From assembly GCA_903813345.2 (NCBI GenBank), contig CAIIXF020000010.1:26374425-26438424 (forward strand): a stretch of DNA of 64,000 nucleotides, in the 5' to 3' direction. Of this stretch, positions 1 through 64,000 are shown in pieces. This DNA comes from Owenia fusiformis. Lineage: Eukaryota > Annelida > Polychaeta > Sabellida > Oweniidae. How positions within the stretch are numbered: position 1 is the stretch's first letter; the number at the start of each line of letters is the position of its first letter. The translations under genes were made by a program, and so were the position numbers. The notes beneath the pieces were generated by a model. It was not told the DNA's origin and did not search any database. It was given only the letters and a program-made list of their open reading frames with translations.

Positions 1-1720
1 GTGTCTAGTATAACGCCGACTCGACGCCGACTACATAGATCACGAAGACTAAAAGAAGAACAGCCAACGAAGAATAGACGATCTTGCACAAGAAGCTCCA
101 TATATTAACATTTAAAATTCCAATCTATTGTTATCATGAGAAATCAAGGCCTTTTAGAAGCTTCACACTATTTCTGACAGACAGAAGGATGTGACGAGCA
201 ATGATCCATTACTATGTTATATATGTCATATACTTTATAGATTAGTTTGACACAACAGGACCTAATAATGGAGTCTCAGGACAGAAAAGTCAAGTAGATT
301 ATCCATAAATTATTGATGAACGGGTGATTACAAACGTTAATGAATCTGCGGAAGGCAATAACAACAAAGAAGAATCCACCATCAATGTGTTATTAATTTT
401 GTTCTAACATGAATTCAATTTGTTCGAATGAACAATCGAACTGTATTGGCAAAATGGTCCCTATCTTAATGAAAATGTCAAGAAAATTGCAAAGGACCAG
501 CCGTATTAAAAGGTATTTATAGATTCAATTTAAGATCGTGCCGAAAAAAGAGTTCCAACGTCGATCCAAATGCACTACAGGTCGTGTATTATTAGTTAGA
601 TACTGTTCGTGAGAAGTCTAGTAAAATACCCGAGGGATGAGACGTGTTTAAGACAGTGCAATAGCAATTGTTTGAGAGAGAAGTGGGATAGCCTAGTGAT
701 CACTTTTTTGCATTCAGTACACAAGTCATACGTTTTTGCATTACTTGAATAGTTCGTCATCACTTTACGGGAAATACATGAAAAAGATTTGCAAATTATT
801 TACGTATTTTTCGGGTCCCTTGATTCCGAACAACATTAGTATTTGTAATAAGTCGCGATGCTCTTAAAACATTACGTAAAAGCTTTTAAAGTATCATATT
901 TTTATAACTGAAATTAGGTCAACGAAATTATGTCATCAAAACAGCTCGTGTATTAACAGACAAATTTAGATAAAATGATATTTATATCTTTTGTACTTGT
1001 AATTACATTATGCTGAATCAACGCAATCCAACGCATTACATAGAATGTCAGATCATTTACCTACTCTGAATTAGCAATTTTATTCCCTGCAAGCTATATA
1101 CAACACACTCTTTCCGATATCGATACTTAATATAGACGCCAGTGGGATATTAAGTTGAAGTAGGTGTTTGTCTTTTCTTGTCATGTGGTGTTTTGTCACT
1201 CGTGTGGTATTAAAACTTTGAGAATATTCTGATCTTTCTAAGATAAATATTCTGCTTTTATTCACGCTGTTGCCCTGTTGAAAGTTTATAATTAAGATCA
1301 CGGTAACTACTATCCAACTACCATAACGATGATGAAACGCTTGCTATATATCAAACACTGTTTGAAAGTGGTTTAAAATAAACCTCCGGGAAATGAATGC
1401 AAATACTGTTCACTGAGCCAATAACTTGAATTGGCAAGTATGTCTTTCGTCAGTGGCAAGATCAGTACATTGAATATCGAACATAATACTATGCAAATGA
1501 AAAAAAACACCCCTGAAATAATTAGCAATTTGTATTAATCATTCACCTTTGCACAATCAGAATCAGAATTCAAACCATCAAAAATGTAAAGACCATATAT
1601 TCATTAGTCCAAGTCATTTTCTGAAATACTACTACTTTTCTCCGTGGCATATTTTAACCATTCTTGCTTTCTTCCAGACAAATTTAGATATTATGTTATA
1701 GTTAAGAAAATATCGTAATT
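1..1720. other. AT-rich non-coding stretch, probably intron or 3' flank of the receptor gene
   Basis: No exon was recognised here. The receptor on the minus strand would continue towards position 1, but I found no stretch encoding TM5–TM7 (no NPxxY or CWxP-like motif in an open frame). The remaining receptor exons are probably to the left of the window. The short ORFs in this stretch have no recognisable content. Confidence 0.4.
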
Positions 1721-1783
1721 TCAGAGAAGAATGTCCCATATATTTGAGCAACAGTGTATTATACGAAAGAAAATGTGTTGTAC

Positions 1784-2443
1784 CTGTGGTGTACTTGCTA
1801 TTATGCTGCAGACCCAGGCGAACACAAGCATCACTTTACCCCGCCTTTCACCATCTTTTAAACTGAGCGGGTGCATAATGGCGAAGTAACGGTCCAGACT
1901 GATTGTGACAAGTATGAAAGACGACAGGTAGAATCCAAACGCTCTAAAGAAGAGCAAGGTGCGACACGCAGTGTCTCCCGCCTGCCACGACACTGTCATG
2001 TGCCACGCTATCTCTAGGGGAAGCACGATAAATGTAACAAATAAGTCAGCTATTGCTAGATGCATTATAAAGAGGTTTACCCGTGATTTTCTATGCCGAT
2101 TTCGAAAGAGTGTTACAAAAACTGTCAAGTTACCGACTGAGGCAACTATAAATAAAAAGCTATAAGCAAGGATGGACACCAAACTGTCTTCGTTGAACCG
2201 CATATCACGGGGAAGCTGGAGAGTGTTTTCTATTGTTGAGCAATTTCTTCCTGACATGTTATAGGCCACAAATATATCTTGGCTTACATTATTGTTGTTC
2301 TTCCGACAAAGATGCCGGATCATATCCGCATTTGTAAGTGTCACAGCACTTTGTATCTCATTAAACGAGACATTAACATCTAAATCAGAGTTAACGACTA
2401 TCATTTCATTTCCATGCTCTAAGTTCTCCATATCCGTTTCCAT
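1784..2443 (-). CDS. GnRH/AKH/corazonin-type G-protein-coupled receptor, first coding exon (TM1–TM4), partial
   Basis: Class A (rhodopsin-family) receptor for a neuropeptide, acting at the plasma membrane. The exon encodes 220 residues from the ATG at 2443. An extracellular N-terminus of about 85 residues carries four N-glycosylation sequons (N24, N52, N62, N67). TM1 lies near residues 88–112 (GNLTVFV, Asn 1.50), TM2 near 123–145 (LAIADLF, Asp 2.50), and Cys160 is the conserved extracellular cysteine before TM3. DRY is at 184–186 in the longer SLDRYFAIMHP, and TM4 ends in IIASTPQ. The NLFIMHL, PLEIAWHMTVSWQAGD and FRAFGFYLSSFILV segments are those of GnRH/AKH/corazonin receptors. A good donor (CAG then GTACAA on the minus strand) follows codon 220 in phase 0, and the frame beyond it is non-receptor sequence, so I end the exon at 1784. 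TM5–TM7 and the C-terminus are missing. Receptor class is near certain; the GnRH/AKH group is likely; the ligand is unknown. Confidence 0.88.
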
Positions 2444-4261
2444 GTTTTTAAATGGAAATTATATTGCAATTGTACGCGATGAATCCATTTCATAAGCAAC
2501 GACAATATATTTAATTGTTAATTCTTGCAGGTCTACTTTACCCATTCTTCCGTAAAACACATAATTTTCTCCAATGATTACATCATCCAACTCCTTTGTT
2601 TCTGAGCAACTGAAATCTTCCTACTCCAATTCGTACATTTGTATAATGTCTGCCACCTACCTGGAGGATTTGTTGTACCTGTTCATCAGATCAATTAGCA
2701 CTCTCTCATGTTCTTATATATGTGCACAGTGTTCAGAGTAGGCGTTTTAATATTATTGCAAAATACGATTTATCTATACTATAATTTTTTGATTTTATAA
2801 TTAATGTCTGGTTTATTTGTACCTATTAGTCTGGTTGAATTCCTAGGTGTGAGTTCCTTCTACTACTAAGTCCAGTCTTGCGTAGAAAGCTTTGGCATTG
2901 AAGAGATTTGCCTCACTCGATAATTACTTCCCTAATGTTTTGCAAGTTTCCAATCACATAATAACACAATGACATTCTGTACACGTCCTGTTGACGAGGC
3001 AGTCTGACGATTACTTGTCGTTGTCACTGACGCGTGTCTATTTCCATCTCAATGATACTTAATGTACGATTTTTTAATATCTTTCCATTAACACTGATTT
3101 TTGTGTTGTAGGCCATGTAGATACCGAGATATCAGTTTTAAGTACTTTAATAAAGGTACATGATCAATGCCATGATTGAAATATAATAATATTGTCCGTC
3201 CTACATTATATCTCTGGATTACCAAAGAATGAACTAATATCCTTTCTTAAACATCGCTTAAACATCTCGCGGCTGATATCTCAATAACTACACGGTCCAG
3301 ATTGGTTAACAGTTATATAGGCTTTCATTCCTCGTAGAGCATTACGATATTAAAGATGGGGATCGTTCTAGTGCCTCCTATCTTTGTGTTATCAAAGATG
3401 TCCAATGACTTCTCACAAATGGATTTCTATTATCAAATTAAACATACTATTCATTGGCGTTTCTTTCTTGTTTCCCCATTCTCTATATATAACTTGACTT
3501 TTAAGTCGAAATCCATTTTGTTACTTGTACTAATTGACATTCGTCGCAGATATGGCAGCATAATCAAATGAATAAAGGGCATGGGTAACAAATTAAACTA
3601 GTGCAGGAATTCCCTCATCACAAAGTTGACCGCACTTGGACCAGCTCAAAAATGTTCCTATTTTGAGGTTATTTAAAGATTTGCAATTTTTCATATGAAA
3701 GAGCTCATGTTATAAATGTTAGGAAAACATGACTTGCATTGAACGTACTATCAGTGCCTATTCGATCGAAATTATTATATGGGATTTTTTGGACGAGTAC
3801 AGTATAATAAAGAAAAGAAAATAGCAAAAGTAACCATCCTAATTGCTGAAACACCCTGACCGAAATGAAAATCAAGCATTCTCATTGAAATAAGTAAAAG
3901 TCCATAAAGTCCATGGCTACTACAATAATTGACATATGATCCATGTAACTATCACAAAAATCTGAAATATTTTGTGATTCAATCACTATCGAATAACATT
4001 TTTTATACCATAAACAACCCCTTTTCCAAAGAGTAACTAAACCGGAAAGCTTAGTCCAGTTTTATATATTTATGTTCTCGAATCGTGATTGATAAGAAAA
4101 TAGAAATAATTGTCTGTTCTATTGAGATTAATAGGGACATCGTAGATCTTGTCTACGATGACATCTTTGTATCTAGAAATTATTCCGATTTCAGGAAGAA
4201 GTTTTTTTTATCATAAAAGGCTATATACAAGTATATGTGTATAACCTTTGATAATAAAAAC
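2444..4261. other. Intergenic, nothing recognised
   Basis: This is the upstream side of the receptor exon. It has only short unconvincing ORFs and no repeat that I could pair elsewhere in the window. It should contain the receptor's promoter or 5' UTR exons, but I see no clear TATA box or other decisive signal. Confidence 0.4.
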
Positions 4262-6067
4262 TTATTTCCTAATTAAACAGTCTTCACCACAAACCACACA
4301 ACATAATATCACATATATTATAGGATTAAATTGGAGCCAGCAGCCCGCGTTTATTGGAAAAGCGTTTAGTACATCTGGTACAAAGAATGAGTGAAAAAAT
4401 GAAGCCAGTTCGCGATGCATCCAGGTACCTATGACGGCCACGATGCCAATGTCATAGCGGCCACGATGCCGATGGCATTAATGCCAGAAACCTCTTAGGT
4501 TCAAATATACCCAACATCCGTCCTCGGCTCTCAACCTCGCTGCTGATTTACGATGTTAACTGCCTTCAAGACATCAATAAGGCACCGTATAATTAAAACA
4601 TCTAAATCCAACAACCCAAAACCAATGATCAACTGTCATTAAAGCCATTGTGGCTACACGTTTGTTAACACGTCAAAGATCTCAAATAAATTCACAAATT
4701 TCGGAATAAACCAAATTCTAAATTGTGACTGTATCTGTCAACTTGCACTATAAAAAACTTGTATAAGGACCATACACGTATATAGTGCCTTCTAGCACTA
4801 TGCAAAATCTGTGAGTAATATACCTCACTATCTAATACAGTAATCACAAACTGTCATTAATACATATTAACAATAATCTAAATAACTGTCTACAGACTTG
4901 CACTGTAACCATATCATTGCCTCTTGGCAAAAAACGTAACTGAAATGAAACTTACTTCTTTAACAGACTGTCGTAATATGCGACATTGTTGGTCACAATA
5001 GACAAAAATTCCGTGATTATCACAATACACGAACGAACGTATACAAAAATCCTACGACCTTTTGTGATGAAAAATATAAAATCTGGAAAGCACCATGCTT
5101 TGCAAACCCTTATACCAACTGGTCTCGTATTGCAACAAAAGCAAAAGTACAACTCTTGGAAACGTTGTAAAATCTAAATACTATAAAAACTGTTTAATAT
5201 AAAGTGCAATTAGCTGACAAGCACTTCTCTTAATGTGTTTGTCACATTAATATAAAACAACTACTGTAAATGTTGTTGATGAACACAACTATCATCTTAA
5301 AATACCAAGACTTGATGCCCTTCTGGAAATAGATATTACATATATCTAAAAATATAAAGGACTTTCGAATATAATCAATATCTTAAAAAGCAAAACTTTG
5401 TGCCTTCCTCGAAACAATATGACAGAAACGCACTTAAATACATGTTTATTCGCTAAGATACAATGCGCTGTCAGTAAAAATTAAACCATGCCTTGAGATT
5501 CAGATTTATATGCAAATTACATAATTGCTTCAAAGAAACCTAATATCTAATTGTTTTAATTAACATCCTATATTGTGCAATGCATTGTAATAATTGCAGA
5601 AAAATATACTTCCCAAGATAGTAATAAATGGGAACAGGTTACATCAACGTCAGAACACATATACTTAATTCAAAAACGTTGATTTGGTCAAAAGCACTTA
5701 CAAGAAAGTGTTCACTAACTTCAATATGAAAAACGTTAGTTTATCGACCTGACACCGTTAAAACCCAGATCAAAATCTTTGTGACTTCGAAAGGGAAAAA
5801 GGTATGCCTCCTCGAACAATAAAACTAAATTTTCGAATCCGTTGTATGACAACTTACAACATAAACTAAAACTGTGTATAAACGCTTCGGTTGCTGCTCG
5901 CAGAATAACACGATCATATCGTGCATCTACTCACATAACCTACTCATGATCACATCATGTTATCCAATCAGTTGAAATCGCGTTCGATTTCACTAACGTT
6001 ACGACGTTATATCAACCGGAAATAAAATAATTCAACTCTAATTTCAAACGTGTTGAATTTTAATTAT
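4262..6067. repeat. Unclassified element, copy 1 (about 1.8 kb)
   Basis: It begins with an 83-bp block (4262–4344) repeated exactly at 6064–6146. It ends with a 202-bp block (5866–6067) repeated exactly at 10066–10267. An internal segment near 5199–5300 (starting GTGCAATTAGCTGACA) is a diverged match to about 7117–7212. The simplest reading is two head-to-tail copies of one element with identical ends and divergent interiors. No coding capacity, no TG…CA ends and no target duplication were seen, so I do not assign a class. Confidence 0.6.
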
Positions 6068-6234
6068 TTCCTAATTAAACAGTCTTCACCACAAACCACA
6101 CAACATAATATCACATATATTATAGGATTAAATTGGAGCCAGCAGCTACGCCAGAACCTTCTAAAAAACGGGCAAACTAGTGACCAAAGCTCGAAATGTC
6201 TCTTCTTTGAGACTTCCAACAAAGGTAGTCTTCC

Positions 6235-6600
6235 TTGAATCAGTCCAAGGCATCATATCTGTATCACACGTACATGTATCTGTCTTATATGGATCTCAAT
6301 CCAACAAAGTAGTCTTCTTTTAATCAGCTCAAAGCATCTAATCTATATCACGCTGGTATCTATCTTATATGGACAAAATGTGGCCCAGTGTTCACATAGG
6401 CTTGTGTCCATACCTTACTTTTGGTTGTATTTGTTGTATCTATCTTATATGGATCTCAATCCAACAAAGTAGTCTTCTTTGAATCAGTCCAAAGCATCTT
6501 ATTTATATCACACTTGTATCTATCTTATAAGGACAACTTGTGTTCCAATGTTCATTTAGGCGTGTGTCCATACCCTACTATGGTTTGTATTTCCTGAAAT
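6235..6600. repeat. 160-bp tandem repeat, about 2.3 copies
   Basis: The block GGATCTCAATCCAACAAAG recurs 160 bases apart (near 6290 and 6450) together with its flanks, including TTGTATCTATCTTAT and the GTGTCCATACC segment. The copies are clearly diverged. Confidence 0.75.
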
Positions 6601-6739
6601 TACACAGAAAAAGCATTAAAAACATGTAAATATCGCATTGTCGCTCCAAGCGACTAACCCCTTTTTGAGGTTGCTAAATTGTACCTGCGTTCGACGCATT
6701 ATACAAATCCGTCAACCCACGATACAAGTAGACTTAAAG

Positions 6740-7110
6740 TCTTTTACGTCAGAGTTCGAACTGTACTGCATCAGAACAACTGCTCGACGTAATGGCTATA
6801 ATGCCAAACATGATAACATTTTTTACGTCGGAGTTCCAACTGTACTTCAACAGAACAACTATTCGACGTACTGGTAATAATGCCAAACATGACAACAATT
6901 TTTCGTCTGAGTTCCAACTGTACTTCAACAGAACAACTATTCGACGTACTGGTAATTATGCCATACATGATAACACTTTTTATGTCGGAGTTCCAACTGT
7001 ACTTCAACAGAACAACTATTTGACATACTGGTAATAATGCCAAACATGATAACAATTTTCATGTCGGAATGTCAACTGAACTTTAACAGAACAACTGCTC
7101 AACGTAATGC
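6740..7110. repeat. 79-bp tandem repeat, about five copies
   Basis: The GAGTTCCAACTGTACTTC block starts near 6752, 6831, 6909, 6988 and 7067, a spacing of 78–79 bases. Each unit also holds AACAGAACAACTATTCGACG and ATGCCAAACATGATAACA. The ORFs on both strands here are products of the repeat (79 is not a multiple of three) and are not taken as genes. Confidence 0.85.
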
Positions 7111-10100
7111 CAAACACGTTCAATATAGAATGCAATTAGCTGACGAACACTTCTCTAAGGTGTTTGTTACACTAATATTGTAAATGTTGCTAGGAACACA
7201 ACTATCATCTTAAAACCATATTAACTACTATTCGACGTCATGACTATAACGTCAAACATGCCAACAATTCTTATTCAACAGAATTTACTCAACGTAATGG
7301 CTATAATGCCAAACATAATAACAATCCTAAGTCAGAGTTCCATTACGTAATTTTACTAAGTGTATTTCTTGTTGTTGCAGGTAAAACATAACAATCAAGT
7401 AGTCTATCTGAATTGACAACTTCAAAAATCAATTCACCAACCAACACAATCGCTTGAACTAAACTATTCCAAAATAGATTTTATCATTTTTGAAATAACC
7501 TGCTAAATTTTAACCAAAATCATATGCATTAATAAATATTAAACATCAATATTTACAAAAACATGGATAATCCAGAGAACATACCTGAATCCAAATATCC
7601 AATGTATCAACTCAAACTATTTGTCTATCGTACATAGATTTCTCTATGCTATATACAGTAAACTCTAAAAATGTACAATTATCATTTGGACCAGGAATCG
7701 AATCGACACACTAAGCCCACGCTTATTTCAAAATGTATCAAGTATGGAGCAACTCCGCAATTTTTCATTTAAACTTTTAGAATTTATTCAACATGCAATA
7801 ATCGTGCATTTAACTAACAATGTAACCAAAGTAAATGTCCAGATTCGACTTCTCCCAGTCTCGAATCTAGACAATTCAACTATCTTCTAAAGAATAGTAA
7901 ATCTTATATAAACTCGATCCAGGTTTTAAACCTAAATGATTATATTAGGGAATTCAATTCACCTGCCTAATCAGACTAATTAAAATATCTATTCAAAATC
8001 TTCAACTCGCCTTAAAAAAGTATCGATTTTCAAACAAATCGAAAACAAGAGTGTTAAAGACGAAAAGTAAGCAAATACAACCATTGTAAAGTATGCGTAC
8101 CAAGCATATGTCTGAATCCGACTACCCGTGTATCGATTCACAACATACCTGTACCTTCAAAGATAACCATCTTCTTTATCAATGTTATAAACAGAGAAAC
8201 TAGACCGAACTGTTGGTATAAACACCCTATCAGAAAACCTAAAATGCTGATATTACACAATGCAGTTTTATAGGATTCCACTTCTATTTTACACGACCAG
8301 TATTCAACAATATCGATCCACGACATTTTAAGCTAAAAGAGCTATTTATAAACATGTAAATTAAAAATATACTATACTAGTAACCTTTTTGCATCTATCA
8401 ACATTAACTGTTTGAGCCTGAATACGACTACTCTTAGAACTCATTTGATCAAGCAGTTTATTTAACTGAATCAGTCAAATAAAATATCCTCCATAATTCA
8501 GCAACTTGTCTATGAAGACGAAAAGTTCTGAATATAGAAACTTATACAGGATACAATTTGTTTTTGTACGGATATTCAGTATCTAAAAAGATTACCTGAA
8601 CTCTACCCTCCTGGTAACGATTCACGACATTTCCCAACCAAAAAGTTCTTTATGATTACTCTCGGAACCCCTTAATGGCATTTTGATCATTTCTAAATAT
8701 GAATCAATGTTGTGAGTAGCAAACAAACATGTTTGCGATAACGTATAGCCTACAAAAAATTCATTAAGAATCTGTCTAATCCAAGCATCCTCTTGATAAT
8801 AAAAGTTATGAAAGTGATCAATTTCATTTGCAGGATATGAAGTATCCAAGGTGTAAGTATGAATCCGACCCTCCTGGTAGCGATTCACTGCAATAATGTC
8901 ATTAGCTTATAACTTAAATACCATACAAATATAGATTACCAAACAACGACATTTAACAATTCGACAATGACTCTGAGTAACACAACTTGTTAGTTGTTTG
9001 TCATGACTTACAACATTGAAATGCTTACGTTGCACAACTTTATTAGTTTATACAAAAACTATAATGTAACATAAGAGTTCATTTGAAAAACGTTTGCTGT
9101 AAAATAACATTTTAATATCTTTGCCCAACACTGCTTTTTGCTGAACCGAGGGGCATATTTGCACCTTGCAAATACCATGTCTGAAATAAATCAACAAGCC
9201 TAAAACCGTAACTCTGGTTTAAAAACTGCCAAATCTAAATAGGACGTTTGTTTGTAAGGATTCCAGCTCCCTATAACACATAAAATGCAGTTTTTGTAAA
9301 TCTTCGGAAAATGTACCCGTTTGCGTAGTGACCTAAATATCTGAAACAATTTCAAAAACATGAATATTTTGACAGTCAAGTTACAAACATCCAACGTCTG
9401 TAACAGTGTGACGTCTTGCCCATGACTGAACGATAGATCTTGCAATCTTTACTGTTTAGTGCTCTTGCACCTGTGACCAATCTAAATGTGTTTTTTAGCA
9501 AAACTTACAAACCCTCTATCCTTACATTAATAAAAAGGATATTTGATATGCTAAGCAAATCTGTATAACAATTACTTATCTTATTCATTGCGATAGCTGA
9601 ACCCTCTTTGTTTAGCGTTTCCGCAATCCAAACATTGGTCCTTAGCGTTGACTTCTTCTCATGAACCAGCGCACCTCTCGGGTAACGTCGCATCGTTCGA
9701 TGTTACTGAAACTCAAACGATTACATGGTCACTTTTCGGGTATACATGTATAATATCGTTTCAATCGTTTATGCAGAGCATTTTGATATGTGGTCGATTA
9801 CTCTAACCAATCAACAATCTTTTCTATCTGAGGAACACCTTACGAAATTGCAAAACATTACTTGTTTCAATATAAACTACTTCTTACCCTTGCCAAATCG
9901 CTGGTTTTCTTACTGCATGTAAGACTAGTATCAATCCCAATGAAGAATCACATTGACGGTATTGCAATATATGCATCCTCTGTTCATCGTGTATAGGTAT
10001 CAATATATGCATATAACAAGGGCTAAATGATAAAAACCGAATGCACCCATAATAGTCGCATCTAGCTAAAACTGTGTATAAACGCTTCGGTTGCTGCTCG

Positions 10101-10469
10101 CAGAATAACACGATCATATCGTGCATCTACTCACATAACCTACTCATGATCACATCATGTTATCCAATCAGTTGAAATCGCGTTCGATTTCACTAACGTT
10201 ACGACGTTATATCAACCGGAAATAAAATAATTCAACTCTAATTTCAAACGTGTTGAATTTTAATTATACTTCCTCGTATGTACATTGACTCAATAATCTT
10301 GTCATATAAATGACATCACTATAGTGTACAAAAACAACATAGTTTTAAAACATGTGTACAAAATATTAATTATTTCCGTGTCCATAATATTGATCATTTC
10401 TAAATTCTTGAAATATTGATATACAAAGGCTTACTAGAAAACGGCAACTCCAGTAGCAAATCCCAAACG

Positions 10470-11500
10470 AACACTATAACATAGTATCCCACATGAAATT
10501 TTGTCGCAAACTTCGAAATTACATAGTGTCACTAATTTCTACTTATTTTCTATGCAATTTGGAAGACTTTTCTTTAAACCTTTATTTTAAAAATACAGTT
10601 ATTTAAAAAAAATTTGTGCTTTTTCAATTTACTGCAAAAATAGCGCAAAATCATTACATTTTTGCAACTTTTTATTCACATCGTCTAAACTTTCTGCATT
10701 CATATTACCCAGGCATGAGTTTAAATAAAGATAATCTTTGAGAGTCCTGTATTTTCATTTATAACAACTACTAGTATATCTATATTTAGCATGTGAATGT
10801 TGTTGAATATTAGAGTCAATGTCTTCTATTTATTGGTATTGCCGTTTAGGAAATTGGAAAACCCGTCTATTACGATCCTACGGGTTCTGCTCTGGGCAAC
10901 ATCACTCTTTAATACCCTATTTACAAAATCAGTTCTCGCTGCATGTTCGTCAAAAAATTAGCAAATGTTTCTAGTCTCTAATCCGATGCAAGGCACTATT
11001 TTAGTGCTTGAAGACACTCTTCAAATGACCGAGGACCAACAATTATGCAACCATACTCGTCCCTGGGTGAGTCAAGTGGATGCTACCTGCATACACTCTG
11101 CTGGGTTGAGCATATGTTCAATAGTGGGTAGCATAACTACATTGATACTGGCACTTTCCAGTTCTGTAAAGCATGCAGTTGTAGGGTTGAAAGACTCTGA
11201 AGCAAATCTTGATACTTCTATACCAGCTTCATACTCTTGAACTGTATTCCTGCATGTACTGTGTAACACATATTATCTGCAATTTTGCTACATTTTTGCA
11301 AAAAATCGAAAATCAATACAAAAACTCTTTTGGTCACCATAACCTTTAGATGTGATATTAAAAAAACAAAAATTTGGAGTGTTAGGAATAGTCCAAAGAA
11401 CATGCGTTCCAAATTTCATGAAACAAGTGTAAAAATTAATTACTCTAGGTAATTTCGAAGTTCGCAACAAAATTTCCCGCGGGGTACTATAATATGAATC
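10470..11500. mobile_element. Inverted-repeat DNA element of about 1 kb
   Basis: A left arm near 10481–10565 (containing AAATTTTGTCGCAAACTTCG) matches the reverse complement of the right arm near 11400–11490 (containing CGAAGTTCGCAACAAAATTT) over about 85 bases with roughly 80% identity. The interior has no transposase that I can recognise, so it is probably non-autonomous. The exact ends were not fixed. Confidence 0.6.
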
Positions 11501-12209
11501 TGTATTTATCACAAAAATAAAAACATTGGAAACATTAGAGATATATCAGAATTTCTACCAATTTAAAAAGCATTTGGGTGACCATTTAAGAGTTTTAAAG
11601 GCACAAATAATAAAGACAATTTGAATTTTCTGAGGCACAAATCAGGAAAACAATACCAGAATAGTGATTTGCCCTAAATTTCCTTCAATTTGAGCATAAA
11701 ATAGCCATAATTTGAAGAGATGAGAAATAATTGCGAAATTCCACATAAGGCGGTGGCCATTTTGAATTTTACGAGACCCAAATTACAAAACCGATACAAT
11801 ATTTGCAATCTAATCTAAATTGCCTTTCATTTGAGTATAATAAAGCTATACTTTAGAAAGATCTCAAAATTAACGCAAATTCCCATTTCCCGACCCCCTT
11901 ATATGGTACCTGGGGGTCATGGTGAAAACTCAACCACCAAAATTTCAAATAATAATATTTATTACTTTGGTTTAAAATGAAAGATTTAAGATTTTCGCGA
12001 AAATATTTAAAGCGGCGGCCATCTTGGAAATTATTTTTGTTGCGTACAACTATTCACCAATATACATCTTTCCACCAAATATGAAGGAAATCCGTCTACC
12101 AGTATTCGAGTTATCTTCCGGACGGACGGACTAACAATAACTAACCCATTTCTGAACATGCATTTTAGATATTTGAATGTGTTGATGCTGTTACGCGATA
12201 AACAAGATA
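11501..12209. other. AT-rich intergenic repeat-derived DNA
   Basis: No gene was seen. It includes GGCGGCCATCTTGGAAATT and ACGGACGGAC-type blocks near 12010–12130, which look like interspersed repeat remnants. A related GTCCGTCTGCCTGGACG block is at about 18259. Confidence 0.4.
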
Positions 12210-12214
12210 CAAAT

Positions 12215-12785
12215 ATATGTCATATTCCGCAACGAGTATGGCATATTCACTTGCGGTGTATGACAGATTCACCTGCGGTATATGGCATACACACTAACCA
12301 ATGAGAACGTGATTCAGAAGTACGCAATTGTAAATTGCATCGATTGAACGAACGAATAAAAGTTTATAAATTATTATAATGATCACTGAATCAGCAGTAC
12401 AGTGTATCGAATATAACAACTTATGCAGAGGTATCACTCACCAATCTCACGTAATAAACTTACTCAATCAATCCAGGATTCTTATTTAAGTACTCTACGC
12501 ATTCGTAATCCAGCCTAGTTATACATTTAGAGTAGATTCTCGCATCCAATCAAATCAAGGCTTTCTGTATCACGTTTTCCCCTGCGGTATATGTCATGTT
12601 CCCTACGTTATATGGCATATTCCGCAAGTGAGTATGACATATTCAGCAGGTGAGTATCGCATATTCACTGCGGAATATGGCATACTCACCTGCGGAATAT
12701 ACCATATACCGCAGGTGAGTATGGCATATTCACCCGTATCAGAAATACCGCGCAACCATGAATGTATGCCATATTCCGCGTAACA
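12215..12785. repeat. Clusters of a palindromic CATATTCC/GGCATA repeat
   Basis: Short units built on (G)GCATATTC, CACCTGCGG and their reverse complements occur at 12215–12295 and densely at 12585–12785. They alternate in both orientations (for example GCGGAATATGGCATAC and its complement). A related weaker cluster is near 26930–27010. The spacer between the two clusters is plain AT-rich DNA. Confidence 0.7.
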
Positions 12786-13376
12786 GATGCTATGCAAGAC
12801 TTCGTCAATATCGATTAGCTTGTCAAAAATACCGTGTTTAATTGAGATGATTGAGCAGCCATCAAAAGAAACTGAGAATAGATTTCCGCTTTGTGTGTTA
12901 TCAAAATGAAGACTCTAGACCCAGATATTCAAATTGATCAGCCCCAGGCGTTGCGAATTTCTTTATGATCAGGAATTGTTTTGTCATTGATTTTGAGTCC
13001 ATGCCCGACATTAGGGGAAGGTTGCCTGCCATATCGTTTGGCCAATTTAAGAAACAAACCATGATCGACCTTTGCAGCCCCATGCAAGGTCCGCAATTGT
13101 TCTTGATTATAATCAAAATTGTTAAGTGGCCTACAGAAATTGCGTTTTTAAAATTTGTATAAACAATACGATTCGTGTTTAAAACAAGAGGCCTGCCCGC
13201 ATTTATCCAAGTTTTTAGTTCGCTTCATATCCTTGTGTATATGTGCAATATTCCCTTAATTTCAAAACGGGGGGTGTAACTGCTTCATATTTTCCTTAGT
13301 AATAAGGTTCCTTATACGAATATTTATGTAACATTGACAAATAAAATGCCTAAATTACAAATCCAAATACCAGGTT
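12786..13376. other. Intergenic, nothing recognised
   Basis: Overlapping 65–71-codon ORFs occur on both strands near 12901–13162. They have no recognisable domain, no splice context and no distinctive composition, so I do not call them genes. Confidence 0.35.
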
Positions 13377-14804
13377 GTTCAATAAGTTCACGATAAAATG
13401 CTCTCATTTCAATGATCTTTGATATTTTCTCATGAAATTTTTGCACAATGAACAGATACTGTCTGATTGATTCCTAAAATATCAGTATCACTTATTTGAT
13501 TGGTCAAAAATAGGGTAACTATGGTAACTTGACTTTTGGGTATGCAGGGCACTTTTTGCGTCACACAATTTACCATTACGGAAATCTATCAATATGTGCA
13601 AATGAATGGAAAATTGATGTTTATTGTTTTCATGAACATTTCTGAAATCCTGCTGGTCAATGCTGTACCAGTGGGCCAGAAAAATCAACAAAGAGTAATG
13701 CTATTGTAATAAGTTGAGCCCCAAGTTACATACTCTCCAGATGAAACAATACTTGATTTTGCTGCTTTCACCAGGATGAAGGATCGACTATATGGAACTT
13801 TCGAGTGCAGTCAAGATGGCCCTTCAAACAAGTTTTCCAGATGGCTTTGAGCAGTGTATCGTTAATGGGTTGAATGCAAGCGGCAGTTCATCAAACATGA
13901 GGGAGAATATATCTAAAACCTTAAAGCCACACATAGACATTTTACCTATATTTTAAAACCCCCACAAAGAAATAAATATGACACTGTGCTATAAAAAATG
14001 AGATAGAGAAAATATTGTGGCTCAGAAATAAAGAAAAAAAAGAAAACATGATATGCCACGGCCGGGATTCGAGCCTGCAAAATCATGATTGCAAGACTGA
14101 TTCCCTAACCACTCTACCGGCCTCAGCTGAACTTTCAAGATGCATTTTTAGTATTCATCCTTAATTTCAGAAAAATCTTTTTCCTCTACACCACAATTAT
14201 TAAATAGTAGTAAATAATCATGGTAATAATATTACAATACATATCTGAGTAAATATTCTAAGCCAAATTCAGAATCAGTGCTGTTAATACAGTTTTTATT
14301 TTGAGAATCTACTTCCTGTCATGACTGTCAAAAAACATGGCTTCCAAAACAAAATTCTTGCTTCCAATTTTCAAAATGATATATATTCATGGATCAGCTA
14401 ATTTTGGCACCTGAAGCCATCCTAATAGAAAGGTAAGACTATTTTCTTGAAAAGTATTTCTTGAAATCCCCAATTTCGGCCTCTGAAGTGTAAGAAGGTC
14501 ACTTTAAGGGACAATAGTTGTGACTATTGCATTAAGTAATCAGAAAGTGAAGAAGAAATTCATGTGATATATTCATAAGTTGCCTAACATTCTTTTGTTT
14601 TTCTAATGAATAATGTGACGTAAAAAGTGCCCCGCCTACGCAAAAGTCAAGTTACCAAGTAACCCTTATTTTTGACAAATCAAATTGGAGATGCTGATAT
14701 TTAAAGAATCAATCAGAAAGTATTTTTTATACATTTTGTGAAAATATTATGAGAAAATATCAAGAATCTTTAAAATGGAGCATTTTTCCGTGAACTTATT
14801 GAAC
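13377..14804. mobile_element. Long-TIR DNA transposon, about 1.4 kb, probably non-autonomous
   Basis: The left end GTTCAATAAGTTCACG is the reverse complement of the right end at 14789–14804. The similarity continues inward for about 200 bases (13377–13580 against 14610–14804), including ATATCAGTATC/ATATCAGCATC and the GTAACTTGACTTTT block. Partial copies of the same end occur near 32829 and 34779. The interior lacks a readable transposase and carries a tRNA-like segment. The GTTCAATAAGTT ends are of a kind seen in mariner-like elements, but that assignment is an inference. Confidence 0.7.
14025..14126 (-). repeat. tRNA-like sequence, SINE head or tRNA pseudogene
   Basis: On the minus strand from 14126 there is an A-box-like stretch (GGTAGAGTGGTTAGGG), a CTTGCAA loop that would give a TGC (Ala) anticodon, and a B-box-like GGCTCGAATCCC. 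Further downstream comes a T-rich stretch (TTTTCTTTTTTTT) that could end Pol III transcription. The acceptor, anticodon and T stems pair poorly, so this is not called as a working tRNA. Confidence 0.5.
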
Positions 14805-14814
14805 TTATTGAGGT

Positions 14815-15376
14815 GCATTTTATGTATGCAAGGACAAGAAATATTTTGTAACTAACAATTTATTATTCGTTAACTACCGCTTATAATTCGTAAATATCAA
14901 GCAGGTTGCCTGTTATTTTATCGAATAAATGGATTTTTGTTAATCATAACCTTGTATGTTACCCAAAAATAATTGCAGAAAGCAAAGAAATGTGTGTACA
15001 TTAGCGAATAATAAAATGAAACTAAACGAATATGAATTTGATTATACGAATACAAATGTGAGATATCGAATCTAAACTGCAAGTCTCGAGGCTTAGGTCA
15101 CGTGACACGAGGGATTTAGATGTGTGTATGGGGGGGGGGGGGGGGTGACCATGTACCGTTGAGAATGATCATGTGATCTCAATGAACTAATGACAAGCGA
15201 ATATATAAATGCAATTTACGAATACAAATGATAATATTTACGAACAATAAATGTGCACGTTTACGATAACATATGACTTTGTTACGAAAGTAAATTCGAC
15301 AATTAAAATATAAAATACCAGGGCTAGTGCTTAGTCATTGTTAAATATGACATTCTGTTCATTTTTTAAACTAACA
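14815..15376. other. AT-rich repeat-like DNA with an 18-base G run
   Basis: Repeated CGAATACAAATG/ACGAATA-type motifs occur on both sides of the mariner element (14850–15300 and 16340–16500), so the mariner probably inserted into an older repeat. A run of about 18 G lies at 15130–15147. No gene was seen. Confidence 0.4.
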
Positions 15377-16315
15377 TACAGGGTGGTCAAAAAACGGCAA
15401 CCCTGTTCATTTCAAGGAATTTCTTCCTGATATTTGACACACATCTACATCATTCAATTTCAGGAACATCGGACTGATAGTCTTAATATTACAGCACTTT
15501 AAACAACGTGCCCCAGTTGGCAAACATCGTGCTGTTGGCAAACCTGCACATGTTTTCCAAAGTTGTCAAAGATCTAACTGCATTCCTCATTGCGTGCGGC
15601 CTGAATGACACATGTGATCTCACTTTGAGGTCTAATGTTGTTCTGCAGTCATTTTCCTATACTCTATACTTGGGGTATACCCACTGGTAAAAGTTAAATG
15701 GGGCTATATCTGGGCTATGGGGCGCCTATTCAATATCTGTCATCCTGCTGATAATGTGGTCATCGGAGTGGTCCCAAAACCATTCAAGTACATCATTGGA
15801 TGTATTGGGCAAGGCTCTGTTGTGTTAGAAAAACTGTTGCTACTTATCAATCCCCTTGAGTTTACCTAAAGCCCCCCCCCCTCCAGAACTTCCTGAGAAT
15901 CACAATATAGCGTTCGATGTTGACAGTTATTGCATTTTCGCTGGCATCTTCAAAGGTGAAGGACCCTATCCGTATGTGCCTAGTATACGCTAAACTTTGA
16001 ATCTGACTGTGTGAATGTGCCTCTCCACTACTTCATCAAGTGCTTGGCTCCCCAAGAAAACATACTTATCATATTATCAAGTTGGAAATAGAGTTCCTCC
16101 GAATACCAGACCAGTTCAGACAGCCCGAAAGTGGGCATCTGGGGTATGTTGTTTAAAATGCCGTGATATTGTGACTATCAGTCTGATAATCATGAAATAT
16201 ATTGGGCAGGTAGGAAATTGAATGATGTACAAATGTGCCAAATATTAGGGAGTAATTTTCTCAAATGGCAAAGATATGAGGAAAAATTATGGTTGCCATT
16301 TTTGACCACCCTGTA
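15377..16315 (-). mobile_element. Tc1/mariner-superfamily transposon with decayed transposase
   Basis: The ends are TACAGGGTGGTC and its complement GACCACCCTGTA. They sit on TA dinucleotides as expected for Tc1/mariner insertion, and the arms pair for about 150 bases (15377–15530 against 16140–16315). The minus strand between about 15660 and 15860 still reads EWFWDHSDDHIISRM, then a stop, then APHSPDIAPFNFYQWVYPKY. This matches the C-terminal end of a mariner-type DDE/D transposase (the SPDLxPxDFFLWG region that carries the last catalytic Asp). The stop codon and the short length (939 bp) show that it is inactive. Confidence 0.82.
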
Positions 16316-17127
16316 TTTGCAGAAACAATTATATAGGTACAAAATGAACTCAAAATTTGTATACGAATATACAATGTGTCACTAACAAATGCTTTTAAGG
16401 TCTTTATACATTATAATGAAACAAATTATGCAAACAATTAATAAGATACTCAAGTTGGGAACATAAATATGGTAATAAATATGGTAAAATACGAATAATG
16501 TTTGCTGTTTCTTGGACTTGATGATTGGTGAAGGTTTTATACCTATGAGCGTCTCATCTCCCCTTCCTTGCTATTTTTTGTCACAGAATGAATTTACTTG
16601 TTTTGTCACCCTGTACATAATAATATTCATTACTCGCACATCTTGCTTCATCAAGGTTCGGACCTATCCTCAGAACGAAGAGGAGGGAAAGCCCCAGAGC
16701 TTTAGCGATGACTGACATAATACGTCTCTTGCGTACCACCTTCGTTTGCGCAAATTCTCACCAGTTAATTTTCGAACATAGCGCGTCGTCGTGATGTTTT
16801 AATCGATGTAAACTTACTCCTTACACATTTCTTTATCTTGATGTGAAAAACCAGGATATGGTATTGGTTAATACGCCAGGAATCAACGTAATATTATTCG
16901 AAGCGTTATTAGAACATTTTGAATCCGCCATTTTTGTTTATCGAAGCGTATGTCATCTTTGAACTCTGGTGTTATTCCCCCTCTGCTCAGAACGTAATGA
17001 TTGATCGTGGGAATCGACGATGATACTTGTACGTGTTACTCTGAAACTGACATCATTTCTTTATCTATTTAAGGAAACTTGATTGAAATATGTTTTACAA
17101 TAATCGATTTGTACTAAAAGGGACGAC
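16316..17127. other. Intergenic, nothing firm
   Basis: A 67-codon ORF on the plus strand (16512–16715) has no recognisable domain. No repeat pairs were found besides the CGAATA-type motifs near the left edge. Confidence 0.35.
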
Positions 17128-17705
17128 TTGATGTCATGTCCATTGAATCTTTTATTAGACATGAATGCCCCTAGTCTAGTCTTCCGTTCATGGCTCAATT
17201 TAGACTTAGTCAATAACAATAATGTTAACACATTTAAAGTGTTATGGGAGACTTTGCAGAAAAGACTGCAATTGCCTAAGAGAGGAAATGATCCAATTCT
17301 ATTTTCTGATGAGGAAACTACTGGTCAAAAAGTCAATCAACAATGACAACGGAATTAGTTGAAATGTTTGTATGTGCCTAAGCAGCTGCCACACAGAGCC
17401 GTGTTAGCAAATCTTAAACTGTTTGCCGCCGAGTAAATGATTTGATGCAGTGATGGTAGCACGGCCATGGGCACATGGTGGACCGTTTCTCGCTCTTTGA
17501 ACACGTCCAGGCGACTTTGCGTTTTTAAGAACAGAATAAACCTTAGATATCAATGATAAATATTTTAACCCTGAATGAATGGTACCAACGCCCCCTTCTC
17601 CATAATCCTTCGTGATATACATGTCGACTTTTGCTGAGTGCGAGCGAGATCAGGTTGACTCGATAGTCCATCACGTACGTCGTCGACGTCAGCAGAAAGG
17701 GTAAA

Positions 17706-17936
17706 ATGGCAGTAATAGCTACAAAGGGTGCATTAAAATTGAACAAGGGGTTGGGTGAAGCGGCGCAGATATTTCAACATCTCTGTGATCAGATTATGGA
17801 AGAGTTACGGAAGGAGGATCCAAAAGATTATGGAAGAGCTACGGAAGGAAGATCCGAAAGCCTCTATAAGGAATTTCTCAATGATGCCACGAAGATGATA
17901 TTGTATTTTCAAAACCCTATTATGGGCTTGTACTGA
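17706..17936 (+). CDS. Possible small ORF or 5' exon, unknown (76 codons)
   Basis: I do not recognise this. The ATG sits in a fair context (AAAATGGC). The predicted peptide is lysine- and glutamate-rich and looks helical (KLNKGLGEAAQIFQHLCDQI near residues 11–30). A 33-base unit is repeated twice in frame near 17793–17860, giving IMEELRKEDPK followed by a diverged repeat of itself. There is no signal peptide or known domain. The neighbouring ORF at 17128–17346 is similarly anonymous. It could be a first exon, a repeat relic or chance. Confidence 0.2.
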   Translation: MAVIATKGALKLNKGLGEAAQIFQHLCDQIMEELRKEDPKDYGRATEGRSESLYKEFLNDATKMILYFQNPIMGLY

Positions 17937-18739
17937 ATTTATAAGTATAGGCCTTCAGGAAACCTAAGAATATCAAATCAACACGACAATCAATCTGATA
18001 CTTATTACTTTATCATACGTGTTTCCCACACCACGACATACACTGACATCCATTCATTTTCTTGCTTACCAGTTTTAATTTCAATCAAGATATAAAAGCT
18101 TCCAGCCCCTGGAAATCTAGAATGACACACCCTTATATATAAGAACTTCTTTCTTGAAGGGGGAAGGGTTGGATGGGGGAGTTCAATATGCGATTAAGTG
18201 GTTATCGTTATATTTATTTATCCCACAGACGAAGTTGAATAAGGATTAAAGAAGCAGTTCGTCCGTCTGCCTGGACGATAACTCAAATAGCGGTTGGCGG
18301 ATTTCTGATGTCTAATTGAACACATATGATCACTGGTATTAGTCCTTAGCTTTTTGTTTTATTTAATGGACATTTAAGACCATGCTTTGTACTTATGCTG
18401 GATATGTAAATCAAATCTCCCCGTTACACACAAATAGAAGATCCTGAAACGTCACCAATAAAAAGTGAAATTGATTTGTAAAAAAAGTCCCTTTTACAAA
18501 TTCGTAGCGATCTATACTGCACTGGTACTACATACATGTAAACAGACAAAGGTCTTTACACATTGATCTCAGCATGTGCACCCTTGAGTATTTTCCCTGA
18601 ATCGCGCCTTTTATACTAAACAGTGAGCAACACCAAAACGATATACCTAACCCTTTAATTTATGAATTTCTTAGCAGTAACAAACAGTTTAATCCATAAT
18701 AGAGATACCAAAAAAAATAGAATTGATCTTAGAGTTTAT
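17937..18739. other. Intergenic, nothing recognised
   Basis: AT-rich sequence. The only notable item is a GTCCGTCTGCCTGGACG block at about 18259, related to interspersed repeat debris near 12110. Confidence 0.35.
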
Positions 18740-19000
18740 TTATCCTACACTTAGTGTACTAAATGTACATACATAAAATCTATTGGCAAAATGAATAACC
18801 GGAGGATATCGCCACAATATACTCCGGAAAGCCAATATGCGGAGGATATCATGGCGATATACTCCGGAAAACCAATATGCGGAGTTAATCGTGACGATAT
18901 ACTCCGCTTGTTGATTTCCCGCCCAATTGAACTATTTGACATTAAATTTAATTTTCAATTATATTATACATTTAGTACACTACTAGTAAGTGTAGGATAA
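18740..19000. mobile_element. Short inverted-repeat element (MITE-like, 261 bp) with internal GGAGTATAT repeats
   Basis: The ends TTATCCTACACTTA…GTGTACTAAATGTA and their complement pair over about 28 bases; the right arm has six extra bases (CTAGTA). The interior (18798–18906) has three units of CGGAGGATATCnnnnCGATATACTCCGG, each itself partly palindromic. Structure is its only evidence; it has no coding capacity. Confidence 0.65.
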
Positions 19001-19623
19001 TAAGAACATCCTATGATATATTCTTTTCAGGTTATCATTTTAATCTATACTTAACTAGGCGATATTGATATGTGCACTCGTTCGCTTCGCTCTCTCTTGC
19101 AGGTATCAATATCACCTCGTAGATAAAAATGATATTCCTCAAAATCATAGGATATCCCATAAGTATAGAGTAAAATTAAGATAGCATAATGTAGAAAATG
19201 CTGAATGCAATATAATACCTGCATTTCTCATTCCATAGTGTTTTTCAAATTATAAGATTCAGCAAGAAGTACAGCAGTGTAGTGAACAAGCCATTATTTT
19301 ATAACAAAATATTGTAATTAAATGCTTTATATATCCATCAGCATATCAAGCTGAAGAGTATATTTTATTAAATGTATGTTATATTACTGCTTAATAAAAA
19401 TATGAAATGGTTCAGATTTTTTGTGGTGAATGCTATATAAAAAATGGCTAAACTCAAAATTTCAGATTTGATTCATATATAATAGGCTTGGGCCTTATTG
19501 GCATATAGGATATATGTATGATCTTTGCTAGTACTACTGTTTGCTGCTCATTTGAGATGCTTTTTCTTTATTTTCCGCCCTCAACATAGACATACTTTAC
19601 ATTTTACCATCACTCTTTGTATA
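19001..19623. other. Intergenic, nothing recognised
   Basis: AT-rich DNA without a convincing ORF or repeat pair. Confidence 0.35.
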
Positions 19624-19967
19624 TACAGGGTGGGCCAAAAAAAGCCACCCCCTAGCCATTATTCCTGATAAATATTTATTTTTAACATGTACACCAACAA
19701 TGATATATCATTTTAAAGGTAATTTAATTTGCAACAAAATGATATATAATAGCACCATTTTCAACAACCCCATATAGAAATATAACCAATTATGTGACAT
19801 GGGGGTAAAAAAACACCTTTTCAATTTTAATCGATTTTGCGAACAATTTTACTGTTCAGTTAAAAATTGCAACAATGTCATGAGTCTTGATATATCATTG
19901 TTGGTGTACATGTGAATATTTATCAAGAATATCAGCTAGGGGGGGGGGGGGGTTGGCCCACCCTGTA
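19624..19967. mobile_element. Mariner-type MITE, 344 bp
   Basis: The ends are TACAGGGTGGGCC and its complement, bounded by TA. The arms also share CTGATAAATATT and ACATGTACACCAACAATG in inverted orientation over roughly 90 bases. A 14-base G run lies in the right arm. No coding sequence. Its termini resemble those of the 939-bp mariner at 15377, but the interior is different. Confidence 0.8.
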
Positions 19968-20059
19968 TATGTACATATAGGTTATTTACTGGAAGGGATT
20001 CAATATGGGTTTTATTCCAAGGGACAATATGATATTTCCCAAGGGCCCAGATTTACCCG

Positions 20060-20140
20060 GGATGATATCAATATCATCCCTGATCAATATCATCCCTGAT
20101 TTCATCCCTGTAATCCTGATATCATCCCTGATACAAATAT
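20060..20140. repeat. Short GATATCATCCCTGAT repeat cluster
   Basis: Several imperfect units of ATATCATCCCTGAT follow one another. A 20-base segment just upstream (20021–20040) is half of the hairpin found at 24615–24673. Confidence 0.6.
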
Positions 20141-20144
20141 GTGA

Positions 20145-21735
20145 TTTATTAGACTCCAGATTGAAAATCTGGAGTCTATTGCTTTTGCCAGTTTTCTTAT
20201 TCTTTCTTTCTTTCCGAAAACTTTTTCTCAGCAACTACGAGAGCTTACTTAAATCTACTTACATGGTCAGTTAGGGTATGTGACCTAGTTTCTGGGAAAT
20301 TAGGTCAATTTTTCATCTAGGTCAAAGGTTAAGAACTAGGTCAAATCTTACATTTTTAACATTCTGTCAATTATCTTCGTCATTATTTATCGAAACACCT
20401 GGATGTACATCTCATTGTGTAGCTTAGAAAAAAAGCCAAATCGAGAGTGTGCCATCTGTTCTTTGATAACTCTTACCGATTTCGAGAAATGGCGTCCGGA
20501 AAGTAGGTCAAACTAAAAAGTCCTCCAAATTGACTTTGACAATTTGACTTTCGGTTCGAAAGTTATGGCGTTTTGAAAGCTCAAAAATCGCTAAATTTGT
20601 GCCCCATGTTAAGTCAATGGGAAAAAAGATTTTTTGAAGTGTAATATACGAGATATAGACTGAGTACAGCTTAATATAATGATAGCCCTTAAAAGAAGGG
20701 GACCTAAAAAGCCAACTAGCTTCAAAATCTGGACAGCAAAATGCCTAGGTCAAAATCTAGGTCAAATTCATAGTTTTTCCTTATTTTTGTGATTCTGACA
20801 CTACATTTTAATAATTTGCTTCAAAATTTTGTATACAGGTAGCAAAGAGTGTGCTAATAGTGTCAGCCTTTTGCTGTCAGAAAGTATTTTGACCCACTTT
20901 TGAGATATGGTGTCCGAAAAGTAGGTCAAAATAAAAAGTTCTCCAAATTCAACGTATGAGTTATGAATTAAGAGTAGAATGTTCTCAGGAATCCGAATCT
21001 GCAAATCAAATTTCAATCGGATTTTCGGTTCGGAAGTTATGGCGTTTTGAAAGCTCAAAAATCGCTAAATTTGGTGCCCCGTGTTATGTCAACGAGAAAA
21101 AGGATTTTTTTGAAGTGTAAAATACCAGATATAGACTGAGTACAGCTTAATATTCTGAAAGCCTATAAAAGGAGAGGATCTCGAAGGCTATCTAGCTTTA
21201 AAATTTGGACGCAAAAATGCCTAGGTCAAAATCTAGGTCAAATTCATAGTTTTTCCTTATTTTTGCGATTCTGACATTACACTTTAAGGATTTGCTTCAA
21301 AATTTTGTATACAGGTAGCAAAGAGTGTGCTTATAGTGTTAGCCTTTGCCGTCAGAAAGTTTTTTGACCCACTTTTGAGATATGGTGTCCGAAATGTAGG
21401 TCAAAATAAAACGTTCTCCAAATTTAACGTATGAGTTATGAATTAAGGGTAGAATTTTCTCAGGAATCAGAATCTTTAAACCAAATTTCGATCTAACTTC
21501 TTAGATAGTTATAGCGGTTTGAAATCTCGAAAAGTCGATATGATGATATCCCCATGTTAAGCCAATAGAGTCGAAGATAACCTTCTTAAAAGTTGTCTAA
21601 ATGTCTATATTCTAGCTGACTCAGCTTATTCTGAATGGCTCAGCTTACAAGTTCTGGATGACTCAGCTTAAAAAAAGTTTGAAATTTGGAGTCTTAAATT
21701 GAACTTGTTCAATTTACATGTCTAGTTATACTTGC
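20145..21735. repeat. Interspersed repeat with ~478-bp internal tandem units rich in AGGTCA
   Basis: It opens with a palindrome around AGACTCCAGATTGAAAATCT and closes with GAACTTGTTCAATTT…TCTAGTTATAC. The same opening is seen near 32616 and 34566 and the same closing near 37050–37085, inside the collagen gene. Internally CCTAGGTCAAAATCTAGGTC recurs at about 20743 and 21221, and a weaker unit starts near 20280. No coding sequence was recognised; the 85-codon minus-strand ORF at 20801–21058 falls within the repeat. Confidence 0.65.
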
Positions 21736-21742
21736 TATCATA

Positions 21743-22110
21743 TACAAGGGTGGTCAAAAAATGTCATTTTAAAAAATAACTCCCTGATATTTTACACGTT
21801 TGTACATCATTCAATTTGCTACCAGCCCGCTATATTTCATGACCATCAGATTGATAGTCACAATGTTACAGTAATTTAAATAACATACCCAGTGGCCACT
21901 ATTGCGTTGTGGGGAAACCTGTACTCATCGTCTAAAATGTCCTTACCTGTGGAGATATGGCAGAGATAGAGTATATGAGAATGACCTCAGGACAAGGTGT
22001 CACTACGGTAAATCATTGAAAAATATTGAAAAAATCACAAAATTCAAGTTCTGGGGTACATATCGCCATTTTCGAACGAACTAGCCCATACAATGACTAT
22101 ATTTCTGCGT
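21743..22110. mobile_element. Truncated copy of the 15377 mariner family
   Basis: It starts TACAAGGGTGGTCAAAAAATG and matches the left arm of the element at 15377 (shared CTCCCTGATATTT, TGTACATCATTCAATTT, GATTGATAGTCAC and GGCAAACCTG-like blocks). No matching right end was found before the inverted repeat and LINE at 22128 onward, so it appears cut off. Confidence 0.6.
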
Positions 22111-22127
22111 TCCTCTGAACAAATAGT

Positions 22128-22280
22128 TCAGAAGACAACAGAATCGTCGATTTAATTCCTCACTTAAGTTACATAAACGGTTTTTCGAAAAACGGTTAAG
22201 ATCTGCACTCTTTAACCCAAACCGTTTACTCGTATGTAACTTAAGTGAGGAATTAAATCGACGATTCTGTTGTCTTCTGA
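22128..22280. repeat. 46-bp perfect inverted repeat with inner palindrome
   Basis: 22128–22173 is the exact reverse complement of 22235–22280, and similarity continues outward for about 12 more bases. Between the arms lie a 14-bp palindrome (GTTTTTCGAAAAAC, 22180–22193) and a further AAACGGTT/AACCGTTT pair. The structure abuts the 5' side of the truncated LINE. Confidence 0.85.
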
Positions 22281-24185
22281 GCTATGTTTTCGCAAACATG
22301 TACATTTTCTAAAACATATGATGCTGATACACGTTTGTGAGAAAAAGCGTCGTGGGGATTCTGCCTAAAACGCGTGAAATCACCTCAAAAACTGAGCTTG
22401 AATTAGAAATGTGTCTTCTAAAATCTTCCTCGCCTGGACCTGATGGGATTCTACCATCACTTATTAAGTCTGCAAGACAGTTTTTAATTGATCCACTCTT
22501 GTATATATTTAACTTATCTTTTAAATCTGGTATTTTCCCAGACGCCCTCAAATTGGCCAAAGTAACACCTGTATTTAAAAAAGGTGTCACTACAAATCCT
22601 TCGAACTATAGACCAATTTCAGTTTTATCTGTATTTTCTAAATTGTTAGAAAAGCTCATGCACGCCAAACCTACTGGTTTTTTAGAACGTTTTGAAATTA
22701 TTTTTACTTATCAATTTGGATTTCAGAAATTCAACTCTACCTACATGGCCATTTTATATTTCATTGAACAAATTCGAAAATCAACTGATTTGGGGAAAAC
22801 GAGCATTGGCATAACGTTAGATTTTTCCAAGGCCTTTGACACAATTAATCATGACATTTTGATACAAAAACTTGAATATTATGGCATCAGAGGAATAGCT
22901 AAGTCCTGGTTTGAAAGTTATTTAAAAGACCGCAAACAATATGTCACCATTAACAATTATGAATCTAAAAGATCATCTCTAAATTGTGGTGTTCCGCAGG
23001 GCTCGGTACTTGGACCACTATTATTTATTCTTTACATAAATGATCTGCCTTTTGTTGCCCCTAATCTAAAATTTATTATGTTTGCTGATGACACCAATCT
23101 TCTTGATAGTGATTATGATTTAAATGAACTTATGACTAGAACTAATGCAAACTTGAATTCAATAGATGACTGGATAAAAGCAAACAAACTTTCACTTAAT
23201 ATTGGCAAAACCAATGCTATTCTATTTGGACCCCAAAAAAATCAAACAAATCTGAATCTTAAAATACGCAATGAGAACATAACTTTCCGGGAAAAAATTG
23301 ACTTTCTTGGAATTATTATTGATAAAAACTTGAAATTTAAAGAGCACATAAAATCTGTTGAAACAAAGATTTCTTGCGTCATTGGATCTCTTTATCACAT
23401 TAAACATCTACTTCAAATAGACAGTTTCAAAACAATTTACTACTCATTGATACACTCTCAATTAAATTATTGCAACATAATCTGGGGTAACACATTTAAA
23501 TCATTTTATGATCGTCTACATAAACTGCAGAAACAATTCTTAAGGCTAGCTTTAAATAAGGATAGACTTTCTCACTCCGCTCCCCTATTTAAAGATCTTA
23601 GAATATTAAATATTTTTGATGTCAACAGATATTGTACTGGTCAGTTCATGTACAAAATCTTTAATAAGCACCCCAGTCTTCCAAAAAATCTATTTCAAGA
23701 TTTGTTTGATATCAACATTAATATTCATCATCATTACACAAGACAATTGCATTATTTTCATATCCCTAAATGCTCTAAACTTTCCCTTCGCTATCTGGGT
23801 CCTAATCTTTGGAATGCTCTACCACATGATATTAAAAAATGCTCCACTCTAAATATTTTCAAATCTTCATATAAAAAACTACTCATCTATCGATAATGTA
23901 TAATACCAAATCATACTATACTGTTGATTTTATACTGGTACCCGATTTTTGTAACATTTTTACATTGTACATCCTTAGATTAATTGTTAATACCATTTTT
24001 ATATACCTACATGTAACATAATATAAGTGTTTTCGTTTATATGTAGTCTAGTTGTCATTTTAATGATTTCTGTTAAACCGCAACATATACCCACTAGGGT
24101 GTCTAGCGGCTTGTTTTTATAGTGTATATTATATAAGAATTATGAAATAAATAATTGAATTGAATTGAATTGAAAAAAAATAAAA
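22281..24185 (+). mobile_element. 5'-truncated non-LTR retrotransposon (LINE, Jockey/CR1/L2-like group)
   Basis: It covers the reverse transcriptase ORF, an AT-rich 3' UTR of about 250 bp and a tail of TTGAA repeats followed by A-rich sequence (about 24145–24185). Tails of short tandem repeats rather than plain poly(A) are typical of CR1/L2-type LINEs, which supports but does not prove the clade. The endonuclease domain and ORF1 are absent. Confidence 0.85.
22337..23896 (+). CDS. LINE reverse transcriptase (ORF2 fragment, 519 codons)
   Basis: RNA-dependent DNA polymerase of a non-LTR retrotransposon, which copies element RNA at a nicked target. The ORF opens with the usual SSSPGPDGILPSLIKSA stretch ahead of the fingers. 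VTPVFKKG and NYRPISVLSVFSKLLEK follow. Motif A is ITLDFSKAFDTINHDIL, motif B NCGVPQGSVLGPLLFILYIN, and motif C FADDTN carries the two catalytic aspartates. The C-terminal region ends in the common SLRYLGPNLWNALPHDIK segment. There are no internal stops, so it is fairly young or recently mobile, but the upstream endonuclease is missing and the copy cannot be autonomous. The marked start is simply the first in-frame ATG; the true protein would have begun further upstream. Confidence 0.93.
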   Translation: MRKSVVGILPKTREITSKTELELEMCLLKSSSPGPDGILPSLIKSARQFLIDPLLYIFNLSFKSGIFPDALKLAKVTPVFKKGVTTNPSNYRPISVLSVFSKLLEKLMHAKPTGFLERFEIIFTYQFGFQKFNSTYMAILYFIEQIRKSTDLGKTSIGITLDFSKAFDTINHDILIQKLEYYGIRGIAKSWFESYLKDRKQYVTINNYESKRSSLNCGVPQGSVLGPLLFILYINDLPFVAPNLKFIMFADDTNLLDSDYDLNELMTRTNANLNSIDDWIKANKLSLNIGKTNAILFGPQKNQTNLNLKIRNENITFREKIDFLGIIIDKNLKFKEHIKSVETKISCVIGSLYHIKHLLQIDSFKTIYYSLIHSQLNYCNIIWGNTFKSFYDRLHKLQKQFLRLALNKDRLSHSAPLFKDLRILNIFDVNRYCTGQFMYKIFNKHPSLPKNLFQDLFDININIHHHYTRQLHYFHIPKCSKLSLRYLGPNLWNALPHDIKKCSTLNIFKSSYKKLLIYR

Positions 24186-26709
24186 TAAAAATAAGGAAAA
24201 ATCGTACCTTCGACGTTCCGACATTTTGTTACCAAAACGAACCGTTTTGGTAACCAGCGTAATCGAGCGGATTACCAGTGCATAGGGCATTCGCATTCAT
24301 ATTGCTTGGATTTCTATGACGTTGACTGTGTCAGAGCATGATGCTGGAATTACAATTCATACTGCCTGTAAAACTGAAATCTGCCCTGTGATTGACATTT
24401 ATACGTATTGTCAATTCTTTATGCTGATGTGCTTATGTTGTATTACAACTTTTTTAAGTTTCAAAATGTCATAGACTAAATATATAGTCTGGTTTTGTTT
24501 CATACAAAATCAGATATGAATTTTAAGCTATAATGATTTTATGAAGTTTGTCATGAATATCATTGGATAAAAAGCTTATTACTGGCCGTGATTACATGTG
24601 GGTTTATTCCTCGTGACAATATGATATTTCCCCCTGGCCCTCCGACCGGGCCCTCGGGAAATATCATATTGTCCCTTGCTGTACATTTTTTTTTCATATT
24701 ATCGATTTATTTCAAATAATAACATAGATATACACAGTCAGCTGATTGCCAAAGTTTTACAACATTAGCGGCAATTAAATAATTATACATAAATGAAATA
24801 ATAGAAATAATTCTTGCTGTACATTCATTCTGACTTTCGTAGTAAAATACATTGTGTATACGACATCTTTTAATTTATACAGTTTATTTAGATAATCTAG
24901 TTTAGTTTATGTTTATATTAAGTACAGTATTATATTACAATGGTATTGCACTTAGAGTTAAATAGAGAATAAAATAAAAGGGTCACAACATATATTCAGT
25001 TCTTCAATTCTGTTTATAGAAATACAGATTCATAACATTTTCTGCATATTCATGTAAATATCAGTAAAAGACTAATATAATGTTTGAGTCTGATACTACT
25101 CTTTGGGTGAGCTTTAGGATATGTTCTAATGTATAAGTCTCATGTGACTCGGACGCTGGACCTCATACAGATGCACAAATTTATTTTGGATCGTAATGTA
25201 ATGTAATGTCATTAATACAAGTACGTGTAATGTAACTCTCTTTATCTAAGAGGTCAATAAACTAAAATTACACACAGAAAATGAATAATTGTGGTATGAC
25301 AATAGGCGAAGTAAATAGTTTTCACCGAGCATAAAAATAAAATGTATGAGTTTTTTATAATTTAGAATTTAAAAAAAAAGAAATCCATGTGCCTAATTAC
25401 ATGAGTAAGAACGTCTATTTTTGGTAAAGTGCAAAAGTTGAACCTAATAAAGCTGCTTATTAAATCTAAGACAAAATAAACCACTCCATGCAATGGGTAA
25501 ATCAATTATTCTTCCGCATTTTCTGTTGGAAGCCAGGATTGTTCGAAGTAATTGTTAGGTTTCTCTATAATCGTAAAAAAGCCATTTGGGCTTCTACCGC
25601 TTTAAAGAAATCGCGCATTAAAAATACGAAATTGCTTGATTTTAAAAATTTTAAAAATCTGAAAGCAATATAAAAAGTTAGAGTTTTGAATATGGAAATA
25701 TTTTTGTGGACTGACTTATCCCGTGATATAATTTACCCCCATCGCACCATTTGTTTTGTAATCGAGGAAATGACCAGATTTCTCACTTAGTATTGTCACG
25801 ACAGGTTGAGTGAGCTGAAATCAAACATAAACAAGCACGGGAAGTCAAACCTTTTTGGGCGGGGTGAATAGAATAGCCCGTGATGAATATAATGTTTTGT
25901 AATAAAAGCTCAGTACAATACGGATAATTAATTGTGTAACTTCGATTTTAAAGTACACACTATCATATCAGTTCCATTCTAATGGTATCAACCCGGATTC
26001 ACTTGACTACATAGCTTAAAAATCAAAGCATGAGTATGCATGCTCAGTAACCCCATAAACTAACTGTATTTAACGATTGCCAAATACATTTAAATGTACG
26101 TCGAGTTTGTTAAATACATGTTGGTTACACAAGCTCCTGTAAGACAGCCAAAGTTGCCAACCATGCGTACGATTTCATACCGAGCTCAGGTCGTTTGCTA
26201 AACACGGTCCGCCCAAAAGTATCGTTAAGTCGTCGTGTTGATTGATGACGAAGCGGTATGTAAAGTACTCCTCTAAGGGATTAGATTAACAAAAGTGGAA
26301 AAAGCATTGGATTATCTGTATATCTCACAGACACGAGGCTCCAGGGAGCTTTCATAACAGTCTTACATCTCACGGAGACGAGGCTCCAGGGAGCGCTAAT
26401 AGCGGTAAGGTTTGACCCATCCTTAATTTGGAAAAATGTTGGCGAAAGGCTATTACACAAACACATTAATAATCACCTCTGTTAATAACAAAATACAAAA
26501 ACTGGATAATCTTTAAAGAAATGATTAATATGAAAATTAAAATTTAATTCAAGTGTATGAAATGGTAGCTTCTATTTTGATAACACATATTTTGTGATAG
26601 TCATCAAATCTCTGTGGATCACAAGGGCAAAAGGCATGACTAAATTTGTGGTTTGCACATACATTTTAGTTTGACAAAGTATGAATATGATTTTGTTGAT
26701 TTATTCCAG
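24186..26709. other. Intergenic region upstream of the collagen gene
   Basis: No gene was recognised. It contains the hairpin at 24615–24673 and, at about 26320–26390, two tandem copies of a unit with GACGAGGCTCCAGGGAGC. A polypyrimidine-AG acceptor (TTTATTCCAG) ends at 26709, so at least one untranslated exon and the promoter of the collagen gene should lie in or left of this stretch; I could not locate them. Confidence 0.45.
24615..24673. repeat. 17-bp perfect stem hairpin with GC-rich loop
   Basis: GACAATATGATATTTCC at 24615–24631 pairs exactly with 24657–24673. The 25-base centre is GC-rich, unlike its surroundings. The same arm occurs alone at 20021–20040. Confidence 0.8.
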
Positions 26710-26713
26710 GCTA

Positions 26714-26786
26714 ATGCCGTATTTCACATCTTCGACGGCCCTGCTGTCAGTGGCCACACTGTGCTTATTATGCAGATCTAGTCAAG
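26714..26786 (+). CDS. Collagen gene: signal-peptide exon
   Basis: It encodes 24 residues with a classic signal peptide: a short N-region, a hydrophobic core [13 protein letters not shown], then RSSQG as a plausible cleavage region. It is preceded by an acceptor (TTTATTCCAG) four bases before the ATG and followed by a donor (CAAG then GTAATG) in phase 1. The next exon at 31555 also starts in phase 1 and reads on without a stop, which is why I link it despite a 4.8-kb intron. Confidence 0.75.
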
Positions 26787-29700
26787 GTAATGGAACTTAA
26801 TGTAGACCCCACCTACCTACCCCTTCTCTCGCTTAGGAGTACGAGTATTAGGTTAATATAACGATAAAAAAAGTGTTTTTTGGGATGCTGTAATTCGGTT
26901 AACAGGCTACCGATAAATGGTATATCAAACTAAGATATATGCCATATTCACCTAAAATGTATGCCATATTCGACTAAAACATATACCATATTCAACTAAA
27001 ATATATGCTTATAAGATTATAATCTATAATAGATTTTTTGGACTGATGACCTTCTAGGGCCAAACTGTAGACTGTTACTTTGGTATCAGGATCCTATCTC
27101 TACCAATCATGACGTTATGTATCATGTCAGCCGTTTCTTTTGATATGATTCCCTCGCTCTTCAAAAGAAAAATTGTCTTATGATGATCACTCATTTTTTA
27201 TTATAGCACAGGTTTTCAAGTTTTTCAATGTAAGATTGTCTGATATTCTTTAATTGTTTTACATTTAAACAAAAATATGTTTCATCTTCCTCTACCGGAT
27301 CTTTACATATTTTACAAATATTCCTATTCAAATCAATAATTGGTCTCGTGCTAGTCTAGTGAGGTGTTTACTATAAGTAAAGGTCGTTTCAAGTATATGT
27401 CATATTCCTTAACTCACGAGAACACGCAACGGAAGTACTGAATAACGAAACCATGAATAACCATAGCAAAAACAAAATCATGTAGAATAGTAAAAAATTA
27501 GTTATCTCCTCATTTTGCTACTGAAAATATCGACCATTCAGTTTCCTAGTTTCCAATCCTCCTTGGTTTAGACCAAGGAGAATTGGAAGCCAGAATGCAC
27601 CATCGATATTGTCTAACAAAGCTAGCGTTAGTCCCGGAGTCATATTTCTCACTTCAAAATTTGAATGGAAAGTTTTGGTCTTATTACCAAACAAAAAAGA
27701 TAAAATAAAGAAATACAAGAAATGATCAAGATCATTAGTGGCTTAATGTATGACCATTAGTTTCAGTATTTTGAATGCTGATTGTGAATTTATAGCCAGG
27801 TAAATGTCACTCTGGAACTCTGGCTTCCAATCATCTTTGGTTAAGACGTAAAATAAAAGAACACTGCTTTGACTTTGATTTACTATACTTGTGTATGCTA
27901 ACGTTTCGTAACAAACGATTACATTGAATAGTCTAGTTTCTTTTATGAGATTTATGCAAATGAACGATTTGTAAAACAAATTGCAGAAAATGGAAAGAAA
28001 ATTTCTATCAAGATATTAGCCAATCAAATACCAGGAAGGTTTATGAATATATAATCAAAAACATTGATAATGAAAAATATCAGAATGTAATCATAATCTT
28101 AAACTTCTTCATGATATTTAACCATTTTGGTACTAGTGAATAGAACAGGGAACTCCTAAAAATAACATGTTTTATCTCAAAATATTTCTGTATTTTGTAG
28201 CTTGCATATAGCAGTATAGTACATGTATTTTTTTTACATAAAGGGCATTTAGATGAGGAGGTTAAGGTACACGTTTTTAAAAGAACTTGTAAGTGATTGT
28301 GTGATGTCATGACTCACTTGAATGTGATGCGAAGGGGAGAAGAAATCTCCAGAGGACCATAGTCCCAGACGTTAACGTACAATTTCTGCTAAAAAATGTG
28401 TAGCTTGACCTCCCTTTTATTTTGGCCTACGGGACAATATTCAATATACTTTCAAATCCATTCCTAATGACGCTGTTCAAAAAGCCAGTGAATAAAAAGA
28501 AAATGACCTACAAAAATGAAATCAGTATGAAGTATGAAGTCAAAATAATGCTCAAGGTATTATATGATATAAGAGACATACACATATATTTGCCTCTGAT
28601 GATATGAATCCTTCGTATTTGTCTGAGTAGAAATGAACGGTATACATATTCGAAAATATCTCAAAATGTGTTTTTTAATATGTTAACATCTTGGGCCGAG
28701 ATGTCCAGATCCAATAAAATTTTGCAATTACGAAACGGTACTTTCATGACTGGTAACACGTGCCAGTTTTTCACAGCGATCCACCACAGGACATACCATA
28801 TCATGTATTTTTGTATTACTAACCTACTACTGTTTTTTAAGATTTTGTAATATTAAATTATCAACTATACATATACAGTGTGTCCCATAAAAAACGCAAC
28901 AAACAAAAACATTGTAAAATCACAAAACCAGTGATGATTACATCAATTTCATTTAGTTTATCATGAAGCCACGTGTCTCCCCTTTACAATGGTATGTTAT
29001 TTGTTCATATCTGATCATGGACCACTGAAAAATCATTGTTTTTTCGTACATGGGTGAAAAGGCCTTTGTGCCAAGTAATGAAATATCAATCAACTGATCC
29101 TTAATTGTGCAATCAGGTAAATCATTATGTAATTGGTACTGGGGATTAAATTTTTGTCACAAAATTTACATAACACAAGTTTCTGATTTAGATTTAGTAA
29201 GAAAAAATGAAAAGAAAATTTAACTTTAAGTATTCATCAGTATTCTTGTTGGTTCAGGTAACAAAATGCAAGACATATGGAAAAAAAGTGGCATAGACAG
29301 TCATTGTCTGTCATCTTATGAAAGATTACTTATGAAAGATTACATTCCATGCCCTTTCGCATGACCACTATTTAACACTGAGACTGGCCTTTGTGTCCAT
29401 GTCGCACACCTCTTTGAATCATCTGGGGTTCTGGCGGAGGGCAGCAACCTCATTGGTGACTCTTTGTTGCAATGTCTAAAACTTGGCCCAGAACAGATTT
29501 TGGCACGTTGTGCAAAAGGAATGATTATTCAGTGGTCCATGGTTTTATATGAATAACTGACATACCATTGGAAAGAGGAGACATGTGGCTTCCTGGTAAA
29601 CTAAATCAAATTGATGTTATCATCACTGGTTTTGTGATTTTACAATGTTTTTGTTTGTTGCGTTTTTTATGGGACACACTGTAGAGTGTGTTCTTTTAAA

Positions 29701-32700
29701 AATAAAGGTGTTTGGACAGATATTAGAGGGCTTGTTTTGGGGATAACCCTATATGATAGTCATTGCCTCAGCCCCTTTTTGAACCTATGATGAAACATTA
29801 ATAAGTAATATAAATAATTATATCATTATGATTATGTTATGCTATACTGCCTAATATTTATATGTTATATTTAAGTAGGCTCATGGTACAAGTATGTAGC
29901 CTGCCTTCATGTAGGTTCTAATCTTGGCAAAGCTTGTCATTATGAATACATTTACACAATCGTACAAAATCATTCGAGAATAAAAAATGGCATTCAAAGT
30001 TAAAAACCCGCCGGCCGGCCTCATTTCAAAATAAGTGAAAAACTGGGTTGAAACTTATTACTTCGAAATTTGATTTTATCTGTTTTAAGCATCCAAGCCC
30101 TATTGTCCTAGTAAATTCAAATTCGGCAATCCTGTGAAGTATTTATAGGCAATATTATACCGATACGGTGTATGCACTGTACATATGTACTGGATATACT
30201 ATAAATATGTACTGTCTATCTTGTCATCATCTCCGGATACTGCGTCGGCACGGTTGATTCGGTATGATGCACACCGCATAACATAAAGGTTGCATATCTG
30301 CTGTGTTAAAGTGATCATTATTGATGTAAAAAATGTAGATTATTTTTGGGCATCAGTATGGTTAAAGATTTCATAATTTAAAAAGTGCAGGTATTGAAAG
30401 TTGGGGACATTGTTAATAGAACAATAATGAAACTTAAATGTCAAAATAAGCCTAAGGGTAAATATTTAAAATAACTTTCTAAAAAGTTTGTATTAGTCCC
30501 AGTGGACAAGGCTTCTACTGCGTGACATAAAAAATGACACCCAGCCACATAATGTTTCATAACTTTTTTTGTCTGAAAAAATTCTGAATTGTTTTTTTCG
30601 CACATGAAAACTATAATCCATTTCGCAACTCCACAAGAAGTTTCAGATGACTAGCTCACCTAGATGCATATGTATGAGTGTTACAAAAGGTGTTGTCCAT
30701 TCCTTTGCTGTCACAACTGGATCATATACAAAAAATGACACCCACCTTTTGTAACATAATTTTGGAAATAATTTATAATGATTTTATCAATGGCAACTAC
30801 ATTACTTTGTGTTTAATTGAATGGATATAAACACCATCTTTAGATCTTTAGTGAATATTATTCCACGTTGTTAAATGGATAGTCTGTTTAAACTTAATTA
30901 AATAACACTAAATGCAATTTTATTACATATTTTTAGCATTTTTGGTATATAATTTCGAGAACTATGAAGTATGATGGAATAATCGGCAAAATAGATACGT
31001 GGGTATGAAGAAGAACATAGGTAGAAGTCAAGTAATGTTAATTTGTAAAATATAGATTACCTTTTTGCTCCATTCTAACGAATGTCGTATTCCATGTTCT
31101 TACAAAACACGTCTAAATCGTTTGAAAATCACGTCCACATTGTTTAGACTTGAGCACCGTGATATTGATGTTTTTAGATAAGAACACAAGCAAAATGCAT
31201 GAAAAACCCACACGATTCATTCTACAAATAACTCATGGTCTTTAACCAGGATCTTCCTAAGTTCACGAAAAGACATGATAGATACAATGAAGCCGCACAC
31301 GTAATCATAAAATATAATATTTCCCCTCATAATTATCTCCATAATTGTGTTATTTCGGTTCCTCGATTTCCCCGATTTATCACTTATCGTAAAAGACCCA
31401 CATACAGAAAATGTTAGATACGAACTCATAGTTCATTGAAAATTTGGAGCGAAAAAATTATTTTGAGCTACTGAGTAAATGTAACACATTAAAATATAAG
31501 CAAAACAGTAAATGTAAATTCCAAATATCGATCATGTGTTTTTGTTTTTTTTAGGGTCGGTGACGTTTGTTGGCAACTCTATTGTTGACAGAGCTGAGCT
31601 GACGACCAGTGGGGGTGCTGGTAAAGCATGGGTCGACCCCTCTTTCAATCTGACAGCTGGATACGTCACGGCCTTCCATATGTATATATCTAGTCGTAAG
31701 TTTCCCAATCCACATAAATGCCTAATCTAATTGCGTTAGTTTAATTCATTCACATATTTGTTTTGAGTTATCTACAAAATTGCTCTATCGAAATTTTGTA
31801 TCAAAATCATTCTATTGATTTAGTGGAACAAAGACATTACATTAGCAGCTTCTGAAAATACAAGGTTACTTTTAGAATCCAGCGGTACATCTGATGGGGA
31901 GGTGTTTCTGTGGAGACCTACATCAGATCCTTATACTTTTACGCTGCTCTACAGACAGGCTGTCAACTTCACCAAAGCAGGGGGTGGGAACATAACGGTA
32001 AGTCTTCACTAGCTACAACACGATCACATTCGGGCACTCGAAATTCACAATAAGAGTCAGACTGTATTTTGGCATTCTTCTTGTGCTTTATAAACTAATG
32101 AAAATGAAAACTATGCCTTTAAATCTATATATTTATTTGCAGGTTCTTACAGAGAAACCTTATCCTTTGGTCAAAGACGGAGATCACATCGGATGGTTAT
32201 ATAATTCAGAAGAAGGTCCAATAACTTTCGACTGGGACCCCAACAATGCATTTGTCTACATGTATAAAACAGATATAAATGGGAATTTCAACATAGATGA
32301 TTCCGTCGAGTTTGATACTCTAGCATTGCCTTCGAAATCGTCATTTGGAGTTGTAATAGATTCAGGTAAATTGCTAGAATGATCTCCTGCCCTTCAGAAT
32401 TTGGTCTTATTTCCAAAGAGAAAATTCAAAACACACAATAAGTGATGAAGATATAATTAGTTAGTTAGGATCACTATTTATTGATTTATAGTCAGATAAA
32501 ATGTCAGAAATAACGACATTTTCAATGTCTATATCGATCAACGTCAAGGTTGAATATTGAGTCGGAACCCTTGGAGCCGATCCTTTTTGCAGTCATATAC
32601 AAAAGATTATCTTTATTAGACTCTAGATTGAAAATCTACAAAAGATCGTGTGTAGTTGGGGACATGTTGTACACTTGTGTCCTTGTAAAAATGTTGCTTT

Positions 32701-35700
32701 CAAAATTTTACATTCACTCATATTTGTTGCTCCCAAAGGAATATTACATTTTGATGACATTCTGATGCCAACAATACAGGGTGGTGAACAAACATGGACA
32801 CCCCCCCCTTAAAAACAACATATATACAATGTTGTTCAATAAGTTCGCAGAAAAATGCTTTTTAATAATTTTCATTGAATTTTCACACATTCAAAAGTAT
32901 CTTGAATACTGATTTGTAAAATATCAGCATCTCTAATTTGATAAGTTAGAACTAACGGTTACGATGGCAATTGGACTATATCGCTATGCATCATTGTAAA
33001 GGCCAATGTTACATTAAAGTTCCAAACTATCTAAACAAGAAACAAAAACAAGATATATGTAATTCAATCTTGATAAATGGCTCTATGTAGAGGCAGGGCG
33101 AGCGTGAGATAACTTAAATCGTCCTTTTGACAGTATTGTGGTACTTGAAATGTAAGTAAATACTTAGGCCCTTAAAATTGACACTGACAAATTGCAATTG
33201 AAAATTTGACATCGACATTCTAACACTAAATTATATTTACAGCAGCCTGGTCTTCGTGGATAAGCAGAGATGATCCTAGTGATATTGCAGACTCGGAGGA
33301 TAGAGAGAACCTGGAGAAGGGACTCGGAGGAGTAAGTGGATGACGGATTGTCTAATATTTTAAATTGCATGCGGGTTAAGGTTACATCCTGGTCTCAGAA
33401 TGGTTACCAATGATGACAGTTTAATCTGCTTTTGAGCGAATCTTTTAAATATAAAATAGAACATATAAAGTTGAGATTTAGGTGCTTGAAGCACGCAGAC
33501 ACTTTTATGTAAATACATTTTCCAGAGCATGCCATGCCAGAACCCAGAAGCAATAGAATGCAGGACAGTAGGAACCCATATCCCTGCTTCAGAAACTGGT
33601 CAGGTGTTTAAAGAAGATGCTGATTGTTCAGTAGAAGGTGGACTGGTGTGTGTCAACAGTGAACAGGAACCAGTTTCTCAATGTTTGGACTATGAAATTA
33701 GATTTCTCTGCCCAATGCCTACCCAAAGTAAGTATATATATAAGGGTTTTGTACTGGTTGTTTTTTTATAAGGGATAAACTCCGTATCCGAGACCGACTG
33801 TACATGACAGATGTAAGGTTCTACTAAGGTTCTATACCTCATAAAGTTCCAAAATTAAAAAAACCTACCTTAAGGTACGCATTTTTTTTGAAGTTTGTGA
33901 AATTTTCACACTCATATATTGCTGAAGCAAGTTTTCTCAGTCTACATCATCAGTTAGGATATGTGATCTACTTTCTGGTAGATTTGGTCAAATTTTTATC
34001 CAGATCAAAGATCAAAATCTAGGTCAACTTTTCAAGTTTCCCAAATTTTCAATTTTCTCTCAGAATATCTTGCTAGGAATCATTTTCAAGTTCATTTAAG
34101 TATTTTAAACAATTCCCCATCTCTGACGGAGATCACATCGGATGGTTATATAATTCAGAAGAAGGTCCAATAACTTTCGACTGGGACCCCAACAATGCAT
34201 TTGTCTACATGTATAAAACAGATATAAATGGGAATTTCAACATAGATGATTCCGTCGAGTTTGATACTCTAGCATTGCCTTCGAAATCGTCATTTGGAGT
34301 TGTAATAGATTCAGGTAAATTGCTAGAATGATCTCCTGCCCTTCAGAATTTGGTCTTATTTCCAAAGAGAAAATTCAAAACACACAATAAGTGATGAAGA
34401 TATAATTAGTTAGTTAGGATCACTATTTATTGATTTATAGTCAGATAAAATGTCAGAAATAACGACATTTTCGATGTCTATATCGATCAACGTCAAGGTT
34501 GAATATTGAGTCGGAACCCTTGGAGCCGATCTTTTTGCAGTCATATACAAAAGATTATCTTTATTAGACTCTAGATTGAAAATCTACAAAAGATCGTGTG
34601 TAGTTGGGGACATGTTGTACACTTGTGTCCTTGTAAAAATGTTGCTTTCAAAATTTTACATTCACTCATATTTGTTGCTCCCAAAGGAATATTACATTTT
34701 GATGACATTCTGATGCCAACAATACAGGGTGGTGAACAAACATGGACACCCCCCCTTAAAAACAACATATATACAATGTTGTTCAATAAGTTGGCAGAAA
34801 AATGCTTTTTAATAATTTTCATTGAATTTTCACACATTCAAAAGTATCTTGAATACTGATTTGTAAAATATCAGCATCTCTAATTTGATAAGTTAGAAAT
34901 AACGGTTACGATGGCAGTTGGACTATATAGCTATGCATCATTGTAAAGGCCAATGTTACATTAAAGTTCCAAACTATCTAAACAAGAAACAAAAACAAGA
35001 TATATGTAATTCAATCTTGATAAATGGCTCTATGTAGAGGCAGGGCGAGCGTGAGATAACTTAAATCGTCCTTTTGACAGTATTGTGGTACTTGAAATGT
35101 AAGTAAATACTTAGGCCCTTAAAATTGACACTGACAAATTGCAATTGAAAATTTGACATCGACATTCTAACACTAAATTATGTTTACAGCAGCCTGGTCT
35201 TCGTGGATAAGCAGAGATGATCCTGATGATACTGCAGACTCGGAGGATAGAGAGAACCTGGAGAAGGGACTCGGAGGAGTAAGTGGATGACGGATTGTCT
35301 AATATTTAAATGGCATGCGGGTTAAGGTTACATCCTGGTCTCAGAATGGTTACCAATGATGACAGTTTAATCTGCTTTTGAGCGAATCTTTTAAATATAA
35401 AATAGAACATATAAAGTTGAGATTTAGGTGCTTGAAGCACGCAGACACTTTTATGTAAATACATTTTCCAGAGCATGCCATGCCAGAACCCAGAAGCAAT
35501 AGAATGCAGGACAGTAGGAACCCATATCCCTGCTTCAGAAACTGGTCAGGTATTTAAAGAAGGTGCTGATTGTTCAGTAGAAGGTGGGCTGGTGTGTGTC
35601 AACAGTGAACAGGAACCAGTTTCTCAATGTTTGGACTATGAAATTAGATTTCTCTGCCCAATGCCTACCCAAAGTAAGTATATATATGAGGGTTTTGTAC

Positions 35701-38700
35701 TGGTTGTTTTTTTATAAGGGATAAACTCCGTATCCGAGACCGACTGTACATGACAGATGTAAGGTTCTACTAAGGTTCTATACCTCATAAAGTTCCAAAA
35801 TTAAAAAACCTACCTTAAGGTACGCATTTTTTTTGAAGTTTGTGAAATTTTCACACTCATATATTGCTGAAGCAAGTTTTCTCAGTCTACATCATCAGTT
35901 AGGATATGTGATCTACTTTCTGGTAGATTTGGTCAAATTTTTATCTAGATCAAAGGTCAAAATCTAGGTCAACTTTTCAAGTTTCCCAAATTTTCAATTT
36001 TCTCTCAGAATATCTTGCTAGGAATCATTTTCAAGTTCATTTAAGTATTTTAAACAATTCCCCATCTCTGTCTAGATAATGATTTTACCAATTGATTTTA
36101 ATTAATTAAGGGTGAATTTCAAAGGGCTTACGGACGACTCAGCCCCTAGATAACTCATCCCTGGACAACTCATCCCCAAGACAAGCCATCCCCTGGACAA
36201 GTCATCCCCTAGACAAGTCATCCCCAAGACAACTCATCTGTTATCACATGAAGCTAAATTGTACTTTTTTTGATGTCAGTCAAACAGTGCCAGTAAAACC
36301 CTCATTTCTTGTCCTTATACATATTACATGACCTAGTATTTCATGACACAAAAATAAAATTTTCTTTCTGCATAACTATTAAAGAATACTTCAGTTATGA
36401 ACAACAAACATATTATAACATCAAAGGGCTTCTTAAATCAATTTTAGTATAATATTGAAATTGTATATCAAAAGTAAATACTTACAAAACAAATCACAGA
36501 TTAATTGGTTGATGATCTCCTTAACAAAATCATAGTTTTTTTAACAATTTTCCAGATTGACCCTCCAGGAAATCTTTGTACATGTAATATGTGTTTTGAA
36601 ACTTAAAACTGATCATATTCACAACCAAAATATTTATAAATCATTTTTAACATAATCTGAATAACAGTTCAAAGAACAAAGATTGACCAAATAATTTGAG
36701 CCTTTCAAGGCATTCACAAAATGAATTCAATTTAATGACGTCATATGGACAATGGGAGCATTGGTTCAAATTTTAAAGTCAATATATCTCTGGAAGTGTA
36801 TTGCGCATGGTTCTGAAATTTCAGATATGACTCATATTATGACTCATAAGATGACTCATATTATATTTGTAAGAAATTTCATGTAAAAATAATAATATTT
36901 CTTCTCTTGAGAAGCTATCGTGCAAAACCTTTCGAACGACCCTTGTAGAATGACCTTAAAAAGTCAGTAAACTCCAAATTATGAGTTTTTGGGGTCAATT
37001 TTAAAAGCTAAGTCATTTCAAATAAAAAGTCTGGAATCTGGAGTCTTGAATTTGAACTTGTTCAATTTCACTAATCTAGTTATACATATTCCTAAGGTTA
37101 TCTATCAGTAGGCAATATTAAAGTATAATTATAATCATAAATAGACAAGTATTATATAATGAACGCTTTTCACTTCTACAGATATCAACGCTGGAGAAGA
37201 AGTATGTACCAATTCACCGCCAACGAACGTGTTCAACTGCGACTTTGAAAACGGGACTTGCGGATTTAGCTTTCAAAGAAATGCACCTCTAGGGGTGTGG
37301 GGATTCCAGATTAAATCTGGCAGTACCCCTAGTCCAGGAACAGGTCCTACTGATGACATCGATGGTGGAGGTATTTATATTATATCCGAACTTTCGACAC
37401 AACCCATTTCAGTATTGTTAAAGCCCCTACTTCTTTAAAAGTACAGATCCAATTTATCATAAATCAGAGCTATTACTTTTTTGAAATTACAGATCCACTT
37501 TTCCATCAATCATAAATCGTTTGACATGACAATGGTATTATTTCAAGGGAGTTACCTGTTATTCGAGGCAACGGATGCTGATTCACTAGGCGTTGACTTA
37601 GCGACTTTAGAGACGCCTTTTCCTCCTGGCCAATATACTTTTTCGATGTACTACCACATGTTTGGGAGACAACTGGGGAAAATGGAGTTACGCATTGAAA
37701 CTAGTTCAGATAACAGCATAATTTGGGAACAAAGTGAGCCACAATTTGATGAATGGCGACAGATGACCGTTAATTTCAACCAAAGCGAGGAGTTTAACAT
37801 TGCTTTTATGGCAACAGCAAATGAAGGATCTCTGTCAGAAGTATGGCAAGGAGACATGGCCATAGACAATATTAACTTAATCTTCGGTAAGTGTATATGG
37901 CGACGTAAGTATCATGACATATGTCCCCATATATGTTGCCTTATAACGTTACCATTTTTGAACATAGACTAAAACCCAACATAATGAGAATGATGCCTCA
38001 TTTAGTCCCATCGGATCTCACAAGGTCTCAATAATATTAGTCTAAAAGGTCTCATCGTGCCCCATAGCCCACTAGTACAGGGTGGTCCAAAAAATTGGGA
38101 CACTCGTATTTCAAAAATAAATATTGATTTTCTTGATAAAACATGTCATATTATATAGCAGTGGATAATGTCTGTCAACCAGCGTGCGTTATATAAATAA
38201 CGTCATTTAAGTTTCAAAACAGGTTTTCCAAAACTTGCAAAAACTTGCTCCAAGCACTAGATCTCACAAGAGGGTCAAAGAAAATATGCCTAGATTCATC
38301 CCCCTAATCACTGCCTCCCCTAGAGCACACGTTCACCAACGTCTGTGACTACCATGTAAGGCAAGAACTAACAGAATTGGTGTACCATGAATCCTTTACA
38401 TCTATTCCGTCTCTTGAGGACATGATTTAATTAATGAGAAGTGATTGTCTTAACAGCATATCAATGATGCTATTGGCAAATTTAGGCCAAAATTGAGGGC
38501 TATAATTGATCAAAATGGTGGACATATTGAACGTCTGGTTATGTAAATAAAGTTAACAATAAAACTTGTTTTTGCAAGTTTTGGAAAACCCGTTTTGAAA
38601 TGAAAATGACGCCATTTATATTACAGACGCTGGTTGACAGACACATTATAATTTTGAACGTATGATCTACAAAATTAAAGATAAGTAAATTCCCCATCCA

Positions 38701-41700
38701 CTGGTATATAATATGACATGTTTCCATCAAGAAAATCAATATTTATTTTTGAAATACGAGTGTCACATTTTTTTTGGACCACCCTGTATATAGTTCTTTG
38801 AGGCTTTACAAGGAAAGGTGCTGTTGTTATGTCACTTTAAGACCAAAAAAATACATTCCATTGACACCCATTGCTACAACACAAACGTCCGGATCCTTAG
38901 ATTTATTTAGTTTTTAATACCAGTATATCATTGATCATAAAATTTCTCCAGCCTGCCCTTGTGTTCCAGTTGTTAGTCGTCGATACATAAGTCATTTCCA
39001 TCTGTATTTAATTTTTTCCAGAAGGTGTCACGTGCCCTGAAAATGCCTCATCAGAAATAAACAGTACCACTCAGGCACCTAATGGTACTTCCACTGAGTT
39101 ACCTAATGGTAATACCACTCAGGCACCTAATGGTAGTTCCACTGAGTTACCTAATGGTAATACCACTCAGGCACCTAATGGTAGTTCCACTGAGTTACCT
39201 AATGGTAATACCACTGAGTCACCTAATAGTAATTCCACTGAGTTACCTAATGGTAATACCACTCAGGCACCTAATGGTAGTTCCACTGAGTTACCTAATG
39301 GTAATACCACTCAGGCACCTAATGGTAGTTCCACTGAGTTACCTAATGGTAATACCACTCAGGCACCTAATGGTAGTTCCACTGAGTTACCTAATGGTAA
39401 TACCACTGAGTCACCTAATAGTAATTCCACTGAGTCACCTAATGGTAATACCACTGAGTCACCTAATAGTAATTCCACTGAGTCACCTAATGGTAATTCC
39501 ACTGAGTCATCTAATGGTGCAACAGGTCCAACAGGCAGTAAGGGAGAAGCTGGTGGAACTGGAGAGAAAGGTACATGTATAAACGTATATGGCTTAATAT
39601 TACAGTAGCTTGTTGGGGCAGGATGAAGGAAGACAAATGACAGAATAATCATCAGTTTGATGTTGTAATTCATTAAAGACCTGACTTCCAACAGATGTTT
39701 GGCTGTCTGTAGTTCTGTATTCCTTTTGATGACCACTCTTCACAAACATTACTTAATATATCCTTACCCAGTCGAGTTCTCCGAAGTCCTTTGGGGCTCG
39801 AGTCTCATAAAGTGCCATGAAATAAAAGTCGGAAGAAATCCGATGCAAATAACGAACATGATTTTCTTTGGGACCTTTGTGACTGTTCGATTTTCAATGC
39901 AGCTCTATGAATGCACCTTCTCTTAATACTTATCCTAGGCATCAAACAATTCATTGCATTTTATGCTTATAAATGGTGAATATCACATTTAATGCCCTCT
40001 GGTTTTTGAATTGTACGATATCCTGCTGCTATCAGTTCTTCACTTGTTCATCAAATATGTGTTGTATGTAGGGTCAGCTGGAACACCTGGTAGTAAAGGA
40101 GAAACTGGGAATGACGGCGCTACGGGGCCATCTGGCTCTGTTGGTGCTAAAGGAGAGCCGGGAACATCGGGCACGAAAGGAGAAAATGGCACTCCAGGAG
40201 CTAATGGGATTAATGGTGCAAATGGAACATCGGGTGCAGTAGGTGCTACTGGTCCTTCTGGAAGTAAAGGAGAGGCTGGAGATCCAGGAGCTGATGGACC
40301 AGATGGCGCTACTGGACCTACCGGAACCTCCGGCGTCGCTGGTGAAAATGGTAATAAACCTAGGGAATCCTCTCGTAATATTTGTGTTGCCTTTAGGAAA
40401 ACGTCTTTGTTTTAGCTTTAAGTCGAAAATTTTCCAACGTTTGAAAAGTGTATACAGTGCACCTCATACTAATTAATACTATTTTGCATGCATATCTGAA
40501 ATTATCAACCCCCTTCTATAGCTTCAAGTAAAAAATAGAGGGTAATATGCTTAAGTCCATGAATCACATCTAATTATCTTTGATGAACAATTTTGCCACA
40601 ATGGTGAAATAATTATACAAATATACTTGAAATTTTACTAGTCGAATATTTCAGTACATCATGGTAGATGTTTTCAAATGAATTTACAGCCTGTATTAAG
40701 GCGAAATTGTTGATGTCCCTCAGTGATAAAAAGTGTTATATGTTTTTAATAAAGATAGAGATAACTTACTGTTTCGTTGAAGTTTTTAATGGGGTTTTAG
40801 GTGCGGCTGGAGCTACTGGACCGACAGGGGGTGATGGAGTAAAAGGAGCTCAAGGAGCTACAGGTCCTAAAGGTAAATGCGTTGTACAGGAGGAAGAATT
40901 CAAGACCGGGCTTCACTGCTAAAGAAGCTATTGATAGCATTGAAATAACCTTGACCAAGGGTCAAACGACAAAGCAAATAAAATGATCGATTTCAAAATA
41001 TTATGTGATAATTATTCTGAACGATCACAATGCAGTTCTTTGTTTACTACGCAGGTTCACTTGGTCCAGCTGGTCCTCCTGGCCCACCCGGTACTAATAC
41101 AGGTTACAACCAAGGAGGGGAAGTATGTGTCAATTCATCACAAACCAACGTGTTCAACTGCGACTTTGAAAACGGGGCTTGTGGATTTAACTTTCAAAGA
41201 AATGCACCTCAAGGGGCATGGGGATTCCAGCTTAGATCTGGCAGTACCTCAAGTCCGGGAACAGGTCCGACTGATGACGTCGATGGTGGAGGTATTTATA
41301 TTGTATCCTCGTTTCTGTAGCAACCCATTTCAGTATTGTTCAAGCCATTACTTCTTTGAAATTACAGATTTACTTTTTTTATCATAAATCGTTTCACATG
41401 ACAATGGTATTATTTCAAGGGAGTTACCTGTTATTCGAGGCAACGGATGCTGATTCAGTAGGCGTTGACTTAGCAACTTTAGAGACGCCCTTTCCTCCTG
41501 GCCTATATACGTTTTCTATGTACTACCATATGTGGGGAAGTCATATAGGGAACATGGCGTTGCGCATTGATAGTAGTTCAAATAATAGCATTATTTGGGA
41601 ACGAAGCGATGCCCAAGCAGATGAATGGCGTCAGATGACTGTTAGTTTTAGCAAAAGTGAAGAATTTAGCATTACTTTAATGGCAACAGCGGGTGCAGGA

Positions 41701-44700
41701 GACGTGGACAAAGTTTGGATGGGGGATATCGCTGTGGACAACATTGACCTCGTTGCCGGTGAGTGAGTTTCTGAGAAAGTAAACGTTAACCAGCCTTATT
41801 TTGTGCACACTCTTTTCTTAAAACTATCCATTTGGGCTACGTGAAGCATGTGTACTTTCCTCAGTTAACTCATGTTGTTCAATGATCGATCCTGGTATGT
41901 GAAATGCTGTGTTTTCTGGATTATTACTTTGGCTTAGAGAATGGATGTTGACCCTTTGATACGTTTATGGGCTTAGAAATTTGACTTTGTCCGTTCCACA
42001 TCATTTGAGACTGAACGACCTATCTTGTTTGAAATCTAGTATCTATCTACTACTATTTTTGATGTTATGAGTATTGGTGTATCAAATCATATTTGTTCCT
42101 ATTGCAATGGCGAAACTTAACTGGTGGGGAAGGGAGTATTAGACATTGTTTCTTCTCGAGTAAGATTATGGTTTGTGATAGTTGAGGTTTACATAATTTA
42201 CATACGTTTTTCTTTTTAGTAACTGTCACGTGTACCACAGTAAACTCGACAATACCTATCGGTGCCACTGGCCCGTCGGGTGAGAAAGGGTCTGCGGGTA
42301 GTCCAGGCTCTAAGGGTGAAGTTGGAAATAAAGGAGAGGCGGGAGTTCCAGGTGATTTGGGTGCAACTGGTATGAGTGGTGCAGTTGGTCCTCAGGGAGC
42401 TACAGGTGTATCTGGTGTTGATGGAGCTGAAGGTGATCTAGGAGCTACTGGTCCTAGTGGTGCAATTGGGCCAACAGGTATTGTTGTATTGTATTCAGCA
42501 CTGGCATTTTTGACACATCATTTTTTCTCATTTCATATGTATCATGTCTAAATGTTTCAATATGTGTTTTTCCTTTGCGTGTGTGTTCAGGTTCAACTGG
42601 ATCACAGGGGACAAAAGGAGACACTGGGAACCCTGGAGCAACAGGAACTTCTGGCGTAGATGGTTCTAAAGGTGACCTTGGTGCGACGGGTCCAAGTGGA
42701 GCAGCTGGATATGATGGCGCAACTGGTGCCACTGGCCCCTTGGGTGCTCCTGGTGAAAAGGGGCAAAAAGGAGAGACAGGTGTAGGAAGTATTGGTCCTT
42801 CGGGTGCTACAGGTCCTGAGGGTAACAAGGGCCAAACTGGAGAAAAAGGGGAACAAGGAGGCAAGGGTGAACGCGGTGAAAAAGGAACCATTGGGTCTAA
42901 AGGTGATTTGGGTTCATCTGGAAGTAAAGGCGAACCAGGAATTAATGGCACGGATGGTAATGCAGGAGTTAATGGTGCCACAGGACTGACCGGTGCAACA
43001 GGTTGGTACGTGTGTCCATTTTCGAACAACTGTAAAATTGTTAAGTTGCACTGTGATTGATATTTGTCACATTCAAAATATTTTAGGTGTTTCTGGAGAA
43101 CCCGGAGTGATGGGTCCAACTGGTGCAACTGGCACACAAGGTGCACCTGGGTTGGATGGAACAAATGGTACAAAGGGTGCAGCTGGGGCTAATGGTGAAA
43201 AGGGCGCTCTTGGTGAAGAAGGCCCCGATGGTGCTACTGGACCTTCTGGTATGGATGGTGCAGTTGGAGCAACTGGTGTCTCAGGAACTAAAGGGGAAGC
43301 AGGAAATAAGGGAGAAGTTGGTGAATCCGGCGAGAAAGGTATCGACTTAAATTGGACGACTTGCTCAAGCTTACTTCCTTTGATAATGGATGACAAGAAC
43401 ATTAAACATAAAAACATTATTAATCTTCTTTGTTTTGGAAAAAACTAATCATAATTCGGAAATGGTTGCCCACAACTAAAGATATGGTTGCTATATTAAA
43501 TTTAGCCAAGGGTAATATTTATCCAATCATTTGTATTGTCTTCTTTGAATGATCATTGATGGCAAGGTCTGTAAATTAGTTTCACGAAACTTAAACCCCA
43601 CTTTAGTAGTCACAATAGAAAGAGCTGTTGTTCATTTTAAAGGATGTACGGCCATAGCAAAAGAAAGACTACCCAAAACAAGTGTGGCACAAAAGACTTT
43701 TCTTTAGAGTCAGTGCCCAGTGTGTGGTTCAAGTTAGATAAACCATTCGTATTGGGTCTTTGGAGAATTTTAAAATAGCCTCGGCCTTTATTTCTCATTC
43801 CTCATAAAACCTAATACACATAGTTTATCCCCAACATAATCATATGCATCTTTATTGAAACATCTTGAAATAACGTCGGGGAGACATTATGGAACTTTGC
43901 CTTCGACTTTTCACAGTAGTACGAACTATCTGTCTTGTTACTAGCATTTATTTTAGATTTGATGTATGGTTGTACAGAGTAGACTGCACTGATGTGCCTA
44001 GTCACAAGAGCAAAATAATATCATAATCGAGTTTGATTGAGTATAGATCATTGTATAGAAAACATAAGTAACATTAGTAAGTCTTCTGAAAAATATTGGT
44101 TCTACTCTTGCAATAACTGATATCCTATAATATCATGGGATATCATATACGCAGACTAACTTATTTCTTCACCTGTTCAATTTGTATTGTTATGTACAGG
44201 ATCTGCTGGTACACCCGGCAGTAAAGGAGAAGTTGGGTTCAACGGCACAATTGGATCCACTGGACCCAGTGGGCAAGATGGGGTAGACGGGGCAACTGGA
44301 CCTAGTGGAGGAGCGGGTTCAAAGGGAGATAAAGGAGAATCGGGGGTAATCGGATCCACTGGGCCATCAGGCATTGGTGTCAAAGGCGATAAAGGCGCTG
44401 CGGGGATTGATGGAACAGACGGACTTAATGGAATGACTGGCTTTGACGGCGCTACTGGTCCAGTCGGACCCGATGGGGCTAAAGGGGAAGCTGGAGAATC
44501 TGGGGAGAAAGGAGAGCAGGGTGCCCCAGGATCTGATGGGATTGACGGTGTAAATGGAACATCGGGGGCTGTTGGTGCTACGGGTCCTTCTGGAAGCAAA
44601 GGAGAGGCTGGAGATTTAGGAGCCGATGGACAAGGTGGCGCCACGGGACCTACAGGATCCCCCGGAGTAGCTGGCGAAAATGGTAAGTTAATTCAGTTTT

Positions 44701-47700
44701 TGCTCTAATCATATTATTAAAGCAAGTGTCTCCTAAATTGTCCAAAATGTGTCTCGACTGCTGCACTGGTGGTCAAAGCATAAGGTTCATTCAACAATTA
44801 CATGACATTTTATTGTGTCGAATGGTGTGTTTTAACTTTAATTTCGGAGACTTATACAACAAATTGACGGAATCGACATGGCTATTATTAAAATCAACAA
44901 TACTTTTTAGGATATTAAAGTTCATGTATAATGCTTTTTTCACTATTTTCAAACATCTAATTTGGATGATGTCAGACACTTTGACATCTACTAGTATATT
45001 GATAAGATTGTTTTACATATTCAACAAGGAGTATATCAATTTACAGTCATGTGTTCTGAAACATACTCACAACCCTGTAATTTGGTGCAATTATAACTGA
45101 TCTTCAGGCACACGTGGAGATACTGGAGCAACGGGTAATACTGGTGCCAAGGGTGCCTTAGGTGACAAGGGTGAAATTGGTAGCCCCGGTGAAGCAGGTC
45201 TAGAAGGAGCAACTGGTCCATCTGGCAGTGATGGCGCTAAGGGTGAGACAGGCGACCCTGGAATGAAGGGTGATGCGGGAGATAGTGGAAATAAAGGAGA
45301 CAGTGGGGCATCTGGTAGTAAAGGAGAAGCTGGAGATTTAGGTGCAACCGGACCTTCTGGTGTTGGTATAAATGGAACAAAGGGAAACTCAGGTATTAAG
45401 TGTACTAAGCTAATGATGATGAATATAGTTAGTAAAATAAAATCCATGCTGATATTATGTTCATAAGCAATATTTAAGAGAAATACAGATGTTTTCCTGA
45501 TCACGAAGTTGTATATCATATGCGTATGTATAAAATGCATTTGACTGAGAAAACAATAACCATGGCTAAATAATATGTATAACAGGCGCGACTGGCCCAT
45601 CTGGTACGGATGGTTATAATGGAACTGATGGTGCGACCGGGGCAAAGGGAGAGGCTGGTGATAACGGAGTTACTGGTGCAACTGGACCCTCTGGTATTAA
45701 AGGAGAGTCTGGTGGTCAGGGAGTCAAGGGGGAGCCAGGAGAAGCAATTCAAGGACCTGTTGGAGACCCGGGTATCACAGGTTTTACTGGAGCTACAGGA
45801 CCAATCGGGGCAACTGGAGCTCCTGGTGAAGTTGGTTCGAAAGGCGAGGAGGGCCCTAAAGGGTTTAAGGGAGCCGATGGTAAGTGCATAAACAGTAAAA
45901 CAAATCAAATCATGGCATTTGACAAAAAATTGTTTCAGTAAAAAGCTTGTGTGGTAATTTAAATACTATTATCATATTTTTTCTGAAAACAGGTAAGTGT
46001 TATCTTTTGGTATTCTAATAGCATTTTGTAGTGTTTCCTTTCCTGGTAATAATAATGGATGGCTTTCAATTTAATTGAAAGTCATCCATCTAGTTTTTCT
46101 AGAATGTGAGGAAACCCAAATAAATATTTTAACTATTGGCTTTTTTTATTTAAACATTTTGAAATGAATTAATCTGACATAAACAATAAATGAATTATAC
46201 CATTGTCAGGATCAAAGGGAGATGCAGGGACTCCTGGTGAACAAGGAGACAAAGGCGACATTGGTGCAACGGGTGCTGTTGGGGAAACTGGTTATACTGG
46301 TGCTACGGGTCCATCAGGAGCAAAGGGTGAACAAGGCAGTAAAGGAGATTCTGGTCTGAATGGAACAATGGGAGAAGAAGGAGCAGATGGGGCAACTGGT
46401 CCATCTGGTGAGAAGGGTGAAATTGGTGAAAAGGGTACAAAAGGTATAGAAGGGATTGTTGGAGCTACCGGCTTCATTGGTGCTACAGGATCAATAGGTC
46501 CAACTGGAGCGAAAGGTGAAAATGGGAATGGTGGAGCAACAGGTCCATCTGGTGCAGATGGAGAAACTGGAGACAAAGGGGCAAAGGGAGAGGAAGGAAA
46601 TGTCGGTCCTGAAGGTCAGGTTGGTGCCACTGGTCTGAGTGGAGTTGGTGGAGATGAAGGTGAAAAGGGAGAGGCCGGAAGTCCTGGTTTAGTAGGTGCA
46701 ACTGGGCCAAGTGGAAATCAAGGTCAGTTCGAATAATTTCAATTATAGCAGATGTAATGCTACACCCTAACATTTAACACATTATTGGAAACATAATTAC
46801 ATTTCAGATTAATTTATTTGATGCATTTCCTCAACATCACTTTGAAGTTAGATTAAGCTTAGTAGTAAATGAAAACGAAAATGATGAATAGGAAATTTAT
46901 AGTAAAATATTGCACTAACGTTGTCAGTATATTAGGATTCCATTAAAACACATATTATCTTAATCACAGGTTCTAAGGGGGCCCTTGGTGATAAAGGCGA
47001 TGCTGGGGTCAAAGGAGATAAAGGAAATAATGGAACAAAAGGAACAACAGGAGAAAAGGGTGAAGGTGGGGTAAAGGGAGAGAGTGGTATATCGGGATCA
47101 ACAGGCCCGTCAGGGAATGATGGCGCTGATGGTGCTAAGGGGGAAAGTGGACAAGCTGGTTCGACTGGACCTACTGGACTTATTGGTGCAACCGGCACAA
47201 CTGGCCTACAGGGGTCTAAAGGAGAAAAAGGAACTGATGGTATTGATGGATCAATTGGTGCAACTGGACCTTCTGGTGATACTGGTGACAAGGGTAGCCA
47301 GGGCGAGAAAGGAAGTGTCGGTAGCCAGGGAGAGACAGGACTTCAAGGTAACATTGAATTCGAGAGTGATCTCATTGTACTTTAAAGTCTAATGTGTATT
47401 TTATTCAAATCCAATGATAAAACTGCATGTATTTGGTAAAGCCTGGCAGAACATAAGGTTGACAGAAATGTGTGTATGATTTCAGTTTTCTAAATCTAAT
47501 CTATATTCAACAGGATCTACTGGACCAACAGGTAAAATAGGACCAACTGGAGCAACCGGAATTCAAGGTGAGAAAGGATCACAGGGTGCTAAAGGTGACA
47601 GAGGATCATTTGGTGCAACAGGAATAACAGGAGTCAAAGGTAGTAGCGGAGACAAAGGATCAGAAGGCAATGATGGAGCCACTGGTCCAACAGGATCGAA

Positions 47701-50700
47701 AGGAGCAAAGGGGGAAACAGGAGAGACTGGCAGTAAAGGCTCACAGGGTGATGAAGGGAGTATTGGTGCAACCGGTCTAAGTGGTGCTAAAGGAGAAGAT
47801 GGAGCTCAGGGAGATAAAGGTACACAAGGAGATGAAGGATCCATCGGTGTACCTGGCTTTAATGGATCAGACGGTGCAACTGGTCCAACTGGACCTGGTG
47901 GGCTTGTTGGAGATCCGGGTCTTGAGGGAGCAACTGGTCCCTCTGGTGCAAAAGGAATAACGGGTGAAACTGGTTCAAAAGGAATCAAGGGAGAGATCGG
48001 TTTTAAAGGTGAATTAGGGGAAAAAGGAATATCTGGGGCTAAGGGTGAAAATGGAGAAAAGGGCGACTCTGGCGATAAAGGAGCATCTGGTAACAAAGGA
48101 GATGCAGGTTCTGAAGGAGTTAAAGGAACGAAAGGTGACAACGGCGACACAGGAGCTCAAGGTATCTCTCATTATTTAAATAGATCGTCTTTATCTTGAT
48201 AACTCAAGGCATATTCCATATGTAAGTCATGTAAGTTGTTTTCACAAAGGTAGGGATAAGGTGTGATTTTGTGAAAACATTGTTATTGCAATGTTAGCTT
48301 TCTACAAGGAAGGTACAGCACATTTTTATTATGATGACAGGTTCAACTGGACCATCCGGAGAAACTGGTGCAAAGGGGGCTGTCGGTAGTCAAGGTGAGA
48401 AGGGGTCTGCTGGGGCCAATGGCACCGATGGGCAACAAGGCGCTAAAGGTGAAAGTGGTTCTAAAGGAGAATCTGGAATAGTTGGTGCAACTGGCTCAAA
48501 CGGTACTACTGGAGCAATAGGTGCTACGGGTCCCTCTGGTACAGCTGGCATCAAAGGAGGTGTTGGAGCAACAGGGCCAAGTGGGGAAAAGGGAGGACTT
48601 GGGGAAACAGGTGCTAGGGGTAAGTTGACATTAACATTTCTTGTCATTTGTTTAGCTAGTCAGTATTTAATCAGTGTTAGCTTTGAAACCAAATATATCA
48701 TTGTCTTTTATTATGCTAGTATAACTGAATAAAAGTATAAAATTATTAACATGTGCGACTGCAGGTGCTACTGGAGTAACTGGAGAAACCGGAATATCTG
48801 GAGCAACTGGTCCATCTGGAGAGCATGGCGCAACTGGAACAATTGGCGCTACAGGTCCAAGTGGTGAAAAGGGAGATGCAGGGATGGACGGTTTCAATGG
48901 TACAAGTGGTGCCACTGGCCCTAGTGGACTCAAAGGGGAAGAGGGAGATAAGGGCATAAAAGGAGGAATAGGTCCATCTGGACCATCTGGGCAAAGTGGC
49001 CCACCAGGCAATAAAGGTAGAAAATTCTTCTAATATATGTATTTGATACTTGCAAATATAGCATAGTTATTTAATATCTATATCTATGGCTTCTCATGTT
49101 AACGGTTACGTTACATTGCAGGGGAGGCTGGTGCTAATGGAAGTAAAGGAGCAAGTGGAGAGACTGGCTTGAAAGGTGATAGGGGCGAAAAGGGAATAAA
49201 AGGGAACACTGGTCTTGGGAGGAAAGGAGAACCTGGGAAAGGCGGTTTTAAAGGTGATGCAGGGGAAAATGGAACAGATGGTGCAACTGGCCCTTCTGGT
49301 GAAGATGGACAGAAAGGAGACTCTGGGGCTAAAGGAGAACCAGGAGTTGCCACTAATGGAATAAATGGAACTCAAGGTGAAAGGGGGCCTACTGGTCAGA
49401 AGGGTGATGCTGGATCGAAGGGGGATAGAGGTTCTAAAGGAGAAAATGGCGAAGTAGGACAATATGGAGCAACTGGAGTTTCTGGTGAAAAAGGGGACAA
49501 GGGGTTGAAAGGAGAAGACGGAGCAAATGGTTCGGTTGGTGCCACTGGAATAATTGGAGCAACTGGACCTTCCGGATCAGTGGGTGACAAGGGAGACGTA
49601 GGTTTGAAGGGCTCGGCTGGGGATAAAGGAGAAGCAGGTTCTATGGGGGCCACTGGTCCATCTGGAGCAACAGGAGTGGCTGGTAAGGACCAGTCAATGG
49701 TTTCGCCAAATACATAAGTTCAGCTAAAACCGAAACACACTATAATAATGAAAAAATGTATCTTGCTTGATATCGAATCAAATAGTCAATAATACGGTTC
49801 TTAAAGATTCACAGGACTTCTATCCCTGATGGAAGTGAAATCAATTTTAAATAGTTTGTTAGAAAGCTAAAAACTGTATAATCATACAATAAAATGTGAA
49901 CTTTGGTGTCTTCCACAGGATTGAATGGGACAAAAGGAGATGATGGAGAAAAGGGAGCACCTGGAAGCAAAGGCAACATGGGAGATTTTGGGGCAACTGG
50001 TACAACTGGTGCTACTGGTCCATCAGGGCTGAATGGAGACAAAGGATCTTCTGGTGATAAGGGTGCCCCTGGAGACAAGGGAGATAGGGGAGAGGCTGGT
50101 TTCAGTGGACCAGTTGGTAATCAAGGGGAAGCTGGAACACCCGGAGAAGATGGCAAAAATGGATCAAAAGGTGCAGTAGGACCTACAGGTCCCAAGGGTG
50201 AGTGGATAGACAATTATTATATACAAGCATACATGCAGTTTTGTGTACATTAAACGTAATGGGATATATGAGTAAAAGAGTATATGACACACCCATTATT
50301 CACGTTACAGGTGCAAAGGGTGAAGTGGGTGAGAAAGGCATGATTGGTGATGTTGGTGCAACTGGAGTAAGTGGTGCAACTGGACTCGATGGAGCCAAAG
50401 GAAATTCTGGAGAAAAGGGTGAAATGGGTGAAAAAGGCGTCGCGGGAATCAATGGCACAAATGGTGTAAAAGGAGACTCTGGAGTCAAAGGGGAATCTGG
50501 AACAAAGGGTGAAAATGGAGCAAAGGGAATGGCTGGTAAGATTTTTCCCGATACTACATTGAACAGTACTAATACAGCTATTGTAAGGTTGAACAATACC
50601 AAACACAGCTATTTTAATTACCTCTTTTTTATATTAGCTATGGATTCGAGAACATACACGTTGCAGTGATGTGAGGTTTCACAGAATTTTGTCTTATTAT

Positions 50701-53700
50701 CCAACCTTCACACGTTAGCACCAATTTTAGACAAATAGACATGTTTCCACATGACCATTAAATGCAAGTGATTTATTGATTTTTCTAATTTTCATTTTGA
50801 TATAAACATCCATGTTCATAGTGTAATTAAATGTTTAGGTAGCGACGGAGTGAATGGAACCAAAGGAGACAAAGGGGCCTCTGGTGAAGCCGGTGACGCT
50901 GGTGTGCAAGGTGCTACAGGAATCTCTGGAGAATTAGGAGCCACTGGTCCATCAGGAGCTACAGGGGAAACTGGCGCCACTGGTCCTTCCGGATTAAAAG
51001 GAAATCAAGGTGTCAAAGGGGAATCGGGCATAGCAGGTATAAATGGCACAAAGGGTACAAAGGGTGATGTTGGCGAAACGGGGAAGGAAGGAGCAAAGGG
51101 TGAAGCCGGAGAACAGGGAATTGCTGGAACAAATGGAACTAAAGGAGAAGATGGGATGTTAGGTGCAACTGGTCCTAGTGGTGCACCTGGGTACAATGGA
51201 ACCAATGGAGATAAGGGAGAATCTGGTGTGTCAGGACCTCCGGGTAACCCTGGAACAAAAGGTGAGACTTTTACTAATATTTCTTATGATATTTGACAAT
51301 TCAAACAAAAAAGCAATAAATCATTCCGTAACCTTACCATATATCAATATTCACAGGTCAAAAAGGCGAGTCTACTGTCGGTGATTCTGGTGAAAAGGGT
51401 GAACCAGGAGAAACTGGGTTAATAGGTGCAACTGGAAACACGGGAACCTCAGGTTTGAAAGGAAAAAAAGGAGAGGTTGGAGAGGATGGGATCGTTGGAT
51501 CAACAGGAGCCGATGGTGCGACGGGTTTTGTAGGTGCAACAGGTGCAATTGGTGCAACTGGTCCGAGTGGTACAGTTGGAAGCAAAGGAGAAAAGGGCAT
51601 CAGTGGATCATCTGGACAAAAAGGAGAAAGTGGATCCGAAGGGAATAAGGGAGACAAAGGAGACCAGGGTTTACAAGGGGAAGTTGGATTTAATGGAACT
51701 AAAGGAGAAAGTGGAGCAACGGGTTTCACAGGTACACATATAACTAAACAAGGACAGTAGGTTTATTTCATTTGCAATGTTGTTTTTATGTTCCTCTTAG
51801 TATTAGATTGACTTTGCTTCTTTTCTTTTGAATTAGCCTCTGCACATGCTTATGTTAAGTAAACATTGAGTTATTCAACTTTGCATAATTCTTATTGATT
51901 CAAGGAATGACTGGACAAATGGGTGCAACTGGGCCAAGTGGTGCAGATGGAATAAATGGTACAACTGGACTCCAAGGAGAAAAGGGCTCTATTGGAGCCA
52001 CTGGTATATACGGGGCTACTGGTATTTATGGTGCAACTGGACCATCTGGGGCCAAAGGAGGGTTAGGTGAGTGATCCTTTACAATGTTACTGATGAACAT
52101 GGTGCAAGAAGAACGCACACAAACAACAAGATCAAAGGGTCATGTCATTCATATAAACATAACATTTGACTGTGATGAGCAATAGATAACCATATGGACA
52201 ATCCGTGTTGAAATACCATGACAATTTTTTCTCCTGCTTGTTAGATTAAATTCAAATCATACTCAATACAAATTCAATTTCACGGTTTACCCTTCCGAGG
52301 AATTGCTTTACTCCACTGAAAGATAAATGACTTTTTTAATCAATTAGGAACCAAAGGTGAAGCTGGTGAAAATGGTGAAAAGGGAGAGGAAGGAGCCAAG
52401 GGAGCCGCTGGTGCCCCTGGAGATGAAGGAATTGTTGGGGCAACTGGTGCCGATGGTGCAACAGGTGCACTAGGAGCAACAGGTGTTCTGGGTGCTACAG
52501 GGCCAAGTGGGATGAAAGGAGATAAGGGTATTAGAGGTGACAATGGAACTAAAGGAGAAAGTGGGGATACTGGGGTCATGGGGTCGACTGGACCAAGCGG
52601 TGTTGATGGATTAGATGGAGCAACCGGTATAACTGGTGCAACAGGACCAATTGGAAGTAAAGGTGACAAGGGGGAGATCGGATCAACTGGGCTACAGGGA
52701 GCTACTGGAGAACAAGGTGCCACTGGAGTTCTTGGGGCCACTGGTAAGTACCAACGAAGCTTTCAGGTTAGATAACTTTACCACAGTTTATGCTATTGCT
52801 ACCGAGATATTAAGGAATGAGAAATCTGGAAAATTTGTGATACCTTAAAAGTCCACATTTCCAAGTTAGTTTTACATAGAAATTATATATTTTAACATTC
52901 ATGCAGCAATTTTTTGAATGTTTGGCAATTCCTTGGATGTGTTTCAAATGAAGACGATTTCCACTTGGCTAGCTGCTATTGTTGATCGCAAGAATGAAAT
53001 TTGTTTCCTATCGCTGACGCAAAATTAGGATTGATGCTATATTTATGTGTTACGTTTTACCGAGTTATTTTTAATACACCCGATAGATGTCTACATTGGT
53101 TATTTTATCATTTTATCGGCCGTTTGATATATTGCAATTGTATTTTCAAAAGATGGCCCCTAGTTTATAGTCTAAATGAAAAATAAAGATTCTGCATAAA
53201 GGCAAAGCTTGTTAAATCACACATAAGGATGAAGTGGGGTAGGAAACCTGAGATAACATATACAATGTATATGAAAGTATAAGTCACGACCAGAAATGAA
53301 GCTGTGATACGACGTAAAGCATATCATTATAGAAATAAGTTAGCAAAGTCAACCAGAGTGACAGAAGCCATCCTTCAAATAAAATGAACCACACGTAATA
53401 TGACGTAGCGTTTCCTCATATAAATAGTAGATTGACATGTTAGTAACTTTAAACAGTTCTAACTTTGTCACTAAAACGTGCCTCATTCAACTTTAAAAAA
53501 TTCAGACCAAGACCAACAACGAAATACGTTTTCAGACATTCCCCTCCTAACAAGTTAAGGGTTAATACACGTTTACCCTAATACATGCCTATAATCGTAT
53601 TTCCTGTACTTTTTATATAGGTCCCGAGGGTCTCAAAGGGTCTAAAGGTGAGCCTGGAATCAATGGCACAAACGGAATGACAGGACAAAAGGGTAGCAAA

Positions 53701-56700
53701 GGAGAATCTGGAAGTGATGGGTATGATGGAGCTACTGGCTTTGTTGGGGCAACTGGTACTATTGGTGCAACTGGCCCCTCGGGACAGAAAGGTGTCGGTG
53801 GTGATAAGGGTGAAGCAGGTTTGAATGGAACAAAGGGTGACATTGGAGCACCTGGAGTTAATGGTACAAAGGGAGACATTGGAGCTAAGGGAGAGATTGG
53901 AGTAAATGGTACTAAAGGAGAAAGGGGATACAAGGGAGAAGTTGGCGAAACAGGTCAACAAGGTATTAACGGAACCAAAGGATCACAAGGCGTCAAAGGT
54001 ATCAAAGGAAATACTGGTATGGATGGAGTCGACGGTGCCACTGGGCCATCAGGTCAAAAAGGAGAGAAAGGTAAAATATCATTGTATACATGCAGATCAT
54101 GAAGTTCGGGGAACTTTTCCAACATTAGTATTTCTCGGTGAATGTGATTAATACGAGAGAGAGAAATCAAGAATGACTGGTAATTGCAAGTTTATCGAAC
54201 ACCACTTAAAACCTCATTAAAGAACTACACAGTATCCTGAGTATTCATCGTAATATGATATCTCATACTTTGTCTACACAATAGGTGACACTGGTTTGAT
54301 TGGAGCTACTGGGGTTACTGGATTGAAGGGTTCTAAAGGAGAACTTGGTGCAGTGGGGGCTACTGGTCCATCTGGAGTTTTAGGAGAAGCTGGTTTGAAT
54401 GGAACTGCCGGGGCAAAGGGAGAAGCTGGCGAAAAAGGCGAACAAGGTTTGTGAAAATGTATTTAAATAATTGCCTTTACCTAGAGCTCACCAAGTTGAA
54501 GAAGGTGTAAGGCTATGAAAAATAAATGAACACAATTTTGATTTGATTGAAGGTGAAGATGGAGCAACTGGATTCATAGGCGCCACTGGAATCATCGGTG
54601 CTACGGGTCCAAGTGGATTTGATGGGTCAACAGGACCAATGGGTGCAACTGGGTTACAAGGTTTTAAGGGAGACCAGGGTGAACCAGGATTAAATGGAAC
54701 AAATGGAACACCTGGTACAAAGGGTGAAGCTGGGAGTCCTGGAGTAAAAGGACAGAAAGGCGAGCAAGTTGAAGGTGCAACTGGACTAGTTGGAGCAACT
54801 GGAGCTCCAGGTGTGGATGGTGAAAATGGAACTAAAGGGGAACAAGGTAGCAAAGGTGAACAGGGCGTCAGAGGCGTGAATGGAACTAAAGGTGAGATTG
54901 GATCAAGTGGTGCTAAAGGTGAACAAGGAGAAAGTGGAATAAATGGAACTAAAGGTGAATCTGGTGAAAAAGGATCACAAGGAGAAAAGGGAGGGATGGG
55001 CTCAAAGGGAGAGTTGGGAGTAAATGGTACAAAGGGAGATCGTGGCGAAAAGGGAGATCAAGGATTAAAAGGAGAAGATGGCATTGACGGTATTAATGGA
55101 ACTAAAGGTGACTCTGGTGATAAAGGATCCGTTGGGGATAGAGGAAATCCAGGTACAAATGGAACCAATGGGGAGAAGGGTGAAGCAGGTCTTAAAGGAA
55201 GTAAAGGTTCTGATGGTAGTATGGGTATCAAAGGAGACCCAGGTCTGAAAGGAGATGCTGGTGCAGCAGGAGTTGCTGGGGTAAATGGTACTAAAGGAGC
55301 CACTGGACCTAAAGGTGAATCTGGTGATAAGGGTGAAGATGGAGCAACAGGTTTTATAGGAGCTACTGGAATAATTGGTGCAACTGGACCATCTGGTGCA
55401 GATGGCGAAAAGGGTGAGGCAGGCAGCAAAGGAGACATAGGTGCAAACGGATCTGTTGGAGCTAATGGCACTAAGGGTGAAACTGGCAGTCCCGGTCAAG
55501 ATGGAGCTAAAGGGGAAATGGGTATCAATGGTACTAAAGGTGATACTGGTTCCAAGGGAATGTCGGGTGCTAAAGGAGACCAAGGTGCACAAGGTGTTAA
55601 TGGAACAAAGGGAATAAAAGGAGAATCTGGTGACAAAGGATCTAAAGGTGAAAATGGCTTCAATGGTACCAAAGGTGATACTGGTTTGGAAGGTGCCACT
55701 GGGTTACAAGGAGCGACGGGTCCTATTGGTATTGATGGAGCAACTGGTGAAGTTGGTGCGACTGGTGCAACAGGATTTATGGGTGCAACTGGTAAGTCAT
55801 TCTTATCATTTCAAAAGTGTGCTGCTTCATAGTGATATTGAATGATTGTTTCATCTTAATATTCACATTGTGTACAAGTAAATATAATGTTTTAAAGGAC
55901 TGATGGGTGCTACTGGACCATCTGGAATGAAAGGTGATCAAGGAGTCGAGGGTGCCAAGGGTGAGGCTGGACTAAAGGGTGAATCTGGAAATGCGGGTGT
56001 TAAAGGAGAAGCTGGTATAAAGGGAGATGCTGGCATCAATGGGACTAAGGGAGAAGTTGGAGAAACTGGAGCTCCTGGAAGTAAAGGAGACATCGGCAGC
56101 AAAGGAGATATGGGACTGAATGGAACCAAAGGAGAAGCAGGAAGTAAAGGTATGACAGATAAAACTATTCTCTGAGCTGTATCGACGTGTTAAAAGAGTC
56201 CAAAATACCAAATTCTCTTTCAAAATTATTTTTTCCATTTCATACTCCTATCATTGAGTTGAAATTGGTATTTTAAGAAACAGCAGTATATCGCACTACA
56301 TGATGGAGTACATGCATACACTCACTCACAATGCTAAAATTGTGTCGTAAAGTATTCAGAAAAACTAATAATGCTTATTAGGATCTGATGGCAGTAAAGG
56401 AAGTATGGGTGAAACAGGTACCAATGGAACTAAAGGAGATACTGGGGATAAGGGAGCTCCTGGTTATAATGGTACTGCTGGTACAGCAGGAGAGAAAGGG
56501 GACCAGGGAGCTAAAGGAGTTTTCGGTGAAAAGGGAGAACTTGGAGAAACTGGACCACAAGGAGCCAGTGGTATAAATGGAACAAAAGGTGACCAAGGTG
56601 CTAAAGGGGCATCGGGAGCCAAAGGTGGACCAGGTATGCTAAGAGAATTACTCTGAAATGGAATTGAATACATAACAGTATTGTATACTGGATGATTCTT

Positions 56701-59700
56701 GTTATTACTTAGCATTATGCAGTTGCAAGATGCACGTAGTGTAATATGCTGTAAATCTTTAATTACAGGTGATGAAGGAGAGAGGGGACTTAATGGTACA
56801 AAGGGAGAAAGTGGAAGTAAGGGAGATAAAGGTAGTAAAGGGGAATCTGGAGCACAAGGAATCCAGGGTGTTCAAGGAAACAATGGGACGAAAGGTGAAA
56901 AAGGAGATATTGGAAGCAAGGGCGATGTTGGAAACAATGGTACCAAAGGTAGTATGGGAGCAACTGGACCATCTGGTGCACAAGGTATGACAGGAATTGA
57001 TGGTGCTACTGGTGCCGAAGGACCAAAAGGAGATATGGGGGCGACTGGATTCTATGGAGCAACAGGTATAATTGGAGCAACGGGACCAAGTGGAGCCAAA
57101 GGAGAAACTGGGGCCACTGGTTTTGATGGTGCAACTGGGGAAATGGGAGCTACTGGATCAATGGGAGCCACTGGACCATCTGGTATAAAGGGTGAAAATG
57201 GTGAACAAGGTTTGAAGGGAGAAAGGGGTGAACCTGGTATTGCCATAAACGGCACTGTTGGAGAATCTGGTGAAAAAGGAGAAAGAGGAGTAATTGGTGC
57301 AACTGGAGCTGGAGGAGCAACTGGGTTCATGGGTATGTTTATTAAGAGATTTTATATTCCAAATGCAATGCGACTGTATCAGTTTTGTATTTATCGAAGC
57401 AGTATCCTTCAAATGAATCATCCCCCTACAAATATCACCTATATGTACTTGCATTACAGATTATATTATTATCCTCCACTACTTTTAAGGTGCAACTGGT
57501 ATTCAAGGAGCAACTGGAGTAAGTGGCGCTGCAGGACAAAAGGGAGATCAAGGGGAAGATGGTGCTACTGGTTTACCTGGTGCAACAGGACAAATTGGAG
57601 CAAATGGCACAGATGGTGCGACTGGCCAAATTGGTGCAACAGGTGCTATCGGAGCTACTGGCCCGGCTGGTGCTACTGGTCCAACTGGAGAAAAGGGCCA
57701 AATAGGTGTAACTGGGATGATAGGTGCCCCCGGTTTGAATGGCACAAATGGCTTAGATGGAGCAACCGGACCAACGGGAGCAATGGGAATTGCAGGTGTT
57801 AACGGAACAGATGGTGCTACCGGACCATCAGGAGCAACAGGAAACAAGGGAGCTTTTGGACCGACAGGAGCAACTGGAGTAAGTGGCGCTACAGGACAAA
57901 AGGGAGATCAAGGGGAAGATGGTGCTACTGGTTTACCTGGTGCAACAGGACAAATAGGAGCAAATGGCACAGATGGTGCCACTGGCCAAATTGGTGCAAC
58001 AGGTGCCATCGGAGCTACTGGCCCAGCTGGTGCTACTGGTCCAACTGGAGAAAAGGGCCAAATAGGTGTAACTGGGATGATAGGTGCCCCCGGTTTGAAT
58101 GGCACAAAAGGCTTAGATGGAGCAACCGGACCAACAGGAGCAATGGGAATTGCAGGTGTTAACGGAACAAATGGTGCTACTGGACCATCAGGAGCAACAG
58201 GAAACAAGGGAGCTTTTGGACCGACTGGAGCAACTGGAGTGAATGGCACTACTGGACAAAAGGGAGATCAAGGGGAAGATGGTGCAACTGGTTTATCTGG
58301 TGCAACTGGACTAATGGGATCAAATGGTACCGATGGAGCAACTGGACAAACTGGTGCGACAGGTTCTATCGGGGCTACTGGTCCAGCTGGTGCTACAGGT
58401 CCAACTGGAGAAAAAGGTCAAATAGGTGCCACAGGACTAACTGGGGCCAAGGGAGATCCAGGTACCGTCGGTATTGCAGGCGCAACTGGCCTGTCTGGCG
58501 CAGATGGGAATATGGGTGCTACTGGTGTGTCTGGTGCAACCGGAGTGCAGGGTGCAAACGGAACAACTGGCGCAACTGGGCCATCTGGGTCAACTGGTCC
58601 GACGGGTGCGACTGGTTTATCAGGAGCAACAGGAATAATGGGTTCTACTGGCCCAACAGGTAAGAATCATAGAAACATATGAATCAGGCTCAATATAAAA
58701 ACAAAGACTTGTACTATCGTACTAAACATTTAGATTTGTGCGTCAGATATCTGTTTAATAACAGGTTAGTTGAAACTGCCTTCGAACATGAATACTTGTA
58801 GCATGTAAACTTTCTTAAATTTTTGAAAGAAAAGCATACTTGAAATTTGACATATTTATATTTTTTGTTGAATAATTGCCTTAATGCTACTAGAATAAAA
58901 TGTTCGTGAAACTATTTCTAACAAATGAATTACCAGAGTGCAGCTGAAATAACATATGCTCATCTAATATTTATGTTGAATCAATATTACCTTAGGTGCT
59001 ACTGGAATAGAAGGGGCAACTGGTCCGACGGGGGCGGCTGGTCCAACTGGAGCACAAGGGGTCGCAGGCGCAACAGGGCCTTCTGGAGCTGGAGTCGATT
59101 CTGCTCTTTTGACTGCTCTAGGTATGTCTCATTTTCAGTTACAGAAAGGAGATCTAGGTTTCACCTTTACATGAACAAACTTTGGACAAATTAAGAACTA
59201 TATACGTATACAACAAAGGCATTTTCAACATTTCCAACATGGTGTGAATAATTGTTCGAGTTCACTGTGAATTGTTTCGATTAGTTACTTATATCCATTT
59301 GGGTCATTGCACAATATTTCCGAAAATATCGTCATTATTTTAGTTGATATTTTCCAGAAACAAACGAATGTGAAACTAACAACGGGAACTGCAGTGACAT
59401 TTGTATAGATACATTCAAGGGGTCCAGATGTGATTGTTCCGATGGATATGTTCTCCAAGACAACGCCCGAACGTGTGAAGGTAGTATACATTTGTATATC
59501 TTTGATTCACAGAACCTTTATATCATTATATCTATATATGCGAATTTGTCAAAATATGAATCTTTTTAATATACCAAAATTGTTGAGCACATCGTTAGTT
59601 TTTCACTTGCGATTGCATACGTGTCCACTAGAAAACCTGAAATACTGATACAAAAATTCCATTCTAGATAAAAACGAGTGCGAAGAGTTTAATGGTCAGT

Positions 59701-60904
59701 GTGAACATAATTGCACGAATACAGTTGGATCCTACAATTGTTCTTGTGATGTTGGCTACACTCTCTCCGATGATGGTCATGAGTGTTTAGGTAAGTCATC
59801 TTTAGTTCACTCATTCATGCCTACATATATGAGTTCGAGGGTTTGTTGCTCCCAAAGATATTCTTGTGACGATTTGTCATCACTGTTCAACGTTTCATTC
59901 CCATCGCAATGTCTATGACGATAAAATTCTCTTTAAGTCGGAATTCAATTTTTTGTTTATTTCTTGCATTGACATTATGATTGATAAACCTTGATTTTTC
60001 TGTTTGAAGATGTCAATGAGTGTGAAGCTGTGCCCAACATATGTGGAAGTGAAATTGGCGTGGTATGTCTCAATACATTCGGGAGTTATCACTGCCTAAG
60101 CACGACGGCCAATACTAATAGTCAGACACAAGGTAAATGTTGTTATGAAATAACTGATCATAAATTGACTGAACGTATTCATGTTTTTGCGTTTTAACAG
60201 ACCCATAATTAGATACAAACTGCAGTTGATATAACAAATGAAATAATATGAAGGCCTCCTCACGCATGAACGACCCCCCCCCCTTACGTCAACTTACGTA
60301 TACTGGCGAATATCCGCGTTCCCAATCACCAGAATTGACAAAATACACAATTCGCTGGGCTTCGATTCGTAGATTTGTTCAGGTGTGAGGAGACCTTAGT
60401 AAGAACTTATTGTTACTGTATCAATGATATCCACTAATCATGTATTTTTAAATTCAAGGGTTAGCATTGGTAAATGAAGCCCGTTCTATGGCAGCCGACA
60501 ACCAGCGGCTCATCACTGAACTAAGAGACAACGTGAAGAATGGTGAGACTAGCCAGTTGACCTTGGTTGTCTGGGCAGCCTTAGCAACAGTCGCAATTAT
60601 AGTAATAGCCGCTTTCGCATATAAACAATATAGGTCCAATAAAAACATGAAGCGCGCTATAAGCGGTTCTTCCCTGGACTCCACGTCCTCAGTTGTAGAA
60701 AACGGGCGTCAAAATACTGAGTCCGTCTCCACTGATGTTGAAGCATTGGAACCAAATTATTTCACCACCCAGTCTGAACAGAACCCGGGGGATGAAGTCT
60801 CCATTGATTATGACTTGGAAGATGAAGAGACAAGTCAGAAAACAGACTCACATAGTTCGGCAAAGAATAACACAAATACTCAATGTTCGAAAGATAGTAC
60901 GTAG
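26714..60904 (+). CDS. Giant transmembrane collagen with WxxW, MAM, mucin-like and EGF domains (45-exon model, ~4,892 aa)
   Basis: Predicted type I membrane protein with an extracellular collagen rod. Spliced exons total 14,679 nt, a multiple of three, and every junction keeps frame. Order: signal peptide (residues 1–24), beta-rich N-domain (25–196), WxxW 1 (197–293), WxxW 2 (294–390), MAM 1 (391–566), mucin-like repeat (567–730), first collagen segment with MAM 2 inside (731–1058), main collagen (about 1073–4611), three EGF-like modules (4622–4744), TM helix (4778–4799), cytoplasmic tail (4800–4892). Nearly all introns are phase 1. No fibrillar C-propeptide or NC1 domain is present, so this is not a fibrillar or basement-membrane collagen. 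Exon coordinates are in the following entries. Uncertain points: a possible upstream UTR exon, small missed exons in longer introns, and use of the duplicated exons. Function is inferred to be a cell-surface or cuticle/glycocalyx structural protein. Confidence 0.85.
26787..31554. other. Intron 1 of the collagen gene (4.8 kb)
   Basis: AT-rich intron. It contains a weak CATATTC-type repeat cluster near 26930–27010 and a complete mariner-type non-autonomous element (28874–29683). No additional exon was identified; the short ORFs in it have no domain. Confidence 0.6.
28874..29683. mobile_element. Mariner-type inverted-repeat element in intron 1, 810 bp
   Basis: The ends are TACAGTGTGTCCCATAAAAA and the complement TTTTTATGGGACACACTGTA, bounded by TA. 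The arms pair for about 160 bases with few mismatches (shared AACATTGTAAAATCACAAAA, CCAGTGATGAT and GTCCATG blocks). The interior (29050–29520) encodes no recognisable transposase. Confidence 0.85.
31555..32365 (+). CDS. Collagen gene: N-terminal beta-rich domain (three exons)
   Basis: Exons are 31555–31695 (phase 1 to 1), 31846–31997 (1 to 0) and 32143–32365 (0 to 1). Together they give about 172 residues starting [18 protein letters not shown]. Landmarks are [53 protein letters not shown] and SSFGVVIDS. The pattern (an xVxLQVxRP-like strand, a TLxxx strand, then GDxIGW) resembles an unnamed domain I associate with invertebrate extracellular multidomain proteins; I cannot give it a family name. 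It has two N-glycosylation sequons (NLT, NFT). The acceptor for the second exon was chosen at 31845 because it alone keeps phase. Confidence 0.75.
33243..33727 (+). CDS. Collagen gene: WxxW domain 1 (two exons)
   Basis: Exons 33243–33331 and 33526–33727. The product starts [19 protein letters not shown] and continues [14 protein letters not shown]…ETGQVF…[12 protein letters not shown]…[11 protein letters not shown]. This is the mucin/CILP-type WxxW domain (PF13330-like): WxxW at the start, Asp/Asn-Pro, AIECR, G-L-V-C and CLDYEVRxxC. In mucins and cartilage intermediate layer protein the domain is extracellular and disulfide-bonded. All expected cysteines are present. It is phase 1 at both ends, so the module can be duplicated or skipped without frameshift. 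Confidence 0.9.
34136..34314 (+). pseudogene. Orphan partial exon left by the tandem duplication
   Basis: It repeats the last 60 codons of the third N-domain exon ([12 protein letters not shown] to GVVIDS) with an intact frame and donor, but lacks the original acceptor and first 34 bases. Joining the WxxW 1 exon (phase 1) directly to the next WxxW exon (phase 1) skips it in frame. An upstream TTTAAG at 34110 could act as a cryptic acceptor with an open frame but would break phase with the preceding exon. Confidence 0.75.
35190..35673 (+). CDS. Collagen gene: WxxW domain 2 (two exons)
   Basis: Exons 35190–35278 and 35472–35673. It is nearly the same protein as WxxW 1. The visible changes are DDPSDIA to DDPDDTA and KEDADC to KEGADC, plus two silent changes. 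All cysteines and splice sites are kept, so both copies look functional. The four or so amino-acid changes against two silent ones in about 290 bases are too few for a selection claim. Confidence 0.88.
35674..37181. other. Intron with repeat debris
   Basis: It holds the end of the duplicated unit (to 36070). A short tandem array of about 17–18 bp lies at 36136–36239 (variants of CTCATCCCCTGGACAA, roughly six units). The tail of the AGGTCA-type interspersed repeat ends near 37085 with GAACTTGTTCAATTT. No exon was seen. Confidence 0.6.
37182..37886 (+). CDS. Collagen gene: MAM domain 1 (two exons)
   Basis: Exons 37182–37370 and 37548–37886. MAM domains are extracellular beta-sandwich adhesion modules that often mediate dimer formation. 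The hallmark [12 protein letters not shown] opens the domain; WGFQ, the [12 protein letters not shown] turn, [31 protein letters not shown] and [10 protein letters not shown] follow in the usual order. Both ends are phase 1, and the split after GGG is the one shared with MAM 2. The domain lacks the usual DHT after GP (it has DDI), which is a modest deviation. Confidence 0.93.
37887..39021. other. Intron carrying a mariner-type element
   Basis: The intron is mostly occupied by the 713-bp inverted-repeat element at 38076–38788. The rest is AT-rich with no exon seen. Confidence 0.7.
38076..38788. mobile_element. Mariner-type inverted-repeat element, 713 bp
   Basis: The ends are TACAGGGTGGTCCAAAAAA and its complement, on TA. 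The arms pair for about 190 bases (shared GATTTTCTTGATAAAACATG-like, GTCAACCAGCGT-like and AAACAGGTTTTCC-like blocks). There is no transposase reading frame in the interior, so it is non-autonomous. Confidence 0.85.
39022..39570 (+). CDS. Collagen gene: mucin-like repeat exon leading into collagen
   Basis: A single 549-nt exon, phase 1 to 1. It opens [16 protein letters not shown], then about nine diverged 48-nt repeats (39064–39515) whose consensus is [16 protein letters not shown], with TESPNSNS variants, ending [22 protein letters not shown], the first Gly-X-Y triplets. The stretch is rich in Ser and Thr (O-glycan sites) and in NGT, NGS, NTT and NST sequons, so it would be a heavily glycosylated, extended stalk. 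The long open frames in the other plus frame and on the minus strand arise because the 48-nt unit is open in several frames; splice phase identifies the true one. Confidence 0.9.
39064..39515. repeat. 48-nt coding tandem repeat (VNTR-like)
   Basis: Units of ACTCAGGCACCTAATGG… then GAGTTACCTAATGG… alternate with 24-nt half-units. Several adjacent units are identical at DNA level, the pattern expected of a copy-number-variable minisatellite. Confidence 0.93.
39571..40071. other. Intron, nothing recognised
   Basis: AT-rich intron with no Gly-X-Y stretch in any plus frame. Confidence 0.5.
40072..40872 (+). CDS. Collagen gene: first collagen segment (two exons)
   Basis: Exons 40072–40350 (31 triplets) and 40801–40872 (8 triplets). 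Both begin by completing a split Gly codon and end on the first base of one (phase 1 to 1). The sequence is regular Gly-X-Y ([19 protein letters not shown]…). It joins the mucin-like stalk to the collagen/MAM exon at 41055. The first exon closely resembles the one at 44200 (shared [11 protein letters not shown] start and [14 protein letters not shown] near the end), so one was probably copied from the other. Confidence 0.9.
41055..41758 (+). CDS. Collagen gene: short collagen stretch fused to MAM domain 2 (two exons)
   Basis: Exons 41055–41291 and 41420–41758. The first exon starts [17 protein letters not shown], the only classical GPP triplets seen in the protein, then passes directly into MAM 2 ([37 protein letters not shown]). 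The second carries [34 protein letters not shown] and [14 protein letters not shown]. It is a close paralogue of MAM 1: exon lengths, split site and even intron sequence (CAACCCATTTCAGTATTGTT) are shared, so the whole two-exon cassette was duplicated inside the gene. Confidence 0.93.
41759..42219. other. Intron, nothing recognised
   Basis: AT-rich intron between MAM 2 and the main collagen region; no exon or repeat pair seen. Confidence 0.5.
42220..43338 (+). CDS. Collagen gene: start of the main triple helix (three exons)
   Basis: Exons 42220–42477, 42591–43001 and 43087–43338. The first opens with a short non-collagen linker [14 protein letters not shown], whose cysteine could cross-link chains at the start of the helix, then regular triplets ([13 protein letters not shown]…). 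The second contains one imperfection, GETGVGSIG, where a residue is missing from a triplet, which explains why its length (411) is not a multiple of nine. The third is 28 perfect triplets. KGE and KGD sequences, which favour inter-chain salt bridges in triple helices, are frequent. Confidence 0.92.
43339..44199. other. Intron (861 bp), nothing recognised
   Basis: I saw no Gly-X-Y exon in this longer intron, but a very short one could have been missed. Confidence 0.5.
44200..45879 (+). CDS. Collagen gene: main helix, part 2 (three exons)
   Basis: Exons 44200–44682, 45108–45392 and 45586–45879. Gly-X-Y runs on in phase 1. Three helix imperfections occur: GPSGIGVKG in the first, [12 protein letters not shown] in the second and [12 protein letters not shown] (four residues between glycines) in the third. 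The second exon begins [10 protein letters not shown], containing an RGD tripeptide. Sequons of the type GFNGT, GVNGT, GINGT and GYNGT are present. The intron between the first two exons (425 bp) shows nothing else. Confidence 0.92.
46210..48161 (+). CDS. Collagen gene: main helix, part 3 (three exons)
   Basis: Exons 46210–46722 (57 triplets), 46970–47347 (42) and 47514–48161 (72), all exact multiples of nine with no break in Gly-X-Y. The first contains the recurrent Thr/hydrophobic cluster [16 protein letters not shown]. Charged stretches such as [10 protein letters not shown] and [10 protein letters not shown] alternate with the neutral GATGPSG type. The preceding intron (45880–46209) has AT-rich filler only. 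Confidence 0.93.
48341..50197 (+). CDS. Collagen gene: main helix, part 4 (four exons)
   Basis: Exons 48341–48619, 48765–49016, 49122–49682 and 49919–50197. All are regular Gly-X-Y except the third, which has two imperfections: GNTGLGRKG and [12 protein letters not shown]. It also has a GKGGFKG stretch with Gly in Y. The third carries [13 protein letters not shown]. Both 279-nt exons have 31 triplets and the 252-nt exon 28, sizes that recur elsewhere in the gene. Confidence 0.93.
50311..52743 (+). CDS. Collagen gene: main helix, part 5 (five exons)
   Basis: Exons 50311–50535, 50839–51261, 51357–51731, 51905–52066 and 52348–52743. One imperfection, GESTVGDSG, lies at the start of the third. 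Thr-rich hydrophobic clusters appear in the third ([19 protein letters not shown]) and fourth ([19 protein letters not shown]). The fifth contains [11 protein letters not shown], a second RGD tripeptide next to an NGT sequon. Intervening introns are short and empty. Confidence 0.92.
52744..53620. other. Intron (877 bp), nothing recognised
   Basis: No collagen-like exon or repeat was seen. It is AT-rich with the usual low coding potential. Confidence 0.5.
53621..55791 (+). CDS. Collagen gene: main helix, part 6 (three exons, including a 1,239-nt exon)
   Basis: Exons 53621–54070 (50 triplets), 54285–54446 (18) and 54553–55791 (1,239 nt, 413 residues). The last is the longest exon in the gene and contains at least 13 NGT sequons in the frame Gly-X-Asn-Gly-Thr-Lys-Gly, one imperfection (GEQVEGATG) and two Thr/hydrophobic clusters near its start and middle. 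The donor after 54446 is weak (GTTTGT) but is the only one that keeps the frame to the next acceptor. Confidence 0.92.
55898..57332 (+). CDS. Collagen gene: main helix, part 7 (three exons)
   Basis: Exons 55898–56149, 56382–56633 and 56769–57332. The first two are 28 triplets each. The third has one imperfection, [12 protein letters not shown], and the cluster [23 protein letters not shown] and KGE motifs are common. The acceptors (TTTAAAG, CTTATTAG) are short but consistent in phase. Confidence 0.92.
57490..59121 (+). CDS. Collagen gene: end of the main helix (two exons) with 120-residue repeats
   Basis: Exons 57490–58659 (exactly 130 triplets) and 58996–59121. The first is dominated by GATG triplets, has little charge compared with upstream exons, and contains a 360-nt tandem repeat starting at 57508, 57868 and 58228. 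The second ends the helix: [19 protein letters not shown], where the Gly-X-Y pattern stops ahead of the EGF modules. No helix imperfection occurs in the first exon. Confidence 0.93.
57508..58587. repeat. 360-nt coding tandem repeat, about three copies
   Basis: CAACTGGAGT with its flanks recurs exactly 360 bases apart. Copies 1 and 2 differ at only a few positions, while copy 3 is more diverged, especially towards its end. 360 nt is 40 triplets, so the helix register is kept. Confidence 0.92.
58660..58995. other. Intron, nothing recognised
   Basis: AT-rich intron between the last two collagen exons. Confidence 0.5.
59358..60132 (+). CDS. Collagen gene: three EGF-like modules (three exons)
   Basis: Exons 59358–59480, 59668–59790 and 60010–60132, each 123 nt and phase 1 to 1, the classic shuffled EGF exon. 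Module 1 ([16 protein letters not shown]…[17 protein letters not shown]) and module 2 ([16 protein letters not shown]…[17 protein letters not shown]) have all six cysteines; the DxNEC start and FxGSxxC/VGSYNC segments fit calcium-binding EGF. Module 3 starts [12 protein letters not shown] and has FGSYHC but then ends [12 protein letters not shown], losing the last two cysteines. Tandem calcium-binding EGFs usually form a stiff rod, here between the collagen and the membrane. Confidence 0.93.
60133..60458. other. Intron, nothing recognised
   Basis: Last intron of the gene; it carries a C-rich run (about 60268–60280) and no exon. Confidence 0.5.
60459..60904 (+). CDS. Collagen gene: last exon, juxtamembrane helix, TM segment and cytoplasmic tail
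   Basis: The exon begins in phase 1. Residues [20 protein letters not shown] and on to [10 protein letters not shown] form a predicted helix with spaced hydrophobics that could assist trimer formation. Then [20 protein letters not shown] is a single TM helix followed by [12 protein letters not shown], a positive stop-transfer stretch, so the N-terminus and collagen are outside. The tail of about 93 residues is Ser/Thr and acidic-rich ([23 protein letters not shown]), suggestive of phosphorylation but with no known motif. The stop is TAG at 60902–60904. Confidence 0.9.
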
Positions 60905-61169
60905 TCATTATATGTGCAGGTAACTGCTTGGAGGAGTTCTATAATCAACTACGCAACCCAAGACTTAGCACCACGCATTATGGGAATTCAGAATTAGTTT
61001 TTTAACATTCCAAAAAATATATTGACTTTTCAGTTATAATCAATTTTATATTTGCTTTAAATATCAGGTCAAGTTATGTACGATAAAGGATCATAGTATT
61101 TGAATATAACATAGTCCTACATAATATATAATCGTTTAATGTAAATTCGCATGGAAATGTATTTTCTGC

Positions 61170-61197
61170 GTGATGCGACGTATATGCGTCGTATCAC
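61170..61197. other. Stem-loop in the probable 3' UTR
   Basis: GTGATGCGACG (61170–61180) pairs with CGTCGTATCAC (61187–61197) around a TATATG loop, with one G·T pair. It lies between the stop codon and the poly(A) signal. Confidence 0.6.
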
Positions 61198-61435
61198 ACT
61201 TATCATATATTTTTCATTAGGGTATATCTACATGGATAACAACCTTACTTAGAGTTACCATGGTAGCCTTAATAGCTGCATTTCATCAGAGATTCCATTT
61301 AACGAAGATTATAATATACAACTAATTAAATAAGTAGTATTATAAGATATGGTTAATAAGATCACAACTTGTATATTGAAATGTATTAATATTTTTGTAT
61401 TAAATATAATGTATATACTTACAAATAATGAGTGA

Positions 61436-61441
61436 AATAAA
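61436..61441 (+). terminator. Poly(A) signal AATAAA for the collagen gene
   Basis: A canonical AATAAA lies about 530 bases after the stop, with a T/G-rich stretch (GTGTTTGTTGTCG) about 40 bases further on. It is the best 3' end candidate; AT richness means other AATAAA matches are not rare. Confidence 0.5.
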
Positions 61442-64000
61442 TACATAGGATTTGAGTGTGAATAGAATAGCAGAACTGTGTTTGTTGTCGAGATACGAAG
61501 GCGTTTAATTTGTCACACCATTGCCTACTATCAACTATCCGTATTACCGAAAGCAAATTAGAAATAAATGCAATATTTCCATGCAACACCCATTCGTTTT
61601 ACTATTGCTCTTTATTGAATTGCATGAAATAATCAATCAATTACCAAATCAAATGCACTTGTGCTATTTTTAGATTCAAGGGAAACTGATTACATCAGGT
61701 TCATAGTTGAGTGAAAATATGTAAATAGTATTCATGGCAACAATAAGTCAGGTGCTTATGCAGGTCAAATGGATGGTTAGATTGAATGTTAGTGTTGACC
61801 TACTTAACCCTTGCAGAAAAGTTATTTTGCAAAACATAGTATTTTAAATGATACTGTATAAAATCTGTTGCAATGTATTTTCCTAGACTCTGCATTCGTT
61901 CTGTCGCACTCATGCAAAGGTGCGAAAACATCAAATCAGCTATGCATTGAGTTCTGGGCTTAAATCCTTTAGTAAGATTCAGTTCACTGTTATATGAGCC
62001 TACAGCGGAATATAATAGTCAAATAGATATGTTTTATGGATAAACTACCATCTTCTGGACAGACGAACGAACGGCTGAACAGACGGACAGACTTACGGAG
62101 GGCTTCACTATATCCCTACCGGACTTCGTTCGTTGGGATAATATGATAACACTTTTCTACCGATTAGACTATTTTCTTAAAACTTTTAGCTAACTGCAAC
62201 ATAGTTACCAACTTGAACTAGCATAAATTATCTAGGAAGCCAAGTTGTAGGTTTGCCGCAGCACTGAGCGTTGAAAGAAATTAAAGTCGGTATAAAAAAT
62301 CTGAAAAGAATATCAAATGCTGATGAGGGGGGGGGGGTACAGACAAGTGTCTCCCTAATCATGAGATATACTAAGAGAAATTGAGAGGTCAAAGGTCTCC
62401 GCTATCTTTATATTACATGACCCAAATACCTTCAACATATAAACTTACATGAGGGAGATTCGATTTTGAACTTTAACTTATTAAGAGTGTTTTATCTTCA
62501 GTACAAATATTCAAGGCTGCTTGTTGATTAATATTTATCTAGTTTTGTAAAATTCCCCTCGTCATGAAATAATAGGAATAAATGGGGAATGGTATTCAGT
62601 AATATTCCCTTAGTGGACGAGACATTTTAGCAAGTTTTCAACATTATTACACCACGTTATAATTCTAAGTTTAATTTTATCGTACCATTGGGAATGAAAA
62701 GTTTTTCACTTTTAATCAGAATTTTCCTTGCTAATGAAGACAATGGTATTAGAATATTTATGTTTTGGTAACTAGTAATTAGAATTTATTTGTTAATGTT
62801 GAAAGCTTCCAAACAACACATTCCAAGACATAATCCATTATCCCGTTGATAAATTCTGTCACTTCAGGAATACTAGTCTTTTTCAAAATATCCAATATAT
62901 TATAATGATAGCTTTTAGCGTCATAAAATATTTCTAGATTAATAATTTCTTCATCAGTCACCCTTATCGGTCGAATTCAGAAAACGTTTTTGTATTTTGT
63001 CACTGCTACTAGAAACTCATCCTATTTACAATTCAGATAATGCTTGTACGAGGGGAGATCAATAATCACCTAGACATATCTGTCTTGGAAATGTATGCTT
63101 TAATCATTAGGGTACGGTGGCCATGGGGGTAGTGATCCCAATGACGACGGGATTTGTTACACCAGGATACTTTTTCGCTGCTTTTTCAGTTTAAGGCTAA
63201 GGTGACATTCTTGAATTCAACCGCTAGTTGTCAGGTGACGGACCGACCACCGTTTTATGGCCAACTCATGTAATATTCATATTCAAATGAGTTGACCATA
63301 GCTAGGCAAGGTCAAATTCCACCCAATCGGAACACGTTATTTCAAATAGAAATAATCAACCACCCAACCCAATCTAATGTACCCGGGCTACTTTTAGATT
63401 CTAGTGAAACTGAAATCAGTTTGTCAATTTTATAGTTGAGTGAATATCTATAAACAGTATTATAGGAAATAACAAGCCAAGTGCTTATGCAGGTCTAATG
63501 TCTCAGTATGTCCGACTGCCAAATGGTTTACAGTGTTGATTTAGTTAACCCTTGCAGAAAAGTTTCCTTGCAAGATGCAAAAACAACATTTTTAAGTGAA
63601 ACTGTATAAAATCTTTTGCACTGTGTGAACTAATTTTAGCACATGACTCAGTGAATTGTGAATGAATTAGTCTACTGATGCAAAGTCTGGAAACAACACA
63701 TACATTGTTAAATGATCCTACAATTCATCGAGTCCTGGGCATAAATCCTTTAAAAATGCACCAATGGGTAGTTAGTTAAAATGACATGTCTAGTTTCTAT
63801 GTTGAGGTATATATCTACTATCTGCGCACTGGCGGATCTGGGGGTGGGACCAAAGAAAATTAAGGCCCAAAATTGTGCATTTTAGGTAACAAACTGGCAT
63901 AACTGGGTATTATTTATAATTAGGAGCATATCTTTAGAAATTGGGCTCAAACTTTAAGATTTTGACCCAAACATTTCAAAAGTGGGACCCAACATTTTTT
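61442..64000. other. Intergenic, with a diverged dispersed repeat pair
   Basis: No gene was seen. About 61655–61990 and 63370–63755 are direct, diverged copies of one repeat (shared CTATTTTTAGATTC-like, AGTGCTTATGCAGGTC, AACCCTTGCAGAAAAGTT and ACTGTATAAAATC blocks, and TGGGC…AAATCCTTTA at the end). ACGGACAGAC-type debris occurs near 62085. Confidence 0.55.

Follow-up and report, generated by a model that had tools for sequence, protein, structure and literature searches.

A Putative Type I Transmembrane Collagen with a Micrometre-Long Helix and Its Relatives in the Genome

The 64-kb stretch of DNA analysed here (the window, C10:26374425-26438424) probably contains a single gene, belonging to a family, that encodes a type I transmembrane collagen; its product would form a rod of the epidermal cuticle or glycocalyx tethered at its C-terminus. 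What is read from the sequence is a secretory start, a long Gly-X-Y region, EGF-like modules, one transmembrane (TM) segment, and a cytoplasmic motif conserved among paralogues and degenerate in the window gene. The preliminary description of this locus had presented a transmembrane collagen of 45 exons with a helix of about 1 µm. As an observation it is confirmed as a whole, every element that it lists being located where it says, and its interpretation of the locus is partly supported. Judged by its homologues, the locus belongs to a gene family in the genome and is not a singleton.

Structure of the Gene

The genome searched comprises 498 Mb in 525 contigs. On the plus strand of the window, 30 open frames (at least 10 amino acids) located at approximately 39–59 kb carry Gly-X-Y runs of at least five triplets, the longest run being 131 triplets; on the minus strand of the 64-kb window no open frame carries such a run (longest, four). 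A splice-aware dynamic programme, with start and stop fixed to the positions of the preliminary description, returned 76 exons, many of them short. Hand curation discarded short exons that no domain supported and rejoined open frames that had been split, leaving a set of 45 that, being hand-curated from a fixed start and stop, is not a blind prediction. The curated model extends on the plus strand from the ATG at 26714 to the stop codon at 60902-60904, with 14,625 nt encoding 4,874 amino acids, no internal stop, and 44 introns that are all GT-AG. When the programme was re-run with free start and stop, 34 of the 45 curated exons were recovered exactly and many short ones were added, a result that is partly circular because its scores for codons and splice sites had been derived from the curated model itself. 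The exons had been described as phase-consistent, which they are, but the value of this consistency as evidence is weak because 41 of the 44 introns are in phase 1. The domain-bearing exons of the curated set are supported by Pfam matches and by paralogous sequences.

Other features were also observed in the window and the genome. The window contains an open frame of 522 residues that encodes a reverse transcriptase domain (22328-23893, +; PF00078, E 6.8e-33), a 245-residue open frame matching the rhodopsin-family GPCRs (1724-2458, −; PF00001, E 3.2e-29), and tandem repeats at 20554-21570 (476 bp, 2.1 copies) and 6215-7113 (about 79–160 bp). On contig C6, the erythrocruorin-linker domain (PF16915) has three matches above the cut-off, and the LDL-A and linker pieces of one C6 gene match an extracellular hemoglobin linker L2 (2gtl_N, from Lumbricus; query residues 6-161, E 7.8e-10). 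The linker-like genes favour an annelid; another lophotrochozoan is less likely, although such genes may also exist outside annelids and the LDL-A module contributes part of this score.

Protein Organisation

Exon 1 (26714..26786, +) encodes the start codon and a predicted signal peptide (24 residues in this exon; about residues 1-25 of the chain). Two more in-frame ATGs are located upstream, at 26681 and 26687, making three nested start codons, and the gene may also have a 5' UTR exon before them, since the ATG lies 4 nt past an AG with a pyrimidine-rich tract. With the thresholds used, exon 1 is the only signal-peptide-like exon on the plus strand between 26 and 60 kb. The highest-scoring 19-residue hydrophobic windows of the protein are the TM segment (2.72) and the signal peptide (1.43), followed by a next best of 1.17.

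The N-domain (about residues 26-186) is encoded on the plus strand by exons 2-4 (31555-31695, 31876-31997, and 32143-32365), and homologues of it precede collagen elsewhere in the genome. The Pfam search with this domain gave nothing above chance; an assignment to the L-type lectins was rejected, as the matches are sub-threshold (E 0.054 and 0.044) with bit scores far below the cut-off. Profile and sequence searches of the PDB each returned one chance-level match (E 1 and 0.92). Two WxxW domains (PF13330) follow on the same strand, encoded by exons 5-6 (33243-33331 and 33526-33727; residues 187-283, E 1.4e-21) and exons 7-8 (35190-35278 and 35472-35673; residues 284-380, E 8.4e-21), and then a first MAM domain (PF00629), encoded by exons 9-10 (37182-37370 and 37548-37886, +; about residues 400-561, E 6e-21). 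Exon 11 (39022..39576, +) encodes a Thr/Ser/Asn/Pro-rich stalk with 24/48-bp repeats and then the first Gly-X-Y triplets. A short collagen block (residues 722-879) occupies exons 12-13 (40072-40350 and 40783-40872, +) and continues into exon 14, which together with exon 15 (41055-41291 and 41420-41758, +) encodes the second MAM domain (about residues 900-1054; PF00629, E 2.5e-20).

The main collagen region (42241..59121, +) is encoded by exons 16-41, all of whose introns are in phase 1. Exons 16-22 are located at 42241-42477, 42591-43001, 43087-43338, 44200-44682, 45108-45365, 45586-45879, and 46210-46722; exons 23-29 at 46970-47347, 47514-48161, 48341-48619, 48765-49016, 49122-49682, 49919-50197, and 50311-50535; exons 30-36 at 50839-51261, 51357-51731, 51905-52066, 52348-52743, 53621-54070, 54285-54446, and 54553-55791; and exons 37-41 at 55898-56149, 56382-56633, 56769-57332, 57490-58659, and 58996-59121. 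The proposed helix of about 3,540 residues and near 1.0 µm agrees with the model, in which it covers 3,531 residues (1064-4594), or approximately 1.01 µm at 0.286 nm per residue, with 1,171 triplets in runs of three or more and nine interruptions of two residues each. The X position is occupied mainly by Ala (22.6%) and Glu (16.7%), with 8.5% Pro, and the Y position by Lys (21.6%) and Thr (21.4%), with 4.1% Pro. Of the 98 N-glycosylation sequons in the protein, 64 fall within the main helix. A 360-bp tandem repeat (120 codons, 2.6 copies) lies inside the helix at 57506..58428 (+), and the exon at 57490-58659 compared with itself at the 120-codon lag differs at 35, 36, and 81 sites in the first, second, and third codon positions, respectively.

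Downstream of the helix, exons 42-44 (59358-59480, 59668-59790, and 60010-60132, +) encode EGF-like modules 1-3 (PF07645/PF14670). The Pfam families EGF_CA (3.7e-14) and FXa_inhibition (3.9e-17) each match two stretches of this region. The three modules that had been proposed are all present; however, the third contains four cysteines and not six, as in the paralogous genes A and C, the first two having six each, and on its own it scores slightly below the EGF_CA cut-off (24.6 vs 27 bits). Exon 45 (60459..60904, +) encodes a juxtamembrane segment, a 22-residue TM segment (residues 4760-4781), and a 93-residue cytoplasmic tail that ends at the stop codon. A possible polyadenylation signal, AATAAA, is found at 61436..61441 (+), and another at 61563. 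The type I topology, with a signal peptide and a single TM segment near the C-terminus, holds in the model and gains stronger support through the paralogues. At the aligned place of the paralogues' cytoplasmic motif, the window tail carries a diverged version of 11 residues in which the exact EPNF-x-CD is absent.

Heptad periodicity of the juxtamembrane segment was significant in three of seven segments, those of gene A and the loci C12 and G4 (56, 32, and 0 of 2000 shuffles, respectively, reaching the signal); the corresponding counts were 595 in the window gene, 917 in gene B, 856 in gene C, and 479 in locus F4. The restriction of the signal to A, C12, and G4 counts against the claim of C-terminal trimerisation, and a coiled-coil stalk as an established trimeriser of the window gene was rejected (595/2000). 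Furin-type sites (R-x-[KR]-R, R-x-x-R) were not found in the whole window protein, so that shedding, if any, would be due to another protease; it has three dibasic sites, two of them within the helix and the third in the cytoplasmic tail.

Internal Duplications and Related Loci

The pair of WxxW domains is a tandem duplication with about 99% identity. Aligned over 1,949 columns, the two copies, 32176-34124 and 34125..36070 (+), show 16 mismatches and four gap openings (98.97% identity). The edge of the duplication falls inside exon 4, so that the second, truncated exon 4, which is unused in the model, lacks the original acceptor and the first 33 nt. This 1.95-kb duplication could be real or could be an assembly or haplotype artefact. 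In the exon stretches compared, the two exons of the MAM pairs show 88.9% and 78.8% identity; the intron within the pairs reaches 86.7% (128 aligned columns, 49 gap columns), while the outer introns do not align (42–45%). Since the pairs, located one on each side of the collagen block, share this internal intron, one copy appears to have been copied from the other within the locus. Between the two copies of the second MAM exon, the differences by codon position are 18, 15, and 39; of 112 codons, 23 changed synonymously and 33 non-synonymously, which suggests mild constraint. From these duplication patterns, the WxxW/MAM/stalk block looks like an elaboration inserted into a simpler N-domain, collagen, EGF, and TM plan.

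Such a plan is found in paralogues. Their models are raw output of the dynamic programme with spurious short exons, and only exons bearing domains or Gly-X-Y were counted. Gene A (C10:12293005 to about 12309.3 kb) encodes a signal peptide, N-domain, collagen, three EGF-like modules, TM segment, and tail, without MAM or WxxW. Its N-domain exons, 122 and 223 nt long, match window exons 3-4 in length and entry phase, and an intron of 194 nt separates its N-domain from the collagen, which has 1,003 triplets when runs of at least six are counted. From EGF to tail, 99 of 248 aligned columns are identical between the window gene and gene A (40%, E 4e-54; 4.9e-54 when the DNA was re-read). Gene B contains 1,354 triplets by the same count, followed by two EGF modules and a partial third, a TM segment, and a tail. 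Gene C (C10:23307483-23356673) is a single 49-kb open frame of 16,397 codons, of which the Gly-X-Y run fills 16,371, giving 5,457 uninterrupted triplets and a predicted length of 4.68 µm; three EGF modules and a TM exon with tail follow the collagen frame. Its X position is mostly Ala (59.6%) and Ser (36.7%) and its Y position almost only Thr (97.5%). Although Gly is what defines the run, the run occupies nearly the entire frame and the third bases of its Gly codons are nearly random (entropy 1.84 bits), which points to selection on the protein and not to a recent expansion of one DNA word. The N-terminus of gene C was not found, and a profile search of the stretches examined recognised no N-domain in genes B and C. 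Thr at Y amounts to 60.2% in A, 87.7% in B, 97.5% in C, and 64.9% in C182. At C12:4627109, collagen and TM segment are located in a single open frame, independent of splice inference, with a tail without EPNF-x-CD.

The cytoplasmic motif LEPNFLCDxxSER, or a close form, is common to five loci. A degenerate pattern for EPNF-x-CD has six matches in the 498 Mb (C4:2872331, C4:6520726, and C10:12309022, 12331498, 23362022, and 23362133), and none with the reversed control. All six fall within TM-tail exons of family loci, C4:6520726 being known from its TM-tail exon alone. At the F4 locus, collagen matches on the same strand are located about 31–34 kb upstream, with none in the 6 kb examined. Further N-domain and collagen neighbours occur on C10 near 3.30, 14.79, and 15.24 Mb and on C182; the pair at 15.24 Mb (locus D, about C10:15238181-15244180) is separated by 6,000 N. 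The collagen listing, with 150 of 1,779 candidates scored, is a lower bound, as are those for MAM and WxxW, so that further collagens bearing these two domains may exist. The order of collagen, EGF, and TM is shared by the window gene with genes A, B, and C, and the juxtamembrane segment and homologous tail are also present in the window gene.

The N-domain occurs in other settings as well. At C1:55203000-55208999, two tandem N-domain homologues are followed by a long Thr-rich repeat stalk in one large open frame, which suggests that the N-domain also heads mucin-like proteins. At C10:14782112-14784654, a raw model places the N-domain directly before two EGF-like modules with no collagen between.

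Genome-wide, WxxW has at least 50 matches, two of them in the window gene and none of the others listed within 1 Mb of an identified family locus. MAM has at least 140 matches (150 of 276 candidates scored), at least three of them on C10, two being in the window gene. Among the matches listed, no MAM was scored beside another identified family locus, so that the splicing of the insert has no paralogue to confirm it. By domain content, the window gene is the most domain-rich member of the family seen.

Relationship to Described Collagens

The architecture had been called undescribed, and this stands within the open-access literature searched, where, among the full-text matches listed, no paper with the domain order of the window gene was recognised. 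The closest printed relatives in domain content, going by excerpts of the paper, are the EGF-domain collagens of the Lingula shell, in which modules of the EGF, EGF_CA, or FXa_inhibition type accompany the helix (Luo et al. 2015, PMC4595640). As described there, they resemble the window family in having collagen and EGF in one chain, in being many proteins with tandem duplication, and in being lophotrochozoan; they differ in their shell-matrix role, and the excerpts do not mention TM segments, MAM, WxxW, or the N-domain (PMC4595640).

Annelid cuticle collagens are reported, in the part of the source considered, to possess globular domains and a very long helix, and the stability of that of Riftia is tied to much glycosylated Thr (PMC11766948). 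By sequence, the window gene would share with them a very long helix (1.01 µm; 4.68 µm in gene C) and N-terminal heads. However, a membrane anchor, MAM, WxxW, and EGF are not mentioned in that part (PMC11766948), and the comparison is one of description, not of sequence. Giant collagens of Alvinella, Paralvinella, and Eisenia, according to excerpts of another study, reach up to 8,859 residues (Alvinella) (PMC12403961). These giant collagens are given as Pro-rich (G-P-Y 33–40%, G-X-P 22–33%) and no domain architecture is described for them there (PMC12403961), in contrast to the window helix, in which Pro occupies 8.5% of X and 4.1% of Y positions. The same excerpts state that the siboglinid gene predictions, Riftia included, contain no collagen of alvinellid-like length (PMC12403961), so that the parallel with Riftia rests on protein work.

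The animal transmembrane collagens known as MACITs (collagens XIII, XXIII, XXV, and COL-99) are, in the excerpts considered, like the window gene in having a membrane anchor and an interrupted helix (PMC4678570). They are type II proteins with an N-terminal anchor and a C-terminal cysteine motif, whereas the window gene is predicted to be type I with a C-terminal anchor (PMC4678570 for the MACITs). The order found in the window protein is a signal peptide (residues ~1-25), then Gly-X-Y, then the TM segment (4760-4781), which is not a type II arrangement; the nine two-residue interruptions in 3,531 residues do agree with an interrupted helix. Fibrillar collagens possess a C-terminal COLFI domain, which the window gene lacks: COLFI was absent among the 12 families at E up to 0.1 in a Pfam scan of the C-terminal 313 residues. 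Bacterial surface collagen-like proteins such as Scl and BclA also combine a head domain, a Thr-rich Gly-X-Y rod, and a surface anchor. Their domains and anchoring are unrelated to those of the window gene, and the likeness is only an analogy.

Alternative Explanations

Whether the model joins two neighbouring genes, one for the N-domain, WxxW, and MAM part (26.7–38 kb) and one for the collagen, EGF, and TM part (39–61 kb), bears directly on the architecture. Introns in phase 1 permit any joining, 13 AATAAA words are located between 36 and 46 kb, some of them within exons, and among the matches listed no MAM or WxxW was scored near another identified family locus. Against such a division, exon 11 fuses the stalk with Gly-X-Y and exon 14 fuses Gly-X-Y with MAM, each in one open frame, which argues for a single gene, as does the presence of one signal-peptide-like exon in 26–60 kb, with none before the collagen at the thresholds used. 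The N-domain, moreover, belongs to collagen genes, preceding collagen in gene A and others, which supports the single-gene reading, and the MAM pairs flanking the collagen block share their internal intron (86.7% over 128 columns). Two merged genes are therefore an improbable explanation. An assembly artefact or a decayed gene is more improbable still, even with a 99% duplication of 1.95 kb in the locus and a highly repetitive helix: no stop interrupts the 14.6 kb of modelled coding sequence and every intron is GT-AG (features that the modelling itself partly imposes), both the 120-codon repeats (35, 36, 81) and the MAM copies (18, 15, 39) differ mostly at third codon positions, and the C-terminal part is 40% identical to gene A. 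For the WxxW duplication alone, an artefact seems possible.

The remaining alternatives concern the fate and role of the protein. It could be a secreted cuticle collagen, in which the EGF-TM-tail unit acts as a temporary anchor and trimerising handle before the rod is cut off into a fibrous cuticle. Annelid cuticle collagens are, in the excerpts of the source, very long molecules with globular domains (PMC11766948), and furin-type cleavage is described, in part of a further source, for some collagens, including the transmembrane MACITs and the cuticle collagens of C. elegans (PMC10538796). However, the window protein has no furin-type site, although other proteases could act, and the conserved cytoplasmic motif argues for a role of the anchored form, so that this account is less likely than not. 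Slightly less likely still is a membrane-tethered gel or mucin-like glycocalyx molecule in place of a structural cuticle rod; the mucin-like stalk, the WxxW domains (named after mucin-2), the 64 sequons of the helix and 98 of the chain, and the tandem N-domain homologues before a long Thr-rich stalk on C1 are consistent with it, but a near-continuous triple helix dominates the protein and its sisters are mostly collagen. Under the preferred reading of a single anchored collagen, the cuticle or glycocalyx function of the window gene is an inference from its architecture and relatives, and the mature rod may either stay anchored or be cut off after assembly. The composition of the window helix, with 21% Thr at Y and much Glu and Lys compared with its Thr-rich sisters, counts against this reading.

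Proposed Assembly Model and Implications

If the preferred reading is correct, the chain would enter the ER N-terminus first, and the EGF/juxtamembrane/TM unit would be inserted last. This membrane-bound C-terminal unit could hold three chains side by side, so that folding of the triple helix would start C-terminally and grow toward the N-terminus, the unit thus taking over what the C-propeptide does in fibrillar collagens. The resulting rod of approximately 1 µm would project from the apical surface of epidermal cells, and the N-domain, WxxW, and MAM heads at its far tip may connect the rods with one another or with cuticle, mucus, or tube material. Thr at Y (21% here and 60–98% in the sisters), probably glycosylated as in Riftia, would stabilise the helix instead of hydroxyproline at that position. 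The tail motif, LEPNFLCDxxSER or a close form in the sisters and diverged in the window gene, may recruit a cytoplasmic partner.

A broader and more tentative proposal is that the family encodes annelid-type cuticle collagens and that annelid cuticle collagens are made as C-terminally anchored type I proteins, with the membrane as the template that trimerises and aligns them, rods reaching 4.7 µm whose helix near-complete and probably glycosylated Thr at Y stabilises in place of hydroxyproline, and a conserved cytoplasmic motif that reports on or organises them from the inside.

The combination of a C-terminal anchor with micrometre-long helices reverses the topology of the MACITs and suggests another route by which long helices may be nucleated and aligned. 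A membrane in the role of the C-propeptide is a suggested way to start very long triple helices. Gene C, with its predicted 5,457 uninterrupted triplets and almost only Thr at Y, would be a strong case for a helix stabilised without hydroxyproline at this position. The family provides candidate genes for worm cuticle material together with a cytoplasmic motif, and suggests a way in which skin cells might build a collagen cuticle on their surface and keep it attached.
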